From positions 434,001 to 498,000 of the forward strand of contig NZ_CP014699.1 of the NCBI RefSeq assembly GCF_001642085.1: a stretch of DNA of 64,000 bases. Direction: 5' to 3'. The notes beneath the pieces are model-generated. The model was not told the origin of the DNA, did no database searches, and saw only the letters and a program-made list of their open reading frames with translations. This DNA comes from Streptococcus pantholopis (GTDB lineage Bacteria > Bacillota > Bacilli > Lactobacillales > Streptococcaceae). The position numbers and the translations under genes are program-made. Positions 1 through 64,000 of this stretch are shown in pieces. Position 1 is the stretch's first letter, and each line of letters starts with the position of its first letter.

Positions 1-1248
1 AGCGGTAAGCCTTTAGTGTCTAGGCCTGTTGCTGACGGGATTAAAAAATCCGAAGAATTGCTGAATATTATCCTTGAAGGCAAGGCGGATACCTATACTG
101 CCTCTGGTGCTGCTGCAGATACGGCTTCTTCAGCAGAAAGCAAAGCAGAAAAACAGGGCCTCGGCAGTGCTTTTTATAAGCATCTGATGAGCGGTGTTTC
201 CCAAATGCTGCCTTTTGTCATCGGCGGCGGGATTATGATTGCTTTAGCCTTTTTACTGGATAACCTGCTGGGGGTTCCAAAAGATCAATTAAGCAGCTTA
301 GGTTCTTATAATGAAATTGCGGCTTTGTTTAAGAGTGTCGGTGATGTGGCCTTTAACTTTATGCTGCCGGTTCTTGCGGGTTACATCGCTTATTCAATCG
401 CTGAAAAACCGGGTCTTGTTGCTGGTTTTGTCGCTGGTGCCATTGCTTCTTCCGGTCTGGCTTTTGGGAAAGTACCGTTTGCGGCAGCTGCCGGTGATAT
501 TCCGGATGCTATCCCGTCAGGTTTTCTAGGCGCTCTTGTCGGCGGTTTCCTTGCCGGCGGTGTTATCTTAGTCTTGAAAAAACTGCTTGCCGGTCTGCCT
601 CGCTCGCTTGAGGGAATTAAGTCTATTTTGCTCTATCCTCTGCTTGGCGTTTTTGTTACCGGATTTCTGATGCTTGCTGTCAACATTCCGATGGCGGCAA
701 TCAATACGGCTTTAAACAATTTCCTTGAAGGCCTTTCGGGCAGCTCGGCCGTTTTGATGGGCTTGGTTCTCGGCGGCATGATGGCTATTGATATGGGCGG
801 ACCTTTCAACAAGGCAGCTTATGTCTTTGGTACAGGAACACTGGCTGCCTCTATTGCCGATGGCGGATCTGTTGTTATGGCAGCTGTTATGGCAGGCGGT
901 ATGGTACCGCCGCTGGCTATTTTTGTCGCAACGCTTCTGTTCAAAAATAAATTTACAGAAGAAGAACGGAATTCCGGTCTGACTAACATCATTATGGGTC
1001 TGTCTTTCATTACAGAAGGTGCCATTCCTTTTGCAGCGGCTGATCCGGGACGGGCTATTCCAAGCTTTATGGCTGGATCGGCTTTGGCTGGCGCGCTGGT
1101 TGGTTATGCAGGAATTAAGCTGATGGCTCCGCACGGCGGTATCTTCGTTATCGCACTGACCTCAAATCCACTCCTTTATATCCTATTTGTGCTGATAGGA
1201 GCAGTGGTATCAGGGATTCTCTTTGGAGCTCTGCGTAAGGCGCAGTAA
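1..1248 (+). CDS. PTS fructose-type EIIBC permease, 3' part
   Basis: The reading frame is open from the first base, so the gene begins upstream of the window. The first ~25 residues look like the end of a fructose-type EIIB domain (GKPLVSRPVADGIKKSEELL), followed by an Ala/Ser linker and a complete EIIC membrane domain with about nine hydrophobic segments and the sequence AIDMGGPFNKAAYVFG that is typical of fructose EIIC. The permease imports fructose or a related sugar and phosphorylates it on entry. EIIA and most of EIIB would lie upstream. A terminator follows directly. The family call is firm; the exact sugar is inferred. Confidence 0.9.
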   Translation, partial: SGKPLVSRPVADGIKKSEELLNIILEGKADTYTASGAAADTASSAESKAEKQGLGSAFYKHLMSGVSQMLPFVIGGGIMIALAFLLDNLLGVPKDQLSSLGSYNEIAALFKSVGDVAFNFMLPVLAGYIAYSIAEKPGLVAGFVAGAIASSGLAFGKVPFAAAAGDIPDAIPSGFLGALVGGFLAGGVILVLKKLLAGLPRSLEGIKSILLYPLLGVFVTGFLMLAVNIPMAAINTALNNFLEGLSGSSAVLMGLVLGGMMAIDMGGPFNKAAYVFGTGTLAASIADGGSVVMAAVMAGGMVPPLAIFVATLLFKNKFTEEERNSGLTNIIMGLSFITEGAIPFAAADPGRAIPSFMAGSALAGALVGYAGIKLMAPHGGIFVIALTSNPLLYILFVLIGAVVSGILFGALRKAQ

Positions 1249-1289
1249 TAAATTTATCAAGATTTTTATAGCAATAGTTTGCTGCAGTC

Positions 1290-1327
1290 AAAATCAGAGA
1301 CTGACTCTCTCTGATTTTGGCTTTTTT
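1290..1327 (+). terminator. Rho-independent terminator after the PTS gene
   Basis: An inverted repeat with arms AAAATCAGAG and CTCTGATTTT is followed by a T-rich tract (GGCTTTTTT). It lies 42 bases after the PTS stop codon. The remaining ~200 bases up to the next gene hold only an AT-rich stretch with a TATAAT-like box just before position 1520. Confidence 0.85.
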
Positions 1328-1536
1328 GCTGCCATTTTACTCAGATTTAGAGCTGCTGAAGATTGAAATCATTAGGGCGAAAGCGCACCTAACCAAAGGA
1401 AAACCGATAAAACATAAAAAATTCTGATCCAGCAGTTTGTCAGCCGATTCTGTAGTTGATCTGTTGCATTTCTAAACTGGTTTTTTAAGAGACTTTTGTT
1501 ATACTAATACATATTATAATCAAAAGCGAGTATTGT

Positions 1537-2142
1537 ATGAAAAAACTAAGATTAAAGAAAAAACAAAAAAACAGGCTGCTTACTTTTATTTTGCTCTTTT
1601 CTGTTTTGGCACTTATTTTTGCTGCATACTTAGACCGGGACAAAGAAACAGAGCCAGCCAATCAAACCCTTCTCCAAGATCAAACCACTCTTGATTTTAT
1701 TCAAACCATCGGCCCCACTGCTCAGGAAATCGCAGCCGCAAATGATTTGTATGCATCAGTGATGATTGCTCAGGCTGTGCTGGAATCTGACAGCGGTCAA
1801 TCGGCTCTCAGTCAGGCTCCAAATTTTAATTTTTTTGGAATCAAAGGAGATTATATGGGGCAATCGGTGACGATGGCAACTTTGGAAGATGATGGGAGCG
1901 GTCATTATTATCAAGTTGATGCTGATTTTCGTTCTTACGGCAGTCAAAGGGAATCCCTGCAGGATTATGCTCAGCTTCTTCAAAAAGATATCTACAAAAA
2001 TGTCAGAAAGACTTCAGCCCGCTCCTATCAGGAAGCGACGGCTGCCTTAACCGGTACCTATGCCACTGATACAGCTTATGGAGAGAAACTGAACCGCATT
2101 ATTGAAACCTACGGTTTAACTATCTACGACAGGATTTTTTAA
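1537..2142 (+). CDS. GH73-type N-acetylglucosaminidase, membrane-anchored or secreted
   Basis: A 201-residue protein with a very basic N-terminus and a hydrophobic segment at about residues 13-31, which is either a signal anchor or an uncleaved signal peptide. The rest resembles the GH73 (LytG/AtlA-like) glucosaminidase domain, with the expected catalytic glutamate in AQAVLESDSG (E83) and NFNFFGIKG further on. The enzyme would cut the glycan strand of peptidoglycan outside the membrane, in wall remodelling or cell separation. It is short, with no repeat or wall-binding domain, which is common for streptococcal single-domain members. It appears to be transcribed alone. Confidence 0.85.
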   Translation: MKKLRLKKKQKNRLLTFILLFSVLALIFAAYLDRDKETEPANQTLLQDQTTLDFIQTIGPTAQEIAAANDLYASVMIAQAVLESDSGQSALSQAPNFNFFGIKGDYMGQSVTMATLEDDGSGHYYQVDADFRSYGSQRESLQDYAQLLQKDIYKNVRKTSARSYQEATAALTGTYATDTAYGEKLNRIIETYGLTIYDRIF

Positions 2143-2376
2143 TGGCGTCAGAACTTGACTTATAGCCAACTGCAAATGCTATAAGAAAGTGAACCGGTGC
2201 TTGAGTTAAGGAATGCTGCAAATGTCCTTTTATTTGACTTTTACAGCAGATACAAAATACAAGTCTGGAGCGGTTCTGCTAGTTCTAAAAGCCGGATTTC
2301 TGCTAGGATTAGGAGAAATTAATGGTCTGCTGTTTTATGCAACACCGAAGGAGCAGCTGCTAAGTGAGGAAGAAAA

Positions 2377-2829
2377 ATGCTTTTATATGATGTGACGATT
2401 GTTTTAACCGCTATGATGGCTGGTTTTATGCTCTCATACTGCCTGACTATCGGACGGTATTTTAATTATTTGCTGGAAACTGCTAAATATGACGGTTTTT
2501 CGGCTTATTACAGCCCCTTCAGGCGGGAGAAACGAGTTCCTAGGCAGTATGCTGTCTGTGTGCTTGGCCAGTTTATAATAGCTGTGCTTTCCTTGTTTTT
2601 TAGCTGGCAGTCCGGTACTTGGCTGGCACGAATGGGAGCGGTTCTGCCCTTGTTTTTACTGCTTGCCGCCCACCGTTTAACAGGATTTGGTAAAAGCGAG
2701 GAAGGGATTAACAGCGGCCGGATGAGTGATACAATGCGCCGCATTTACTTGAAATGGAATCTGCCCCTGCATTTTTCTTATTTTCTTTTATATTTTGCTG
2801 CTTCCTTGTTTCTCATCTGGAGCAGATAA
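2377..2829 (+). CDS. Small integral membrane protein of unknown function
   Basis: A 150-residue protein with about four hydrophobic stretches (residues ~5-25, ~63-80, ~86-98, ~130-147) separated by basic loops. No family was recognised. A GTGAGGAAG ribosome-binding site precedes the ATG. It is followed after 21 bases by an amidohydrolase gene with its own strong AAGGAGG, so the two and the next gene probably form one transcript. A 60-codon frame overlapping its start (2213-2395) has a weak ribosome-binding site and no recognisable content, and was not called. Confidence 0.6.
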   Translation: MLLYDVTIVLTAMMAGFMLSYCLTIGRYFNYLLETAKYDGFSAYYSPFRREKRVPRQYAVCVLGQFIIAVLSLFFSWQSGTWLARMGAVLPLFLLLAAHRLTGFGKSEEGINSGRMSDTMRRIYLKWNLPLHFSYFLLYFAASLFLIWSR

Positions 2830-2850
2830 TAAAGCAGAAGGAGGTTTTTA

Positions 2851-3765
2851 ATGGAGACCATTGATGTTTTTGCCCATGTCCTCTTGCCGGAGTTTTACAA
2901 AAGAATGCTGATGCTGGATCAGGATTTACCCAAAAAACAGCCTTTCATTCAGAATCCGCTTTTGACAAATATGGAACTGAGACGGCAGCATAAGAAAGCA
3001 GGAGTACGTCAGGTCATTTCTTATGTTAATCTGAATCCAGAGGACTATATGTCTGGAAAAACAGCCGCTCTTTTAACCAGAAAAGCTAATGCAGAGCTGT
3101 TGCAGACGGTACAGGAGAATTCTGATCTTTTTGCCGGCGGCGTAGCTATGCTGGCGCTAAACAATATCGACGAGAGCCTGCAGATACTGGATGATTTTGT
3201 CAAGGTCCATAAGGAAATTTTAGGTGTTCAGCTTTTTACCAGACATTTAGGCCAGTCTGTTGCCGATCCAGCCTTTAAACCTATTTTTGCCAAATGTGCT
3301 CAGTTAGGGTTTCCGATTTGGCTGCATCCGGTTTTTGATGAGCGCAAGCCGGATAACAATATCATACTGTCATGGGAATATGAACTGTCACAGGCCATGC
3401 TGCAGATTGTTCAGGCGGAATACTTCCAAGAATTTCCAGATTTGAAGATATTGGTGCATCACGCCGGGGCTATGGTTCCGTATTTTTCTGAGCGTATTAA
3501 CCGTATTTTACCGGAGTATTTGGCCAAAGATTTCACTAATTTTTATGCTGACACGGCCCTTCTGGGGAATGCAAAAGCATTGGATCTGGCAGCCGCCTAT
3601 TTTGGCTGCGACCATATGTTCTTTGGAACAGATGCCCCTCTTGGTGTGCTGCCTGCAGGTGCTACCGATGAGATTTTGACTGCTGTCGAAGAAATGGCTG
3701 TCTCTCAGTCGGACAGAGAAGCCATCCTTTATCATAATTTTGCCGCTAAATTATATAGAAAGTAA
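2851..3765 (+). CDS. Amidohydrolase-2 family metal-dependent hydrolase
   Basis: A 304-residue TIM-barrel protein of the amidohydrolase-2/ACMSD-like family. Visible features are the N-terminal strand with a histidine (DVFAHVLLPEF), WLHPVF near residue 160, LVHHAGAMVPYF near residue 200, and HMFFGTDAPLG near residue 255, which supply the usual metal-binding and catalytic His/Asp residues. The first histidine of the common D-x-H-x-H motif is phenylalanine here. Such enzymes hydrolyse or decarboxylate small cyclic acids or amides; the substrate cannot be read from the sequence. A strong AAGGAGG lies upstream and the ABM-domain gene follows after 11 bases, so the two are probably co-expressed. Confidence 0.8.
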   Translation: METIDVFAHVLLPEFYKRMLMLDQDLPKKQPFIQNPLLTNMELRRQHKKAGVRQVISYVNLNPEDYMSGKTAALLTRKANAELLQTVQENSDLFAGGVAMLALNNIDESLQILDDFVKVHKEILGVQLFTRHLGQSVADPAFKPIFAKCAQLGFPIWLHPVFDERKPDNNIILSWEYELSQAMLQIVQAEYFQEFPDLKILVHHAGAMVPYFSERINRILPEYLAKDFTNFYADTALLGNAKALDLAAAYFGCDHMFFGTDAPLGVLPAGATDEILTAVEEMAVSQSDREAILYHNFAAKLYRK

Positions 3766-3776
3766 GGAAGATAAAA

Positions 3777-4475
3777 ATGACCAATCATTTGACTAAAACC
3801 CCTCTTATGCGAATTTTTAAGCTTAAAACTGCTCCTGATAAGCTAGAAGATTTTAAGGAGATTGGAAAGCATAATTTACAAACATCCATCGAAAAAGAAC
3901 CGGGGACTCTGGCCATGTACAGCAGTTATTTGCCTGAGGATAAAACAACCTTTTATGTTCTTGAAATATACAAGGATGATGAAGCTTATCAAGCGCATGC
4001 TGCTTCCCAGCATTTTCAGTCTTTTGCAGGTTTTGCTGCTAAGCATCTGACTGAACGCCTTATTTATCAGACTGAACCGCAGTGGCTGCGAGAAAAAGAA
4101 AAAGCGATTGACCTTCACGGACAAAATGAACTTACTGTCAAATTGGCTGAAGTTGATGTCAAGCCTGAAGACAATCAAAACTTTCGGGATATTGTAACAA
4201 AAGAAATGGCAGCAGCGATGGCAGAAGAACCAGGGGTGCTGGCCATGTATGCTGCAAAGCTTGCTGACAGTGCTGCTTCTTGGTGTTTTTTTGAAATTTA
4301 TGCCAATGATGAGGCTTATGAAAAGCACCGTCAGACTCCGAATTTCACCGCTTATCTGGAGCAGACCAGAGAAATGGTGCAGTCCAAAAAGTTAATCAGC
4401 TTAACTGCCGGCACCCTAGTCAATCAAGGCGGCCTGTTTTTTGACTCCTCTCTGCAGCAGGCACTTAAACCCTAA
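3777..4475 (+). CDS. Tandem ABM-domain (antibiotic biosynthesis monooxygenase-like) protein
   Basis: A 232-residue protein built from two similar ~100-residue units. Each has a 'EPG.LAMY' segment (residues ~41 and ~151), an 'EIY..DEAY' segment (FYVLEIYKDDEAYQAH and CFFEIYANDEAYEKH) and a following phenylalanine-rich helix. This is the ferredoxin-like ABM fold, which in other proteins occurs as dimers of single domains acting on quinols or polyketides or as stress proteins. Here the dimer appears to be fused in one chain. It sits 11 bases downstream of the amidohydrolase behind an AAGGAAG site. Function beyond the fold is unknown. Confidence 0.75.
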   Translation: MTNHLTKTPLMRIFKLKTAPDKLEDFKEIGKHNLQTSIEKEPGTLAMYSSYLPEDKTTFYVLEIYKDDEAYQAHAASQHFQSFAGFAAKHLTERLIYQTEPQWLREKEKAIDLHGQNELTVKLAEVDVKPEDNQNFRDIVTKEMAAAMAEEPGVLAMYAAKLADSAASWCFFEIYANDEAYEKHRQTPNFTAYLEQTREMVQSKKLISLTAGTLVNQGGLFFDSSLQQALKP

Positions 4476-4581
4476 CAAGGACTGATAAAGAAGGAGTCTT
4501 TGCATCAGCTCTTGTTTTTATTGCAGAAGTATGATAACTGGTAAGGTTTTTAGCTTAAAAGAAATAGATAGGAGTGCTGCA

Positions 4582-5712
4582 ATGTCGCCTATTAAACATA
4601 AAAAAGTAGAACTGACAGAACTTTTTTATGATTTGGTTTATGTTTATGCGATCAGTCAGGTGACTTCGCTTATTCACCATGTCCACCATGGTATTGTCGG
4701 ACCCTACGCCTTTTTTACCTTTTTTATTGGTTTGATGATTTTTATTAATTCTTGGATGGTGCAGACTGTCTTTACGAATCGCTTTGGCAGCAATTCTCTG
4801 ACTAATATTCTGTTTATGTTTGCTCAGATGGCCTGCCTTTTAGTTTCCTCTACTGCCATTACAGGAGACTGGTCATCAGATTTCCCTTTATTTATACTGC
4901 CTGTCGCCCTTATTTCTTTTATTTTGCTGCTTCAGTATGTTGCTGAATATTTTAAAACTGACAATCCGGCTGACCGGCATTTTATTAAGCAGTTTTTCTA
5001 TATTTTAGGCCTTCGTTCGGCTGTTTTATTTCTGGCAGGCTGGCTTCCTTACCGTATTGGTCTGCTGGTTGGAGCTTCTGGGATTGTTGTTACCTGGCTA
5101 CTCCCCAGCGTCTTAACAGCACCTAAGAAACGTGTGATGCAGGAGGCGGTGACGCCCTTAAATTTTCCTCATCTGATCGAGCGTTTGTCTCTCTTAATCA
5201 TTATCACTTTTGGCGAAATGCTGATAGGTATTGCTCCTTATTTTGGCAGAAGCAGACTGTCACTTGATTCATTTTTGATTTTTCTGATTGTCACCAATCT
5301 TTTTATGATTTATATTGTGGAAATGGACCATATGATTGATCTTCACAAGACGGGTGTGTCCGGTAATGGTGCTATTTATTATCATTATCCAATTTTGTTT
5401 GGCCTGAGCTTTGTCACAGTGTCGCTTGGTTTTTTAGGTGAGCAGGAAGCCAGCAACGGTTTTGCGCTGCTTTTGCTTTATTTGGGAATTTTGTTACTGC
5501 TGGGAGCACTTTTCTTACATAATATCTATAATAAAAAAACACACCGCTTTAACAAACGATTTTGTCTGCAAACGCTCTGCCTGCTTGCCAGCGGTTTTGC
5601 GGTCAGCCTTTTCTTTCTTGCTTCTGCCGGCAGTTTGATTATGATTGCATTTTTAACAACCCTGCTGTTAATGATTTATTTTGTAGGCTTTAATTTAAAA
5701 AGACAAAGCTAG
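4582..5712 (+). CDS. LtrA-family (low temperature requirement) membrane protein
   Basis: A 376-residue, very hydrophobic protein with about ten membrane segments. The N-terminus (KHKKVELTELFYDLVYVYAI) matches the LtrA family signature, where a charged ELFYDLVF-like motif opens the first helix. RLSLLIIITFGEMLIGI in the middle is also typical. The ATG at 4582 has TAGGAG upstream and places that motif near the N-terminus; an in-frame ATG at 4531 would add a poorly conserved extension. The family was named from a Listeria cold-sensitive mutant; its molecular role is not established. Confidence 0.85.
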   Translation: MSPIKHKKVELTELFYDLVYVYAISQVTSLIHHVHHGIVGPYAFFTFFIGLMIFINSWMVQTVFTNRFGSNSLTNILFMFAQMACLLVSSTAITGDWSSDFPLFILPVALISFILLLQYVAEYFKTDNPADRHFIKQFFYILGLRSAVLFLAGWLPYRIGLLVGASGIVVTWLLPSVLTAPKKRVMQEAVTPLNFPHLIERLSLLIIITFGEMLIGIAPYFGRSRLSLDSFLIFLIVTNLFMIYIVEMDHMIDLHKTGVSGNGAIYYHYPILFGLSFVTVSLGFLGEQEASNGFALLLLYLGILLLLGALFLHNIYNKKTHRFNKRFCLQTLCLLASGFAVSLFFLASAGSLIMIAFLTTLLLMIYFVGFNLKRQS

Positions 5713-5884
5713 CTTTCTTTTTGACGAATAGTTTCTAAACAACTCCGAGATCATTTTCGGACTTGTTTTAGAAAGTCATTAAACTGCTAAGCAAAAAGAG
5801 CGGGCAGGCAAAAATCCATAATTGCTCAGGTCTGTTTATTTGGAATAAAGGTTCAAGCCGCCATTTTATAAAACCCTTCAAAAA

Positions 5885-5900
5885 TGCTATAATAAAATCA
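5885..5900 (+). promoter_or_regulatory. Extended -10 promoter placing the start site at the ftsK ATG
   Basis: TGCTATAAT (extended -10) ends at 5893, so transcription should begin about seven bases later, at or next to the ATG at 5900. No Shine-Dalgarno sequence is visible. This points to a leaderless ftsK mRNA. The -35 region is poor, which fits dependence on the extended -10. Confidence 0.55.
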
Positions 5901-8263
5901 TGGCAAAAAGAAAGAACAGAAAGAAAGGCCGCTCAAGAGGGCGGCTGACAAAAGCAGAACAAGAAAAAAGAAGAGCGATTAAAAGGATGGTCTTTTCTGT
6001 CCTGACGGCGCTAGTCCTCTTTTTTGGCCTTATTCGCTTAGGCTTTTTTGGCGTAACGGTCTATAATGCAGTGCGTATCTTTGTAGGGAGTTTGGCTTAT
6101 CTGGTTATTTTGGCTGTGCTCATCTATCTGTTTGCTTTCAAATGGCTGAAGAAATTTGAAGGCCTGATAGGCGGATTTATGGTGACTTTAATCGGTCTGC
6201 TGCTGGAATGGCATGCCTATTTTTTCTCTCTGGCATCTCATAGGGGAAAACCGATTTTTGAAACAACAGTTAACGTTCTTGTAAAAGAGCTTCTTAATGT
6301 TCAGGTTAAGCAGTTTACAGGCGGCGGCTTGATTGGAGCTGTTTTATATAAACCGGTTGATTTTCTTTTCTCTAATATCGGCTCTTTCTTAATCGGGGCA
6401 CTTTTTATTCTTTTGGGACTCTTTTTGATGAGTCCTTGGGATATCTATGATATTACAGATTTTTTCAAAAACAGTCTGCAAAAATTACAGAGCCGGCATG
6501 AGCGCAAAAAACAGGAGCGTTTTGTAAAACGTGAAGAAAGAAGGGCAGCAGCAGAGCGTGAACTGGCTGAAAAAGAGGCTTCAGAAGCTTTGCAGGCTGC
6601 TTTGGAAAACGAAACAGATCAGGGAATGCCTTCTCCTGCTTACCCAGCAGAGCCTGAGATTATTGCTTATGACAATGGCTATAGCGCTGACCTTTCCAAA
6701 ACTGCCCCTATTCCGGAAAGTTCAGCTTTTGATTTGGATCAGCTGGCTGATGGCGATAACCATGAGCATACTTTTCCAGATGAAGAGTCAGACATAGGCG
6801 ATGAGGCTATTGAAGTTGATTTCACACCGAAAGCTCCGCTTATCTATAAACTGCCTTCCATTGATTTATTTGCACCGGATAAGCCTAAAAATCAATCCAA
6901 GGAAAAAAATTTGGTGCGCAAAAACATCAGAATTCTTGAAGAAACCTTTGCCAGTTTTGGGATTAAAGTCAGTGTTGAGCGTGCTGAAATAGGCCCTTCT
7001 GTCACCAAATACGAAGTTAAACCGGCTGTAGGTGTCCGTGTGAACCGTATCGCTAATCTAGCAGATGACTTGGCCTTAGCTCTTGCAGCTAATGATGTGC
7101 GGATTGAGGCTCCGATTCCAGGGAAGTCTTTAGTGGGAATTGAAGTGCCTAATTCGGAAATAGCCACGGTTAGTTTTCGTGAGCTCTGGGAGCAGGCGGA
7201 TACCGATCCGGACAAATTATTGGAGGTGCCGCTTGGTAAAGCAGTGAATGGTCTGGCGCACAGCTTTGATCTGACCCGAATGCCTCACCTGCTTATTGCC
7301 GGTTCAACAGGCTCCGGTAAGTCAGTTGCGGTTAATGGGATTATTGCCAGTATTTTGATGAAGGCACGGCCTGATCAAGTCAAATTTATGATGATTGATC
7401 CTAAAATGGTTGAGCTGTCTGTTTACAATGATATCCCGCATCTGCTGATTCCAGTTGTCACCAATCCCCGCAAAGCCAGTAAAGCACTGCAGAAAGTCGT
7501 TGATGAAATGGAAAACCGTTACGAACTATTCAGTCATCTCGGTGTCAGAAACATAAACGGCTATAATGCCAAGGTTGAAGCCCACAATGCTAAATCTGAT
7601 CAGAAAGAAATTCCATTGCCGCTGATTGTTGTCATTGTAGATGAGCTGGCAGATTTGATGATGGTGGCCAGCAAAGAAGTGGAAGATGCCATTATCCGTT
7701 TAGGGCAAAAAGCGCGTGCTGCAGGGATTCACATGATTTTGGCGACACAGCGGCCTTCTGTTGATGTCATTTCCGGGCTGATTAAGGCTAATGTTCCGTC
7801 GCGTATCGCTTTTGCCGTATCCAGCGGAACAGATAGCCGGACGATTCTTGATGCAAATGGAGCCGAAAAGCTATTGGGACGCGGCGATATGCTTTTTAGT
7901 CCGATCGGCATGAGCCATCCTGTCCGCCTGCAAGGTTCTTTTATCTCTGATGATGATGTGGAAAGAATCGTAACCTTTGTCAAAGATCAGGCAGAAGCAG
8001 ACTACGATGAGAATTTTGATCCGGGTGAGGTGTCAGAAAATGACGAATTTTCTGGATCTGAAGACAGTCAGGGGGACCCCTTGTTTGCACAGGCAAAAGC
8101 GCTGGTGCTGGAAACGCAGAAGGCCAGTGCCTCTATGCTCCAGCGGCGTCTTTCGGTCGGTTTTAACAGAGCCACACGCCTGATGGATGAATTGGAAGAA
8201 GCAGGAGTTATCGGCCCCGCAGAAGGAACAAAACCAAGAAAGGTCCTGATGACCAACCAATAA
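5900..8263 (+). CDS. ftsK: DNA translocase FtsK/SpoIIIE
   Basis: A 787-residue septal DNA pump that clears chromosome ends through the closing septum. A basic N-terminus is followed by four membrane helices (about residues 27-205), an acidic low-complexity linker (~210-330), the alpha/beta motor domains with Walker [10 protein letters not shown] (~residue 470) and Walker [12 protein letters not shown] (~575), and a C-terminal winged-helix gamma domain (~720-787) that reads KOPS-like sites. All parts are present and the length is normal for streptococci. The promoter -10 sits only six bases before the ATG. Confidence 0.95.
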
Positions 8264-8408
8264 AGAGCTTTGCCATTTATCGACTATAGCCAATGGCAGT
8301 TAAATAGCAGACCTTGGCGAACTTCGCTCAATCCATGGCACAAATTTGTCAGCTCTATCTAGCAATGCTAAAATGCTGTTTCAGAATTATTTTCAAGAAC
8401 GCCTCATT

Positions 8409-8476
8409 ACTGTTTACGACCTAAAAACGACCGTTCATGACTAGGTAATTTTCTTTGCACTTTTTTCTGCTATAAT
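8409..8476 (+). promoter_or_regulatory. ComE-type direct repeat and -10 of the comC promoter
   Basis: Two 11-base boxes, ACTGTTTACGA (8409-8419) and ACCGTTCATGA (8430-8440), lie 10 bases apart, followed by TATAAT at 8471-8476. The same arrangement with the same spacing precedes the bacteriocin operons further on. It matches the known ComE-box layout in the mutans group (11-base imperfect direct repeats one extended turn apart). Confidence 0.8.
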
Positions 8477-8498
8477 AACGACATCTGGAGGCCATAGG

Positions 8499-8636
8499 AT
8501 GAAACAAAGTAAAAAATTTAAAGAACTGAAACAACATGAATTAGCACAAACAGTCGGAGGAACGGGTCAACACTTTTTAATGGCCGGGCCCTTTGATTGG
8601 TTGAAAAGGACTCATAAACTTAGTAAACATGCTTAA
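8499..8636 (+). CDS. comC: Competence/bacteriocin-stimulating pheromone precursor
   Basis: A 45-residue peptide preceded by TGGAGG. It has a 21-residue double-glycine leader ending in HELAQTVGG and a 24-residue mature part starting TGQHFLMAGPFDW and ending in a basic KLSKHA tail. Placement opposite comD, the leader type and the ComE-type promoter identify it as the pheromone sensed by the adjacent kinase. The mature part was not recognised as any of the well-known mutans CSPs, so it may be a distinct pherotype. Export would need a peptidase-containing ABC transporter; the one in this window is truncated. Confidence 0.85.
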   Translation: MKQSKKFKELKQHELAQTVGGTGQHFLMAGPFDWLKRTHKLSKHA

Positions 8637-8671
8637 AAAACATTCGACTCTTTTAGTCGAATGTTTTTTTA
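8635..8671. terminator. Shared bidirectional terminator between comC and comD
   Basis: Arms AAAAAACATTCGACT and AGTCGAATGTTTTTTT form a long hairpin flanked by A- and T-runs, so it can end transcripts from both sides. The comD stop codon lies in its loop, so the last codons of comD form part of one arm. Confidence 0.85.
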
Positions 8672-9963
8672 ATAACTATTGTCTGTCTAAAATGATAATT
8701 TTTACTTGATGTCTGTATTGACAAGTTTGAATAGCGTTTTAGCATTTTGTTAATGGTTTTAAGACCAATACCGCGCCCTAAGCCTCTACTTGAGTAATCC
8801 TTATGGTAAATTAATTCCACAGGAACTCGCTCTTCTTTTGTAGTGTTCTCTACGATTAAGATATACTCATCTTCCTGATAAAAACAGGCAATTATTATAG
8901 CGGGTTTCTCAGCTTCCAAGGCAGCCTCAATAGCATTATCACACAAAATAGACAGCAGGCGAACGTAATCCAGCAAAGGAATGTCCGGAGCTCCAATTTT
9001 GTCTTTAACTTCAAGTTCAACCTCGATATGATAAGATTCTGCTTCTAAAACCTTAGCTGATAAAAGACTCTTTACAGCATCGTTATCAATATTAATTAAT
9101 CGTCCAATGTCGAATTTTTTATTTTGAACAAGATGCCCTGACTCTTCTAACACAGTGTTGTAAATTTTTCGTACCATATCCATATTATTTTGGTCGATTC
9201 CTTCTTTTAAGCTTGCTAAGATATTAGCATAATCATGGCGAAAGGCTCTTAATTCTTCGTACAATCCTTCAATTTGCTTACTATAGACTGATAAAGAGTG
9301 TAACTCATACTCACGCGCTGCTGCAACTTCCCCCTCCAGCCAATTCTGGTAGGAACGGTTCATGTAAGATAGCATTAGAATGAAGAAAATGAAATAAAAA
9401 ATAACTAACCACTGACGGTAAGGCAAAGTTGGAACTCCACCATAAACATCCATTCCAGTTAAAAATTCAATCCCTATATAGTAAAAAATCATAGTTGTGT
9501 TTGTAAAAATTAAAACTTTTTTTAATTTTTTCACCTCACTCAGCATGATAAAAGTTTGAAAGTTAATTTTAGAAAGCTTTACCATTAAGAAATATATGAT
9601 TATTACTGAAATTTCTGTAATGATAAACAATCCATCATTTTTGCTTAAATCAATATAATTAATGTGCAACATAGGGAAGATAAAGAAACTAATAATTCTT
9701 TTAAAAGCGCTCTCTACAACCCATGGAATGCTTCCATAAAATATATAGAGAGAAAGAGGCTGTGTTTTATCTTTCAAGTAGGATAGAAGCATCAAAATTA
9801 AAATTCGGCCGATAATTGTATAAAACCATGTAAAATCTATAATAAAGAAGGATAGACCTATTATTGCTATTTCCCATAACTTTAATTTTTCGCCTCTAAC
9901 GTTGGAGTAAATCAGCATAATGACAGGATAATAAGCTAGCTCACTCAGATAATGGCTTATCAT
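8653..9963 (-). CDS. comD: Pheromone-sensing histidine kinase ComD (HPK10 type)
   Basis: A 436-residue sensor kinase. Residues 1-205 hold six or seven membrane segments that would bind the processed ComC peptide. The cytoplasmic part has the HPK10 signature with the phosphorylated histidine in AFRHDYANIL (H243), the N-box in LCDNAIEAA (N343) and the G-box in GLGRGIGLKT (395-402). It phosphorylates ComE, encoded four bases upstream in the same operon. Length and topology agree with ComD/BlpH kinases of streptococci. Confidence 0.9.
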   Translation of the reverse strand: MISHYLSELAYYPVIMLIYSNVRGEKLKLWEIAIIGLSFFIIDFTWFYTIIGRILILMLLSYLKDKTQPLSLYIFYGSIPWVVESAFKRIISFFIFPMLHINYIDLSKNDGLFIITEISVIIIYFLMVKLSKINFQTFIMLSEVKKLKKVLIFTNTTMIFYYIGIEFLTGMDVYGGVPTLPYRQWLVIFYFIFFILMLSYMNRSYQNWLEGEVAAAREYELHSLSVYSKQIEGLYEELRAFRHDYANILASLKEGIDQNNMDMVRKIYNTVLEESGHLVQNKKFDIGRLINIDNDAVKSLLSAKVLEAESYHIEVELEVKDKIGAPDIPLLDYVRLLSILCDNAIEAALEAEKPAIIIACFYQEDEYILIVENTTKEERVPVELIYHKDYSSRGLGRGIGLKTINKMLKRYSNLSIQTSSKNYHFRQTIVIKKTFD

Positions 9964-9967
9964 CTTC

Positions 9968-10699
9968 TCACCTCATCTCACTCAAGAGGGCTTTTACTTT
10001 ATCTCTGGAAACTAGACAGTAATCCCCTGTTTCAAAGTAGGCACTCCGTCTTTGTTTATCAAATCTTTTGACATTATCCACATTGATAACAAAAGAACGA
10101 TGGCATTTGAAGAGACGTTTGTCAGATTTAGCCACTTCTGCGATGGTTGCATAAAATTCAAACCTGTCATTTTTTGTATGTAAAATAACACGATGTGCAG
10201 CAGGAGATGTTTCAAAATAAAGAATATCATTATAAGGTATGCGTACTCGTGCTTTTGATGTTTCAAATAAATAATAACTCTCACCAAAATAACCAGATTG
10301 GTGCTTCATGGCTTCTTTTAAACACAGTTCTATACGTTCACTGAAATCCTGCTTATTCAGATTTTTATCGATAAAATCGATGGCCCCTACCAGCGATTGA
10401 TAAGTTATGAGCATAAATTCTGAATGACTTGTGATAAAAACAATAATGGCTGTTGCATCTTTTTCACGGATAGCTTTGGCAACCTCTATCCCTTGCTTTT
10501 TATCCTCTTTAATTTCTAAATCAAGAAAGAAAATTTGATGTTCCCCTTTTTCAGATGACTTAGCTATAATATCCTTTGAAGAACTAAAAGTCTCTAATCT
10601 TTGATAAAGCCAATGATTTTTTGACATAATCGCTTCAATTTCACGCTCCATACGAAATTGTTGAATGATATCATCCTCAAGTATATAAATATCTAACAT
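9968..10699 (-). CDS. comE: Response regulator ComE (LytTR DNA-binding)
   Basis: A 243-residue regulator. The receiver domain (1-~125) has the acidic pocket (EDD at 8-10) and the phosphate acceptor D60 in QIFFLDLEI. The C-terminal LytTR domain (~145-243) binds paired direct repeats. ComE is expected to act on the seven ComE-type promoters of this region (comC, the bacteriocin operons and the exporter gene). It is the first gene of comE-comD. A single box-like sequence, ACCATTTGCGA, lies within its 5' leader near 10718 and could allow feedback. Confidence 0.9.
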   Translation of the reverse strand: MLDIYILEDDIIQQFRMEREIEAIMSKNHWLYQRLETFSSSKDIIAKSSEKGEHQIFFLDLEIKEDKKQGIEVAKAIREKDATAIIVFITSHSEFMLITYQSLVGAIDFIDKNLNKQDFSERIELCLKEAMKHQSGYFGESYYLFETSKARVRIPYNDILYFETSPAAHRVILHTKNDRFEFYATIAEVAKSDKRLFKCHRSFVINVDNVKRFDKQRRSAYFETGDYCLVSRDKVKALLSEMR

Positions 10700-10815
10700 A
10701 AACCTTCCCTAACATTCACCATTTGCGATGGTTTTATTGTAACATAAAAGAGACTTGGCTCATTTCCTAGAGCTTAAAATACTCTTAAGAGGATATTTCA
10801 TTTCTATAATGCAAC

Positions 10816-11778
10816 TTACCTTTCTTTAATATTTTTTGGAGTTCGTTTCAGTAAAACGAATCCTAAGGCAGAAATAATAAAACCGTAAAAGGAAAATCGA
10901 TTGCCATTCATACCTAAGTGAGGCAGAATCTTTTTTTGGACTGTACTGTTTTTTTCCACATGTATCTTTGGGAAACTTTCATTATCTGGAATAAATGGTG
11001 CTGCTTGAGCAGCGTCCATGATGTCTTGAGACAAAGCAGCATCTGGTGTTTGAGTATGACTGTTTTCTAAGCTCTTATTTCCCGTTTCTGCCGTCCCACT
11101 GGCAGTATCAGCTTCCACCCTAGCTGTTGGGGTATCGTCATAGAACAGATGATCATAGAGTTCTTGGCCGGAAATACCGCTGCCGATCCAAGTGCTTATT
11201 ACTCTTCCATTTTGCAAACGAATGGTAGTTGGTGTTCCAGGGATACCGAGCGTAACGTAAAGAAAATGTTTTGCCCCTTCATCAAAATCTTCGCTATCAG
11301 TATTATAATACTCTAAACGATTGTCTATTAAAGCGTTGAATGCCTTTAAAGCTGGTGAGAATTGGCGGCAGTAGTAACAAGTCGGACGTCCGATATAAAT
11401 CACATGCTCTTTCCCGTCTTCTGCAAACATAGAATAAACTTCAGTAATCGGGACTTGATTAAAATTGCTTATATTTTCCTCATACTGATAAATCGTTATT
11501 TCCGTTTCTTCGTTTTCCTCTGCCTCGTCAAATGCAACAGCAGCTGGCGACTCCTCCTCTGCTGGCAAAGCGTCTCCGTCAAGGGCCGCATAGCTATTTT
11601 CAGCGGCTTCACCTCTCGGGTCTGCCTCTTCCGATTTTATATTTTCTTCAGTATCGTTAACAGCAACAGCCGCATCAGCCGGCTGAATGGCTTCTTCGTC
11701 AGCAAATACCGCTGCTGTAATCATAGAAACAATAGCTGCTGCTAAGAAAATCATTAATTTCAAAGTTTTTCTTTTCAT
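10816..11778 (-). CDS. Secreted, surface-anchored thioredoxin-like protein (bacteriocin accessory type)
   Basis: A 320-residue protein with a signal peptide (residues 1-~26), a long acidic Glu/Ala/Asp-rich linker (~28-100), and a thioredoxin-like domain (~100-215) with active-site CYYC (C134, C137) and a cis-proline region GIPGTPTT. A second linker is followed by a C-terminal LPHLG at 285-289, a hydrophobic helix and a basic tail, which has the shape of a sortase signal although Thr is replaced by Leu. Thioredoxin-like accessory proteins often accompany disulfide-containing bacteriocins such as the pediocin-like peptides encoded next door. Disulfide formation in those peptides is the likely role (inference). 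Confidence 0.75.
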   Translation of the reverse strand: MKRKTLKLMIFLAAAIVSMITAAVFADEEAIQPADAAVAVNDTEENIKSEEADPRGEAAENSYAALDGDALPAEEESPAAVAFDEAEENEETEITIYQYEENISNFNQVPITEVYSMFAEDGKEHVIYIGRPTCYYCRQFSPALKAFNALIDNRLEYYNTDSEDFDEGAKHFLYVTLGIPGTPTTIRLQNGRVISTWIGSGISGQELYDHLFYDDTPTARVEADTASGTAETGNKSLENSHTQTPDAALSQDIMDAAQAAPFIPDNESFPKIHVEKNSTVQKKILPHLGMNGNRFSFYGFIISALGFVLLKRTPKNIKER

Positions 11779-11805
11779 AAACTCTCCTTAGAATTGAAAT
11801 AAAAT

Positions 11806-11925
11806 GAGAGTGGAACAGTTGATTAGGAAAATTCTTATCCCCTGCGCCAAACGCATTTAGCTAAAAAAGTGAAACGAGGCAGGACATTTGTCCCAGCCTC
11901 AATTGTCTGCAAGTTATAATCTCAA
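11806..11925. repeat. Short copy of the TGGGAC-type intergenic repeat
   Basis: This stretch carries the blocks GAGAGTGGAACAG, 'ttcttatcccctg', 'gcgccaaacgcat', 'aaaaaagtgaaacgaggca' and 'tttgtcccagcct' in the order seen in the longer copies at 23280-23475 and, reversed, at 38130-38312. It appears to be an internally deleted copy. The rest of the gap to 12110 holds no recognisable gene. Confidence 0.7.
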
Positions 11926-12110
11926 AGACGATCAAAATAATTTCGCTGTTCTAAACCAATAGAAGTATTAGTGACTTGCCATTTCTTTTGATATCAAATC
12001 AATAAATGATGTAACATTAAATTCCCGTCATCATCAAATGAGATAAGCAGCTGCTGTAAAAAGAGAGGTTAAGTAGAAACCGCTAAATTTCTTCCTTAAC
12101 AAAATATTTT

Positions 12111-12413
12111 TTAAAACATAAGTCCGCTTACAGCTAATCCACGGCCCAAATTTGTCTTCAGTTGACCATAAGATGCAATTTTTTTGTAAAATTCACCGAC
12201 ATCTGAACTCATTGCTGTTTTTTTGGAAATATTTTGAATCCCGATGTTCCGTAATCTCTCTGCTAATGTCGTTAAAGCTTTTTCAAATTCTTTTTTATTT
12301 TCAATATCTTTTTTAAAGTCAACAAGGACTTGACGCTCATTGTCCTTAGTTTTTACATTTAAAATAAGATTATAAACGTCGTTTATAATTTGTTCTTCAG
12401 TTAGTTTAGACAT
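12111..12413 (-). CDS. Bacteriocin immunity protein (enterocin A immunity-like)
   Basis: A 100-residue, charged, helical cytoplasmic protein with the size and composition of the four-helix-bundle immunity proteins of pediocin-like bacteriocins. It lies 14 bases downstream of the bacteriocin gene at 12428 in the same operon. Immunity proteins of this class block the man-PTS receptor once bacteriocin has bound. The position directly after the toxin gene is the main support; family similarity was judged by eye. Confidence 0.7.
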   Translation of the reverse strand: MSKLTEEQIINDVYNLILNVKTKDNERQVLVDFKKDIENKKEFEKALTTLAERLRNIGIQNISKKTAMSSDVGEFYKKIASYGQLKTNLGRGLAVSGLMF

Positions 12414-12427
12414 ATAGAGATCCTTTA

Positions 12428-12658
12428 TTATTTAGCAAAATATCCCCCTGCAAGTGAAGATACCCAGCCAATTGCAATGACATCTGTTGTGGCTTGAAAA
12501 GCTCCTTTAGTCACAACATAGCCCCATTCTCCATTACTATAGCGGCAAGAATAGCCATTTGCTGCATAGTAAACAGGTTTGCAAATGCCGGTTCCTCCAC
12601 CTTCCATTGCTGAAAGCTGTGTATCTGTTATTGTTTTAAACTGCTCTAGTGTTTTCAA
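12428..12658 (-). CDS. Pediocin-like (class IIa) bacteriocin precursor, variant YYAANG box
   Basis: From a TTG start at 12658 behind AGGGAG the product has a 21-residue double-glycine leader (ending SAMEGG) and a mature peptide of about 55 residues. In-frame ATGs near 12697 give a longer leader but no ribosome-binding site. The mature part has KPVYYAANGYSC and GEWGY, which line up with the YYGNGVxC...W box of class IIa bacteriocins, with YGNG changed to AANG. There are only two cysteines, one before and one inside the box. The C-terminal half is hydrophobic. A ComE-type promoter lies upstream and immunity downstream. Confidence 0.75.
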   Translation of the reverse strand: MKTLEQFKTITDTQLSAMEGGGTGICKPVYYAANGYSCRYSNGEWGYVVTKGAFQATTDVIAIGWVSSLAGGYFAK

Positions 12659-12745
12659 GTTCTGCTCCCTGATTCTTTTTATTATCTTTGTCATCATGGC
12701 TGACAACTTTATTTTAACAAAGTTTTGTTTTGAAAGTCGTTTAAG

Positions 12746-12777
12746 TCATAAATTGTTAATTTTAAGTCGTGAATGGT
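12746..12777 (-). promoter_or_regulatory. ComE-type direct repeat of the 12.7 kb bacteriocin operon
   Basis: On the plus strand the boxes read TCATAAATTGT and TCGTGAATGGT, 10 bases apart. They are the reverse of the comC boxes, as expected for a gene on the minus strand. The block is almost identical to the one at 13478-13509. Confidence 0.8.
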
Positions 12778-12829
12778 GATCTGTCTTGAAACCAAACTTT
12801 TTAAATAATCTCTAGGACTTTTTATCCAG

Positions 12830-12865
12830 TCAAAAAGCTGATAGGACCAGCTATCAGCTTGAAAA
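12830..12865 (-). terminator. Terminator after the 13.2 kb bacteriocin/immunity cassette
   Basis: A perfect hairpin, AAGCTGATAG with CTATCAGCTT around a six-base loop, followed on the minus strand by TTTTT. The same hairpin is repeated at 13563-13596, so terminator and promoter together form a repeated boundary between cassettes. Confidence 0.85.
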
Positions 12866-12878
12866 TACATATAGTATA

Positions 12879-13175
12879 TTAGTATCCATATCTAATATTT
12901 GATAAACTTCGCAGTCTTTTTAACTGTTTTGATTGTTCTTCAGACAGCTGAATCTTATTCTCTGCCAAAACTTTGGATAACTCTATATTCATTCTGCTTA
13001 AGATTAATGGGCTAGATGTACCATTTGACTCTAGTTCCTTGCGGTAAGAAATAAAAAAGCTTTTTAATGGTCTAAATTTGAAATCTTTGCCAAAAGATTC
13101 TAATAAGTCATCAATAATGGCTACAGCTTCTTTGCTTCTCTCTTTGCCGCCAGAAAACCATCTTAAGCTTACCAT
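12879..13175 (-). CDS. Bacteriocin immunity protein, translationally coupled
   Basis: A 98-residue basic, helical protein resembling enterocin A-type immunity proteins. The ATG at 13175 overlaps the TAA of the bacteriocin gene (TAATG) and has AGGAGG nine bases upstream, which decides the start against an in-frame codon at 13199. The tight coupling to the toxin gene ensures co-production. It differs clearly from the other immunity protein at 12111, as expected for different specificities. Confidence 0.8.
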   Translation of the reverse strand: MVSLRWFSGGKERSKEAVAIIDDLLESFGKDFKFRPLKSFFISYRKELESNGTSSPLILSRMNIELSKVLAENKIQLSEEQSKQLKRLRSLSNIRYGY

Positions 13176-13393
13176 TAGATAATTCCTCCTGAATGCCATC
13201 CGGCATTTCCACCAGTTAGAAGGTTCATTGCTGAATTATTTGCAATTGTAGTAACTGTTTGAGACCAATTCACCCAGCATTTATTTTCATTGCAATACAA
13301 TCCATTGCCATAGTAAGTCGTCTTCCCACCCTCAATAGCTGAAATCTGTGCATCTGTCATTGTTTCAAATTGTTCTAAAGTTTTTGCTGTCAT
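13175..13393 (-). CDS. Pediocin-like (class IIa) bacteriocin precursor
   Basis: From the ATG at 13393 the product is 72 residues: a 23-residue double-glycine leader ending ISAIEGG and a ~49-residue mature peptide. The mature part contains [18 protein letters not shown], the class IIa YGNGxxCxxxxC..W box with its two cysteines in place for the N-terminal disulfide. A Gly/Asn-rich C-terminus ([12 protein letters not shown]) follows. In-frame ATGs at ~13429 would only lengthen the leader. Such peptides kill related Gram-positive bacteria through the mannose PTS. The operon has a ComE-type promoter and its own terminator. Confidence 0.92.
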
Positions 13394-13477
13394 AGTTAAT
13401 CTCTGCTTTCTTTTTTTATTTGTCATCATGATTGACATTTTTATTTTATCAAAGTTTTATTGTAAAATTTGCCTCAA

Positions 13478-13509
13478 TCATAAATTGTTAATTTTAAGTC
13501 GTGAATGGT
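13478..13509 (-). promoter_or_regulatory. ComE-type direct repeat of the 13.4 kb bacteriocin operon
   Basis: Plus-strand boxes TCATAAATTGT and TCGTGAATGGT are 10 bases apart, and the following sequence is nearly identical to that at 12746-12860. Promoter and terminator together were copied between the two cassettes. Confidence 0.8.
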
Positions 13510-13562
13510 GATCTGTCTTGAAACCAAACTTTTTAAATAATCTATAGGCCTTTTTGTCCAGT

Positions 13563-13596
13563 TAAAAAGCTGATAGGACCAGCTATCAGCTTGAAA
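13563..13596 (-). terminator. Terminator after the 15.1-13.65 kb bacteriocin operon
   Basis: The same hairpin as at 12830 (AAGCTGATAG / CTATCAGCTT), with a T-run on the minus strand. It lies 56 bases after the membrane-protein gene ending at 13652. Confidence 0.85.
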
Positions 13597-13651
13597 AAAT
13601 GATCAATTACGATGAAAATAGACGACTGATGTCATACGACCGTGTTATAAA

Positions 13652-14038
13652 TTATTTTTTTATGGGGATATTATTTGAACTTATAATAAAACCTATTGTG
13701 TAAAACATAACTAAAATATGCCATTCAAAAAATAGCAAGAAAGCATGCTTTTGTACAGTATTAATGATAAGTAATAATAAAACCATTAACAAAAACCAAA
13801 GTGTTTTTTTGACGTAAGAAATATAATTTTTTAAACATTGCTTTAAGCTTATCACCTCATGAAATTTTCTATAAAAAATAATATGAAGAAGAAGCTCGAT
13901 AACTGTACTTGTCAATACTAAAACAATAATTGCAGAAAACGGAATTCCTATTAGATACCCTGCCCACTCTATCAATAATTCAGACAGGACTATTGCGGTT
14001 AAAACACGAATTTGATTATTCAAAAGAACACCTACCAA
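13652..14038 (-). CDS. Membrane protein, candidate bacteriocin immunity
   Basis: A 128-residue protein with about four hydrophobic helices and a basic C-terminal tail. There is no ATG; translation would start at TTG 14038 or a nearby in-frame TTG, with a poor ribosome-binding site. It lies four bases after the end of a broken bacteriocin gene in the same operon, the usual position for an immunity gene. No family was recognised. Immunity is inferred from position and topology only. Confidence 0.5.
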   Translation of the reverse strand: MVGVLLNNQIRVLTAIVLSELLIEWAGYLIGIPFSAIIVLVLTSTVIELLLHIIFYRKFHEVISLKQCLKNYISYVKKTLWFLLMVLLLLIINTVQKHAFLLFFEWHILVMFYTIGFIISSNNIPIKK

Positions 14039-14041
14039 GAA

Positions 14042-14276
14042 TTAATGGGTCCTTAACAAAGCCCATACCGAGGTACAGTATTGAGCGCCGTATATACCAC
14101 CTGCTATTGCACCAGGGACATTGCCGATTAAACCGCCAACAGCTGCCCCTCCAGCCGTACAAATCCCAAGGGCTTGTCCAAATTCTCCTGCTGAAATACT
14201 ATTCCCGCCTTTAATTAATAACAGAAAGTTGGTTGCTATCCAATATATTAACTGATTTCAAATTTTTTGCATTCAT
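14042..14276 (-). pseudogene. Frameshifted double-glycine bacteriocin gene
   Basis: An ATG at 14276 behind AGGAG starts a normal leader (MNAKNLKSVNILDSNQLSVI) that runs into a stop within a duplicated AATT just before the expected GG. In the next frame the sequence continues as KGGNSISAGEFGQALG and a Gly/Ala-rich GxxxG segment ending in TSVWALLRTH. Removing four bases restores a leader ending in IKGG followed by a ~47-residue class IIb-like peptide. The gene is probably inactive, unless the four-base change is a sequencing error. Confidence 0.75.
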
Positions 14277-14294
14277 AGTAATAATTCTCCTGTA

Positions 14295-14504
14295 TTAATG
14301 CGACCAAATTAAGCTAGCGGCAGCTCCTCCAGCCGCACATGCTGCATATGCATAAGGTGGTAAAAACATTCCAGTTTGAGCACACAGTACTACCCCCTCG
14401 ACAGCTCCGCCAAATCCTGTCAAAAATGCATTAGCACTGTTTTTTCCTCCACCTTCAACGGCTGAAAGTTCTGTATCTGTTAATGTAACAAATTGTTCTA
14501 ATAT
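14295..14504 (-). pseudogene. Bacteriocin gene that has lost its start
   Basis: The frame contains the second half of the standard leader (LEQFVTLTDTELSAVEGG) and a Gly/Ala-rich mature part (GFGGAVEGVVLCAQ ... AGGAAASLIWSH). Homology to the neighbouring genes stops at the codons for LEQF. Upstream there is no ATG, GTG or TTG and no ribosome-binding site; the sequence continues instead with ACTATCCTAG, which partly resembles the start of the 14554-14700 gene. It looks like a recombination junction that removed the first codons. Confidence 0.65.
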
Positions 14505-14553
14505 ATCTAGGATAGTACACAGTAAAATAACAAAATAGAGTAGGTCATAGGGA

Positions 14554-14700
14554 TTAATTTGCTTTATTTATGTTATACAGTATAAGCACTGTGAAAAAAA
14601 CGAGAATTGTTCCCACTAAAATATCATCTGTTGATAAAATTGCTTTCACCCCCATTGATAAAAACAGTATATTTTTTAGGATAGTTCTCCAATTTTTCAT
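14554..14700 (-). CDS. 48-residue membrane peptide, candidate immunity
   Basis: The ATG overlaps the stop of the preceding bacteriocin gene (ATGA), so the two are translationally coupled. The product begins [13 protein letters not shown] and has two short hydrophobic segments (~10-20, ~27-43). Size, topology and coupling are typical of immunity peptides of class IIb-like bacteriocins. No sequence family was recognised. Confidence 0.6.
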
Positions 14701-14879
14701 CTACAAAAACTTCCAGCTGCTACCCCACCAGTCGCCATAGCTACACCTACACCAACAGGTCCTGCTATTGCTAGTCCGCCATATATAGATGCTGCTACTA
14801 AGGCAGCGCATGTTGGGCTAACTTTTCCACCAACAATCATCTCTAGTTCATTATCTTCAATTAACTGAAACTGTTCCAT
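14697..14879 (-). CDS. Double-glycine bacteriocin precursor (60 aa)
   Basis: The peptide [18 protein letters not shown] is an 18-residue double-glycine leader, followed by a 42-residue Gly/Ala-rich mature part with two cysteines (SPTCAALV and SFCR) and GxxxG-like spacing. The leader differs from the MNTKTLEQF type of its neighbours. It lies 29 bases after the previous bacteriocin gene, in the same ComE-controlled operon, and overlaps the downstream 48-residue gene. It may work with the peptide at 14909 as a two-component bacteriocin, which is inferred from adjacency. Confidence 0.75.
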
Positions 14880-14908
14880 AAAATAATACCTCTTTCATAA
14901 AAATAAGT

Positions 14909-15109
14909 TTATCTACAAACTCTAAGTGCCGTTGCACCGCCGAGTACAGCAGCTCCTCCTGGTCCAGCAAACAAAAAACCTGCACCAGCCATCCCTGCAG
15001 TTCCTAGTACGCATGCAAGATCTCTTCCGTCTTTGTTTTTTCCACCTTCAACGGCTGAAAGTTCTGTATCTGTCAATGTAACAAATTGTTCTAAAGTTTT
15101 TGTATTCAT
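14909..15109 (-). CDS. Double-glycine bacteriocin precursor (66 aa)
   Basis: A 23-residue leader ending LSAVEGG is followed by a 43-residue peptide, KNKDGRDLACVLGTAGMAG and onwards, rich in Gly/Ala with GxxxG motifs and cysteines near both ends (ACVL, RVCR). The features fit class IIb (NlmAB/Blp-like) pore-forming peptides. It is the first gene of an operon with a ComE-type box at 15193-15224 and a GGGAGGTAATTCAA ribosome-binding site repeated before the genes at 15492 and 16636. Confidence 0.8.
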   Translation of the reverse strand: MNTKTLEQFVTLTDTELSAVEGGKNKDGRDLACVLGTAGMAGAGFLFAGPGGAAVLGGATALRVCR

Positions 15110-15192
15110 TTGAATTACCTCCCAAAAACATTTTTGTCGTTGCAGCTGACAAACTTTAGTTTAACAAATTTTCTGGAAGATAAATGCCCAAG

Positions 15193-15224
15193 TCATCATT
15201 TGTCGTTTTTAGGTCGTAAATAGT
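15193..15224 (-). promoter_or_regulatory. ComE-type direct repeat of the 15.1 kb operon
   Basis: Plus-strand boxes TCATCATTTGT and TCGTAAATAGT are 10 bases apart. The promoter-to-leader block is shared with the genes starting at 15695 and 16866, which indicates duplication of promoter plus leader. Confidence 0.75.
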
Positions 15225-15281
15225 CATTTTTTTGTATTTTCATGATTTTTACCATTCCCGATTTGACTTTGACTAAATAAC

Positions 15282-15311
15282 AAAAAGGCTGGCAGATAAA
15301 CTACCAGCTTA
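15282..15311 (-). terminator. Terminator after the 15.7 kb bacteriocin operon
   Basis: Arms AAGGCTGG and CCAGCTT around an 11-base loop, with TTTTT on the minus strand, 20 bases after the immunity-like gene. Confidence 0.65.
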
Positions 15312-15331
15312 GAATAATATAAAGATATCTT

Positions 15332-15484
15332 TTACTTTGAAATAGTCTTATATACTACTGAAAGAAACAAACCAACAAGATAAGGAAGTAAATACTTTGT
15401 TCCCCAAAAAGAAGTTATTACTCCCGCAATTCCTCCAATGGAGAGAAAGTACAGTATCTTTTTTGTATTTATTTTTTTCATCAT
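15332..15484 (-). CDS. Small membrane protein, candidate immunity
   Basis: From ATGATG at 15484 the product has 50 residues, MMKKINTKKILYFLSIGG and onwards, with two hydrophobic helices. It begins eight bases after the bacteriocin stop. A longer in-frame start overlapping the bacteriocin gene is less likely. The role is inferred from its position directly after the toxin gene. Confidence 0.6.
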   Translation of the reverse strand: MMKKINTKKILYFLSIGGIAGVITSFWGTKYLLPYLVGLFLSVVYKTISK

Positions 15485-15491
15485 ATAACAT

Positions 15492-15695
15492 TTACCACCA
15501 GCAAGTCGCTCCATAAGCAGCCAGACCGCCTGCAATGCCAGCTATACCACCAACTGGTCCACCACCAATAAGACCTCCAATACCGCCTGCTACACCAGCT
15601 TTATCTGCGTCTCTCCAATTGCACCCTCCCCCTTCAACGGCTGAAAGTTCTGCATCTGTCAATGTAGCAAATTGTTCAAAAGTTTTTATATTCAT
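15492..15695 (-). CDS. Double-glycine bacteriocin precursor (67 aa)
   Basis: The ATG at 15695 follows TTGGGAGGTAATTCAA. The leader (FATLTDAELSAVEGG at its end) is followed by a 44-residue mature peptide beginning GCNWRDADKAGVAGGIGG and ending ATCWW. It is unusually glycine-rich, with many GG and GxxxG motifs that favour helix packing in membranes, and has one cysteine near each end. This is the class IIb-like pattern. A ComE-type box lies at 15779-15810 and an immunity candidate downstream. Confidence 0.8.
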   Translation of the reverse strand: MNIKTFEQFATLTDAELSAVEGGGCNWRDADKAGVAGGIGGLIGGGPVGGIAGIAGGLAAYGATCWW

Positions 15696-15778
15696 TTGAA
15701 TTACCTCCCAAAAACATTTTTGTCGTTGCAACTGACAGATTTTAGTTTAACAAATTTTCTGGAAGATAAATGCTCAAG

Positions 15779-15810
15779 TCATCATTTGTCATTTTTAGGT
15801 CGTAAATGGT
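15779..15810 (-). promoter_or_regulatory. ComE-type direct repeat of the 15.7 kb operon
   Basis: Plus-strand boxes TCATCATTTGT and TCGTAAATGGT, 10 bases apart. Confidence 0.75.
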
Positions 15811-15859
15811 AAAACTTGGTTAAAACAAAAGCCGATAGACAAAAGTGCGCTGCCAGTTC

Positions 15860-16190
15860 CTAATACCTGTAATACATGATTAGATTCATGAATCGGTATG
15901 GTGTAGAGGTTGTTCGAAAAAGTCAAAATAACTACTATCCTCCTGAACCAAAATATAAAGTCCTTCTTGAAGGGCGTTCTAAAATGTCACTCTCCCTTGA
16001 TTATGCGTTTCCCAATGAGAGAATCCTTTCCAATTAGCTACTACAATACAAGAAAAATGAGTATACTATTGCTGAGAAAAACTTTGCTTAAACAAACGCA
16101 TTGAAGTCAAACTCAATAAAGACCTATCCCTGTACAATACAGGGATAGGTCCTTTCAATAATTAATTGTCCAACTTTTTGGGGTCAGTAC
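15860..16190 (+). mobile_element. Remnant of an IS3-family (IS150-like) element
   Basis: A degraded orfA frame (15888-16037) reads YYPPEPKYKVLLEGRSKMSL and LDYAFPNERILSN before a stop, resembling the N-terminal helix-turn-helix region of IS3-family OrfA. Further residues (LLQYKKNEYTIAEK) follow after the stop. The right end, 16168-16190, reads TCCAACTTTTTGGGGTCAG, a typical inverted-repeat end of this group. The left end and the catalytic orfB are gone. It marks a rearrangement inside the bacteriocin region. Confidence 0.7.
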
Positions 16191-16234
16191 ACAATAGAGT
16201 TGCTTTAAACTTTAGTTTTAGATATAAGTGAGAT

Positions 16235-16546
16235 TTATAGAGGGTCTTCCTCAATAATTTGATAATGTTTCTGAAATTGTTTTTTTGAAACAACACGATG
16301 ATTAGTAATATCTAAAAAATCTCCGATATATCCCACAGGATAAGAGGCATAACCAGGATAACTCAATAAGCTGATTTTCAAATTAAATTTCATAGACGGG
16401 TTTATTCCACTCATGGAAATTACCAATTTATTATCGTTCCATCTCAGATAATTTTGTTTAAAAGCTTGCTGAACCCATACTGGTTGAACATTCGTCTTGC
16501 TTATTTCCCATACATCAGACAGACGACCATTATATAATGCTTTCAT
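16235..16546 (-). CDS. Hypothetical 103-residue protein beside a bacteriocin gene
   Basis: The frame starts MKALYNGRLSDVWEISKTN. It is rich in aromatic residues, has no clear membrane segment and ends in acidic residues (IIEEDPL). No family was recognised. It lies ~90 bases downstream of the proline-rich double-glycine peptide gene on the same strand and could be its immunity or accessory protein, but the distance and the soluble character make this uncertain. Confidence 0.5.
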   Translation of the reverse strand: MKALYNGRLSDVWEISKTNVQPVWVQQAFKQNYLRWNDNKLVISMSGINPSMKFNLKISLLSYPGYASYPVGYIGDFLDITNHRVVSKKQFQKHYQIIEEDPL

Positions 16547-16635
16547 AATTTACATACCGTATTTCTTTTTGCTAAAAAACTTCTAAATTATCTTTAAAAT
16601 AACATTATTTAGAAATTTTTCCAGACAAATAAATA

Positions 16636-16866
16636 TCAACAAGCATTAGGTGTCCCTCCAGTTCCTCCAGGAGGGCAAGAACGAACAGGACCACGGCGTG
16701 GATACTTTCCGTTTAATTGATCTACCACTTGACGAGGGTCAACAGGATGGGCAGCATTACCTATAGCACCCAATACAGCTCCAATCCATTCCATGCCTCC
16801 ACCTTCAACGGCTGAAAGTTCTGCATCTGTCAATGTAGCAAATTGTTCAAAAGTTTTTGTATTCAT
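16636..16866 (-). CDS. Double-glycine peptide with atypical proline-rich mature part
   Basis: The ATG at 16866 follows GGGAGGTAATTCAA, and the leader (ending LSAVEGG) is nearly identical to that of the 15695 gene. The 53-residue mature part starts GMEWIGAVLGAIGNAAHP like a bacteriocin but then becomes polar and proline/glycine-rich (PRRGPVRSCPPGGTGGTP), with two cysteines. That is unlike GxxxG pore-formers. It could be a bacteriocin with a replaced C-terminus or a different type of secreted peptide. A ComE-type box lies upstream. Confidence 0.7.
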   Translation of the reverse strand: MNTKTFEQFATLTDAELSAVEGGGMEWIGAVLGAIGNAAHPVDPRQVVDQLNGKYPRRGPVRSCPPGGTGGTPNAC

Positions 16867-16949
16867 TTGAATTACCTCCCAAAAATATTTTTGTCGTTGC
16901 AACTGACCGACTTTAGTTTAACAGATTTTTAATTCAATGCATGGCCAAG

Positions 16950-16981
16950 TCATCATTTGTCGTTTTTAGGTCGTAAACAGT
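16950..16981 (-). promoter_or_regulatory. ComE-type direct repeat of the 16.9 kb gene
   Basis: Plus-strand boxes TCATCATTTGT and TCGTAAACAGT, 10 bases apart. This site lies back to back with the exporter promoter at 16990-17021. Confidence 0.75.
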
Positions 16982-16989
16982 CATTTTTT

Positions 16990-17057
16990 ACCATTTGCGA
17001 CTTTTTTTAAACTTTTTACGACTTGAAAAATCTTACCTTTCTATTTTGTGGCACAAT
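16990..17057 (+). promoter_or_regulatory. ComE-type direct repeat and -10 of the exporter gene
   Basis: Boxes ACCATTTGCGA (16990-17000) and ACTTTTTACGA (17011-17021) are 10 bases apart, with CACAAT (17052-17057) as -10. The distance from box to -10 (30 bases) equals that at comC. Confidence 0.75.
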
Positions 17058-17086
17058 AGTTTCAGTTTATTTTTAAAGGAAGGGCT

Positions 17087-17920
17087 ATGAAAAGATATAA
17101 ATATGTTAGTCAGATTGATTTACGAGATTGTGGTGTGGCAGCTTTGGCGTCAGTTGCCAAACATTATGGTTCAGATTTCTCGCTGGCTCACTTAAGAGAG
17201 CTAGCAAAAACAACTAAAGAAGGAACAACAGCTTTAGGCATTGTTGAAGCGGCCAAGAAAATGGGCTTTGAAACGCATGCTGTTCAGGCCAATATGGAAC
17301 TGTTTGATATGGCTGATATTTCTTACCCCTTTATTGTTCATGTCAATAAAGAGGGGAAGCTTCAGCATTACTATGTTGTTTATAAAAGTAAAAGAAATAC
17401 ACTTGTTATTGGCGATCCTGATCCGACTGTCGGAATCACTAAAATGTCTAAAGAGTACTTTGCTAAGGAATGGACTGGAGTTGCTATCTTTTTAGCGCCT
17501 GCTCCCTACTATAAGCCTCATAGGGATAAAAAGAATGGTTTAATGAGTTTTTTGCCCATTATTTTTAAGCAAAAAGCTCTGCTGACCTATATTGTGCTCG
17601 CCAGCCTCTTAGTCACGTTAATTAATATTATCGGTTCGTATTATCTGCAAGGGATTTTAGATGAATATATTCCTAATCAGTTACAATCTACGCTTGGTAT
17701 TGTATCTGTCGGACTGGTTGTTACCGATATTCTGCAGCAAGTTATGAGTTTTTCACAAAACTATTTATTAGTGGTTTTGAGCCAGCGGTTGACAATTGAT
17801 GTGATTTTATCCTACACTATAGCGAAAGTTAAAAACAGCCGTTTTATCTTATTCATAAAAAAGCGCCGTACAACAGGTACGGCGCTTTTAAGACAGCGTT
17901 TAGGCCATCTTCAGTTCTAG
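17087..17920 (+). pseudogene. Truncated bacteriocin exporter: C39 peptidase and first helices only
   Basis: The first ~248 codons encode the start of a ComA/NlmT-type exporter: a C39 peptidase domain (C15 in DLRDCGVAAL, H94 in LQHYYVVY, D110 in IGDPDP) that would cut double-glycine leaders, then the first membrane helices. Homology stops at TIDVILSY, where family members continue through the membrane domain and the ABC ATPase to about 700-760 residues. The last ~29 codons are read through unrelated sequence and a terminator hairpin. Transport is therefore lost. The peptidase domain might still fold, but it is probably a pseudogene. Confidence 0.85.
17857..17889. terminator. Bidirectional terminator
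   Basis: Arms AAAAGCGCCGTAC and GTACGGCGCTTTT around a five-base loop, with A- and T-runs on both sides. It serves the DUF3397-like gene on the minus strand, and its sequence is also read as the tail of the truncated exporter frame. Confidence 0.85.
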
Positions 17921-17934
17921 TAACAGTTTATGGT

Positions 17935-18285
17935 TTATATTGTGAAGATTAAAATAACTAAGCCTAAGTAAAAAATGAAGGTCAGGATAAAGCCGGCCCG
18001 CCAGAAAAATTTGCAAAAACGGCGGTAAGAGAAGGAGGAGCGGCTGTGAATAAAACCAAAGGTCAATGCTATGGCCAGCAAAGACATGACAATCAGATAA
18101 TACGGAAGCAGGCTGTGAACAAAAAAATGAGCGGAAACCAGAACAATCTCTGCTGCAAATAAGGGCAGAGCTAAATCGGGGGATTTTAACCCCAGCTTTC
18201 CCAGCCGGAAAAATTTCACGATAATAAAAGCAAAAAGCGGCGTCATGATAATAAAGGCAGCAGCCATTAATTTGTAGATATCCAT
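17935..18285 (-). CDS. DUF3397-like membrane protein
   Basis: A 116-residue protein with four hydrophobic helices (about 6-25, 40-58, 65-80, 93-113) and a basic loop around residues 82-92. Size, helix pattern and position beside rplK fit the DUF3397 family found next to ribosomal genes in streptococci. Function is unknown. It is transcribed alone and ends at a strong terminator. Confidence 0.7.
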   Translation of the reverse strand: MDIYKLMAAAFIIMTPLFAFIIVKFFRLGKLGLKSPDLALPLFAAEIVLVSAHFFVHSLLPYYLIVMSLLAIALTFGFIHSRSSFSYRRFCKFFWRAGFILTFIFYLGLVILIFTI

Positions 18286-18337
18286 ACTGTTATTTTATAA
18301 TGAATGCTGCAGAAAGTAAATAAAATCGCTGAAAAAT

Positions 18338-18367
18338 CTTGCTTTTTTGTCCAAATAGTGTATACTA
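18338..18367 (+). promoter_or_regulatory. rplK-rplA promoter
   Basis: TTGCTT at about 18339 and TATACT at about 18361, with a spacer of about 17 bases. The leader to rplK is ~75 bases and contains a GTGGGAGGT-like segment. Feedback by L1 on its own mRNA is known in bacteria, but no clear L1 site was identified here. Confidence 0.55.
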
Positions 18368-18445
18368 ATTAAGTGTGCTTAGAGCACAGCTGTGGGAGGT
18401 AAAAATCTTTTATTTACCGCCAAAACCACAAAGGAGGATTTTAAA

Positions 18446-18871
18446 ATGGCTAAAAAAGTCGAAAATGTTGTTAAGCTGCAAATTCCTGCTGGGAAAGCGA
18501 CACCGGCGCCGCCAGTTGGTCCTGCGCTAGGTCAGGCAGGGATTAATATTATGGGCTTTACCAAAGAATTTAACGCCCGTACAGCTGATCAGGCCGGTAT
18601 GATTATTCCGGTTGTTATTTCAGTATACGAAGATAAATCATTTGATTTTGTAACGAAGACGCCGCCGGCTGCAGTGCTTTTGAAAAAAGCAGCAGGTGTT
18701 GAAAAAGGTTCCGGAGAACCAAATACAAACAAAGTTGCTTCAGTGACTCGGGCGCAAGTGCAGGAGATTGCTGAAACGAAAATGCCAGATTTGAACGCTG
18801 CAGATATTGATGCTGCAATACGTATGATTGAAGGGACTGCTCGTTCTATGGGATTCACTGTTACAGATTAA
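18446..18871 (+). CDS. rplK: Ribosomal protein L11
   Basis: From the ATG at 18446, behind AAAGGAGG, the product has the canonical 141 residues (an in-frame upstream codon at 18392 is not the start). The N-terminal domain has the proline-rich [20 protein letters not shown], and the C-terminal RNA-binding domain ends [12 protein letters not shown]11 forms the GTPase-associated centre with 23S rRNA and is needed for stringent-response sensing. It is cotranscribed with rplA. Confidence 0.98.
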
Positions 18872-18970
18872 TTGTAACGCTGTCCTGTTGCCCGCAAAAA
18901 CTTGATCATATTTTGATAAGTGACGTGGGAGATGAAAATCGATACTACCACATTACAAGGAGAAATTGAA

Positions 18971-19660
18971 ATGGCTAAAAAAAGCAAACAAATGCGTGCT
19001 GCTCTGGAAAAAGTAGACAGCACAAAAGCTTACAGTGTTGAAGAAGCTGTAGCACTGATTAAAGAAACTAACTTTGCAAAATTTGATGCAACTGTTGAAG
19101 TTGCCTATAACTTAAATATTGATGTCAAAAAAGCTGACCAGCAGATTCGCGGTGCAATGGTCTTGCCCAACGGTACTGGTAAAACAGCGCGTGTTGTTGT
19201 CTTTGCGCGCGGTGCTAAAGCTGAGGAAGCTAAAGCAGCTGGAGCGGATGTTGTTGGTGAAGAAGACTTGGCTCAGCGTATTCAAGGCGGCTGGCTTGAC
19301 TTTGATGTTGTGATTGCAACACCTGATATGATGGCTGTTGTCGGCCGTTTGGGCCATGTCCTTGGCCCCCGCAATCTGATGCCTAACCCTAAAACTGGCA
19401 CTGTGACAACAGACCTTGCTAAGGCAGTTGAAGAGTCTAAGGGCGGCAAGGTAACTTACCGTGCAGACCGGTCGGGCAATGTGCAGGCCATTATCGGCAA
19501 AGTGTCTTTTGATAATGATAAATTAGTTGAAAACTTTAAAGCATTCAACGATGTGATTGTCAAAGCTAAGCCATCAACAGCTAAGGGAACTTACATCACG
19601 AATCTTTCCATCACCTCTACACAAGGTGTCGGTATTAAAGTCGATGCTAACTCTCTTTAA
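18971..19660 (+). CDS. rplA: Ribosomal protein L1
   Basis: The ATG at 18971 behind AAGGAGAAAT gives 229 residues, the normal length. Visible signatures are [16 protein letters not shown] and the C-terminal [15 protein letters not shown]1 binds the 23S stalk and can repress its own operon. A strong terminator follows. Confidence 0.98.
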
Positions 19661-19665
19661 TGTGT

Positions 19666-19730
19666 AAAAAAACTGGGACAGACTGTTACGCTTGTATAGC
19701 AAGCTTATCAGTCTGTCCCAGTTTTCTTTT
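19666..19730 (+). terminator. Terminator after rplA
   Basis: Arms AACTGGGACAGAC and GTCTGTCCCAGTT followed by a T-rich tract. The arms include the TGGGACA sequence found in the intergenic repeats of this genome. Confidence 0.85.
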
Positions 19731-19892
19731 TGATTCGGGCGGGGTCAGTTGTTTTTATTTAAAATGAAGAGCAAACAGGGTTTAAAGCTTTCAAAACTAT
19801 AGCTTAGCACCTGAAACAGCTCGGAGGCTGCAGAACTCTGTGCTTCTTTGGCAGTTAGGTCAAGTGCTGGAAAGCAGAAGCAAACATTTTTA

Positions 19893-20651
19893 TTAATTAC
19901 CGGTCTGCAGTTTTTCTAAAATGATTTCAAATAGCAGAGTTCCAACTAGATTGAACATCAGTCTTGAACGCAGTTTAGCATGTTTTTTGGGGGCATCATA
20001 AACATATATGACAGCATCGCTGACCTGAGAGAGAAAGTCGTTCCCCAAACTAGTGATTGATAAGATTTGTGCACCGTTTTGCTTAGCTGAAAAGATGCTC
20101 TGGTTAACTTCATCGTTTTTGGCGCTTAATGAAAAAACCAAGACAACATCTTTTTGTGTTGCAATATCAGCAATTCTTTTAATACTGTAATGCTCAAAAT
20201 AGTCGTTTGACCAAAGATTAACTAATTTCAGTTTTCTGTTGAAATCTGACATAGCCATATAACTTGATCCTACTCCAAGGCAAAAAATTCTTCTGGCCTT
20301 GATGAGATTTTCAGCAAAATAGTCAAAATCCGGCTCTGAGCACATTGACATTGTCTGGGTAAATTCCACCGTCAGCTGCTTTTTCAGTTCTTCAAAAGAA
20401 GATAAATGGCTGCTGCCTGATTGATTTTGTATCTCTTTAGTAAGTCTTAAATCATAGCGTAAATCATTAAACGTATGGTAGCCTAATTTCTTGCAAGCCC
20501 GAATAACTGTAGAAGATGATAGGAAAGTATCGCTGCCAATCTGCTTCAAAGTGAGACTTTCTAAATGTTCTTGCTTCATTAAATAATCAATAACTTCTTG
20601 TTCGCTTACCGATAATTTGTCATAATTATTCTTGAAATTTTCTAAAAACAT
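19893..20651 (-). CDS. RpiR/MurR-family transcriptional regulator
   Basis: A 252-residue regulator with an N-terminal RpiR helix-turn-helix (about 1-80, TLKQIGSDTFLSSSTVIRAC) and a C-terminal SIS domain (~100-240, FCLGVGSS, VLVFSLSAKNDEVN) that senses a sugar phosphate. It is divergent from a PTS permease gene across a 171-base gap that contains a perfect 18-base palindrome, so it very probably controls that permease and the following phosphatase gene. Confidence 0.85.
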   Translation of the reverse strand: MFLENFKNNYDKLSVSEQEVIDYLMKQEHLESLTLKQIGSDTFLSSSTVIRACKKLGYHTFNDLRYDLRLTKEIQNQSGSSHLSSFEELKKQLTVEFTQTMSMCSEPDFDYFAENLIKARRIFCLGVGSSYMAMSDFNRKLKLVNLWSNDYFEHYSIKRIADIATQKDVVLVFSLSAKNDEVNQSIFSAKQNGAQILSITSLGNDFLSQVSDAVIYVYDAPKKHAKLRSRLMFNLVGTLLFEIILEKLQTGN

Positions 20652-20706
20652 TCTCTATCCTCTGAATCAATCAATGTATTTATACGAAAAAAGCAGTATA
20701 TTTTTT

Positions 20707-20724
20707 ATAGTAAAATTTTACTAT
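20707..20724. promoter_or_regulatory. Palindromic operator between the RpiR gene and the PTS gene
   Basis: ATAGTAAAATTTTACTAT is a perfect 18-base palindrome 56 bases upstream of the regulator start and ~100 bases upstream of the PTS start. A second, partial copy of its half (TTTTAGTAAAAA) follows at once. It is the likely binding site of the adjacent RpiR regulator (inference). Confidence 0.6.
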
Positions 20725-20822
20725 TTTAGTAAAAAAAGTTCAATAGAGAAAGATTATCCGAAAACGGAGCTGCTTGCTTTTCCTATGTTATAATGGCTTC
20801 AGCAAATAAAGGAGGCCCTAAT

Positions 20823-22493
20823 ATGCAAAAGAATAAATTTATCTCTGCTTTTGAGCAGTTTGGACGATCATTTTTACTTCCAGTTTCTGTGCTGCCTGGC
20901 GCAGGAATTCTTAAAGGAATTGGGACTGCCTTCACGAATTCCAATACCTTAGAACTGTTTCCTGCCTTAAACAATTCCATTTTCCAGTTTATCATGAATT
21001 TTTTAATTGCGTTGGGAGACGCTGCGTTTGATAATTTACCTGTTATCTTTGCGGTGGGTGTTGCAGTTGGACTGGCAAAAAGGGAAAAGGGGTCTGCAGC
21101 TTTATCAGGTTTATTAGGCTTCCTGGTTTTGCACTACATTTTAAATTTTTTGCTAAGTGCCAGCGGGAGACTGGTTGATACAGCAGGGTTAGAGTCGACA
21201 GAAGCTAAGCTCCTGCTCGCTGATGCTATGCAGACTAATGTGCTTGGAATCCAAACAATGGATCTCAGTGTCTTTGGTGGTATTATTGTCGGCATTACAG
21301 TCTATTTTGTTCATAAATGGGCAGTCAAACAAGAATTACCGGCTGTTATTGGTTTCTTCAGCGGTCCTCGTTTTGTTCCGATAGTAACAATGGTCGTGAT
21401 GTCTGGGGTTGCTGTTTTGCTGTTCTTTATTTGGCCAATCGTTCAAAGCGGTATTAGCGCACTTTCTGTAGCTATCCTAAAATCCGGACCTGTTGGAACA
21501 TTCTTGTATGGTGTTGTGGAACGCGCTCTCCTGCCTTTTGGTTTGCATCACGGTCTTAATTGGCCAGTAAGAACGACAGAGCTTGGGGGCTCCTGGCTGA
21601 TAAACGGAGAACAGGTGACCGGAACTGTGAACGCTTATTTAGCGTCACTGGCTGACTCCACCATTACTTCTATCGATCCTTCAATTACACGGTTTAATGG
21701 CGGTAAATTTGTTTACTTTATGTTTGGACTTTCCGGCGCTGCCTACGCTATGTATAAGACTGCTGCTCCAGCAAAGCGGAAAGTAGCTGGTTCTCTATTA
21801 TTTTCAGCAGCAGCTACTTCTTTTTTAACAGGGATTACTGAACCGATTGAATTTACTTTCCTCTTTGTAGCGCCTGCTCTCTATGCTGTACATGCTTTTA
21901 TAGCAGGTACCTCCCTCCTTGTTATGCATCTTTTGGGAGCGGGTGTGGCTACACCGACTGGGCACGGTTTTATTAATCTTGTTATTTATGGGATTCTTCA
22001 GGGTCCTAAAACTCACTGGTGGCTGGTTTTCCTTGTTGGGATTCCATACTTCTTCATTTACTACTTTGTTTTTAAATTTATGATTTTAAAATTCAATTTC
22101 AAAACACCAGGACGCGAAGATTCTGCTGAAGTGAAATTAGCTAGTAAAGAAGAAGCACGTGGGAAATATGGCCTTAAAATTCAGACAATTGGCAAAGAAG
22201 AAGCACCGGTTTCTGACAGCTCTAATATGACCAAAGAAGAGAAAACGCACCAGCAGGCACTCGGTCTTATTAAAGCTCACGGAGGGCCAGACAATATTGT
22301 TGATGTCAATGCTTGTATTACACGTTTACGTATTGATGTGAAAGATAAGTCGCTGGTTGATAAAGATGTTATTGTCAATCGCTATGAAGCCATGGGATTT
22401 GCTGAAAACGGTATGCAGATGCAATCCATTTATGGTGCTTATGCTAATGTGCTCAAAATGGAAATTCAGGATATTCTTGGCATAGGAGAATAG
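20823..22493 (+). CDS. PTS glucose/maltose-type EIICB permease
   Basis: The ATG at 20823 follows AAAGGAGG. The 556-residue protein has an EIIC domain with about ten membrane helices (residues ~15-430; FGLHHGLNWP and TGITEPIEFTFLF are family signatures) and a C-terminal EIIB domain with the phosphorylated cysteine in NACITRLRID (~C498). No EIIA is attached, so a shared EIIA must donate phosphate. The arrangement resembles MalX/GlvC-type maltose or alpha-glucoside permeases; the substrate is inferred. The HAD phosphatase gene follows after two bases, and the RpiR regulator is divergent. Confidence 0.88.
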   Translation: MQKNKFISAFEQFGRSFLLPVSVLPGAGILKGIGTAFTNSNTLELFPALNNSIFQFIMNFLIALGDAAFDNLPVIFAVGVAVGLAKREKGSAALSGLLGFLVLHYILNFLLSASGRLVDTAGLESTEAKLLLADAMQTNVLGIQTMDLSVFGGIIVGITVYFVHKWAVKQELPAVIGFFSGPRFVPIVTMVVMSGVAVLLFFIWPIVQSGISALSVAILKSGPVGTFLYGVVERALLPFGLHHGLNWPVRTTELGGSWLINGEQVTGTVNAYLASLADSTITSIDPSITRFNGGKFVYFMFGLSGAAYAMYKTAAPAKRKVAGSLLFSAAATSFLTGITEPIEFTFLFVAPALYAVHAFIAGTSLLVMHLLGAGVATPTGHGFINLVIYGILQGPKTHWWLVFLVGIPYFFIYYFVFKFMILKFNFKTPGREDSAEVKLASKEEARGKYGLKIQTIGKEEAPVSDSSNMTKEEKTHQQALGLIKAHGGPDNIVDVNACITRLRIDVKDKSLVDKDVIVNRYEAMGFAENGMQMQSIYGAYANVLKMEIQDILGIGE

Positions 22494-22495
22494 AG

Positions 22496-23278
22496 ATGAA
22501 ATCAAAGATTCTATGCGTAACTGATTTAGACGGTACTTTTATCAAAGATTCAGTTCAGGTTTCGCAAAATGATCTGCTTGCCTATCACTATCTGCTTAAC
22601 TTCAGTGATTTTTCGATTGCAACAGGGCGTTCTGTCAAAGAAATTCACTATGTCACTGACCAGAACGCTATCAATTGTCAGCATTTTATTGCTTTTAATG
22701 GTGCTTTAATTATCAATTCAGATCAAGAAACCATATTTTCAGATGCTATTCCCCAAATGCAAGTGGCGGAGCTATTAGATTATTTAAAAAAGGAGCAGCT
22801 TGTCTTTGATGCATTAGACGGAGAAAGACGCATTGGCAATTTTTCCCATGAACACCCTGAACGTCTTTGGAATATGGAAATCATCTGCCCTGATAATCTC
22901 TATGATATTTTAATAAAAAGGGAGCTATTCAAATTCAATGTCCGCCCCCCTAAAGATACGGCAGGCAGCTGCCTGTCTTATCTGCAAAAAAAATTTCCCA
23001 ATCTTGAAATATATCATTCCGGAGCGACTAGGATTGAAATAACAGCAAAAGGCGTTTCAAAGGGAGCGGCACTTCAAAAAATTGCTTCTTCCTATGACCT
23101 AGTTATTGCCTTCGGCGATTCTGGCAATGATATTTCACTTTTTGATAATGCAGATATTTCTTACTGCATGTCTGAGGCAGCAGCTGATGTTCAGCAGCAT
23201 GCCACATTTACTGTTAATCATTTTTCAGATGCAATTGCCCATTTATCTCAGAACATTGGAAATTATTTAAATCACTGA
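22496..23278 (+). CDS. Cof-type HAD-family phosphatase
   Basis: A 260-residue HAD hydrolase with motif I VTDLDGTF (nucleophile D10) and motif IV FGDSGNDISLF near residue 210, plus a Cof-type C2 cap between. Such enzymes dephosphorylate sugar phosphates or related metabolites in the cytosol. The gene begins two bases after the PTS permease, so it may relieve accumulation of the phosphorylated sugar taken up by that permease (inference). Confidence 0.85.
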   Translation: MKSKILCVTDLDGTFIKDSVQVSQNDLLAYHYLLNFSDFSIATGRSVKEIHYVTDQNAINCQHFIAFNGALIINSDQETIFSDAIPQMQVAELLDYLKKEQLVFDALDGERRIGNFSHEHPERLWNMEIICPDNLYDILIKRELFKFNVRPPKDTAGSCLSYLQKKFPNLEIYHSGATRIEITAKGVSKGAALQKIASSYDLVIAFGDSGNDISLFDNADISYCMSEAAADVQQHATFTVNHFSDAIAHLSQNIGNYLNH

Positions 23279-23279
23279 G

Positions 23280-23475
23280 CGAGAGTGGGACAAAAATCGG
23301 TAAATCGTCATAAAATGCCGATTTCGATTTTGTTGTCCTACCTCCGAACAGTTGATTAGGGAGGTCGCTATCCCTTGTTCGACAAGGGATAAGAACTTCC
23401 GAACAACCACTGCGTCAAACGCATCCATCTAAAAAAGTGAAAGAGGCAGGGACTTTTGTCCCAGCCTTTTTTTAC
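23280..23475. repeat. TGGGAC-type intergenic repeat, long copy
   Basis: It begins GAGAGTGGGACAAAAATCGG, contains inverted repeats such as TCGCTATCCCTTG/CAAGGGATA, and ends with GGCAGGGACTTTTGTCCCAGCC plus a T-run, which can act as a terminator after the HAD gene. A homologous copy in the opposite direction occupies 38130-38312, and shorter ones lie at 11806 and 33013. The rest of the gap to pyrH (23476-23805) holds no gene; a weak promoter lies just before pyrH. Confidence 0.75.
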
Positions 23476-23805
23476 TTTCCGAAAATAAAGACAGGAGAAA
23501 AATAGTGAGCTAGACTAAAGGGGCTAGATGTGGTTTGGTTAGCGCTTATAGATAGGTTGATACAGCGGATAAATTATAACTTTCTTTTGACGAGGATGCT
23601 GCCAGCGGTAAGAGAGGAAAGACAAGCTATAAAATAATGAATTGGCTCATTCCTCTCTGCAAGCCGCATAAAGACAGCAAGTTTAGATTTTGCGTGAATT
23701 CCTTTAGATCAGTGCAGCTTGAGGCTTACCATAAAAAATAATATTAGACTATAAATCTTAGCAAAATTGTGATAGAATAATGAAGATAGAGTAAGGAGTA
23801 GGAAA

Positions 23806-24537
23806 ATGGTGGAACCTAAATATCATCGTATTTTGATTAAACTGTCCGGTGAGGCTTTGGCAGGAGAAAAAGGAAACGGTATTGACCTGCCTACTGTTCA
23901 GGCAATGGCAAAAGAAATTGCCGAAGTTCACCATTCAGGTGTTCAAATTGCCTTAGTTATCGGCGGCGGCAATCTCTGGCGAGGTGAGCCGGCAGCAGAG
24001 GCAGGAATGGATCGGGTACAGGCCGACTATACCGGAATGCTTGGAACAGTCATGAATGCTCTGGTTATGGCCGACAGTCTGCAGCAGGTGGGAGTTGATA
24101 CTCGTGTTCAAACGGCTATTGCTATGCAGTCTGTGGCAGAGCCGTATATCCGCGGACGGGCTCTGCGTCATTTAGAAAAAAACCGTGTCGTTATTTTTGG
24201 TGCCGGACTGGGCTCTCCTTATTTCTCAACGGACACAACAGCAGCACTGCGGGCTGCCGAAATTGAGGCGGATGCTATTTTGATGGCCAAAAACGGTGTA
24301 GATGGCGTCTATAATGCAGATCCTAAAAAGGATGCCAATGCTGTGAAGTTTGATGAACTGACGCATGTTGAAGTCATTAAGCGCGGTCTGAAAATTATGG
24401 ATGCGACCGCTTCAACTTTGTCAATGGACAATGATATCGATTTGGTTGTTTTTAACATGAATGAACCGGGAAATATTAAACGGGTTGTCTTCGGGGAACA
24501 GATTGGGACAACGGTCTCCAATAAGTCCAATGAGTAA
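23806..24537 (+). CDS. pyrH: Uridylate kinase
   Basis: A 243-residue hexameric UMP kinase making UDP for RNA and cell-wall precursors. N-terminal [12 protein letters not shown] binds phosphate, [10 protein letters not shown] and [11 protein letters not shown] are family signatures, and [20 protein letters not shown] residues near 160-175 complete the nucleotide site. Preceded by AAGGAG. In most streptococci frr follows directly; here a 6 kb toxin island and a repeat array come between. Confidence 0.97.
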
Positions 24538-24726
24538 GGCTGTTAAAGTTAATGAGGGCCTTGTTTTAAAACCTAGCTTGCAAGGCCGCTAGCGTTTTCT
24601 GCCTTTCAGTCGGCACTTTGTTTTATGCGGAAATGGTTAAGCTATCAGCCTGTAACTGTGCAGGAACAAGGTAGAGGGGGGCAGCTGATGCCGCTCCCTT
24701 TCCTCGGCTTGCTGTTTTTTTGGGGC

Positions 24727-24755
24727 TAGACAAAACGTTTGACATCTGTTATACT
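24727..24755 (+). promoter_or_regulatory. Promoter of the LXG toxin operon
   Basis: TAGACA (24727-24732) and TATACT (24750-24755) with a 17-base spacer, 50 bases before the LXG start. The 190 bases before it, after pyrH, contain GC-rich sequence with no gene seen. Confidence 0.5.
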
Positions 24756-24805
24756 TTTAAAAACGAAAAAGCAACTTTTGTAAGTGAAAAGGGAAACTTT
24801 TAACC

Positions 24806-26179
24806 ATGAAAATCGATATGACAGAAGTCAATGAGAATAAGACAACTTTAACGACCTCTATTGATAATTTGAACAGTCAATTGGAAACTGCTAAGACTTC
24901 CTTTACGAATCTAGTCAATACCGACAGTCTTCAAGGGGAGGTCAAGACAGCCATAGACGGTAAGATTAATAACTATCAGATTCCGCTTCTGACCAACTTT
25001 TCCAATAGTTTATCGACTTTATCGGCCCAGTATGATAAGGCGATAGAGGCGTTTCAAACGACGGTTGAGGAGACCTCAGCTACGGCGATTATCGATACGG
25101 ATTATCTGCAGGGATTAGAGGAAGGTTATAGTACGATAGAGAGCAGTATAGCGACGATAGACAGTGAGACGTCCAAGATTTACAGTTCGATATCTGATAT
25201 CATCAGTTTGAGCAATCCCAGCAGTTCAGATATTACGACACCGTTGAGTGAAGCCAAGAAGGTATTGACGGATACCAAGAGCAACATGGAGACTTTTAAC
25301 GGCTGGACACAGGGGACAGAATTCAGTGAACTGTTGTTGGCACAGTCAACGCAGTTACAGTCTCTAATGGGATTAGTTAATATAAGTTATACTGCATCTG
25401 GTGCTAAAACGTTTTACAACAAGACGGATTTTGCAGATAATGCAGCTTATGTTGCTCAGGCAATCTCGAATCAGTCAACTCCCGTAGGGCTACTGGCAAA
25501 TGTAGGGAAACATACTTCAAGCTTCTTTGATTTTTTGGGAGATGAGAAATGTAGTATTGTTAAGGATTTACTGGCTGAATATACTAAAAAGGGATTGGAA
25601 AAAACTGGAACCGTAATTCAAACATTAGCTGGGCATAAATTGTTAAAATATGGCGTTGAAGGTTCTGGATTTGTTATGATAGACCCAGATACTAGGTTGG
25701 GGAGTAGGATTTTAACTGAGACAAGTAAAAAAAATATTTTAGGCTCAAAAATAGTAAAATGGGGAGAATACCTAGGTGGGAACCTAAAAGATATTCAATT
25801 TAAACAAGGTTGGGGGACTGCTGTTACAGGTATAAAATCCAATTTAAGTAGTTTGAAATCTGTAAAAGGTACTTATAAAAGTGTTGGAGCTATAGGAACA
25901 CTTTTTGCTGTCACAGATGGAATTGATACTTATATTCAAAATAAAGAAACATACGGGGAATTCCATGCTGCAATTGATGGTATAGCTCATGCGGGAAGTT
26001 CTTTTACAGGAGCAGTAGTAGGAGCACAAATAGGTGCTGTTATAGGTTCAGCTATTCCAATACCTGTTGTTGGTACGGTTGTGGGGGCAGCAATAGGCAG
26101 TATAGCTGGTTCTGCAGTGTCTGATGGGATAAATAATATTTGGGACAATGTTTCTCATGGGAAATGGAAGTTATGGTAG
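24806..26179 (+). CDS. LXG-domain type VII secreted toxin, glycine-zipper type
   Basis: A 457-residue polymorphic toxin. Residues 1-~220 form the helical LXG domain (the TDSLQG motif lies near residue 40) that targets the type VIIb secretion system. The C-terminal third is very different: it ends in a glycine-zipper segment (about 395-445, TGAVVGAQIGAVIGSAIPIP and repeats) like those of membrane-permeabilising LXG toxins such as TelE. An immunity candidate overlaps its end and a DUF4176 gene follows. Secretion genes lie elsewhere. The base composition drops in the C-terminal part, a sign of cassette exchange. Confidence 0.85.
   Translation: MKIDMTEVNENKTTLTTSIDNLNSQLETAKTSFTNLVNTDSLQGEVKTAIDGKINNYQIPLLTNFSNSLSTLSAQYDKAIEAFQTTVEETSATAIIDTDYLQGLEEGYSTIESSIATIDSETSKIYSSISDIISLSNPSSSDITTPLSEAKKVLTDTKSNMETFNGWTQGTEFSELLLAQSTQLQSLMGLVNISYTASGAKTFYNKTDFADNAAYVAQAISNQSTPVGLLANVGKHTSSFFDFLGDEKCSIVKDLLAEYTKKGLEKTGTVIQTLAGHKLLKYGVEGSGFVMIDPDTRLGSRILTETSKKNILGSKIVKWGEYLGGNLKDIQFKQGWGTAVTGIKSNLSSLKSVKGTYKSVGAIGTLFAVTDGIDTYIQNKETYGEFHAAIDGIAHAGSSFTGAVVGAQIGAVIGSAIPIPVVGTVVGAAIGSIAGSAVSDGINNIWDNVSHGKWKLW
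25246..25336 (+). repeat. 91-bp direct repeat, LXG copy
   Basis: This stretch of the LXG gene (coding around KKVLTDTKSNMETFNGW) recurs with only a few changes at 27189-27279 at the start of the orphan cassette. It marks the border between constant LXG domain and variable C-terminus. Confidence 0.9.
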
Positions 26180-26832
26180 TGCATATGTTTTATAGGAAAA
26201 GAATATTTATGGGGGATTATGCTGGTAAAGCTATTTATTATGATCGTAAAACTAAGGAAGCAGTGTACGCTCCTAAAAGCTTTTTGTTGAATACAGAGGG
26301 GGCTAAGAGAACAAATACTTTGATTCCTATGTTAGTTGTTCTTTTCATGTTTAGTTGTACTAATTTATTCATGATAAAAAAATTATTTAATATGGGAACA
26401 TATACAGAAAAAACACTGTATTATATCGTGCTTATTTGGCTTATTGAAAGTATATTTTTAGTGGGAATTGTAGAGCTAGCACTTTATAAAAATGTTAGAA
26501 CAGCAAAGTTAGCAACAGAATATGCTTTTAGGCAAGCAACTTTTAAAAATTTAATTTCAGAACAACGAAATGGAAAAACAGAACAGGGGAATATTATTTA
26601 TATGAAAGTGCTGTCTGCAATAATATTACTTCTTCTCTTATTACCAGTCGTTTATGTCATTACTTATCAAGATTTAATAGGAAAAGCTATAGGAAATGAA
26701 ATTTTTAGGACTATTATTCTTGGTCTTGTTATCCCAGTAAATATCATTGTTTTTAATCAAAATAGTCCAGTCCGTTTTTTTAAAACTATGCAATTATATA
26801 ACCAAAATAAAATTAAATTTAAAGAGGAGTAA
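26173..26832 (+). CDS. Four-helix membrane protein, candidate immunity to the LXG toxin
   Basis: The ATG at 26173 overlaps the toxin stop codon (ATGGTAG). The ~219-residue product has four hydrophobic helices (starting near LIPMLVVLFMFSC, YYIVLIWLIESIF, VLSAIILLLLLLP and IFRTIILGLVIP). Overlap with the toxin gene and multi-pass topology are usual for immunity proteins against membrane-acting LXG toxins. It is AT-rich compared with the flanking genes. No family was recognised. Confidence 0.65.
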   Translation: MVVHMFYRKRIFMGDYAGKAIYYDRKTKEAVYAPKSFLLNTEGAKRTNTLIPMLVVLFMFSCTNLFMIKKLFNMGTYTEKTLYYIVLIWLIESIFLVGIVELALYKNVRTAKLATEYAFRQATFKNLISEQRNGKTEQGNIIYMKVLSAIILLLLLLPVVYVITYQDLIGKAIGNEIFRTIILGLVIPVNIIVFNQNSPVRFFKTMQLYNQNKIKFKEE

Positions 26833-26835
26833 GAA

Positions 26836-27150
26836 ATGGAAAATAAAATTTTACCTTTAGGATCGGTAGTAACACTTAAAGGTGGTGATGATACAGAGTT
26901 AATGATTATTTCACGTGGAAGTACTATTGAAGAGCTAGATAATCATAATGGAAAAAGAATGGTATATTATGACTATGGTTCAGTTGTTATTCCAAATGGG
27001 ATGCAGAGTCCTGATACAGTTTTCTTTTTCAACCGTGAAAATGTTAAGTCGGTTCTTTTTGAAGGATACCGCAATGATGCGGAAGTCCATTTTACAAACC
27101 ATTATGATAGTTGGGTACAAGCTTCTACAGTACCGAAAGGAAAAATTTAA
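26836..27150 (+). CDS. DUF4176-family protein
   Basis: A 104-residue soluble protein beginning MENKILPLGSVVTLKGGD, with a central GSVVIPNG and the tail segment VLFEGYRNDAEVHFTNHYD. These are the features of DUF4176 proteins that accompany LXG toxin genes in streptococci and enterococci, where they are thought to act as effector-specific partners or chaperones. A similar paralogue lies at 30254. It ends the first toxin unit. Confidence 0.8.
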   Translation: MENKILPLGSVVTLKGGDDTELMIISRGSTIEELDNHNGKRMVYYDYGSVVIPNGMQSPDTVFFFNRENVKSVLFEGYRNDAEVHFTNHYDSWVQASTVPKGKI

Positions 27151-27188
27151 AGATTAGGTTTAATTTTTTAAATCTCTCCCCTTTTCTA

Positions 27189-28308
27189 GAGTGAAGCCAA
27201 GAAGGTGTTGACGGATACCAAGAGCAACATGGAGACTTTTAACGGCTGGACACAGGGGACAGAATTCAGTGAGCTGTTAGCCAGTCAGGGGACGGTTTTA
27301 GCTTCTTTATCCGATTTGACCGGTGTGTCCTATGTTGATAAAGAGGCTTCGGCATTTTATTCGGATGCCAGTTTTGCGGACGGTGTCAAGACGACCTCTC
27401 GCAACATAGCTTCCACCTCTACCCCTCTAGAACTACTTGAAATAGTTGCTAAGTCTCTAAATTCTATTGCCGAAACGTCAGGCTCATGGTGGTCAGGTTT
27501 TTCTGACATTTGGCAGACCTATGTCCAATCGGTAGCGGATGATTCGAATTATAAGCGGATGAAGAGCGGTGTGGGCTTAGTCAGGGATTATTTAAAAATC
27601 TTTAATAATAAGAGCCATAGTGCCGCTAATCTAGGCCGTCAGGCTTTTGAAGGGCTCAGCAAATCCTGGGATATGGTCAGCAAGTCTGGCAAGGACTTGT
27701 GGGCGGTTATGCGTCAGGTCAAGAACACCAAAGCTTGGAGTGCCCTGAGCAAGGTAGGCAGCAGCAAGGGCTGGAAGCTGGCGGAGAAGGGCTATAAAGG
27801 GGCGACGAAGTTTTTCGATACGGTCAAGAATCCGCTGAAGTCAGGTGCAAAGAGTTTAGGGAAGGTCGCACAGGTAGGCGGCTGGACGATGGTGGCAATG
27901 GAGGCAAGTGTTTACGGCTATCAGGGCTATACCGATGAGGACAGCCGGACCTATCACAGCGTAGGCAAATCCGCCATTCATGCTGGGGTGGAGACCATTA
28001 AAAACGCCGGCCCCCTGGAATTTACGGCAGCCTTTTCTAAGGCTGGAAGTCTTCTAGGACCGGGAGGTGCAGCTGTTGGTGCAGCTGTAGGCTTTGTTGC
28101 AGGGAGTTTTAATGCTGCTTGGGGAGCTATTGACCCAGAAAGTAAGGATAAATTTTATTCATGGGCTGAAAATAAGGCGTTTGATGCTTATGACGGGGCG
28201 GCCAAGGTAGTTAAGGATGTCGGTCAGACTGTTTCTGATAAGGCGAAGTCTGTCGGTCAGTCGCTGTCTCAGGGCTGGAATAATGTGACCTCAGCTTTTG
28301 GTTTTTAG
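27189..28308 (+). CDS. Orphan LXG toxin C-terminal cassette
   Basis: The open frame starts abruptly in a 91-base copy of the LXG-domain border and continues as a ~340-residue toxin C-terminus unlike that of the upstream toxin, with its own glycine-rich membrane segment (SLLGPGGAAVGAAVGFVAG) and coiled tail (SDKAKSVGQSLSQGWNNV). There is no LXG domain, no good start codon (only GTG/TTG at 27205-27208) and no ribosome-binding site. It looks like a silent toxin cassette that could be moved onto the upstream LXG domain by recombination. Immunity genes follow. Confidence 0.8.
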
Positions 28309-28326
28309 GAAGGAGTGATCTGCTAG

Positions 28327-29225
28327 ATGAAGAAGTCCATCTTTAAAGCCAGCTTTGAGGAAAGCCAAGGCCTGGTGACCCAAGGCAAGTTTGTCCTGAC
28401 AGCTGGAATAACCAGAAATAATAATCCTGTTCATATGGGTATTTTTAACAGGCTCTTCACGCTTGTGATTATAGGCTATTTTGCTTTTGGTCTTGTTTTG
28501 TATGGTTTGTTGTTTGCTATGCCAGAACAGATTGGAAGAGTTGGGGAGGTTAGGCTGATTTCAGTGAAGGCGGCAGAATTAATCCATCAGATAGGGACTT
28601 TCCTCATTCCGCCTTCTGCTTTCTTTTATACTCTAACATTCATTTTTATGACTCTATTCTGTTTGCCTAAAAAGAATTTGAAGGTTCAGTCTTATTTTTA
28701 CTTTTCTTTCTACTTTCCTTTTCTTACCTGTGCTGTCATCGCTTTGTTTTATTTTCTCAGTGCTTTTGCTTTTAATCGTTTTGGGTTTTCAGGCTTTCTG
28801 CTTCAGCTGGTAGCTGGTTTAGGGTTTATCATAGCCATTCTCTATCAAGGCTATCGCGATGCCAGAAGGCGCTTGTATAATGAACCGCGTTGGCTGGGGG
28901 GCTTGTGAAACTTATGGGTTATACGGTGTTAGCGGTCAGTGCAGTGCTTTTGGTCTTGAGCGGGACAGTGTTTAAAGGGCTGGCTAGTGATTTAAATGAG
29001 ATGTGGTACAGCTATCTTTTGGGGCTTCTATTGTTGCCTGCTTTGATTATTGTTGGCTATGCTTGGCGTTTGTTGGTGAATCAGTTTATTTATCAGGCTT
29101 ATTATATCTGGAAGTATCCGGAGGAGTATAAGGTTTATCTGAAGATTTCTGATAAGGAGTGGTATAGTAAACGTGAGTTAAGGAGACGGGAGAAAGCAGC
29201 AAAAAAGAACAGCCGGAGCTCATGA
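28327..29225 (+). pseudogene. Immunity-like membrane protein gene split by a one-base frameshift in a G-run
   Basis: Two frames, 28327-28908 and 28890-29225, together match the intact 294-residue protein at 29324 along its length (both begin MKKSIFKASFEES, and the second part has LSGTVFKGLASDLN versus LSGSVFQGLETDLN). The break lies at a run of six Gs near 28894-28900; one more G would join the frames. It is either a phase-variable or decayed immunity gene, or a sequencing error. The gene follows the orphan toxin cassette and has AGGAGTG upstream. Confidence 0.8.
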
Positions 29226-29260
29226 TTGTCTAAACTCAATTATCCTGCTTTAAATAGTCC

Positions 29261-29362
29261 CTGTCTCAGGGTTGGAATAATGTGACCTCAGCCTTTGGTT
29301 TTTAGGAAGGAGTGATCTGTTAGATGAAGAAGTCAATTTTTAAAGCCAGCTTTGAGGAAAGC
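29261..29362 (+). repeat. Duplicated toxin tail and immunity start
   Basis: This ~100-base segment repeats 28264-28365 nearly exactly. It contains the last codons and stop of the orphan toxin, the intergenic AGGAAGGAGTGATCTG, and the first codons of the immunity gene. The toxin tail here has no toxin in front of it. It shows how the second immunity gene arrived, by recombination in the shared ends. Confidence 0.85.
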
Positions 29363-30208
29363 AAGAGAATCATTAAACCTGACGTTCTAATCGGAAATCT
29401 TAAAGAGAACAATTCCATGAACTGGTCACTGCTCAATCGGCTTTTCACTTTTTTCATAGCTGGCGGAATGAGTTTCGCGTTAATAGCGTCTTTATTATTT
29501 GGAATGCCTTTTATTTTGAGTGCAGATGCAGAAAATATTCGCTATTTGTCTCCAGCTTCTGCCCGCTTAGTTGGAGCTCTTGGGCAGGCATTTTTTCTTC
29601 CTAACATTACTGTTTTTGCCATAACAATTATCCCTTCTTTAAATGTACTTTTCCCTCCATCTAATTTGGCTAAACAGCGACTGATTGGTTTCCCACTCTT
29701 TTTAGGGTTGGGATATTGTACTTTAGTTTTGGCTTCCTGTTTATCAAGTGCTGCCGCTTTTGACCGTTATGGGACAGCTGGGCTTTTGCTTCAGGTTGCA
29801 GTCGGTCTTGTCTTAATGGTGCTGATTCTCTATCAAGGCTGGCGGAGGACTAAGGCGGTCTTATATAGTGAAGAGTACGAGCCGCTGCTTTCAGCTAAGA
29901 GGCTTTTGCTTATAGTCGGTGCGATCAGTCTCTTTCTTTTGCTTCTGAGCGGCAGTGTGTTTCAGGGGTTGGAGACAGACTTGAATCGCCATTGGTATAG
30001 TTACCCCTTAGGTCTGGTTCAGCTCCTTGCCTTTGTAGTTTCGGGCTACGGATTTTGGTTCATTACGGATTTCTTTCTGTTTCAGAGTTATTATTTGGTC
30101 AAATACAGTCGGGAGTACCAGTCTTACTTAGAGATACCAGATGAGGAGTGGTATCGCAATGGGCGTAAGAAAAAGCGGAGAGAGGAGAGACGTCAGAAGA
30201 AAAAGTAA
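29324..30208 (+). CDS. Multi-pass membrane protein, candidate immunity (intact paralogue)
   Basis: A 294-residue protein with about six hydrophobic helices and a highly basic C-terminus (RKKKRREERRQKKK). It is homologous along its length to the split gene at 28327. The toxin remnant just upstream shows that it was once the partner of a related toxin; now it is an orphan immunity candidate that could protect against siblings carrying that toxin. Confidence 0.7.
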   Translation: MKKSIFKASFEESKRIIKPDVLIGNLKENNSMNWSLLNRLFTFFIAGGMSFALIASLLFGMPFILSADAENIRYLSPASARLVGALGQAFFLPNITVFAITIIPSLNVLFPPSNLAKQRLIGFPLFLGLGYCTLVLASCLSSAAAFDRYGTAGLLLQVAVGLVLMVLILYQGWRRTKAVLYSEEYEPLLSAKRLLLIVGAISLFLLLLSGSVFQGLETDLNRHWYSYPLGLVQLLAFVVSGYGFWFITDFFLFQSYYLVKYSREYQSYLEIPDEEWYRNGRKKKRREERRQKKK

Positions 30209-30253
30209 TTGTTTTAGGTGAGAATAAGTGTGAATGAAAGAGGAGGAATTGAG

Positions 30254-30550
30254 ATGGCAAAAACGTTATTGCCTTTAGGAAGTTTGGTTTATTTGAAGGA
30301 AGGAACGGTAAAGTTGATGATTATCGGCCGCGGTATTGAACTCAATGAGGAGGCCGGTAATGTCTACACAGATTATGCTGGAGTAATTTATCCAGAAGGA
30401 TTTAATCCAGGGAATGGCTATTTTTTCAATGATGAGGACATTGACCAAGTGGTTTTTCGTGGCTATGAGGACGAAGAGGAGAGCCGATTTATGGAAGTTT
30501 ATGAAGAGTGGGAGAAAACGGTGACAATTCCGAAGAAGAAATCGGACTAG
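30254..30550 (+). CDS. DUF4176-family protein, second copy
   Basis: The ATG at 30254 follows AGGAGG. The 98-residue product, MAKTLLPLGSLVYLKEGTVK, is similar to the DUF4176 protein at 26836 (shared YPEGFNPGNGYFFNDEDI-like centre and FRGYEDEEE). It probably serves the orphan toxin unit. A longer in-frame start at 30218 lacks a ribosome-binding site. It is the last gene of the toxin island. Confidence 0.8.
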   Translation: MAKTLLPLGSLVYLKEGTVKLMIIGRGIELNEEAGNVYTDYAGVIYPEGFNPGNGYFFNDEDIDQVVFRGYEDEEESRFMEVYEEWEKTVTIPKKKSD

Positions 30551-30574
30551 GCTGTTTTAATCTATGCCCTTTAT

Positions 30575-30926
30575 GAATTAAACACGCCCCAAAATCTAGT
30601 GTAAACTATGTTTATTAGTAGGTGCGTCTGCGAAATCAGAGATTTCGGACTTACCGTCATTTTTGCTTTGCTCTTTTACGGGCTTTGTATCTTGTTGGAA
30701 TTGAACACGCCCTAAAATCCTAGTGAAAAAGATGTCTGTCAGCGTGATGCCAGCATCACTTGCCATCCCCTATTTTCATACGGATTTTTAAACGGGCTTT
30801 GTATCTTGTTGGAATTGAACACGCCCTAAACGCTGCGGGAAAAAGATGGCCTGACTTAGAATCGGGCGATTCGTCAGCCAGTCCCCTATTTTCCTTTTGC
30901 GTTTTAACGGGCTTTGTATCTTCTTG
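30575..30926. repeat. Modular hairpin repeat array 1 (upstream of frr)
   Basis: In order: a linker remnant (AATTAAACACGCCCC), a partial 'E' unit (GAAATCAGAGATTTCGGAC), the end of a 'C' module, the linker GGGCTTTGTATCTTGTTGG/AATTGAACACGCCC, an 'A' module (AAAATCC ... GGATTTTTA with inner GTGATGCCAGCATCAC), another linker, a 'B' module (AAACGCTGCGGG ... TTGCGTTTT with inner GAATCGGGCGATTC), and a final half linker ending just before the frr ribosome-binding site. Confidence 0.85.
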
Positions 30927-30944
30927 TAAGGAGTGTATATTTTT

Positions 30945-31502
30945 ATGACTAATGCTATTATTGAGAAAGCGCAGAAACGTTTTGAGCAGTCTCATCAGTC
31001 TCTGTCGCGTGAATTTGCAGCTATCCGTGCGGGGCGTGCTAACGCCAGCCTTCTGGATCGGATTCAGGTGGAATATTATGGGGTTCCAACTCCCCTTAAC
31101 CAGCTTGCGTCGATTACGGTGCCTGAGGCACGTGTCCTCTTGGTTTCACCCTTTGATAAATCTTCTTTGAAAGATATTGAACATGCTATCAATGCCTCAG
31201 ATTTAGGGATTAATCCGGCTAATGATGGTTCTGTTATCCGCCTGGTGATTCCGGCTTTGACAGAGGAGCGGCGCAAAGAATTGGCTAAAGAAGTGAAAAA
31301 GACAGGGGAAAATGCCAAAATTTCTATTCGCAATATTCGCCGTGATGCAATGGATGAAGCGAAGCAGCAAGAAAAAAATAAGGATATCACTGAAGATGAG
31401 CTGAAAATGCTGGAAAAGGATATTCAAAAGGCAACCGATAATGCTGTTAAGCATATTGATGAGATGACAGCTAATAAAGAAAAAGAGCTGTTGGAAGTTT
31501 AG
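30945..31502 (+). CDS. frr: Ribosome recycling factor
   Basis: The ATG at 30945 follows TAAGGAG; the 185-residue product has the normal size. It has the three-helix bundle with the family segments [15 protein letters not shown] and [20 protein letters not shown] residues near 100-120. It splits ribosomes after termination together with EF-G. Usually pyrH lies directly upstream; here the ribosome-binding site is fused to the end of a hairpin-repeat array, so expression may no longer depend on the pyrH promoter. Confidence 0.97.
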
Positions 31503-31793
31503 GGCCAAGGAAGCTGATTGTTCTGTGCAGAAGAGGGCGGGCAAGAGAGCAGTTTTATAGAAACTCTGCTTTTCTCCCGTTTTTTCTGTTTCAAACCAAA
31601 TTCAGCGCCTATTTCAAATCCGTATGAAAAGGAAAGGAAAAAAGATTTTTAAAATAAAAGTGAATCCGCTCTTGATCTGACAGTCTGTCAAAAAAGCACC
31701 TGCTGCTGTGGGACTGTGATAATATTTCACTTAAGTTCAAGTTATTTTCGCTTAAACAGGATTGCCAGTTATTTTTAAAAGTCTTTATATTTT

Positions 31794-32675
31794 ATGATGA
31801 ATCAGCTACTTGCAACTGTCGTTACCGGATTGGTAACTGATGAAAATGAACAGTTTTATTTTATTCAAAAAGATGGCATAACATTTGCTCTTGCTAAAGA
31901 AGAGGGAGAGCATCAGTTAGGTGATATGGTCAAAGGTTTTGTCTATACAGACATGAAACAAAAGCAGCGTATGACAACAAAAGAAGTGCAGACTACCCGA
32001 AGTCACTACGGATGGGGAGAGGTCACCGAAGTCCGCCGTGATTTAGGGGTATTTCTTGAGGTCGGTTTGCCGGATAAACAGGTTGTCGTCTCACTGGATT
32101 TGTTACCGGATCTTAAAACACTTTGGCCCAAAAAGGGAGATAAGCTTTATGTATCTTTGTCTGTAGACCGGAAAAATCGTATTTGGGCAGTTCCGGCGGC
32201 TCCTGAGGTTTTTCAGAAGATGGCCGGGCCAGCTTATAATAATATGCAGAATCAGACTTGGCCTGCTATTGTTTACCGCCTGAAACTTTCTGGCACCTTT
32301 GTTTATCTGCCTGAAAATAATATGCTGGGGTTTATCCACCCAAGCGAACGTTATAATGAGCCGAGACTGGGAGAGGTTCTCAATGCCCGTGTTATCGGTT
32401 TTCGCGACGCTGACCGTACGCTTTACCTGTCGCTTAAGCCGCGTTCTTTTGAAACACTGGAGCAGGACGGTCAAATGATTTTAGCCTATCTTCAGGCTAA
32501 TGGCGGTTTTATGACCTTGAATGACAAGTCTTCACCTGATGAGATTAAGGCTGTTTTCGGCCTGTCAAAAGGTCAGTTTAAAAAAGCTCTAGGTGGATTG
32601 ATGAAGGCTGGACAAATCAAGCAGGATAAAACAGGAACCGAGCTTGTCAAAGAAGCCTCACCGGACAAGAAGTGA
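31794..32675 (+). CDS. CvfB-like S1 RNA-binding protein
   Basis: A 293-residue protein with S1-type RNA-binding folds in tandem (about 1-65, 68-135 and 150-220; SHYGWGEVTEVRRDLGVFLEV and GTFVYLPENNMLGFIHPSER are typical) and a C-terminal winged helix (KAVFGLSKGQFKKALGGLMKAG). This matches the CvfB/YitL family, RNA-binding regulators of virulence or metabolism genes in Gram-positives. ATGATG at the start leaves a one-codon ambiguity. The 290-base gap before it has a weak hairpin near 31530-31580 and no gene. Confidence 0.88.
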   Translation: MMNQLLATVVTGLVTDENEQFYFIQKDGITFALAKEEGEHQLGDMVKGFVYTDMKQKQRMTTKEVQTTRSHYGWGEVTEVRRDLGVFLEVGLPDKQVVVSLDLLPDLKTLWPKKGDKLYVSLSVDRKNRIWAVPAAPEVFQKMAGPAYNNMQNQTWPAIVYRLKLSGTFVYLPENNMLGFIHPSERYNEPRLGEVLNARVIGFRDADRTLYLSLKPRSFETLEQDGQMILAYLQANGGFMTLNDKSSPDEIKAVFGLSKGQFKKALGGLMKAGQIKQDKTGTELVKEASPDKK

Positions 32676-32930
32676 AAGCAAGGCTGAAATGAGGGCAGGT
32701 TTATCCTATTTTTTAAGTCTGTCAGTTGGGGAAAGTTTCTCTCGGTTAGAAGTTATAGAGGATGAGGTTAGGTCTGTCGGCCTAACTTTTTAGTCGGACA
32801 GCCTTTTAATTTTTTGCTACAATAGGGTGAGACTAGAGGCTGATAGCTCAAGTTTTAACCCTCAAAAATACTTGAGGATTCAAAACCAAAGGATAAAAGA
32901 TCTAATTTAAGAAAAATTGGCTGATTAAGC

Positions 32931-33483
32931 AAAAATTGAACACGGGCTAAGCTCTGTGTAAAAAAGTTCTAGCTAAGTTTAGAATTGATTTCAAGTGAGC
33001 TAACTGTTGACGTCTGGGAGTGGGACAGAACCCTAATCAAAGAGTTCGTCATCCCACCTCCGCAAGACCTAGTAGGTAGTTTAAAGCTTTGAAAAAGCGA
33101 ATAAAATACCACTAGACGACTAGCGTTCTGCAGCACAGACCTGAGATGATTTTGAAAGCTTAAATTTTTGCCGCCCACCCCCATCCAACCGTCCTGGCAG
33201 AGGTGGGTCTGTCAAATCGGAGATTTCGGACTTACCGTCAGCCGTAAACGTCTGAAAGCTTTGTCGCCTTAACAGTCGACCGCACCTTTCTAGTCGTTCT
33301 GGCAGGGGTGCGCAGACGAAATCATAGATTTCTGGCTTACCGCCATCCGTAAACGTCTGAAGGCTTTGCCGTCTTTACAGCCGACCGCCCCCTTCTAGTC
33401 GTCTTGGCAGAGGTGCGTCTGTCAAATCAGAGATTTCGGACTTACCGTCATTTCATATGGATTTGAGGCGGGCTTGTGTTTTA
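32931..33483. repeat. Modular hairpin repeat array 2 with 105-bp units
   Basis: It starts with the linker end AATTGAACACGGGCTAA and a 'C'-like arm, then a TGGGAC-type block (33013-33060), then three units of 105 bases ('E'; GGCAG at 33196, 33301 and 33406). Each has a small hairpin (GAAATC..GATTTC) and the block CCGTAAACGTCTGAA. It ends with GCGGGCTTGTGTT directly in front of the ribosome-binding site of the YozE-like gene. The preceding 32676-32930 contains no gene. Confidence 0.8.
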
Positions 33484-33493
33484 GTGGAGGAGA

Positions 33494-33715
33494 ATGTTTG
33501 TGAGAAAATCATTTTATACTTGGCTGATGACTCAGCGTAATCCTAAAAGTCAGGCTCCGGCAGCTCGTTTGGCTGATCTGGTTTTTCAGGAGTCTGAATT
33601 TCCTAAGCATACTGCAGATTTTGATGTGATTAGCCGCTATTTGGAGGAAAGAGCAGGATTTTCTTTTAATCTCAGTGAATTTGACCAAATTTGGGAGGAT
33701 TACCTGCTTCACTAG
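33494..33715 (+). CDS. YozE/UPF0346 family protein
   Basis: A 71-73 residue helical protein, [14 protein letters not shown]...[16 protein letters not shown] and [10 protein letters not shown], matching the YozE SAM-like family conserved in Firmicutes. Function unknown. Either ATG 33494 or GTG 33500 could be used; AGTGGAGGAG upstream suits the GTG better. It precedes the ADP-ribosylglycohydrolase-like gene by 15 bases. Confidence 0.9.
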
Positions 33716-33730
33716 AAAAAGGGGAATTTT

Positions 33731-34570
33731 ATGAATAAGCTGCGCGCTGCTGTTTATGGACTGGTTGTCGGCGATGCTTTAGGATTTCCTGTAGAATTTA
33801 AGAAACGCGGCAGTTTTTATGTGGAAGAGATGACTGGTTTTGGAACTTATAATCAGCCTCCTGGGACATGGTCTGATGATTCCAGTATGACATTAGCAAC
33901 CTGTGATTCAATAAGGGAGATGGGGCGGATTGACTTAGATGATTTGCGCAGACGTTTTGAAAATTGGCTTTTTCATAGCGCCTATCGTGCGGGTGAAAGC
34001 TTATTTGATTATGGACGGACAACTTACGAGGCTTTGAAGGGCGGTTGCGGTATCAATGATTATCAGGCAAACGGCAATGGTTCATTGATGCGGATTATAC
34101 CGCTGGCCTTTCTTGATGTCAGCGACAGCGAAATTGAAGCGGTGTCGGCTCTTACCCATGCTCATCCCATTTCGAAGGAAGCCTGTTGTATTTATATCAA
34201 TATTGCCCGCCATCTTTTGGCTGGTCAAGATCTTTCTGCTATTTTAAAAGGATTAGAAGTCAGTGCACCTTTTGCTGATTTGAAAAATTTAGAGGTATTG
34301 CCTGAAAGCCAGGTCTCTTCCTCGGGCTTTGTTATCCACACTCTTCAGGCTTCGCTGTGGTGCCTGCTGCAAACCAGTTCTTTTTCTGAGGCTGTTTTAA
34401 GGGCGGTTAATCTGGGAGATGATTCGGATACGACAGGAGCGGTTACGGGTGCTTTGGCCGGAATAGTCTATGGCTATGAGGCTATTCCCAAAAACTGGAT
34501 TGCAGAGCTTAGGAATAAAGAGCTGATAGAGCGTTGTCTGTTTGATACGAACTTGATGAGTCATCAGTGA
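33731..34570 (+). CDS. ADP-ribosylglycohydrolase-family protein
   Basis: A 279-residue alpha-helical hydrolase of the DraG/ARH type. It has the metal-site motifs GDALG (14-18), TWSDDSSM (~47-53), NGSLMR (~120) and NLGDDSDTTGA (~232-242), all needed for the two-magnesium centre, so it should be active. It removes ADP-ribose from protein or nucleic acid, or hydrolyses related compounds. It is probably cotranscribed with the YozE-like gene. Confidence 0.9.
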   Translation: MNKLRAAVYGLVVGDALGFPVEFKKRGSFYVEEMTGFGTYNQPPGTWSDDSSMTLATCDSIREMGRIDLDDLRRRFENWLFHSAYRAGESLFDYGRTTYEALKGGCGINDYQANGNGSLMRIIPLAFLDVSDSEIEAVSALTHAHPISKEACCIYINIARHLLAGQDLSAILKGLEVSAPFADLKNLEVLPESQVSSSGFVIHTLQASLWCLLQTSSFSEAVLRAVNLGDDSDTTGAVTGALAGIVYGYEAIPKNWIAELRNKELIERCLFDTNLMSHQ

Positions 34571-34788
34571 TAAGCCCATAATACTGCATTTAGAGGCTTT
34601 CTGCTTTATTTCATTTTACCTTAAAAAAACTAGAGCAAGGTCTTTGCTTTGAACATTGTGGCAGTCTGACTTACGGCAAAAGTCAGGCCGATTGCCGATT
34701 TGTTTTTAAACCGGTCTGCAGACTGTAAAGGCGTTATTGAGGGACAGGCTTTACTGTCATGAAAAAGTCACGCTATGAGTGTGATTTT

Positions 34789-34798
34789 TTGGTATAAT
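34789..34798 (+). promoter_or_regulatory. phoH promoter -10
   Basis: TTGGTATAAT (extended -10, TATAAT at about 34793) lies ~150 bases before phoH. The hairpin module at 34822-34933 is located between this promoter and the start, so it would be part of the phoH mRNA leader. Confidence 0.6.
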
Positions 34799-34821
34799 GA
34801 AGGCACGGTAGCGATTTAATA

Positions 34822-34933
34822 ACTGAACACGCCCTAAACGCTGCGGGAAAAAGATGGCTGCCAGCATGATGCCCAGCATCACTTGCCATCCCCTATTTTC
34901 CCATTGCGTTTTTAATGGGCTTTGTATCTTATT
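34822..34933. repeat. Single hairpin module in the phoH leader, mosaic of two types
   Basis: Linker half (AACTGAACACGCCC), then the outer arms of a 'B' module (AAACGCTGCGGG ... TTGCGTTTTTA) enclosing the inner loop of an 'A' module (GATGCCCAGCATC), then the second linker half (GGGCTTTGTATCTT). The outer and inner parts come from different module types. Confidence 0.85.
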
Positions 34934-34944
34934 TGAGGAGTGTA

Positions 34945-35928
34945 TTGTTGCAAGATTTTTCAATTGATATTACCTTGAATCATCCGGATGATTTGCTTAA
35001 TTTATTTGGTTCCAATGAACGCCATTTAAAATTAATCGAAGACCATCTGGGAGTGACTATTCATGCTAGAACAGAGCGTATCCAAATAGTCAGCAGCGAT
35101 CAAGAGTCTCTTGAAACAGCCAGATTGGCTATTGAGGCTCTTCTTATTCTGGTCAGCCGTGGTATGTTAATCAATACTTCTGATGTTATAACGGCTTTGT
35201 CCATGGCAGAAAACGGCAGTATTGACCAGTTTGTGGCACTTTATGAGCAGGAGATTATTACAGACACGTATGGCCGTCCGATACGAGTAAAAACTTTAGG
35301 ACAGAAAGCTTATGTGGACAGTGTTAACAGCCATGACCTTGTGTTTGGAATAGGTCCTGCAGGGACCGGAAAAACTTTTTTGGCAGTAACGCTTGCGGTC
35401 ACTGCTTTAAAACGCGGACAGGTAAAACGTATTATTCTGACCAGACCAGCGGTTGAAGCCGGTGAAAACCTAGGATTTTTGCCGGGAGATCTCAAAGAAA
35501 AGGTTGATCCTTATCTGCGTCCGGTCTATGATGCCCTTTATCACATTTTAGGAAAAGAACAAACCGTCCGTCTGATGGAGCGCGATATTATTGAGATTGC
35601 CCCTTTAGCATACATGCGGGGGCGTACGTTGGATGATGCCTTTGTTATTCTTGATGAAGCCCAAAACACAACGGTTATGCAGATGAAAATGTTTTTGACG
35701 CGTTTGGGTTTTCATTCAAAAATGATTATCAATGGTGATATCAGCCAGATTGATTTGCCCCATCACGCTAAGTCCGGTTTAGTTGATGCTTCTGAAAAAC
35801 TGAAGGGTATTAAGGCGCTGGACTTTGTTTATCTGTCAGCCAAAGATGTTGTCCGACATCCTCTTGTCGCAGAAATCATCGACGCTTATGAACAACAAGA
35901 TACAAAGGCCGTTAAAAAATCCGTATGA
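34945..35928 (+). CDS. phoH: PhoH-like ATPase
   Basis: A ~327-residue protein with an N-terminal KH-like region (SNERHLKLIEDHLGV) and a P-loop ATPase domain with Walker A GPAGTGKT (~residue 137) and Walker B AFVILDEAQN (~235). PhoH proteins are RNA-linked ATPases. No ATG is present; consecutive TTG codons at 34945/34948 follow GAGGAG and match the family N-terminus (LQDFS). The last ~10 codons ([11 protein letters not shown]) lie inside a reversed hairpin-repeat linker, so the natural C-terminus appears to have been replaced. Confidence 0.9.
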   Translation: MLQDFSIDITLNHPDDLLNLFGSNERHLKLIEDHLGVTIHARTERIQIVSSDQESLETARLAIEALLILVSRGMLINTSDVITALSMAENGSIDQFVALYEQEIITDTYGRPIRVKTLGQKAYVDSVNSHDLVFGIGPAGTGKTFLAVTLAVTALKRGQVKRIILTRPAVEAGENLGFLPGDLKEKVDPYLRPVYDALYHILGKEQTVRLMERDIIEIAPLAYMRGRTLDDAFVILDEAQNTTVMQMKMFLTRLGFHSKMIINGDISQIDLPHHAKSGLVDASEKLKGIKALDFVYLSAKDVVRHPLVAEIIDAYEQQDTKAVKKSV

Positions 35929-36187
35929 AAATAGGGGATGGCAAGTGATGCTGGCATCACGCTGACAGCCATCTTTTTCCCGCAGCGTTTAGGGTGTGTT
36001 TAATTAACAAGATACAAAGCCCGTTTAAAGCTCACAGCAAAAATAGGAGCCTGCCTGCTGAGTCATCGAAGACCAAAGGAAGGCTATACTCACAGAGCAG
36101 CCACATTCGTATGTCAGCTTACGCTTCCTACGATTGCGTCTCTTTTTTGCAAAGAGCTTAGGCCGTGTTCAATTCAACAAAGTACAG
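35891..36187. repeat. Modular hairpin repeat array 3 (reverse orientation)
   Basis: Read on the minus strand: a linker, a 'D' module (GCTCTTTGCAAAAAAGAGACG ... GCTGTGAGCTTTAA, ~130 bases), a linker, then a hybrid module with 'B' left arm (AAACGCTGCGGG) and 'A' right arm (CATACGGATTTTTTAAC), and a final linker half that lies within the 3' end of phoH. The array separates phoH from the glycosylase gene. Confidence 0.85.
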
Positions 36188-36230
36188 TGATCTGTTTAAC
36201 CTTATTGTGAAAGTGAAAGGGAGGGGTATA

Positions 36231-36812
36231 GTGGCAGAGACAGTATTTCAGAAAATCATGCAGGATGAAGCCAATCTGACTTATACTCGGGCCGGAATCG
36301 AGCCTCTATTCGCTGCACCGAAAACAGCCCGTATTGTGATTGTCGGGCAGGCTCCGGGGATTGTTGCTCAGACAAGCCGTCTGTACTGGAATGACCGGAG
36401 CGGTATCCGTCTGCGGGACTGGCTGGGAGTGGATGAAGAAACCTTTTACCATTCCGATCTTTTTGGCATTTTGGCTATGGATTTTTACTATCCGGGTAAG
36501 GGGAAATCCGGAGATTTACCGCTGCGCAAAGGTTTTGCTGAAAAGTGGCACCCTCAGCTGTTGGCGCAGATGCCGGAAGTTAAATTGGTGATTTTGGTTG
36601 GCAGCTATTCACAGCAGTATTATTTAGGTGCTGACCGCCGTAAAACTTTAACAGAGACCGTTCAGCACTATAAAGACTACCTGCCTCAGTACTTTCCTTT
36701 GGTCCATCCTTCTCCCCGCAATCAACTTTGGATGGCCAAAAACCCATGGTTTGAAGAAGATGTCATACCGGCATTGAAAACAGTTGTAGCTGAAATTTTG
36801 GAAGGGGCATAG
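36231..36812 (+). CDS. Uracil-DNA glycosylase family protein
   Basis: Starting at GTG 36231 behind GGGAGGGG the product has 193 residues; upstream in-frame codons lie in repeat sequence. Motif A is IVGQAPGIVAQ and motif B HPSPRNQLW, as in the UDG superfamily enzymes that remove uracil or other damaged bases. It belongs to the small 'uracil-DNA glycosylase-like' group seen in streptococci; exact specificity is unknown. Confidence 0.85.
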   Translation: MAETVFQKIMQDEANLTYTRAGIEPLFAAPKTARIVIVGQAPGIVAQTSRLYWNDRSGIRLRDWLGVDEETFYHSDLFGILAMDFYYPGKGKSGDLPLRKGFAEKWHPQLLAQMPEVKLVILVGSYSQQYYLGADRRKTLTETVQHYKDYLPQYFPLVHPSPRNQLWMAKNPWFEEDVIPALKTVVAEILEGA

Positions 36813-36923
36813 ATCTGTCTAAGCTGGGGATAAAAAGTCTTTGAGGCGGTTTTCAATTATTTTACTAATTTTAACTGTTGAAAATCCTAAAATAGGCGTG
36901 GCAGTAGAGAATGCGCTGCAGTT

Positions 36924-36962
36924 TGAAGACGTTTCTGCTCAGGTAGCAAAACGTCTTTTTAT
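36924..36962 (+). terminator. Terminator after the glycosylase gene
   Basis: Arms AAGACGTTT and AAACGTCTT with a 13-base loop followed by TTTATT. Confidence 0.8.
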
Positions 36963-36997
36963 TCTTCAAAAAGAGCGCGAATATTTTTTCTGTGGTA

Positions 36998-37152
36998 TAA
37001 TGGGGGTGAGTAAAGATTAGCGAAAGGAAGAGGACAGTCCCCTGCTGTAAGGGGCATCAGTCAGGTGCTTTGCAGCAGACTCAGCCATTACCAAAATGTC
37101 CGTCAGAAGTTTTTCTGCCGGGTTTGGCTGCTGTCCTAAACAGCTTAATTAA
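36998..37152 (+). promoter_or_regulatory. Promoter and ~150-base leader of ybeY
   Basis: TGTGGTATAATGG gives a -10 near 36999-37006. The transcribed leader contains GTCCCCTGCTGTAAGGGGC and a small inverted repeat GCTGTCCTAAACAGC just before the ybeY ATG, and no evident Shine-Dalgarno sequence. No known riboswitch was recognised. Confidence 0.45.
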
Positions 37153-37647
37153 ATGTATATAGAGATGGTTGATGAGACAGGACAGGTCTCTCAGGAGATG
37201 ATGGCGCAAACACTTGACCTGCTTAATTTTGCTGCAGAAAAGATCGGCAAAGAAAATAAGGAGATGGCGGTGACTTTTGTGACAAATGAGCGCAGCCGCC
37301 AGCTGAATGTCAAATACCGTGAAACTGACCGCCCGACTGATGTCATTAGTCTGGAGTATAAACCTGACCGACCTGCAGCCTTGGGCAGCACATCTGCTAA
37401 AGAAAATGCAGAGCTGGCTGACTTGCTGGAAGAGCTGAACGCCTATATCGGTGAACTCTTTATTTCTGTTGATAAAGCGCATGAACAGGCGGCAGAATAC
37501 GGTCATTCTTTTGAACGGGAAATGGGTTTTTTAGCGGTGCATGGCTTTTTGCATATTAACGGCTATGATCACTATACGCCCGAAGAGGAAAAAGCAATGT
37601 TCACACTACAGGAAGAGATATTAACGGCTTATGGACTTACGCGATAA
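37153..37647 (+). CDS. ybeY: Endoribonuclease YbeY
   Basis: A 164-residue zinc RNase with the metal site [11 protein letters not shown] (H130, H134, H140), needed for 16S rRNA 3' end maturation and ribosome quality control. TDVISLEY near residue 62 is also typical. The start MYIEM matches streptococcal homologues although no ribosome-binding site is visible. It overlaps dgkA by 17 bases. Confidence 0.95.
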
Positions 37648-38038
37648 TCATTCACAAAAAAAGTGGAAAAATATGACCCTGATGGCAAGTATGGAATTTG
37701 CCATTACCGGAATTTTAACGGCTTTTAGAGAAGAACGTAATCTGCGCAAGCACTTAGTGTCTGCCGTTTTAGCGGCTCTTTCCGGTCTTATTTTTAGAAT
37801 TTCAGGGCTGGAATGGCTCTTTCTTTTCTTGGCCATTTTTTTGGTTATTGCCTTTGAAATTGTGAATTCAGCTATTGAAAATGTGGTTGACCTAGCCAGC
37901 AATTATCACTTTTCCATGCTGGCTAAAAATGCTAAAGATATGGCTGCTGGGGCTGTTTTGGTTGTTTCAGGCTACGCTGTTTTGACGGGCTTGATTATCT
38001 TTTTGCCTAAAATTTTCAGATTAATTTTTGGGCTGTAG
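37631..38038 (+). CDS. dgkA: Diacylglycerol/undecaprenol kinase
   Basis: A 135-residue three-helix membrane kinase with the signature [14 protein letters not shown] (about 75-88). In Gram-positives this enzyme phosphorylates undecaprenol to recycle the wall lipid carrier; in S. mutans it is linked to acid tolerance. The start overlaps ybeY, and era follows after a repeat insertion, so the usual ybeY-dgkA-era order is conserved. Confidence 0.93.
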
Positions 38039-38129
38039 CGATCATTGTTTATTATTAATTGGAAAGGAAGGAAAACACTGTATTTGGCCGTCTGACAAGG
38101 TCAGCCAAATACGAAAGTTGTACGGTTAA

Positions 38130-38312
38130 CCTGTTCTTAGATGAGGCTGGGAAAAAGTACTGCCTCGTTTCACTTTTTTGGACATGTGAGTTTGATGCAG
38201 TGGTTGATTGGAAGTTCTTATCCCCTGTCAAGCAAGGGACAGCGACCTCTCTAACCAACTTTGCGGAGGTAGGACAACAAAATCAAAATCGTTATTTTAT
38301 GACGATTTACTG
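38130..38312. repeat. TGGGAC-type intergenic repeat, reversed long copy between dgkA and era
   Basis: Its reverse complement matches 23280-23475 block by block: 'aaatcgtcataaaat', 'gattttgttgtcctacctccg', 'gaggtcgctgtcccttg', 'ggataagaacttcc', 'aaaaaagtgaaacgaggca'. The insertion separates era from dgkA. Confidence 0.8.
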
Positions 38313-38347
38313 ATTTAGGTTTGCCGGACGATGTTTTTAATGAGATT

Positions 38348-39247
38348 ATGACGTTTAAATCAGGATTTGCTGCCATTTTGGGGCGGCCCAATGTGGGAAA
38401 ATCAACCTTTTTGAACCATGTTTTAGGTCAAAAAGTTGCGATTATGAGTGATAAAGCGCAGACGACCCGCAACAAAATCATGGGGATTTACACAACTGCG
38501 TCAGAGCAAATTGTTTTTATTGATACTCCCGGTATTCATAAACCCAAAACAGCTTTGGGGAATTTTATGGTGGAAGCAGCATATAGCACGCTTCGTGAAG
38601 TAGATACGGTGCTTTTTATGGTGCCTGCTGACGAGCAGCGGGGCAAGGGCGATAACATGATTATGGAACGTCTTAAAGCTGCTAAAATTCCTGTTATTTT
38701 GGTCATTAATAAGATCGATAAGGTTCATCCGGATCAATTGCTGGAAAAAATAGACGATTTTAAAGACCAGATGGATTTTCAGGAGATTGTGCCGATCTCA
38801 GCTCTCCAAGGAAATAATGTGGAGAGTTTGATGACTATCTTAAAAAAGAATTTAGCAGAAGGCGTCCAATACTTTCCCGAAGAGCAAATTACTGACCATC
38901 CGGAGCGTTTTTTAGTGTCCGAGATGATTCGGGAGAAGGTTCTTTTGCTGACTCAGCAGGAGGTTCCACATTCAGTCGCTGTCGTGATCGAATCCATGAA
39001 ACGTGACAGAGAAACGGATAAAATTCATATTCATGCGACTATTATGGTGGAACGCGACAGTCAAAAGGGCATTATTATCGGTAAAAACGGCAGTATGCTT
39101 AAAAAAATCGGGAAAATGGCGCGTCGGGACATAGAAGTTATGCTGGGGGATAAGGTTTATTTGGAAACATGGGTTAAGGTCAAGAAAAACTGGCGGGACA
39201 AGAAACTGGATTTGGCTGACTTTGGCTATAAAGCAAAAGATTATTAA
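38348..39247 (+). CDS. era: GTPase Era
   Basis: From the ATG at 38348 the product has 299 residues and begins [20 protein letters not shown] (G1 P-loop), with G3 DTPGIHKP, G4 NKID, and a C-terminal KH domain ([15 protein letters not shown]) that binds the 3' end of 16S rRNA. It functions in 30S assembly. An upstream TTG frame lies in repeat sequence and is not the start. Confidence 0.96.
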
Positions 39248-39318
39248 AATTGAAAGATTGCATACTGATATATAAGCTAAGAGAATGGCATTGTCCTTAG
39301 TGATAGAGGAGTGGTCAG

Positions 39319-39560
39319 ATGGAAAGCGCAAATGAACTGTCTATTGAAGAAAGCGGCTGCCATAATACACAGACCATCCTTTTTCTGCATGCTTCAGGAT
39401 ACAGCAGTAAGGTATGGGGCTGCCATATTGCGGCGCTTAAAAGTGATTTCCATTGTCTTGCTGTTGATTTGCCTGGCCATGGCAAAAGTTTGAAGACTGC
39501 TTGGACAAATTTTGATACTGCAGCGGAGATGCTGGCTGATATTATCAAAAAAAGGGCTCA
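39319..39560 (+). pseudogene. Alpha/beta hydrolase truncated by a repeat array
   Basis: The first ~80 codons encode the start of an alpha/beta hydrolase: strand and oxyanion region TILFLHASGYSSKVWG and AVDLPGHGKS. At about 39558 the sequence turns into 105-base repeat units, and the frame ends at 39638 in repeat-encoded residues. The nucleophile elbow and the rest of the ~250-residue fold are missing, so the gene is inactive. Confidence 0.85.
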
Positions 39561-40398
39561 TAGCCGCCCCCTTCTAGTTGTTCTGGCAGAGGTGCGCCTA
39601 CGAAATCAAAGATTTCGGACTTACCGCCAGCCGTAAACGTCTGAAGGCTTTGTCGCCTTAACAGTCGACCGCCCCCTTCTAGTCGTCTTGGCAGAGGTGC
39701 GTCTGCGAAATCAAAGATTTCGGACTTACCGCCAGCCGTAAACGTCTGAAGGCTTTGTCGTCCTAGCGGCCGACCGCCCCCTTCTAGTTGTTCTGGCAGG
39801 GGTGCGCAGACGAAATCACAGATTTCGGACTTACCGTCTTTTTGCTTTGCTCTTTTAACGGGCTTTGTATCTTGTTAAATTGAACACGCCCTAAAATCCT
39901 AGTGAAAAAGATGGCTGTCATCGTGATGCGAGCCTCACTTGTCATCCCCTATTTTCATACGGATTTTTTACCGGGCTTTGTATCTTGTTAATTGAACACG
40001 GGCTAAGCTCTTTGCAAAAAAGAGACGCAGTTGTAGGAAGCGTAAGCTGACATACGAATGTGGCTGCTCTGTGAGTATAGTCTTCCCTTAAGTCTTTAGT
40101 GACTCGGCAGTCAGGCTCCTATTTTTGCTGTGAGCTTGAACGCCCTTTGTATCTTGTTAATTGAACACGCCCTAAACGCTGCGGGAAAAAGATGTCCTGA
40201 CTTAGAATCTGGCGATTCGTCAGTCAGTCCCCTATTTTCCTTTTGCGTTTTTAACGGGCTTTGTATCTTGTTGGAACTGAACACGGGCTAAGAGCTGTGC
40301 AAAAAAGATAAAATCTCCTAGAGTCTTAGCGACTCTTCGTCAATTTTCCTATTTTTGCTTTGCTCTTTTAACGCCCTTTGTATCTTGTTGGAGGTGTG
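39558..40398. repeat. Modular hairpin repeat array 4, most diverse
   Basis: From left: two full and one partial 105-base 'E' units (GGCAG at 39585, 39690 and 39795), a 'C' end, then linker-'A'-linker-'D'-linker-'B'-linker-'C'-linker. The linkers are versions of GGGCTTTGTATCTTGTT(GGA)ATTGAACACGCCC. The last linker runs into TTGGAGG, the ribosome-binding site of the DinB-like gene. All module types are present, each with its own inner hairpin (e.g. GAGTCTTAGCGACTC in 'C'). Confidence 0.88.
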
Positions 40399-40400
40399 AG

Positions 40401-40925
40401 ATGGGGTATTTGGATATGTTGACAGAGAGTGTTGATCGTGCTGTGGAACGTTTTGAGCGTTTGTTTGAAGGGGTAACAGCTGAGCAGGCCAATGCTTTTC
40501 CCGCAGAGAAGATATCGGAGCAGCTGAAATCAATGACTTGGCTGGCTTGGCATACAGCAAGGGAGATGGATTTTCAAATTGCAGACTTGGCTGGCAGCCT
40601 GCCTATTTGGCTCAGTCAGGGCTGGAAGGAGAAGTTTCGTCTGGATTTGCCGGATGATACGCAGGACTGGTGCCATACATTGGCAGAGGCCAAGAAGGTT
40701 CAAGTCAGTGACTTAGAGCTTGTACTGGCTTATTTACGTTCGGCTGCTGATTTTACTAAAAGTTACCTCAAATCATTGGATGAAAAACACCTTGATGATG
40801 TGATTGATGAGAGCTGGACACCTGCGGTTACCAGAGGAATGCGTTTGGTTTCGATTATTGATGATGCAGCCATGCACTCAGGGCAAGTGATTTATGCCAG
40901 ACGTCTTCTTGGTTTACAAGATTAA
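40401..40925 (+). CDS. DinB-superfamily protein
   Basis: A 174-residue four-helix protein with spaced histidines (WLAWHTAREMD near residue 51 and AAMHSGQVIYARRLLG near 158) that fit the metal-binding DinB/YfiT fold. Members act as thiol-dependent transferases or have unknown roles. The start lies behind TTGGAGG contributed by the end of a repeat linker. The gene precedes mutM by 13 bases and may be cotranscribed with it. Confidence 0.8.
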   Translation: MGYLDMLTESVDRAVERFERLFEGVTAEQANAFPAEKISEQLKSMTWLAWHTAREMDFQIADLAGSLPIWLSQGWKEKFRLDLPDDTQDWCHTLAEAKKVQVSDLELVLAYLRSAADFTKSYLKSLDEKHLDDVIDESWTPAVTRGMRLVSIIDDAAMHSGQVIYARRLLGLQD

Positions 40926-40938
40926 TAAGAGGTAGATT

Positions 40939-41760
40939 ATGCCTGAGTTGCCAGAAGTAGAGACCGTCAGACGTGGTTTAGAGCGATTGGTTGCCGGCCG
41001 TTCCATTTCCAGCGTTAAAGTTGGCGTCCCTAAAATGATTAAAACGAACTCAGAGGCTTTTAAATATGAGCTTTTGGGGGAAACAGTCCAAAGCGTGAGA
41101 CGGCGGGGAAAATACCTTATTTTTGATTTTGGTGAACGTGTTTTGATTTCCCATCTGAGAATGGAAGGCAAGTACCTGCTTTTTTCTGAAGAAGTTCCTA
41201 AAAATAAGCATTTTCACCTTTTCTTTGGTCTGGACGATGGATCTACTTTAGTCTATCAGGATGTCCGAAAGTTCGGTACCTTTGAGCTTTTGCCAAAATC
41301 ACATGAGCGCTCTTACTTCGAAGAGAAAAAGCTTGGTCCGGAACCTACTAAAGCCAGTTTTAAACTGGCTCCTTTTGAGAGTGCTCTGCTTTCTTCTCAT
41401 AAATGCATCAAACCGCTCCTTTTGAAGCAAAAATTAGTCGCAGGTTTAGGCAATATTTATGCGGATGAAGTGCTCTGGGCAGCCAAAGTTCATCCGGAGC
41501 GCTTGTCAGATAATCTGAAAAAAACTGAAATCAAGCGTCTGCATGATGAAACGATTCGTATTTTACAGCTGGGAATTGCTAAAGGCGGGTCGACTATCAG
41601 AACTTACCGCAATGCCTTGGGCGAAGATGGAACCATGCAGAATTATTTGCAGGTTTATGGCAGAACTGATGAACCCTGCATGCGCTGCGGGACTCCCATT
41701 AAAAAGATAAAAGTAGGAGGACGGGGAAGCCATTTCTGCCCCGGATGTCAAAAAGGATGA
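40939..41760 (+). CDS. mutM: Formamidopyrimidine-DNA glycosylase
   Basis: A 273-residue enzyme with the catalytic N-terminus [13 protein letters not shown] (Pro after Met), the helix-two-turn-helix [15 protein letters not shown] and a C-terminal zinc finger ([20 protein letters not shown] then CPGC). It removes 8-oxoguanine and nicks the strand. Its stop overlaps the coaE start (ATGA). Confidence 0.97.
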
Positions 41761-42356
41761 CTAAAATTATTGGAATTACCGGCGGCATCGCCTCTGGTAA
41801 ATCAACAGTTACAGGAATTATTCGTAAGGCCGGCTACAAGGTTGTTGACGCTGACAGTCTTGTTCATGATCTGCAGGCTAAGGGAGGCGCGCTCTATAAG
41901 GCGCTTCTTGCTTGGCTGGGGACCGGTATTTTATTGGACAATGGTGAGCTGGACAGGTCTAAGCTGTCTGCTTTAATTTTTGGAAACGAGGAAAAAAGAG
42001 CGCAGTCCGCTCAGCTGCAAAATCCGATTATTCGCCGTGAATTAGCAAAAAAACGCGCAGAATTAGCGCAGACAGAAAGCCTCTTTTTCATGGATATTCC
42101 GCTTTTGATTGAGCAGGATTATAGGAAGTGGTTTGATGCGGTCTGGATAGTTTATGCTGATAAAAGTACTCAAATCCGGCGACTGATGGAACGAAATGGC
42201 TACAGCCAAGATGAAGCTCAAAAACGCCTAGCTTCCCAGATGCCTTTAAAGGAAAAATGTCAATATGCTGATGCGGTGATTGATAATAATGGCAGTTTAG
42301 CGGATTTGCAGGAGCAAGTCACAAAGTTATTAAAACGATTAGAAGATGCCGGCTAA
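41757..42356 (+). CDS. coaE: Dephospho-CoA kinase
   Basis: From the ATG at 41757 overlapping the mutM stop, the product has 199 residues with the P-loop [13 protein letters not shown], and [10 protein letters not shown] further on. It performs the last step of coenzyme A synthesis. The mutM-coaE-pmrA order is typical of streptococci. Confidence 0.96.
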
Positions 42357-42452
42357 AATGGTGCGGCGGCAATAGCTGTCAAATATATGTACGAAAGAAG
42401 ATGAGGACTTATCGAAGAAGAAATAGTAGCCGAAATTGACTGGCGGCGAAAT

Positions 42453-43628
42453 TTGCGGGTAACTTGGCTTGGTAATTTTTTTACCGGTGCCAGCTTTTCA
42501 CTAGTTATGCCTTTTATGGCTTTGTATATTGAAAATTTAGGAGTGCCTAAAGACCAGATCGAATGGTACACTGGTTTAGCAGTGTCTCTTTCTGCCTTAG
42601 CTTCTGCCCTAGTTGCTCCTATTTGGGGGCGGCTGGCAGACAGGTACGGACGAAAGCCGATGATGATTCGAGCTAGCTTTGTGATGACATTTACAATGGG
42701 CGGTTTAGCTTTTGTGCCGAATGTGACTGTTCTGCTCTTATTGAGGCTCTTAAATGGGATTTTTGCTGGCTATGTTCCTAATGCAACAGCTCTCATCGCT
42801 GCGCAGGCTCCAAGGCAGCATTCTGGCTATGCGTTGGGGACTTTGGCAACTGGTGTGACAGCCGGAACCTTAATCGGTCCTCTGCTGGGCGGTGTCTTAG
42901 CTGAATTTTTAGGGATTCGCCAGGTTTTTCTTCTGGTTGGTTTTATTTTGTTTATCTGCAGTTTACTGACCCTCTTTTTTGTAAAAGAAAATTTTGAGCC
43001 TATTAAGAAAGCTGATGTCATGTCCACAAGAGATGTTTTCAAGCAAAGCAGGAGTGTGCAGATCATGCTGGGGCTGTTTGTGACTAGCATGGTTATCCAA
43101 ATTTCAGCTCAGTCCGTTGCTCCGATTTTGTCTCTGTATATCCGTCATCTCGGTCAAACGGAAAATCTGCTTTTTGTTTCGGGCTTGATCGTTTCAGCTT
43201 TAGGCTTTTCCAGTTTACTCAGCAGTTCGTATTTGGGAAAACTGGGGGACAAAATAGGCAATCACCGTCTGTTACTGTCAGCCCTTTTTTACAGCTTCAG
43301 TCTTTATTTTCTCTGTGCTCTTGCCCAGACAGTGCTGCAGCTGGGAATTCTGCGTTTTTTATATGGTTTTGGTGTAGGTGCTTTGATGCCCAGCATCAAT
43401 TCGCTGTTGACCAGGCTGACACCCAGAGAAGGGATTTCCAGGATTTTTTCCTATAATCAAATGTTCAGCAATTTCGGTCAGGTTTTAGGCCCTTTTATCG
43501 GTTCGGCTGCAGCGACACATTTAGGCTACCGGGCAGTCTTTTATATGACCAGTATGATTGTTTTGAGCAATTTTTTATGGTGTCTGTTTAATTTTAGAAC
43601 ATATTTGAAGGTCAAAGAAATACAGTGA
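42453..43628 (+). CDS. pmrA: Multidrug efflux MFS transporter PmrA-like
   Basis: A 12-helix major facilitator protein (391 residues as drawn) with the MFS loop motif [13 protein letters not shown] and [11 protein letters not shown] in the second half. It is homologous to PmrA, which exports fluoroquinolones and dyes. In related streptococci the protein starts about ten residues earlier ([14 protein letters not shown]). Here the corresponding codons (VAEIDWRRN) are present but without any ATG/GTG/TTG, so translation either starts at the TTG at 42453 or at a rare start such as ATA/ATT upstream. Confidence 0.85.
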
Positions 43629-43771
43629 GAATTAAAATTCATTTACAGTGCAGTCAATGCGGTCATAAAAATTATCTGACCAGTAAAAATAAAAGCAGCC
43701 ATCCCGACAAAATTCGGGTGCTTAAATACTGCCCCAAAGAGAGAAAAGTAACCCTGCATATTGAATCTTAA
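43625..43771 (+). CDS. rpmG: Ribosomal protein L33
   Basis: A 48-residue protein starting with GTG that overlaps the pmrA stop (GTGA). [20 protein letters not shown] and later YCPKERK match L33, but the second cysteine pair is reduced to a single cysteine (YCPKE), as in L33 variants of the zinc-free or partial type. Found by hand; it is below usual length cut-offs. Confidence 0.92.
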
Positions 43772-43815
43772 CTGTTTTTATGATAGAATGGGGGTACTTT
43801 CAATGGAGGAACAAT

Positions 43816-44052
43816 ATGTATCAGCTATTACTTACAGCCTTGCTTGTCTTATCTGTCATTATTGTGATTGCGATTTTTATGCAGCCGCAGAAAAATCCCA
43901 GCAGCAATGTTTTTGACAGCAGCGGTTCCGAAGCGCTGTTTGAGAGGACAAAGGCGCGTGGTTTTGAAGCGTTTATGCAGCGTTTTACCGCTGTTTTGGT
44001 TTTCTTTTGGCTTTTAATTGCTCTTCTTTTGGTCATTTTATCTAGCCGCTGA
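43816..44052 (+). CDS. secG: Preprotein translocase subunit SecG
   Basis: The ATG at 43816 follows ATGGAGGAACA. The 78-residue product has two membrane helices (about 2-20 and 53-76) with NPSSNVFDSSGSEALFERTK between, the SecG pattern. It helps SecYE in protein export. The position after rpmG and before rnr is the usual one. TATAGAATGG-type promoter elements precede it near 43780. Confidence 0.95.
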   Translation: MYQLLLTALLVLSVIIVIAIFMQPQKNPSSNVFDSSGSEALFERTKARGFEAFMQRFTAVLVFFWLLIALLLVILSSR

Positions 44053-44625
44053 CAGGCGGTCTCTTATAGAATGATGAGGTTCGGTGTTTGCCAGCCTCGA
44101 AAGATGTGCAGGCCAAAAGTCAGTTACGTTTTTTGATGAAATAGATAAGACTAAAGAGACAGATCTGCAGTGAATTACGGGCAGAAAAAGGGGTTATACA
44201 CGATAAATAACGCTTTTTACTTAAAAATAGTTGTTAAAAAAGCAGACCCTTATCTCTTGAATGTTTACAGCATAAAAGTCAGGAGTTGAGACATCTTTCT
44301 CAGCTCATTTTTATTGTCTGCACCGCTATATAGTTGCTGGCATAAGGATTCCAACTTTATACAATACAAAGGCTTCAGCCGCTTTTGTAAATGTGAAGAG
44401 AACAGAAAAAACTATTAGATAGCAGCTATTGAGTTTTCCTGGCTTTCCTACTGCCAGACTTAGGATTCTTCAGTTCTTTGTTATAAAAGAACAAGGAAGA
44501 TTTTGCTTCAGCTGACTTTCCGGCCTGTAATAGTCTGCCTGCAGACCGGATATCATTTTTAAGAGAGTGCAGACGATAATAGCCCGGTCAGTTTTTGACT
44601 GCGGGCCTACAATGATAGAAAAAGA
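44053..44625. other. 573-base gap with no recognisable gene
   Basis: Between secG and rnr no frame with a plausible start and homology was found on either strand. The sequence is AT-rich and not of the hairpin-repeat type. It could contain the rnr promoter and possibly an untranslated RNA, but no convincing promoter-terminator pair was seen. Confidence 0.6.
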
Positions 44626-46950
44626 ATGATGAAAGAAAAAATAATAGATTATTTAGAAAAACAAGGCAAGACGGATGTCAATGATTTAGCCGCCGCTCTG
44701 AATATGGCTGGGGCTAAGGCCTTTCCGACTCTTATCAAGGCCATTTCCAAACTGGAAAGCCAAGGGCGGCTCCGCTTTGATAATGCCGGCAACCTTGCCC
44801 TGCGTAAAAAAGTATCCAGGAAAAAACCGCAGATAACAATCAAAGGCCTTTTCCGGGCAAATAAAGCCGGTTTTGGCTTTTTGTCGGTTGATGGAGCTGA
44901 GGAAGAGCTTTTTATCGGCCGTAATGATACAGGCTATGCTGTTGACGGAGATACTGTTGAAGTCGTTATCACAAAAGTAGCAGACCGCTTTAAAGGGACA
45001 GCAGCTGAAGCTAAGGTAGTCGGTATTCTTGACCGCCAGCTTAAAACAGCTGTCGGTCAATTTGTGCTGGACGATGAAAAGCCTAAATATTGCGGCTATA
45101 TCAAGTCCCGCAACCCGAAAATTCAGCAGAAAATCTATATCAGAAAGGAACCGATCCTTCTTGATGGCACTGAAATTATCAAAGTTGATATTGAGAAGTA
45201 TCCCAGTCGAGGGCATGATTATTTTGTTGCCCGAGTAAGGGATATTATCGGTCATCAGGGGGAGGCCGGCCTCGATGTTCTGGAAGTCTTAGAGTCCATG
45301 GATATTGTGTCAGAATTCCCACAGGCTGTTTTGGACGAAGCAGAAGCTATAGCAGATACTCCTACTGAAAAGGACAGGATTGGTCGGATCGATTTGCGCG
45401 ATGAGCTAACTTTCACAATTGACGGAGCCGATGCCAAAGATTTAGATGATGCAGTGCATGTCAAGTGTCTGCCTGACGGTCATTTTGAATTGGGCGTCCA
45501 TATTGCTGATGTCTCCTATTATGTTAAGGAAAATTCAGCTTTAGACCGAGAAGCCCGCAGGCGGGGGACTTCCGTTTATGTGACTGACCGTGTGGTTCCT
45601 ATGCTGCCGGAGCGTTTGTCAAATGGGATTTGCTCTCTTAATCCGCAGGTCGACCGCCTGACCCAGTCCTGTATTATGGAAATTGACGAACAGGGCCAGG
45701 TGCTGCATTATCAACTGGGTCAGTCAATAATAAGGACCAGATTTCGGATGACTTATGACGAGGTCAATGCTATCATCGCTGGCGATGAAGCGCTGTCTGA
45801 AAAATATGCGCCTATTGCCGATTCACTCAAACAAATGGTTGCTCTTCACCAAATATTAGAGGACATGCGCATCAAGCGCGGTGCCTTAAACTTTGATACT
45901 AAGGAGGCAAAAATCCTTGTCAACAGCAAGGGTCTGCCTGTAGACATTAGCTTGCGTCAGCGGGGAGTAGGGGAGCGCTTGATTGAATCGTTTATGCTGC
46001 TGGCTAATGAAACCGTGGCTAAACATTTTGCTAAAAGAAAGCTGCCCTTTATTTATCGGATTCATGAAGAACCAAAGGCAGAAAAACTGCAGCAGTTTAT
46101 TGACTATGCCAGTGTTTTTGGTGTACAGATTCACGGAACAGCTAATAAAATGGATCAAAAAGACCTGCAGGCCTTTATGGCAAAGATACAGGGTCAGCCG
46201 GGTCAGGAAGTGCTTGCTACAATGTTGCTTCGTTCCATGCAGCAGGCCCGTTATTCTGAGCACAACCAAGGACATTACGGTTTGGCAGCGCCCTATTATA
46301 CACACTTTACCAGTCCGATACGCCGTTACCCCGATTTGCTGGTGCATCGGCTTTTGCGTGATTACGGACAGTCGCAGACTGAAAAAATAGATCATTTCAG
46401 CCAAATCATACCGGAGATTGCCCAGGAGTCTTCCAGCTTGGAACGTCGGGCTGTTGATGCTGAGAGAACAGTTGAGGCTATGAAAAAGGCTGAATACATG
46501 GCCCAGTTTGTCGGACAGGAGTTCACAGGGCTTGTCTCAAGTGTTGTCAAATTCGGTCTTTTTGTTGAACTACCTAATACGATTGAGGGCTTGATCCATA
46601 TCAGCAGTTTACCAGAATTTTACCACTACAATGAACGGGATTTATCACTTCGCGGGGAAAAATCCGGGCGGGTATTCCGTGTCGGACAGCTCCTTAAAGT
46701 CAAACTTCTTAAGGCTGACAGAGAAACAGGCGACATTGACTTTGCTTACGTCCCAAGTCCTGATGATACTGTTGAAAAAAATAAGACTCTGCCTGAGCGC
46801 AAACCTCAGCATAATCGCAAAAAACGCCGGCCAGATCAAGAAGGCCGCAAGGTATCATCTAAAAAAGGAAAAGCTTCAGTAAAACTAAAGAATAAACAGC
46901 CTTTTTACAAATCGGCTGCGAAAAAAAGAAGGAAAAAAAGGAGGAGATGA
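44626..46950 (+). CDS. rnr: Ribonuclease R
   Basis: A 774-residue 3'-5' exoribonuclease: N-terminal winged helix (1-70), two cold-shock OB domains ([17 protein letters not shown]), the RNB catalytic domain ([15 protein letters not shown], four Asp metal ligands), an S1 domain ([18 protein letters not shown]) and a lysine/arginine-rich tail. It degrades structured RNA and works with SmpB/tmRNA on stalled messages; smpB overlaps its end by four bases. Confidence 0.97.
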
Positions 46951-47411
46951 TGGCTAAAAATGCTGATCAGCAATTGGCCCAAAATAAAAAGGCGAGGCAT
47001 GATTACCATATCCTTGAAACCATTGAAGCCGGTATTGTTCTGACGGGAACAGAAATTAAAAGTGTCCGTGCCGGCCGCATTCAGTTGAAAGATGGCTATG
47101 CTCAAATCAGAAACGGTGAAGCCTGGCTAATCAATGTTCATATTGCCCCCTTTGAGCAAGGCAATATCTGGAATCAAAATCCCACTCGGACCCGGAAGCT
47201 TTTACTGAAAAAACGCGAACTAACTCAGCTGACTAATGATCTTAAAGGGAGCGGCATGACTCTAGTTCCTCTGAAAGTCTATCTCAAAAACGGTTTTGCC
47301 AAAGTCCTTATCGGATTGGCAAAAGGGAAACATGACTATGACAAACGTGAGACCATCAAACGCCGTGAGCAGGAACGCGATATCAAAAGGCAGCTGAAGA
47401 ATTATCGTTAG
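46947..47411 (+). CDS. smpB: SsrA-binding protein SmpB
   Basis: A 154-residue protein (ATGATG start) with [30 protein letters not shown] and the basic tail [14 protein letters not shown]. It brings tmRNA to stalled ribosomes. It overlaps rnr and ends before a bidirectional terminator. Confidence 0.97.
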
Positions 47412-47474
47412 GAGCTTAAGTTGTCTTTTAGCCGGTGATAAGGCAGATTGCTAATTCACAGGCCAAAGAGCTTA

Positions 47475-47510
47475 AAAAAGGTTTGGAGCTATCCAGCTCC
47501 AAACCTTTTT
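47475..47510. terminator. Bidirectional terminator between smpB and the LanC-like gene
   Basis: Arms AAAAAGGTTTGGAGCT and AGCTCCAAACCTTTTT around a four-base loop; it serves both converging genes. Confidence 0.9.
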
Positions 47511-48894
47511 AAGTCAAACTGATAAAGGGATCATCAATCAGCCGCTTCCACTTTAACTGCCGCTGACTTTCAAATTGATAAAGTTCCAGTAAAACAGTGG
47601 CTATTCCGGCAGCACCATCATAAAAACCAGTAAAAGTAGAAAGTTCACTGGGACTGATTCGATTAAAGGCGATGGGGAAACTGATTCCTTTTTCAGACCT
47701 GCTGGCATTTCCTAGGACAACAGCGGCAGATCGTCTGGCTAAATCAAGATAAAGCGTCTTTTTATTGTCGGCATAAAGTCCTAAAAAATGGTGGATAAAA
47801 CCTGCAGCGCCGCAGCAAAAAGTCGTTGTGTTCCAGTAGCCGTTGGACTGATGCTCTGGGGCTCCCCTGCTGATCAAACCGGCGGTCAAAGCTTCTACTT
47901 GCTCTAAATAATAGCTATCCTCAGTTAGCTGGTAGAGATAATAGAAAAAGCGTGAAGTCCCAATTGCTCCGTGACAATTTCCCAGATAAAATACTTGACG
48001 CTGAGGGCCGTTTGTACGGTACGGAATCAAATAGCCTTCTTTTTGGGGGACAGCAAGATTAACCAGAAATACAGCAGCATCTTTTGCAGCCTGCAAAAAG
48101 TACTGTTCGTGGGTTAGCTCATATGTTTTTCCAAAAAGATAGCCGGCCCCTGCTGAACCAAATTCCCAATTGGGAAGATCACGCTTGTCAGCAGCAGAAA
48201 CAGTATTGATTTCCAGCCCGTTATCAATATGCCGATGGCCGTTAGCTATAAGATAGCGGACACCGGATTTGATTGTTTCTAAAAGTCTGCTGCTGGGGAA
48301 ATGCTGGTAGGCTTTGATGAGAAAGAGCAAGATACCGCTGTCATGAAAAAGGGGAGAATCACCTGTCCAGCAGATTCCCTTGTCAGTCTGTTTAGCCCTT
48401 TCTAAATAATAATCTGCAATTTCCTGAGCGGATCTTAAAGCCTCTTCATTGTCATAGTTTTCTGCTATTTCAAGCTGAATAAGTCCGACCCCTCCAATAC
48501 CTCCGTAAAGCCCCATTCCTGCTCCTGCGATGTCAAAAATATCCAGCTTTGCCAAAATCTGCCAATGTTGAGTAAGGTAATGGCTGGCTTTCCTGATGAT
48601 AGAAAGATAAGACGCATCATGTGTGATTTGATAGAGCTTATTATAAAAATACAAGATACCTGCTGAACCGCTGAAAAAATTGGGGTTGCTGAAATCTGAA
48701 ATACTGAGCTGGGCTTCATTATTGGTATTGCGCCACCAGATGCCATCCTCCGATTCCACTTTGAACTGATCAATATACTCAGCCGCCTGAATAGCCAGAT
48801 TCAAATAGTTTTCAGCCTTTTCAGCCTGTTTAAGCGGAAAGGGCTGCCTGTCGTGATAACCTGTGTGAGTGTGAATGAAACAATTCTGACACAT
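47509..48894 (-). CDS. LanC-like protein with CHG/CCG zinc motifs
   Basis: A 461-residue alpha/alpha-barrel protein made of repeated Gly-rich turns (FFSGSAGI, YGGIGGVG, EFGSAGAGY, FYDGAAGIA), as in lanthionine cyclases. The zinc ligands are visible as GNCHGAIG (C307) and FCCGAAGF (C360, C361). In most LanC proteins the second motif is CHG; the CCG form is known from LanM cyclases with three cysteine ligands (ProcM type). There is no dehydratase or lantipeptide gene nearby. It starts immediately after a cysteine synthase gene (TAAATG) and is clearly cotranscribed with it, so a role in thiol addition to a small molecule or protein is suggested (inference). Confidence 0.82.
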   Translation of the reverse strand: MCQNCFIHTHTGYHDRQPFPLKQAEKAENYLNLAIQAAEYIDQFKVESEDGIWWRNTNNEAQLSISDFSNPNFFSGSAGILYFYNKLYQITHDASYLSIIRKASHYLTQHWQILAKLDIFDIAGAGMGLYGGIGGVGLIQLEIAENYDNEEALRSAQEIADYYLERAKQTDKGICWTGDSPLFHDSGILLFLIKAYQHFPSSRLLETIKSGVRYLIANGHRHIDNGLEINTVSAADKRDLPNWEFGSAGAGYLFGKTYELTHEQYFLQAAKDAAVFLVNLAVPQKEGYLIPYRTNGPQRQVFYLGNCHGAIGTSRFFYYLYQLTEDSYYLEQVEALTAGLISRGAPEHQSNGYWNTTTFCCGAAGFIHHFLGLYADNKKTLYLDLARRSAAVVLGNASRSEKGISFPIAFNRISPSELSTFTGFYDGAAGIATVLLELYQFESQRQLKWKRLIDDPFISLT

Positions 48895-49893
48895 TTAATT
48901 CACCTCCTGATACATTGGACTGGAAAGATATTTCATGCCATTATCAGCAAAAATTAAGACGATATTTTTTCCTTTGTTTTCGTCCTTCTGAGCGACAGTT
49001 TTGGCAGCATGCAAAACAGCGCCGGCAGATTCACCTAAGAAGATACCGTCAGTACGGGCAAGTTCAAGACCGGTTTTATATCCGTCTTCTGCCAAAACAT
49101 CGATACAGCTGTCATAATAAAAATGATTTTTTGAAAAGAAGGTCGGCTGGTTCTCCGGTCCGAAACCATCAAAGGCAACAATGCCGTCAATACTGTTGAC
49201 ATCAGGCTGCTCTGCTGAGGGGCGAGATGCTTCAGCAGGTTCAACGGCAATAATTTCAATATCTGGTTTTTTCTGCCGAAAATACTGTGCTAATCCGGCA
49301 ATTGTTCCGCCGGTGCCAGCAGCCATAATAAGGATATCGACTTGCCCGTCGGTATCTTCCCAAATTTCAGGACCGGTCGTCTGATAATGTGCCTCGGGAT
49401 TAGCCTGATTGCTTACTTGATCAGTATAAAAATAGCCTTTGCTGTCGGCATATGCCTGAATAATACGGCTGATTTCCGCCGTCTCAAAAGCCCCCTTGTC
49501 CATCATTTTTGCAATTTCAGGGAAATCCAGAAAACTGCGGAGATGAGCGCCGTAAGCTTTTAAGATTTGAGTACGCTCCGGAGATACACCGGGTTCCAGC
49601 AGACATTCAAAATGGTAGCCCTTGGCAGCAGCAATAGCTGCCAGAGCAATCCCCGTATTTCCGCTGCTGTTATCAACGATTGTATCACCCTTTCGCAGCT
49701 TTCCGGCTTTTTCTGCCTCAGTAATCATGTTAAGTGCAGCTCTGTCCTTGACGCTGCCGCTTGGATTCAAATATTCCAACTTAGCGAATAATTTAGCCTG
49801 CAAGCCGTACTTTTTTTGAAAATTGCGCAGTTCAACCAAAGGAGTTTTTCCAACCAGTTCTGCAATAGATGCCTTAGTATTTGCCATCATCAT
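48895..49893 (-). CDS. PLP-dependent cysteine synthase family protein
   Basis: A 332-residue fold-type II PLP enzyme with the lysine in NPSGSVKDRAA (K49), the substrate loop SSGNTGIALA and the phosphate-binding GTGGTIAG. It resembles CysK/CysM and bacterial cystathionine beta-synthases, which join a thiol to a serine-derived aminoacrylate. ATG triplet start behind GAGAGGAT. The last codons carry AGGAGGTG, the ribosome-binding site for the LanC-like gene. A promoter with extended -10 TGCTACAAT lies at about 49925-49935 on this strand. Confidence 0.85.
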   Translation of the reverse strand: MMMANTKASIAELVGKTPLVELRNFQKKYGLQAKLFAKLEYLNPSGSVKDRAALNMITEAEKAGKLRKGDTIVDNSSGNTGIALAAIAAAKGYHFECLLEPGVSPERTQILKAYGAHLRSFLDFPEIAKMMDKGAFETAEISRIIQAYADSKGYFYTDQVSNQANPEAHYQTTGPEIWEDTDGQVDILIMAAGTGGTIAGLAQYFRQKKPDIEIIAVEPAEASRPSAEQPDVNSIDGIVAFDGFGPENQPTFFSKNHFYYDSCIDVLAEDGYKTGLELARTDGIFLGESAGAVLHAAKTVAQKDENKGKNIVLIFADNGMKYLSSPMYQEVN

Positions 49894-50004
49894 ATCCTCT
49901 CTTTTCCCTGTATATTATTTTATTGTAGCATTTCCTGTTTTTTTGCATAGGATAGATTAGTTATAACGACGCATAAGAAAAAGTTATGGTATCATTGTGA
50001 TAAT

Positions 50005-50047
50005 AAAAAAGAGTGAAACAAAAAGATTTTTGTTTCACTCTTTTTTA
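50005..50047. terminator. Terminator downstream of the OhrR-like gene
   Basis: AAAAAAGAGTGAAACAAAAA and TTTTTGTTTCACTCTTTTTT form a long hairpin with T-runs on both strands. It ends the regulator gene transcribed toward it. Confidence 0.85.
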
Positions 50048-50085
50048 GCAGAATGATTATGAAATAAAGGATCAAGCTGCAAGAA

Positions 50086-50526
50086 TCAGTTTTGTTCTTT
50101 TAATGCTTTAGCCAAGTCCTGTTGATCTTTAATCATGTCCCGGAGTTTATCAGCTGAAAAAAAAGTCACTTCGCTTAAACAGCTGTTAAGCACCTTTTCA
50201 ACTTCCTCCTGCAGCTTTTCGCCGCGGTCGGTCAATTGTACAATCAGCTGACGCTGGTCTTTTTCAGGTCGGAGCCGCATCAGCAGCCCCTTATCCTCTA
50301 AGCGTCTAAGCAAAGGCGTCAGTGTATTGCTGGCTAAGTTAAGTTTTTGTCCTAGTGCCTGCAAAGACTGGCCATTTTTTTCCCAAAGAGCTAAAAGAAC
50401 CAAGTACTGCGTATAAGTCAGTCCAAAAGGACTGAGGCTTTTTTTGTAAAACTGATTAAGCAGGCGGTTGCTGTTATAAATAGCAAAGCAAAGCTGGTCA
50501 GTTAGATGCGGATGCTGTGATGACAT
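50086..50526 (-). CDS. OhrR-like MarR-family regulator
   Basis: The ATG at 50526 follows GAAGGA; the product has 146 residues. It has a winged helix (YTQYLVLLALWEKNGQSLQA, LASNTLTPLLRRLEDKGLL, RPEKDQRQLIV) and an N-terminal cysteine in QLCFAIYNSNRL at the position of the reactive cysteine of OhrR, which senses organic peroxides. It is divergent from the ferritin-like gene across a gap holding two palindromic sites. Confidence 0.85.
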   Translation of the reverse strand: MSSQHPHLTDQLCFAIYNSNRLLNQFYKKSLSPFGLTYTQYLVLLALWEKNGQSLQALGQKLNLASNTLTPLLRRLEDKGLLMRLRPEKDQRQLIVQLTDRGEKLQEEVEKVLNSCLSEVTFFSADKLRDMIKDQQDLAKALKEQN

Positions 50527-50538
50527 AGTAACCATTCC

Positions 50539-50554
50539 TTCGTGTACGATTGAA
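50539..50554. promoter_or_regulatory. Second regulator-binding site (imperfect)
   Basis: TCGTGTACGATTGAA shares ATCGT/ACGAT half sites with the perfect palindrome at 50621-50640. It lies within the regulator's own leader and could mediate autoregulation. Confidence 0.45.
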
Positions 50555-50620
50555 AATATCATAACACAAATTAAAATATTTGACAAGTGTATTGGAAAAC
50601 AGTAGACTAATATTAATCTA

Positions 50621-50640
50621 TTTAATCGTGTGCGATTAAA
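50621..50640. promoter_or_regulatory. Perfect palindromic operator before the ferritin-like gene
   Basis: TTTAATCGTGTGCGATTAAA has perfect 8-base arms around TGTG and lies 18 bases before the ferritin-like start. It is a plausible OhrR-type operator. Confidence 0.7.
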
Positions 50641-50657
50641 AGAAAGGGATGGTTACA

Positions 50658-51116
50658 ATGCAGGAAAATCACACTATCGTTCATGTTTTACAAAATCTTG
50701 GCAATGCTATGCTGGTACAGGCTGACAGGCACCAGCTTGTCGCTTTGCAGTTTGCAGCACAGGGTTTTTCAAAACTCGGCCGGAAATATCAGGAACATGC
50801 TGAGGAAGAACGCGGCTTTGCCCAGCAAATGTTTAATCGTGTTCTGGATTTAGGCGGCCAGCTTTTTTTGACTGAGCAAGAGGCGGCAGACCTGCCGGAA
50901 ACACCTTTGGAATGGCTGAAAGAAGAGCTGGAGATTTCGCGGTTGGGTCTAAAAGAAATTCTTCCGATCGTGCAGGCAGCGGCTGATGATATTACCACTT
51001 ATGATATCCTTAAGGACTATTATAAGGATGAAGAAGAGGATCTGTACTGGACAGAGCAGCAGCTGGATTTGATTGAGGCTATTGGCTATCAAAATTGGCT
51101 GACTAGGCAAATTTAA
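50658..51116 (+). CDS. Ferritin-like-domain protein
   Basis: The ATG at 50658 follows AAAGGGATGG. The 152-residue helical protein has paired carboxylate/histidine positions (QEHAEEERGFAQQM near 47 and KDYYKDEEEDLYWTEQQ near 125) typical of four-helix ferritin/Dps-like di-iron proteins. It probably stores iron or protects against peroxide, consistent with control by the adjacent OhrR-like regulator. Confidence 0.75.
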   Translation: MQENHTIVHVLQNLGNAMLVQADRHQLVALQFAAQGFSKLGRKYQEHAEEERGFAQQMFNRVLDLGGQLFLTEQEAADLPETPLEWLKEELEISRLGLKEILPIVQAAADDITTYDILKDYYKDEEEDLYWTEQQLDLIEAIGYQNWLTRQI

Positions 51117-51126
51117 GCTAAGAGAA

Positions 51127-51888
51127 AAGAGGCGCGTCTGCGAAATCGCAGATTTCGGACTTACCGCCAGCCGTAAACGTCTGAAGGCTTTGCCGTCCTA
51201 GCGGCCGCCCGCCCCCTTCTAGTCGTCTTGGCAGAGGTGCGCAGACGAAATCACAGATTTCTGGCTTACCGTCATTTTTGCTTTGCTCTTTTAGACGGCC
51301 TTTGTATCTTGTTGGAATTGAACACGGCCTAAAATCCTAGTGAAAAAGATGCCTGTCATCGTGATGCCGGCATCACTTGCCAGTCCCTATTTTCATACGG
51401 ATTTTTAAACGGCCTTTGTATCTTGTTGGAATTGAACACGGCCTAAAATCCTAGTGAAAAAGATGCCTGTCATCGTGATGCCGGCATCACTTGCCAGTCC
51501 CTATTTTCATACGGATTTTTAAACGGCCTTTGTATCTTGTTGGAATTGAACACGGCCTAAAATCCTAGTGAAAAAGATGCCTGTCATCGTGATGCCGGCA
51601 TCACTTGCCAGTCCCTATTTTCATACGGATTTTTAAACGGCCTTTGTATCTTGTTGGAATTGAACACGGCCTAAAATCCTAGTGAAAAAGATGCCTGCCA
51701 TCGTGATGCCGGCATCACTTGCCAGTCCCTATTTTCATACGGATTTTTAAACGGCCTTTGTATCTTGTTAATTGAACACGGCCTAAGAGCCGTGCAAAAA
51801 AGATAAAATTTCCTAGAGTCTTAGCGACTCTTCGTCAATTTTCCTATTTTTGCTTTGCTCTTTTAACGGCCTTTGTATCTTGTTGGAG
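51127..51888. repeat. Modular hairpin repeat array 5 with four identical-length 114-bp units
   Basis: One and a part 'E' units (51127-51270), a 'C' end, then four tandem linker-'A' units of exactly 114 bases (TTTGTATCTTGTT at 51301, 51415, 51529, 51643 and 51757), then a linker-'C' unit and a terminal linker ending in TTGGAGGAG, the ribosome-binding site of msrB. The four 'A' units are nearly identical; the last differs by one base in TGCCATCG versus TGTCATCG. In this array both linker ends read GGCC instead of GGGC/GCCC. Confidence 0.92.
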
Positions 51889-51897
51889 GAGAGTGTT

Positions 51898-52332
51898 ATG
51901 GTAGAATCAAAAGAGGATTTGCGTGAGCGGATTGGTGATTTAGCCTATGAAGTGACGCAGAATGCAGCTACTGAGCGTGCTTTTACCGGAGAATATGATG
52001 ATTTTTACGATAAAGGCATTTATGTTGATATTGTCAGCGGAGAACCCCTGTTTTCATCGCAGGATAAATACGATGCGGGCTGTGGCTGGCCTTCATTTAC
52101 TAAACCGATTGATAAACAAAGAGTGACTAACCATCAGGATAATTCTTATGGGATGCGCCGGATTGAAGTCCGCAGTCAGGAGGCTAATTCTCATCTTGGC
52201 CATGTCTTTGCTGACGGGCCTTCGGCAGCAGGCGGACTGCGTTATTGCATCAACTCAGCTGCTTTGCGGTTTGTCCCTTATGATAAGTTAGCAGAAGAAG
52301 GCTATGCAGACTATAGCCAATTATTTGATTAA
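51898..52332 (+). CDS. msrB: Peptide-methionine (R)-S-oxide reductase
   Basis: The ATG at 51898 behind TTGGAGGAG gives 144 residues. [11 protein letters not shown] and [14 protein letters not shown] (catalytic C117) are diagnostic. The CxxC zinc pairs of some MsrB enzymes are absent, as usual in streptococci. It repairs methionine R-sulfoxide. Its leader is the end of a repeat array, and msrA lies two genes downstream. Confidence 0.95.
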
Positions 52333-52465
52333 CAGCAGCAGTCCTGCGTTTATGCGGCTCTTAGCTGAGCCAAAATGGCTGTTTGTGATAATGGACTGAC
52401 TGATTAACTCGCTGTTAAGCGGTGTCAGTCAGCTGAAAATCAGAGTAGAAGATGGAGGGGATTTA

Positions 52466-53815
52466 ATGTCTTACGATTATGATGTTGCTTTTATCGGGTC
52501 GGGACATGCCAACTGGCATGCTGCGGTTACCTTGGCCCAAGCCGGAAAAAAGGTTGTTATTATTGAGAAGGATATAACGGCAGGAACCTGTACAAACTAT
52601 GGCTGCAATGCTAAATTTTTGCTGGACAGCCCTTTTGAATTCTTAGACGGTCTTGACCGTTATGAAAGAGCAGGAATTGGCACAAAGGGAACGATTAGAT
52701 GGGAAGAACTCATGGCTTTTAAAAAGAGGGAGATTCCAACCTATGCTCCGTTTATGGAGGAGATATTTGCTCAAATGAACATTGAACTTCTCAAAGGCTA
52801 TGGAAAACTGCAGGATGAACATACAGTCGCCATTGATGATAGAGCGATTACTGCAGATTATATCGTTCTGGGGACCGGCCAGCGTCCGGCCCGTCTCAAT
52901 ATTGAAGGCAAGGAACTGCTTCATGACAGCCGGGAATTCCTTGAACTTGACAGCCTGCCAAACCGTATCACTTTTATCGGTGCAGGAATTATTTCAATGG
53001 AATTCGCTACGATGGCCGTTAAACTGGGATCTGAAGTCCATATTGTCGAGTTTGCCGATAAAGCTCTGGCTGCTTATCCAGAAAATGATGTCAGAACTGT
53101 TGTCGATAAACTAAGAGCAGAAGGAGTTCAGTTCCACTTCGGCCAAGCTGTTGAAAAAGCTGAAGCGCTGGAATCCGGCCTTCGTCTGACTACGGCTCAG
53201 GGTCTGATTATCGAAACCGATTATGCATTAGATGCTACCGGACGGATTTCCAATGTTGAAAACCTTGGTTTGGAAGATTTAGGCATTGAATATAACCGTT
53301 CAGGCATTGTGGTTAATGATTATCTGCAGACCGCTGTGCCACACATCTTTGCCAGCGGCGATGTGATTGATAAGACAATTCCCCGCCTGACGCCGACGGC
53401 AAGCTTTGAGTCGGATTATATTGCCGACTTTATCTTGGGTATCAATGAAAAGCCTATCAGCTACCCAGTTGTGCCAAATCTGGTCTTCACTTTTCCCCGT
53501 ATTGCTCAAGTCGGCGTGACAGTAGCAGAGGCCAAGGCTGATACTGATAACTACAAAATTGTTGATGTGCCTTTTGGACAGCAGGCCAAATTCCAAACCA
53601 AGCTGGAAGATGAAGCGCGTTTTACTTTAATTGTCAATAAAAATAAAGAACTGGCGGGAGCCAGCCTTCTTAGCAATGAAGCCGGTGAGATGATTAATCT
53701 CATCACCTTAATTATCAATCAAAAACTTAAGGCCGCTGACCTCAGTCAAATGATTTTTGCCTTTCCTGGGACAAGCAATGCTTTGATTAATGCGGTTAAG
53801 ACAGCCTTATCGTAA
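52466..53815 (+). CDS. Class I pyridine nucleotide-disulfide oxidoreductase
   Basis: A 449-residue FAD enzyme with the FAD-binding VAFIGSGHANWHAA, redox pair in GTCTNYGCNAK (C42, C47), a NAD(P)-binding GAGIISMEFA (~175) and FAD site FASGDVID. The C-terminal interface lacks the HxxxxE pair of glutathione reductase (FAFPGTSNALI instead), so it is related to but not a standard glutathione reductase. Located between msrB and msrA, it may supply reducing power for thiol repair (inference). Preceded by GGAGGGG. Confidence 0.85.
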   Translation: MSYDYDVAFIGSGHANWHAAVTLAQAGKKVVIIEKDITAGTCTNYGCNAKFLLDSPFEFLDGLDRYERAGIGTKGTIRWEELMAFKKREIPTYAPFMEEIFAQMNIELLKGYGKLQDEHTVAIDDRAITADYIVLGTGQRPARLNIEGKELLHDSREFLELDSLPNRITFIGAGIISMEFATMAVKLGSEVHIVEFADKALAAYPENDVRTVVDKLRAEGVQFHFGQAVEKAEALESGLRLTTAQGLIIETDYALDATGRISNVENLGLEDLGIEYNRSGIVVNDYLQTAVPHIFASGDVIDKTIPRLTPTASFESDYIADFILGINEKPISYPVVPNLVFTFPRIAQVGVTVAEAKADTDNYKIVDVPFGQQAKFQTKLEDEARFTLIVNKNKELAGASLLSNEAGEMINLITLIINQKLKAADLSQMIFAFPGTSNALINAVKTALS

Positions 53816-53834
53816 CTGGAAAGGACACTAAAAT

Positions 53835-54344
53835 ATGAAAGAAATTTATCTGGCAGGCGGCTGCTTCTGGGGCGTTGAAGCCTATTTTGCTCAAATCGAA
53901 GGTGTTTTACAAACACGGGTCGGTTATGCTAACGGGCAGTCAGATGTGACATCTTACGACCTTATAGCACACACTGACCATGCTGAAACCGTTTATATAC
54001 AGTATAACCCTGAAATTGTTAGCCTAAGAGAAATTCTGCTCTATTACTTCCGCGTCATCGATCCCTTTGCTGTTAACCATCAGGGCAATGACTACGGTCG
54101 TCAGTACCGCACCGGTATCTATTATACCGATGGAGCTGACCGAGCTGTAGCCGATAAACTCATGCAGCAGGTCAATCAAGAAAACGGCGGGCGTGCTCTG
54201 GCCGTTGAGCTGGAGCCCTTAAAACACTTTATTGATGCTGAAGATTACCATCAGGACTATCTCAAAAAAAATCCAAACGGCTATTGCCATATCGATCAGA
54301 GTCTGGCTAAGGTTCCGGTTGTGGATCCTTATGCCAATCACTAA
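53835..54344 (+). CDS. msrA: Peptide-methionine (S)-S-oxide reductase
   Basis: A 169-residue MsrA with the active-site GGCFWGVEAYF (C10) and NDYGRQYRTGIYYT. It follows the reductase by 19 bases, behind GGAAAGGA. Probably cotranscribed with it. A strong terminator lies ~65 bases downstream. Confidence 0.95.
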   Translation: MKEIYLAGGCFWGVEAYFAQIEGVLQTRVGYANGQSDVTSYDLIAHTDHAETVYIQYNPEIVSLREILLYYFRVIDPFAVNHQGNDYGRQYRTGIYYTDGADRAVADKLMQQVNQENGGRALAVELEPLKHFIDAEDYHQDYLKKNPNGYCHIDQSLAKVPVVDPYANH

Positions 54345-54408
54345 CAGATTAGGCCGATAAAATAAGGAGTGGGAGAGAGCTTATCTGTCAGCTCGGTCAG
54401 AAAACTAG

Positions 54409-54459
54409 AGAGTGAGGGAAATTGATGTCTTAAAGAAATCAATTTCCCTCACTCTTTTT
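54409..54459 (+). terminator. Strong terminator after msrA
   Basis: Arms AGAGTGAGGGAAATTGAT and ATCAATTTCCCTCACTCT around a short loop, followed by TTTTT. Confidence 0.9.
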
Positions 54460-54594
54460 CATAGTATTTTCCTTTTATTTGAGTTTTTTAGAAAAAAATT
54501 ATACCATAAAAAAGAGTCTCTGCCAATAACAGAATCAGAAAGACCAGCTGATTTCTTTTTTGAGAGACAATATGCAAATAAAGGAATAACATAA

Positions 54595-56355
54595 ATGTTA
54601 AGAAAGACCTGCTCTCGGGCGCTGGCCAAGGAATACCTGCTGCCTTTTGTTCTGATACTTCTCAGTTCTTTTCTGCTGGTTTTACCGCAAATTCTGACTC
54701 GAGGCGTTATAACGGGGAGTGATTTTCTTTTTCACTATAACCGCTTCTATGAAACGGCTCAGCAAATTAAGACCGGAAACTTTAGCTATTTTATCTCTCT
54801 TTATGGTTTTCATGAGTCAGCCAGAATCATCAATGCCTTATATGGGCCCTATTTTGCTTATGTTCAGGGTTTTATTCTTTTATTGTGTAAAAATTGGTAC
54901 ACTTATCAGATTGTGTCACGCTTCTTGTTAAGCTCAATCGCCGGTTTATCCCTATACCGCCTGATTAGAAGGGCTGCCGTTCGTCCTTCTCTGGCTTTTT
55001 TGACGGCTCTTTTTTATATGACAACTTTTTCTGTCCAATATTGGACTTTCAGACAGGGCTTTTCCAGTTGGGGAGCCGCTTTTATGCCCTGGTGTCTGAT
55101 TCCTGCTCTTGATTTCATTAAAGAGGAGAAGGTGGATATTTTTAGGTTGGCTGTATCTGTCGCTTTATTGCTGCAGGTGCATGTATTGAGTGCCTTCTTA
55201 TTGGTTGTTGCCTATCTTCCGATTTACGGCTACGGTTTTATCATGTCGAAAAAGAAGTGGCCGATTTTAAAAAAAGGGCTGACTGCGACTTTGCTCGGTT
55301 TGCTTCTCTCTGCCAATATTTGGGCCGGTTTTTTAGAAGTCGGCAGTACCAACAGTCTGGTGGAGCCCTTTATTAACTCCAAACTCTATATCATGACAGT
55401 TAATCAACGCAGTCTATACTGGCTGACATCACCCCTGCCCTTATTGTTGATTTTGCTTTACCAACTTTATTTTTCCTTTAGGCACTGGCGGCATTATGAC
55501 CGAGTCCTGAAATTGATTAGCTTTAGTTTTTTTGCTTTTTTTATTTTATCCAGCAGTATTTTTCCTTGGTATAAGGTGAGTAAGCTCAATCTTTCTTTGG
55601 TTAATCTCATTCAGTTTCCTTTCCGTTTTTTTGTACCGGCGACTATTTTTCTTTTGTTGGCTTTTGCCATGATGCTTGATCGCTATTTCTTTAATAAATG
55701 GCCTAAATTGGTTCTTGCTTTGCTCAGTGTCTGTCTGATTTGGGGCTTAGCGCAAAATTCAGTCAGCACGCTGAAAAAGATTGTCAACTATCACACTTCA
55801 GAAACACCAATTCTTAATCAAAAACATCAGTTTGTATACGGTAATGCTGAGGATGTGAAACGCAGCTTTTATTTGACAGATTTAAATGACTTACTGATGC
55901 GGGCAGTTAAATCGACGCCTGACTATTTACCAACAGATAAAACGAATAAGGAAAACAAATACCTGCTGTATGAGCGCTATATCTTTGAAAACAGCAGATT
56001 CTTTGCAGCCAGTCAGCATGAGAATGAATTGATACTAAAATGGACGGCTGATAACACTGATAGTATCAGTCTGCCAATTATTAAATATGGCCACACCCGT
56101 TTGGTGCTTAATGGAAAAGAACTGACCGCTGATGATTATCGTCTGACAGCTATCGGTACACCTGAAATTCGGCAGCAAAAAGGAGTTAACAGTTTGCAGA
56201 TCAGCTATCAGGCGGCTTGGTGGTTTAAGTGGGTTCTTATCCTTAATCTCAGTTCCTGGCTGCTGATCAGCCTTTGGCCACTTTACTGTTTTTTAAGACA
56301 AAGATTATTAGACCGAAAACAGCCGTTAGAAAAGGCCCTAAAAACACCTCTTTAA
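54595..56355 (+). CDS. YfhO/GT-C-like polytopic membrane protein
   Basis: A 586-residue protein with an N-terminal helix, about eleven further membrane helices to ~400, an extracytoplasmic domain (~410-545) and a final helix. The first loop (GSDFLFHYNRFYETAQQI) and the HESARIINALYGPYFAYVQG stretch resemble GT-C glycosyltransferase-type proteins such as YfhO. It probably modifies a surface glycan using a lipid-linked sugar. The terminator begins inside its last codons. No partner gene is adjacent. Confidence 0.65.
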   Translation: MLRKTCSRALAKEYLLPFVLILLSSFLLVLPQILTRGVITGSDFLFHYNRFYETAQQIKTGNFSYFISLYGFHESARIINALYGPYFAYVQGFILLLCKNWYTYQIVSRFLLSSIAGLSLYRLIRRAAVRPSLAFLTALFYMTTFSVQYWTFRQGFSSWGAAFMPWCLIPALDFIKEEKVDIFRLAVSVALLLQVHVLSAFLLVVAYLPIYGYGFIMSKKKWPILKKGLTATLLGLLLSANIWAGFLEVGSTNSLVEPFINSKLYIMTVNQRSLYWLTSPLPLLLILLYQLYFSFRHWRHYDRVLKLISFSFFAFFILSSSIFPWYKVSKLNLSLVNLIQFPFRFFVPATIFLLLAFAMMLDRYFFNKWPKLVLALLSVCLIWGLAQNSVSTLKKIVNYHTSETPILNQKHQFVYGNAEDVKRSFYLTDLNDLLMRAVKSTPDYLPTDKTNKENKYLLYERYIFENSRFFAASQHENELILKWTADNTDSISLPIIKYGHTRLVLNGKELTADDYRLTAIGTPEIRQQKGVNSLQISYQAAWWFKWVLILNLSSWLLISLWPLYCFLRQRLLDRKQPLEKALKTPL

Positions 56356-56378
56356 GAGTGCGCTTCTAGGGCCTTTTT
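56330..56378 (+). terminator. Terminator overlapping the end of the membrane-protein gene
   Basis: Arms AAAAGGCCCTA and TAGGGCCTTTTT around a ~26-base loop; the left arm is coding. Confidence 0.75.
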
Positions 56379-56407
56379 ATTGTATGCTTTTCCGGAAACT
56401 CTGCTGT

Positions 56408-57160
56408 CTACCCCATTTCTTCGCGTATGAGGTTAAGAAGAATCTCTACAAAAATCATAGGGAGTGACTGGGTATCAACAATAGACTGCTTATTAAAAAG
56501 ATTGCCGGGCAGTACAATGGTGGTTGTAAACAGTTTGGCTACGGGGGCTGTTGCGTTCAAGGTAATCAGATAGGACTGCTTAGGCATATTGTTTTGCAGA
56601 GCGGACAGAGCCTGCCTGAAATTTCCGCTGCCGCCGCTGACCGAAAAGAGAATTAAGCTGTCTTCTTCGTTGATAATATTGGTCAAGTGGGCGCCGCTGT
56701 TTAGGTCACCGGCAAAATGGCTGGTGATTCCCAAATCCTGCAGTCCCATATGCAAGTACTTAGCAGGCAGGGAGGAATAGTAGACTCCAAAAATATGCAG
56801 ACGCTGCTGCTTTAAAATCGTCGCTATCAGCGCGTGAATGGTCTCCCGATTCAGATTACGGAGCTGCTTTGTCAGCTGGCTGTAGTTATCAGTCATTTGG
56901 TCCAAAATATCAACAGACGGTCTTTGATGGTGATGATGCAGGAAACGAATGGCATCATAACGGAAGTCCTTAAAACCTTTGTAACCGAGAGTCTGACAAA
57001 ATCTCAAAACGGCAGCAGTAGACGTTTGAGAAAGTTCAGCAATTTTAGTGATGGTAAAAGTCTCCAAACTTTCAAGATTGGCAAGAACATAGTGGTAGAC
57101 TTTCAGCTCGGACTTGGCATAATCCGCTTCATGCTGTTTGATATTTTCCAGAAAATCCAT
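56408..57160 (-). CDS. RpiR/MurR-family regulator
   Basis: A 250-residue protein with an N-terminal helix-turn-helix (TITKIAELSQTSTAAVLRFC) and SIS domain (LHIFGVYYSSLPAKYL, DSLILFSVSGGSGN). A ~38-base sequence upstream of its start (57196-57234) recurs just before the beta-glucoside PTS promoter (61590-61625). That suggests it controls the bgl operon although a toxin island and an IS element now lie between. Confidence 0.85.
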   Translation of the reverse strand: MDFLENIKQHEADYAKSELKVYHYVLANLESLETFTITKIAELSQTSTAAVLRFCQTLGYKGFKDFRYDAIRFLHHHHQRPSVDILDQMTDNYSQLTKQLRNLNRETIHALIATILKQQRLHIFGVYYSSLPAKYLHMGLQDLGITSHFAGDLNSGAHLTNIINEEDSLILFSVSGGSGNFRQALSALQNNMPKQSYLITLNATAPVAKLFTTTIVLPGNLFNKQSIVDTQSLPMIFVEILLNLIREEMG

Positions 57161-57195
57161 ACATACCTCCTGTCAGTATTTTATAAGGAAAGGGA

Positions 57196-57234
57196 AAAAA
57201 TGTCAAAAAAAGCGGAAAATTTTTTAAAAGATAA
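57196..57234. promoter_or_regulatory. Shared ~38-bp sequence, copy 1 (upstream of the RpiR gene)
   Basis: It consists of AAAAAATGTC, an A-run, GCGGAAAA, then TTTTTTAAAAGATA. The copy at 61590-61625 differs by two A-run length changes and one base. It may be the regulator's operator, or a direct repeat left at the ends of the inserted island. Confidence 0.6.
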
Positions 57235-57281
57235 AAAGCAATCTTTTATCAGTTAAACTGTTTGCCTTTTATTTATTCTAT

Positions 57282-57294
57282 GCTATACTAACAA
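57282..57294 (+). promoter_or_regulatory. Promoter of the first immunity-like gene
   Basis: CTATGCTATACTAACAAC (extended -10) is repeated almost exactly before the second gene at about 58198, with the following CAATTAAAACGAATT and the AAGGAGCAGGCT ribosome-binding site. Confidence 0.65.
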
Positions 57295-57334
57295 CAATTA
57301 AAACGAATTATCTACAGGGAACAAGGAGCAGGCT

Positions 57335-57958
57335 ATGGCTAAAAGGAAAGGGTTAAGCAGACCGACAAAGATTTTCTGGGGACTGCTGGCTGTGGTTCTC
57401 ATCGCTATCACAGGAATTTGGGGGTATAATCGCTATATGCAAAAGAAAAAGGTTGAACAGCTTTACCAGCACGGCTTTCGGCTGCTGGAAGAACAGATTG
57501 CCACTTATATTAAAGAGAACTATTCCGGTGTCAGTAAAATCGAGTTTTCACCGATTTTTATATCTGGTGGTGGCCAGCATTCATTTCTAAACCTAGATGT
57601 GGTGCCAGTGGTATATGATGAGTACGGGAATAAAGCATATTTAGGAAAATCTATTGAGAAACAGGGGTATGGTAGTTACGGAACAGGTGATTCGTTAAGA
57701 TTAGCATTTGATAGCGCTGGAGAAGAAGTCATTGAGCTGAAAGATTTTGATGCGGATAAGGTTTATGATGTATCAGGATATAAGACACTTCCAGATTTTG
57801 CTAAATTAAAATCGAATCCTCTAATGGATAAAAATGTAGCAGCCTTAGTAGAAAATCATCAATTGGAAGCTGTTGAAAAATCATCAGAAGGTAGTCCGGG
57901 TATTGAAATCGTTTATAACTTGGAAATAAGGAAAGGAGATTACACACAATGGCCTTAA
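57335..57958 (+). CDS. Membrane-anchored extracytoplasmic protein, candidate immunity (copy 1)
   Basis: A 207-residue protein with a basic N-terminus, one membrane helix (about residues 12-30, IFWGLLAVVLIAITGIWGY) and a ~175-residue domain outside the cell. The first ~70 residues are almost identical to the second copy at 58261, and the rest diverges. It overlaps the fragment of a lipase-like toxin start. By analogy with the surface immunity protein of TslA-type lipase effectors it probably neutralises such a toxin outside the membrane (inference). Confidence 0.65.
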   Translation: MAKRKGLSRPTKIFWGLLAVVLIAITGIWGYNRYMQKKKVEQLYQHGFRLLEEQIATYIKENYSGVSKIEFSPIFISGGGQHSFLNLDVVPVVYDEYGNKAYLGKSIEKQGYGSYGTGDSLRLAFDSAGEEVIELKDFDADKVYDVSGYKTLPDFAKLKSNPLMDKNVAALVENHQLEAVEKSSEGSPGIEIVYNLEIRKGDYTQWP

Positions 57959-58158
57959 CAGACCTTCAAATTCAAGATTTGCAAAAGAAGTTGGAAAAGT
58001 GGAAGCTAAAAGAAATTGGAGCACAAGACAGTGTAGGTAATCAGGAATACGAAATTGTCAATACTCAAGACGGCACGACAGAAGCCATTGCTGTAGCCCC
58101 GGTTGTTAATGGCACGACGGACTACAGCCAAACGGCTATCGTTGTGGCAGGGATATAA
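57949..58158 (+). pseudogene. Truncated N-terminus of a lipase-like effector
   Basis: A 69-residue frame, MALTDLQIQDLQKKLEKWKL and on to QTAIVVAG, homologous to the first ~73 residues of the full toxin at 58888 (MTLTDKKIQNLQG ... QTTIVVAG). It stops directly after the first conserved beta-strand and lacks the nucleophile. It is a remnant carried along with the duplicated immunity gene. Confidence 0.75.
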
Positions 58159-58260
58159 AAATTCTGACAAATGGCACTTGTTTTTTCGGTATCACTGTGC
58201 TATACTAACAACAATTAAAACGAATTACTGAAGTTGTCTACAGGGAACAAGGAGCAGGCT

Positions 58261-58872
58261 ATGGCTAAAAGGAAAAAGATAAGCAGACCGGCTAAAGTGT
58301 TTTGGGGACTGCTGGCTGTGGTTCTCATCGCTATCACAGGAACTTGGGGGTATAATCGCTATATGCAAAAGAAAAAGGTTGAACAGCTTTACCAGCATGG
58401 CTTTCGATTGCTGGAGGAACAAATCGCCACTTACATCAAAGAGAACTATTCCGGTGTCCGTAAAATCGAGTTTTCACCTATTTATAGAGATGGTGACGGG
58501 CGCTTTACGATGCTAACGGCTGAAGTGGTACCAATCCTATACGATGAGTATGGAAATAAAGCACAGTTTGGCGGGAAAATAAACCATTTTGGCTATCCCA
58601 GCTATGGACTTCTCAATTATCTGCGGATAGACTGGGATGTCTCTGGCACAGAAATAATTGAACTGGCCAGCGGGAAAGATTATTATGTCGAAGTGACTTA
58701 TGGAGATAGCTTGCCAGAGGATACGAAATGGACAGAAAATGAGGATATCGACATCAATATTGAAGCCCTAGTAGATATAGGAAAGCTGAAAGGAATTGAA
58801 AAGTCAGCTCAAGGCAGTCCGTCGGCTGAGGTCCACTATAATGTAACATTTAAGAAGGGGATACTCAAATAA
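58261..58872 (+). CDS. Membrane-anchored extracytoplasmic protein, candidate immunity (copy 2)
   Basis: The ATG at 58261 behind AAGGAGCAGGCT gives 203 residues: the same N-terminal anchor (VFWGLLAVVLIAITGTWGY) and region to ~residue 70 as copy 1, then a diverged outer domain. It lies 15 bases upstream of the complete effector gene and carries its own copy of the promoter. This is the expected position for immunity when the toxic domain is N-terminal. Confidence 0.65.
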   Translation: MAKRKKISRPAKVFWGLLAVVLIAITGTWGYNRYMQKKKVEQLYQHGFRLLEEQIATYIKENYSGVRKIEFSPIYRDGDGRFTMLTAEVVPILYDEYGNKAQFGGKINHFGYPSYGLLNYLRIDWDVSGTEIIELASGKDYYVEVTYGDSLPEDTKWTENEDIDINIEALVDIGKLKGIEKSAQGSPSAEVHYNVTFKKGILK

Positions 58873-58887
58873 AAAGGAGGGGTAGGT

Positions 58888-60249
58888 ATGACGCTGACAG
58901 ATAAAAAGATACAGAATTTACAGGGGGTTGTTAAAAAATATGCTTCATACAAAGAAGGAGAGATATTTAAAGTCCCTGAAACAAACGAATATTACCAAGT
59001 AGTCAACAGCATAGATGAGACGACTCAGGCTCTGGCCGTTGTTCCGGTGGATAATATCAAGGGAGATAATCCAGATTATAACCAAACCACCATTGTGGTG
59101 GCCGGCACTCAGCTGGTTGGCAAAGAAGGTTTTGGTGAGGAAGCTTGGAACTCCACTAAAAATGTGATTGAAGCTAGAAGCGGGATGACCCCACAGGTGG
59201 ACGATATTTCCGATTTTTATAACAGCACAGCTGCCAAACTGGAAAAAGAGCATGGCGGCGGGACCATTTCCAACATGTCCGGCTTCAGCCAGTCGGGTCC
59301 GGCAGTTGCTAAAGTGGCCGCAGAGCATCAGGTTCCCAAGATCACCAACTTCATGGACTGGGCAGCCAGCAGCGCTCTCTATTCTAAGGCTAATCCTAAA
59401 GGCATAACCGCTGAGGAGAAGGCTTGGCTGGATCAGCACGCCACCATTTATATGGATTCGACCAGAGATGTGACCTATCTGGATGGGAAAAATCATGGGG
59501 ACATTCCTTACGGCAAGAAATATATTGTTGAAGGCACAGGGGACCCCATTTCCGACCATGACACGGCTTTTCCCCGTATTAAGGGGAATGGTCTAGATAT
59601 AGACTGGTATGTCAAGCACGGCCAGTTTGCTTCCGGCATGACCAAGGAGCAGGTGATTAAGGTGGCCAGAAAGAAGGCTAAAGAAGCCGCGAAAAACTGG
59701 GATATTAAAGACCCCAGCACTTGGTTTAACAGCACCGATTACCGGTTTTATCTGCTGAGATATGTTATGACCTACGGCGACTTTGCGGTTGGACCAAGCC
59801 AGACTGAGTTGCTGAGCTCTTACAAGAAGACGGTTAAGGAGCTGAGAAGTCAGCTGAAAACAGCGACAGGGTCTAAGCGAATCAGCTTGCGGGAGGAGCT
59901 GTTGCGGGCAGTTGCTGAGAAAGCTAGGCTGCAGGCCGAGCTTAAAGTTCAAGAGATTAAAGATGAGATTGCTCAGGCAAAAGAAGCTCTGCAGGCTGAC
60001 ATTAGGGCGACGCGTCAGGCTATGTACCAAATAGCAGAAGAACTGACGGATAGTGAAGTGGCCGAACTGCTGAGTCCTTACACTATGGAGAATTTATGGG
60101 ACAGTCAGGCAGAGGCCCAAAATCTGGCAGAAGCTGATGCCTACCAGAACAGGATGATGGCTTTTGCGGATAAGCTGGATGCAGCGGCAGACAATCTAAT
60201 AGCGACCGATCAGGAAGGGGCAGCTTTGTTTTCGACTAACAACAAGTAG
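58888..60249 (+). CDS. Lipase-like effector with reversed (TslA-type) domain order
   Basis: A 453-residue protein. Residues ~60-300 look like an alpha/beta hydrolase: strand TTIVVAGT with an oxyanion-type glycine, nucleophile elbow GFSQSG (S134), a candidate acid in DSTRDVTYLDG (~D194) and histidine in SDHDTAF (~H224). Residues ~300-453 are a long charged coiled-coil region resembling LXG-type helical targeting modules. N-terminal lipase with C-terminal LXG-like region is the arrangement of the T7SSb effector TslA. No signal peptide is present. Immunity candidates lie upstream and a small helical protein downstream. Enzyme activity is inferred. Confidence 0.7.
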   Translation: MTLTDKKIQNLQGVVKKYASYKEGEIFKVPETNEYYQVVNSIDETTQALAVVPVDNIKGDNPDYNQTTIVVAGTQLVGKEGFGEEAWNSTKNVIEARSGMTPQVDDISDFYNSTAAKLEKEHGGGTISNMSGFSQSGPAVAKVAAEHQVPKITNFMDWAASSALYSKANPKGITAEEKAWLDQHATIYMDSTRDVTYLDGKNHGDIPYGKKYIVEGTGDPISDHDTAFPRIKGNGLDIDWYVKHGQFASGMTKEQVIKVARKKAKEAAKNWDIKDPSTWFNSTDYRFYLLRYVMTYGDFAVGPSQTELLSSYKKTVKELRSQLKTATGSKRISLREELLRAVAEKARLQAELKVQEIKDEIAQAKEALQADIRATRQAMYQIAEELTDSEVAELLSPYTMENLWDSQAEAQNLAEADAYQNRMMAFADKLDAAADNLIATDQEGAALFSTNNK

Positions 60250-60304
60250 GCAGACAGAGGTGCATAAAGGGCATTGTCACTGAAGCATAGAAGGTGGGAA
60301 TCTT

Positions 60305-60598
60305 ATGGGAGTAACGGCTGATTTAGACACGCTTGTCCAAGCGGCCAAGGAGACCAAGAAAGCGCAGGAGCGTTTGGCTATTCAGGGAGCTTTGTCGGCA
60401 AAGCAAGTCGATTGGGAGAGCCAATCGTTTGATTTACAGAGCCGTTTAGAGACGAAAGCTTCTGAACTGCAGACTTTAGCGCAGGGAACGATAGCTTCTG
60501 AGCTGGCGGATTGTTTTACGGGTCAGGCAGCCGACAGTGCAGCGGCCTATCTGGCCGAATGGCCTCAGGCAGACTTTAGCAGTTTGATACGAGCTTAG
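60305..60598 (+). CDS. Small helical protein, candidate effector partner
   Basis: A 97-residue, mainly helical protein, MGVTADLDTLVQAAKETKKA and on, behind AAGGTGGGA. Size and predicted helical hairpin fit the WXG100/Lap-like small partners that bind the helical domain of LXG and TslA effectors and aid secretion. It lies 55 bases after the effector. No clear WXG motif is present. The role is inferred from context. Confidence 0.5.
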   Translation: MGVTADLDTLVQAAKETKKAQERLAIQGALSAKQVDWESQSFDLQSRLETKASELQTLAQGTIASELADCFTGQAADSAAAYLAEWPQADFSSLIRA

Positions 60599-60670
60599 AA
60601 TCGCTGGCACAGCTGTAGATACAAGAAGCCAGTCATTATCAGAATCTCTCTGATTTATTGAATCTTTTAT

Positions 60671-60704
60671 AAAACAGTTGGTCTTTGGACCAGCTGTTTT
60701 TTCA
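60671..60704 (+). terminator. Terminator closing the effector island
   Basis: AAAACAGTTGGTC and GACCAGCTGTTTTTT with a four-base loop. The IS5-family element is inserted immediately after its T-run. Confidence 0.85.
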
Positions 60705-61521
60705 TTAGAACCTGTATTCACAAAAAATGTTAAACTAAAACTATGACACGAAAAGCATATGATACTGATTTAACTGATGAAGAATGGGCTAAGCTAGAAC
60801 CCTATTTTTCTAAACATCGTACCTATAAATGGGCCAAACGAGAACTTGTTAATGCGACCTTGTACATCACCAAAACAGGCTGTCAGTGGCGCATGCTTCC
60901 CCATGACTTTCCCCCATATCCAACTGTGTGGATCTTCTTTCGTCGTGCTAAGGAAAGTGGGCTTTGGGATACCATTTTAGCAGAGCTTGTTAAAAAAAGC
61001 GACTAAAAGCGGGTAGAGCAGTCTCTCCAACCTATGCTATCATTGATTCTCAAAGCGTGAAGACAACGGATGCGGCAGAGGAACGTGGCATTGATGGCGG
61101 CAAAAAAGTCAAAGGGAGAAAGCGCCACATCGTTGTTGACACCATGGGAAATCTTCTTGATGTTGTGGTTCATGCGGCCAATCTCCATGACAGCACATCA
61201 GGGATTTTGGTCGCGCGTCAAGTGATGGCGCAAATTCCAACCATCAAGGCTTTTTCGTCAGATGCTGGCTATCGGAAAAGCTTTGAGGAGATGATGACTC
61301 AGGAGTTTCAGTGTCCAGTAGACATTTCTGAGAAAATTAAGGGAAGCTGGCAAATCATCCCTAAGCGTTGGGTCGTGGAGAGAACCTTTTCGTGGTTGAA
61401 TCACTCTCGAAGGTTAGCCAAGGATGTCAAAAAATCAGTATCATCAGAAGTCGCTTTTGTAAAACTATCACAAATTAGTCGGATTTTAAGAACCTTATGA
61501 TCTTGTGAATACAGGTTCTTA
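60705..61521 (+). mobile_element. IS5-family (IS427-like) insertion sequence
   Basis: The ends carry an inverted repeat, GAACCTGTATTCACAA (60708-60723) and its complement (to 61518), flanked by a TTA duplication (60705-60707 and 61519-61521). The length is ~811 bases between the duplications. The transposase is in two frames joined at an A7 run. Complete ends and clean target duplication suggest recent insertion. Confidence 0.9.
60743..61500 (+). CDS. IS5-family transposase made by -1 frameshifting
   Basis: The first frame (60743-61006) contains DLTDEEWAKLEPYF and CQWRMLPHDFPP; the second frame carries the DDE region (YAIIDSQSVKTTD, RKRHIVVDTMG, VVERTFSWLNHSRRL) to 61500. The A7 run at ~60992-60998 (codons GTT AAA AAA AGC) allows a -1 slip giving VKKKRLKAGRAVSPTYAI, a continuous ~250-residue DDE transposase. 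Programmed frameshifting at A-runs is known in this IS group. The second frame alone has no good start before ATG-less codons. Confidence 0.85.
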
Positions 61522-61589
61522 GACTTTATCGGCAGTGCAGACACATTAAATAGGGTTAGTAAATATGATATGGCACTGAGTAAAAATAT

Positions 61590-61625
61590 AAAAAATGTCA
61601 AAAAAGAGGAAATTTTTTAAAAGAT
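61590..61625. promoter_or_regulatory. Shared ~38-bp sequence, copy 2 (upstream of the bgl promoter)
   Basis: AAAAAATGTC, an A-run, GAGGAAA, then TTTTTTAAAAGATA, directly adjoining the -35 of the beta-glucoside PTS gene. It matches 57196-57234. Confidence 0.6.
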
Positions 61626-61626
61626 A

Positions 61627-61655
61627 TTGACAGCGCTTGCATTTCGATTTATAAT
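61627..61655 (+). promoter_or_regulatory. bgl promoter with an overlapping cre site
   Basis: TTGACA (61627-61632), a 17-base spacer and TATAAT (61650-61655) form a near-consensus promoter. TTGACAGCGCTTGCAT (61627-61642) matches the CcpA cre consensus WTGNNARCGNWWWCAW at all but one position and covers the -35, so glucose repression by CcpA is expected. Confidence 0.8.
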
Positions 61656-61712
61656 AATTTTGTAAAAAGTTACGGTTTTTTTTGACAAAAATTTCACAAA
61701 AAGAGGTGGACT

Positions 61713-64000
<2,288 letters not shown>

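Follow-up and report, generated by a model that had tools for sequence, protein, structure and literature searches.

We analysed a window of 64,000 nucleotides of the Streptococcus pantholopis genome, in which the initial annotation had described modular hairpin repeats. Five arrays and one single module were confirmed at the places described, and matches to the linker core GGGCTTTGTATCTTGTT with up to three mismatches numbered 17 in the window against 0.33 expected from shuffles. The first array (30576-30922, plus strand) consists of three modules: a hybrid with an A-type 5' half, an E-type interior and a C1-type 3' half (30576..30694, from nhmmer and sequence), a module with outer stem A and inner hairpin GTGATG..CATCAC (30699..30808), and a last module with outer stem B and inner hairpin GAATC..GATTC (30813..30922). 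The Shine-Dalgarno (SD) sequence AAGGAG of frr, the gene for ribosome recycling factor, lies directly 3' of this array (30928..30933), and its ATG is at 30945. A degenerate long module on the plus strand (32934..33490) has a C2-type 5' end, three E units and a decayed 3' end, directly after which GGAGGAG can be seen by eye. The single module (34821..34931, plus strand; outer stem B, GATGATG-type inner hairpin) stands before the SD of phoH, whose start codon is TTG at 34948. On the minus strand, an array of two modules (35896-36174) comprises a hybrid of a B 5' half and an A 3' half (35896..36005), the 3' end of which overlaps the last phoH codons, and a module with outer stem C2 and a D side insertion (36008..36174); no SD is present at its end.

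The two remaining arrays, both on the plus strand, are longer. The array before a DinB-like gene (39564-40387) starts with three copies of the 105-nt E unit closed by a C1-type 3' half (39564..39874), followed by a type A module (39878..39987), a type C2 module with D insertion and closing pair GGGC/GCCC (39990..40156), a type B module with closing pair GCCC/GGGC (40159..40270), and a type C1 module with GGGC/GCCC (40275..40387); the SD GGAGG at 40390 and the ATG at 40401 come next. The array before a SelR-domain gene (51130-51882) is composed of two E units with a C1-type 3' half (51130..51311), four near-identical A modules with closing pair GGCC/GGCC at a spacing of 114 (51316..51767), and a type C1 module (51770..51882), and leads to the SD GGAGGAG at 51885 and the ATG at 51898. 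The description of the arrays as mixtures of module types was thus supported. Several had also been said to end at an SD; by script test, an SD lies 2-6 nt past the element end in four of the six window loci. A terminator reading was rejected, as no terminator-like site was found in the two window arrays scanned.

One module is about 110 nt long, AAYTGAACACG...CTTTGTATCTTG, and folds from end to end into one imperfect hairpin, in which the termini are fixed, the internal loops are conserved and the stems are exchangeable. The modular build with exchangeable inner parts was borne out and the cassette types are real. The division into a constant linker and cassettes was not supported: the conserved letters form both termini of a single hairpin, and the linker consists of an element's 3' end joined to the 5' start of the following one. 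Across nine genomes, 42 modules had 93.5% of cells paired, and the pairing score was 0.426 versus at most 0.119 with slid partners. Changes on both sides at 22 of 32 pairs reveal strong covariation of the paired arms across copies. The letters GGGC, GCCC and GGCC pair across each cassette and are perfectly complementary in 144 of 171 modules. After 16 modules with an unclassified half were left out of these 171, the two halves matched in 113 of the 120 short modules and in 26 of the 35 long ones; hybrids of unmatched halves exist, as do decayed copies. Within the module, type E iterates as a unit of 105 nt where the apical hairpin would be, and type D appears by eye as a side insertion within a C2-type module. 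The stems contain G-U pairs, and the element termini pair imperfectly in the fold.

The S. pantholopis genome holds 403 linker cores with at most one mismatch (reversed-pattern control, 0), with up to eight hits in one array. In the covariance search called for by the initial annotation, model R1 matched 242 of 247 Streptococcus genomes, and weak matches occurred in another Lactobacillales family. The genus scan scored 15 candidates per genome, and its copy numbers are therefore lower bounds. Elsewhere, 400 kb from six species gave 10 matches, and no match was found in G043 (80 kb), G014 (80 kb) or G213 (60 kb); the sparse matches in other species therefore mark the S. pantholopis genome as exceptional. 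Some copies lay antisense to genes, others in rRNA spacers or within the tail operon of a phage. A blastn search of a plasmid collection with one module and one second-family unit returned nothing.

In order to quantify the position relative to SD sequences, we took 54 arrays from the window and 20 stretches of 20 kb of the same genome. An SD with a start codon lay within 40 nt of the array 3' end in 39 of 54, while the mirrored side gave 0 of 54 at 40 nt and 1 of 54 at 60 nt, and 301 of 8400 random intergenic positions (3.6%) passed the same test. The start codon lies 8-22 nt past the array end. In other species the adjacency was weaker: among 61 matches examined of 76 found (the 15 left out being mostly rpsO orthologues), 6 passed the SD test and 7 abutted a start codon, and many were antisense at the rpsO 3' end. 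Two more of these matches (L231 and L181) carry AAGGAG with a later GTG, which the first-start rule of the script missed. In predicted folding, the SD-to-start region was unpaired at 0.388 in real sequences, 0.334 in shuffled ones and 0.511 without the element. The effect is small (29 of 38, p 0.004), and the element is therefore not neutral in silico.

A different order was found at the heat-shock gene dnaJ, where the element lies between SD and AUG in 27 of 30 species. In all 27 the SD is 5' of the element and no SD occurs within the last 22 nt before the AUG. These dnaJ elements had 96.8% of cells paired, and both sides had changed at 17 of the 28 pairs. Such two-sided changes mostly fall between cassette groups; one pair shows C-G, U-G and U-A inside a single group, in which two further rows (L286 and L275) have an unpaired A-A. 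In predicted folds, the SD letters AAGG are able to pair with the 3' end of the element, UCUU. In the leaders of phage T4 genes 38 and 25, SD and AUG come to working distance through a hairpin that lies between them; those are single native leaders, as opposed to a repeated mobile hairpin family. At frr, the element lies directly before the SD in five of 12 loci and is absent from six, with one not resolved, and the five occupied loci carry at least four different outer stems. Single cases were found at deoD, carB and prfA.

Evidence for mobility came from prophages. The comparison of empty and occupied sites proposed earlier was carried out on phages and gave a clean difference of 112 bp: Javan29, 51 and 3 carry the element within a purine-rich SD, flanked by GATAGGA and GATGGAGGGAGGAG, while in Javan25, 101, 639, 424 and 181 the site is empty and 112 bp shorter. 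This case is compatible with a 3-bp duplication only (GGA). Target duplication was not found at single copies: repeats of 2-5 nt flanking 38 single copies showed no excess, and 21 tests on 35 distinct pairs of flanks, at offsets from 0 to 6, gave nothing consistent and no duplication beyond chance. No mobilising gene was found among Y1 transposases: the ends of the only one in the genome differ by eye from those of the element, although there is an array about 500 nt further on. The IS200-like gene at 37663 was rejected as an autonomous element, as it has other ends. In S. pseudoporcinus, five inverted match pairs 3.2 kb apart were ruled out as a transposon, since they flank 23S genes in rRNA operons (identified with Rfam and ARAGORN in L304, and by sequence similarity in the other four). 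A bridge-RNA-like guide with loop-to-end complementarity (AAGATA with TATCTT, TCARTT with AAYTGA) was dropped because in the second family the loop can remain AAGATA with a 3' end that reads GCATCCT. SINE-like 5' truncation is not claimed, because many apparent truncations are E-unit runs.

The repeats had been described as belonging to no named family, and no Rfam match in the window reached gathering level. At eight other loci, nine Rfam matches had E ≤0.5 and none at gathering level fell on an element; the one overlapping an element was L20_leader, on the opposite strand, with 29.5 bits against 58.7. The suggested resemblance to pneumococcal BOX (boxA-boxB(n)-boxC) holds for organisation but not for sequence. 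Taking the BOXA1R primer site as the boxA sequence, we found it absent, at up to one mismatch, from the S. pantholopis genome, G130 and G206, and present in 81 of 247 genomes compared with the 242 matched by R1. At 12 BOX loci that combine a one-mismatch primer site with a stretch (≤7 edits) that we take to be boxC-like, no R1 match covers the primer site; at L158 one match adjoins it. Both repeats form stem-loops and occur in many intergenic copies, both appear composite with an iterated inner unit, and effects of BOX on neighbouring genes have been reported. BOX combines end modules with variable copies of an inner module; here E units iterate inside modules, but the arrays are mainly whole elements in tandem. 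PMC3049150 reports BOX to be over-represented between convergent genes, whereas our hairpins abut SD sequences in S. pantholopis. The S. suis BOX-type families and RepSU1 likewise permute several exchangeable subsequences and, compared by their description in passages of that paper rather than by sequence, may be the same family (PMC3049150). ScRE and sanguinis-hairpin, listed in a table of a 2010 paper as Streptococcus-only motifs with no Rfam accession, ScRE being marked y for cis-regulatory, could be this hairpin family when compared by their table lines only (PMC2864571). A literature search with element sequence strings found no relevant paper. MITEs such as RUP, Correia elements and ERIC are also short, non-autonomous, hairpin-forming and mobile, and the empty and occupied phage sites, which differ by 112 bp, are as expected of non-autonomous insertion. 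Unlike in MITEs, no clear terminal inverted repeats beyond an imperfect hairpin foot and no target duplication at single copies were found for our element, and it is SD-proximal. It also differs from REP/RAYT, in which a palindrome of 20-40 nt goes together with a linked RAYT gene, in its length of about 110 nt and in a single Y1 gene lacking the element ends.

In S. pantholopis copies stand mostly beside ribosome-binding sites, and in other species one lies between the SD and AUG of dnaJ; the elements may thus be mobile DNA that genes tolerate or use. We consider it probable that they form one family of small non-autonomous mobile hairpins, targeted to SD sequences and tolerated by translation, of which some were kept as leaders. 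Insertion would be directed at SD sequences that are rich in purines and lie on the coding strand; once transcribed, the hairpin would fold on itself and still allow initiation, so that copies could persist in 5' leaders. In the dnaJ leader, folding of the hairpin would bring SD and AUG together, and pairing of the UCUU end with the SD, as in the predicted folds, could give a translational switch. Most copies would be tolerated passengers. More tentatively, they might represent a new kind of mobile element, an RNA or DNA hairpin that recognises ribosome-binding sites and inserts either just upstream of the SD or in the gap between it and the AUG, its folded ends meeting so that ribosomes pass, with Lactobacillales lineages keeping copies such as that of dnaJ as SD-masking switches.

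Random, neutral insertion of BOX-type parasitic repeats by an IS transposase acting in trans, with SD adjacency reflecting survival in leaders only, appears rather unlikely. The modular build, the large number of copies and the iteration of inner units do recall BOX as described in PMC3049150, hybrid and decayed copies exist, and many copies in other species lie away from SDs; however, survival alone should not put copies a few nucleotides from an SD, and the excess at one array end over both the other end and random positions argues against it, as do covariation within one orthologous site (dnaJ) and the reported over-representation of BOX itself between convergent genes (same source). That the hairpins are mainly regulatory, a cis-acting attenuator, switch or thermometer domesticated once and copied by recombination, would agree with their retention before dnaJ, the cases at deoD, carB and prfA, the predicted SD pairing and the conserved internal loops, but we judge it improbable given the unrelated genes served, the eight-hit arrays, the copies in antisense, spacer and phage positions, and the two arrays free of terminator-like sites. 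Least of all do we favour a DNA-level function, in which an HUH or RAYT-type nuclease would read the hairpin as single-stranded DNA and RNA folding would be incidental: it would suit the structure conserved in copies everywhere, the tandem arrays and the strand bias (of 54 arrays, 41 lie on what is presumed to be the leading strand, the terminus being assumed near 1.12 Mb), but G-U pairs in the stems, the U-G state at dnaJ and the different ends of the lone Y1 transposase make it very improbable.

In summary, our results favour SD-targeted mobile hairpins, and describe a structured repeat present in 242 of 247 Streptococcus genomes and in the leaders of many genes, including housekeeping genes. 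They prompt the question of how mobile DNA could locate SD sequences. The order at dnaJ, with SD, a hairpin of about 110 nt and then AUG, looks like conserved natural initiation across a large insert, and the hundreds of natural ribosome-binding-site insertions offer a test bed for the influence that structure around the start codon has on translation.

The five arrays and one single copy claimed in the initial annotation were present in the window as described, and the linker core, formed by the 3' end of one module and the 5' end of the next, gave 17 matches there against 0.33 expected. Throughout the genome, we found 403 cores at no more than one mismatch, and none in the control. Each module starts with AAYTGAACACG, ends with CTTTGTATCTTG and folds as a single imperfect hairpin. 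In the outermost stem (P0) GAACA pairs with UGUAUC, in P1 GNNC pairs with GNNC, and P2 occurs as four outer types (in the window's genome and in another genome, G130); inward of P2 lie an A-rich/U-rich stem, then P3 and P4. One internal loop (AAAAAGAU / UCCUAUUUU) is kept in the modules, and a second (UUCCU / UUCGUCA) in the commonest inner types.

Covariation was scored on 42 modules from nine genomes, out of 71 first aligned; those omitted were modules with A-type inner hairpins, some near duplicates and one that was odd. Our analysis revealed that 93.5% of 1332 cells were paired and that both sides had changed in 22 of 32 pairs. The score was 0.426, whereas shuffles reached 0.153 and slid partners no more than 0.119; a structure hand-drawn from the same sequences has an advantage over the slid ones. 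P1 pairing is plainly visible because GCCC/GGGC (75), GGCC/GGCC (56) and GGGC/GCCC (13) replace each other across 171 modules. Outer and inner types recombine, as with outer B, which was joined to GAATC (21), GAGTC (18), the 105-nt unit E (7) or GTGATG (4). Matching halves were seen in 113 of the 120 short modules and in 26 of the 35 long modules, 16 of the 171 having an unclassified half. At four loci from three species (L129, L130, L140 and L141), another sequence (GCGACAGGACGAAGGTGGATCGATA...) stands ahead of the module, behind a solo 3' end.

Position was analyzed in 464 kb, comprising the window and 20 spaced 20-kb stretches, in which an HMM built from 70 modules gave 161 matches; these group into 54 arrays, which cover 3.66% of the DNA. 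A Shine-Dalgarno sequence (SD) plus the start codon of an ORF 50 or more codons long lay within 40 nt past the 3' end of 39 of the 54 arrays (39/48 counting complete 3' ends only; 37/54 with a narrower SD list), at 8–22 nt from element end to start codon. Mirrored to the 5' end, the test was passed by 0/54 arrays (1/54 when the limit was 60 nt); of 8400 random intergenic positions, 301 passed. In the window, the genes so preceded are frr, phoH, a DinB-like gene and a SelR gene. Among 12 frr loci, the element was directly 5' of the SD in five (L142, L144, L146, L147, L148), whose outer stems are of four or more types, and absent from six (L145, L149–L153); L143 fell in neither class. Directly upstream of the frr array, at 24806–30550, several ORFs contain segments in duplicate (repeats D14, D15) and may represent a type VII secretion region, and 12588–16981 holds several related segments with repeats of 60–190 nt (D6, D10, D11).

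The SD rule was weaker in other species, where 6 of 61 matches passed the test and 7 abutted a start codon; these 61, mostly top-scoring, were drawn from 76, the 15 omitted being mostly rpsO orthologues. At L231 and L181 the scripted test overlooked AAGGAG with a later GTG. One copy, antisense at the rpsO 3' end, is common to many mitis-type genomes (near-identical at about 1440–1610 of L166–L177), and in L169 and L172 it carries a double change in P4 that keeps pairing. In S. pseudoporcinus LQ 940-04 (L304–L308), elements flank the 23S gene on both sides in five rRNA operons, with one copy between tRNA-Ala and 23S and an antisense copy in the 23S-5S spacer.

A different arrangement was observed at dnaJ. 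Of 30 loci, chosen as the top matches across 247 genomes, 27 carried the element in the leader, and in all 27 an AAAGG-type SD lay at most 45 nt on its 5' side, TATCTT of the element was followed by AUG after 2–5 nt, and no SD-like word occurred in the last 22 nt before AUG. The three element-free loci (L280, L281, L290) have an AAGG-type SD near AUG. Among the loci inspected, similarly abutting copies precede genes that we named deoD, carB and prfA from the start of each protein. An alignment of 29 dnaJ rows (28 distinct; two from earlier fetches) was 96.8% paired, with both sides changed in 17 of 28 pairs and a score of 0.378 against at most 0.137 for slid partners. By closing letters its rows form five groups, two being single rows. 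Inside one group, columns 21/118 read C-G, U-G or U-A, and are unpaired in L286 and L275; in P3 of another, a pair that is A-U in most rows is U-A in L303 and U-U in L289, L295 and L299 (read off the alignment, outside the counted pair set). In predicted folds, the SD AAGG could pair with UCUU of the element. In some of the species (L274, L301, L302, L275 and L279), GTGTTC and AACAAAG, able to pair with GAACAC and CTTTGT, lie between SD and element, and a second conformation of these leaders is possible from sequence.

A copy of the element was present in 13 phage records. Prophages of S. agalactiae and S. canis have it before the tape-measure gene, and five fetched relatives (Javan25, 101, 639, 424, 181) are 112 bp shorter at this site. 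The occupied site reads GATAGGA-[ACTGAAC...TATCTTGAT]-GGAGGGAGGAG, an insertion within a purine-rich SD. Single copies showed no target duplication at any of the offsets tested. In an S. gallolyticus phage record (L266), a diverged copy at 2499–2610 precedes a gene annotated agglutinin receptor by about 50 nt.

The covariance model of the module, R1, matched 242 of 247 Streptococcus genomes (E ≤0.01; 15 candidates scored per genome). Among named genomes, there were 22 matches in S. hyovaginalis DSM 12219, 20 in Streptococcus sp. DD13, 16 in S. pseudoporcinus LQ 940-04 and 1 in S. phocae; S. danieliae, two Floricoccus genomes and Pilibacter gave none. Compared with the window's genome, other Streptococcus are far sparser: six species together yielded 10 matches over 400 kb. 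Order-wide, 42 of 148 genomes matched at E ≤0.001, 20 of them Streptococcus and 22 others, 14 of the latter from one other Lactobacillales family. When the search was run on five genomes of that family alone, it gave 31, 16, 18, 10 and 3 matches, the best at E 2e-9. Some of these stand in tandem arrays, and their ends read AATTGAGCT and either GCATCTT or GCATCCT. Their alignment (15 distinct rows), fitted to R1 and so leaning towards it, was 97.8% paired, with both sides changed in 27 of 32 pairs.

Could the element be a named repeat? At 12 BOX loci, each combining a boxC-like stretch with a BOXA1R primer site at one mismatch, R1 never covered that site, and one match adjoined it (L158). Among 5.39 million open papers, five element strings occurred in two, both unrelated, and topic searches of literature listings returned no description of the family. 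Pneumococcal BOX (PMC3049150) is the closest kind. In PMC2864571, ScRE and sanguinis-hairpin appear as Streptococcus motifs without Rfam accession, and they may be the same as our family.

The SD-to-start region had a predicted unpaired fraction of 0.388 when the element was present and 0.511 when it was absent, while shuffled elements gave 0.334 (29/38, p 0.004); hence the fold would keep the SD a little more accessible than a shuffled sequence would, and the element is not neutral in silico, the predicted effect being modest. The data show the structure, its spread, its insertion, its closeness to SDs and the order SD, element, AUG; we propose that insertion may be guided to the SD, that initiation would proceed across the folded hairpin, and that the element could act as a switch. 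That the family is more than a variant of a known repeat kind is plausible but unproven. In summary, this repeat family is real, genus-wide and structured; its placement is SD-directed in the window's genome, and elsewhere copies within leaders are conserved.
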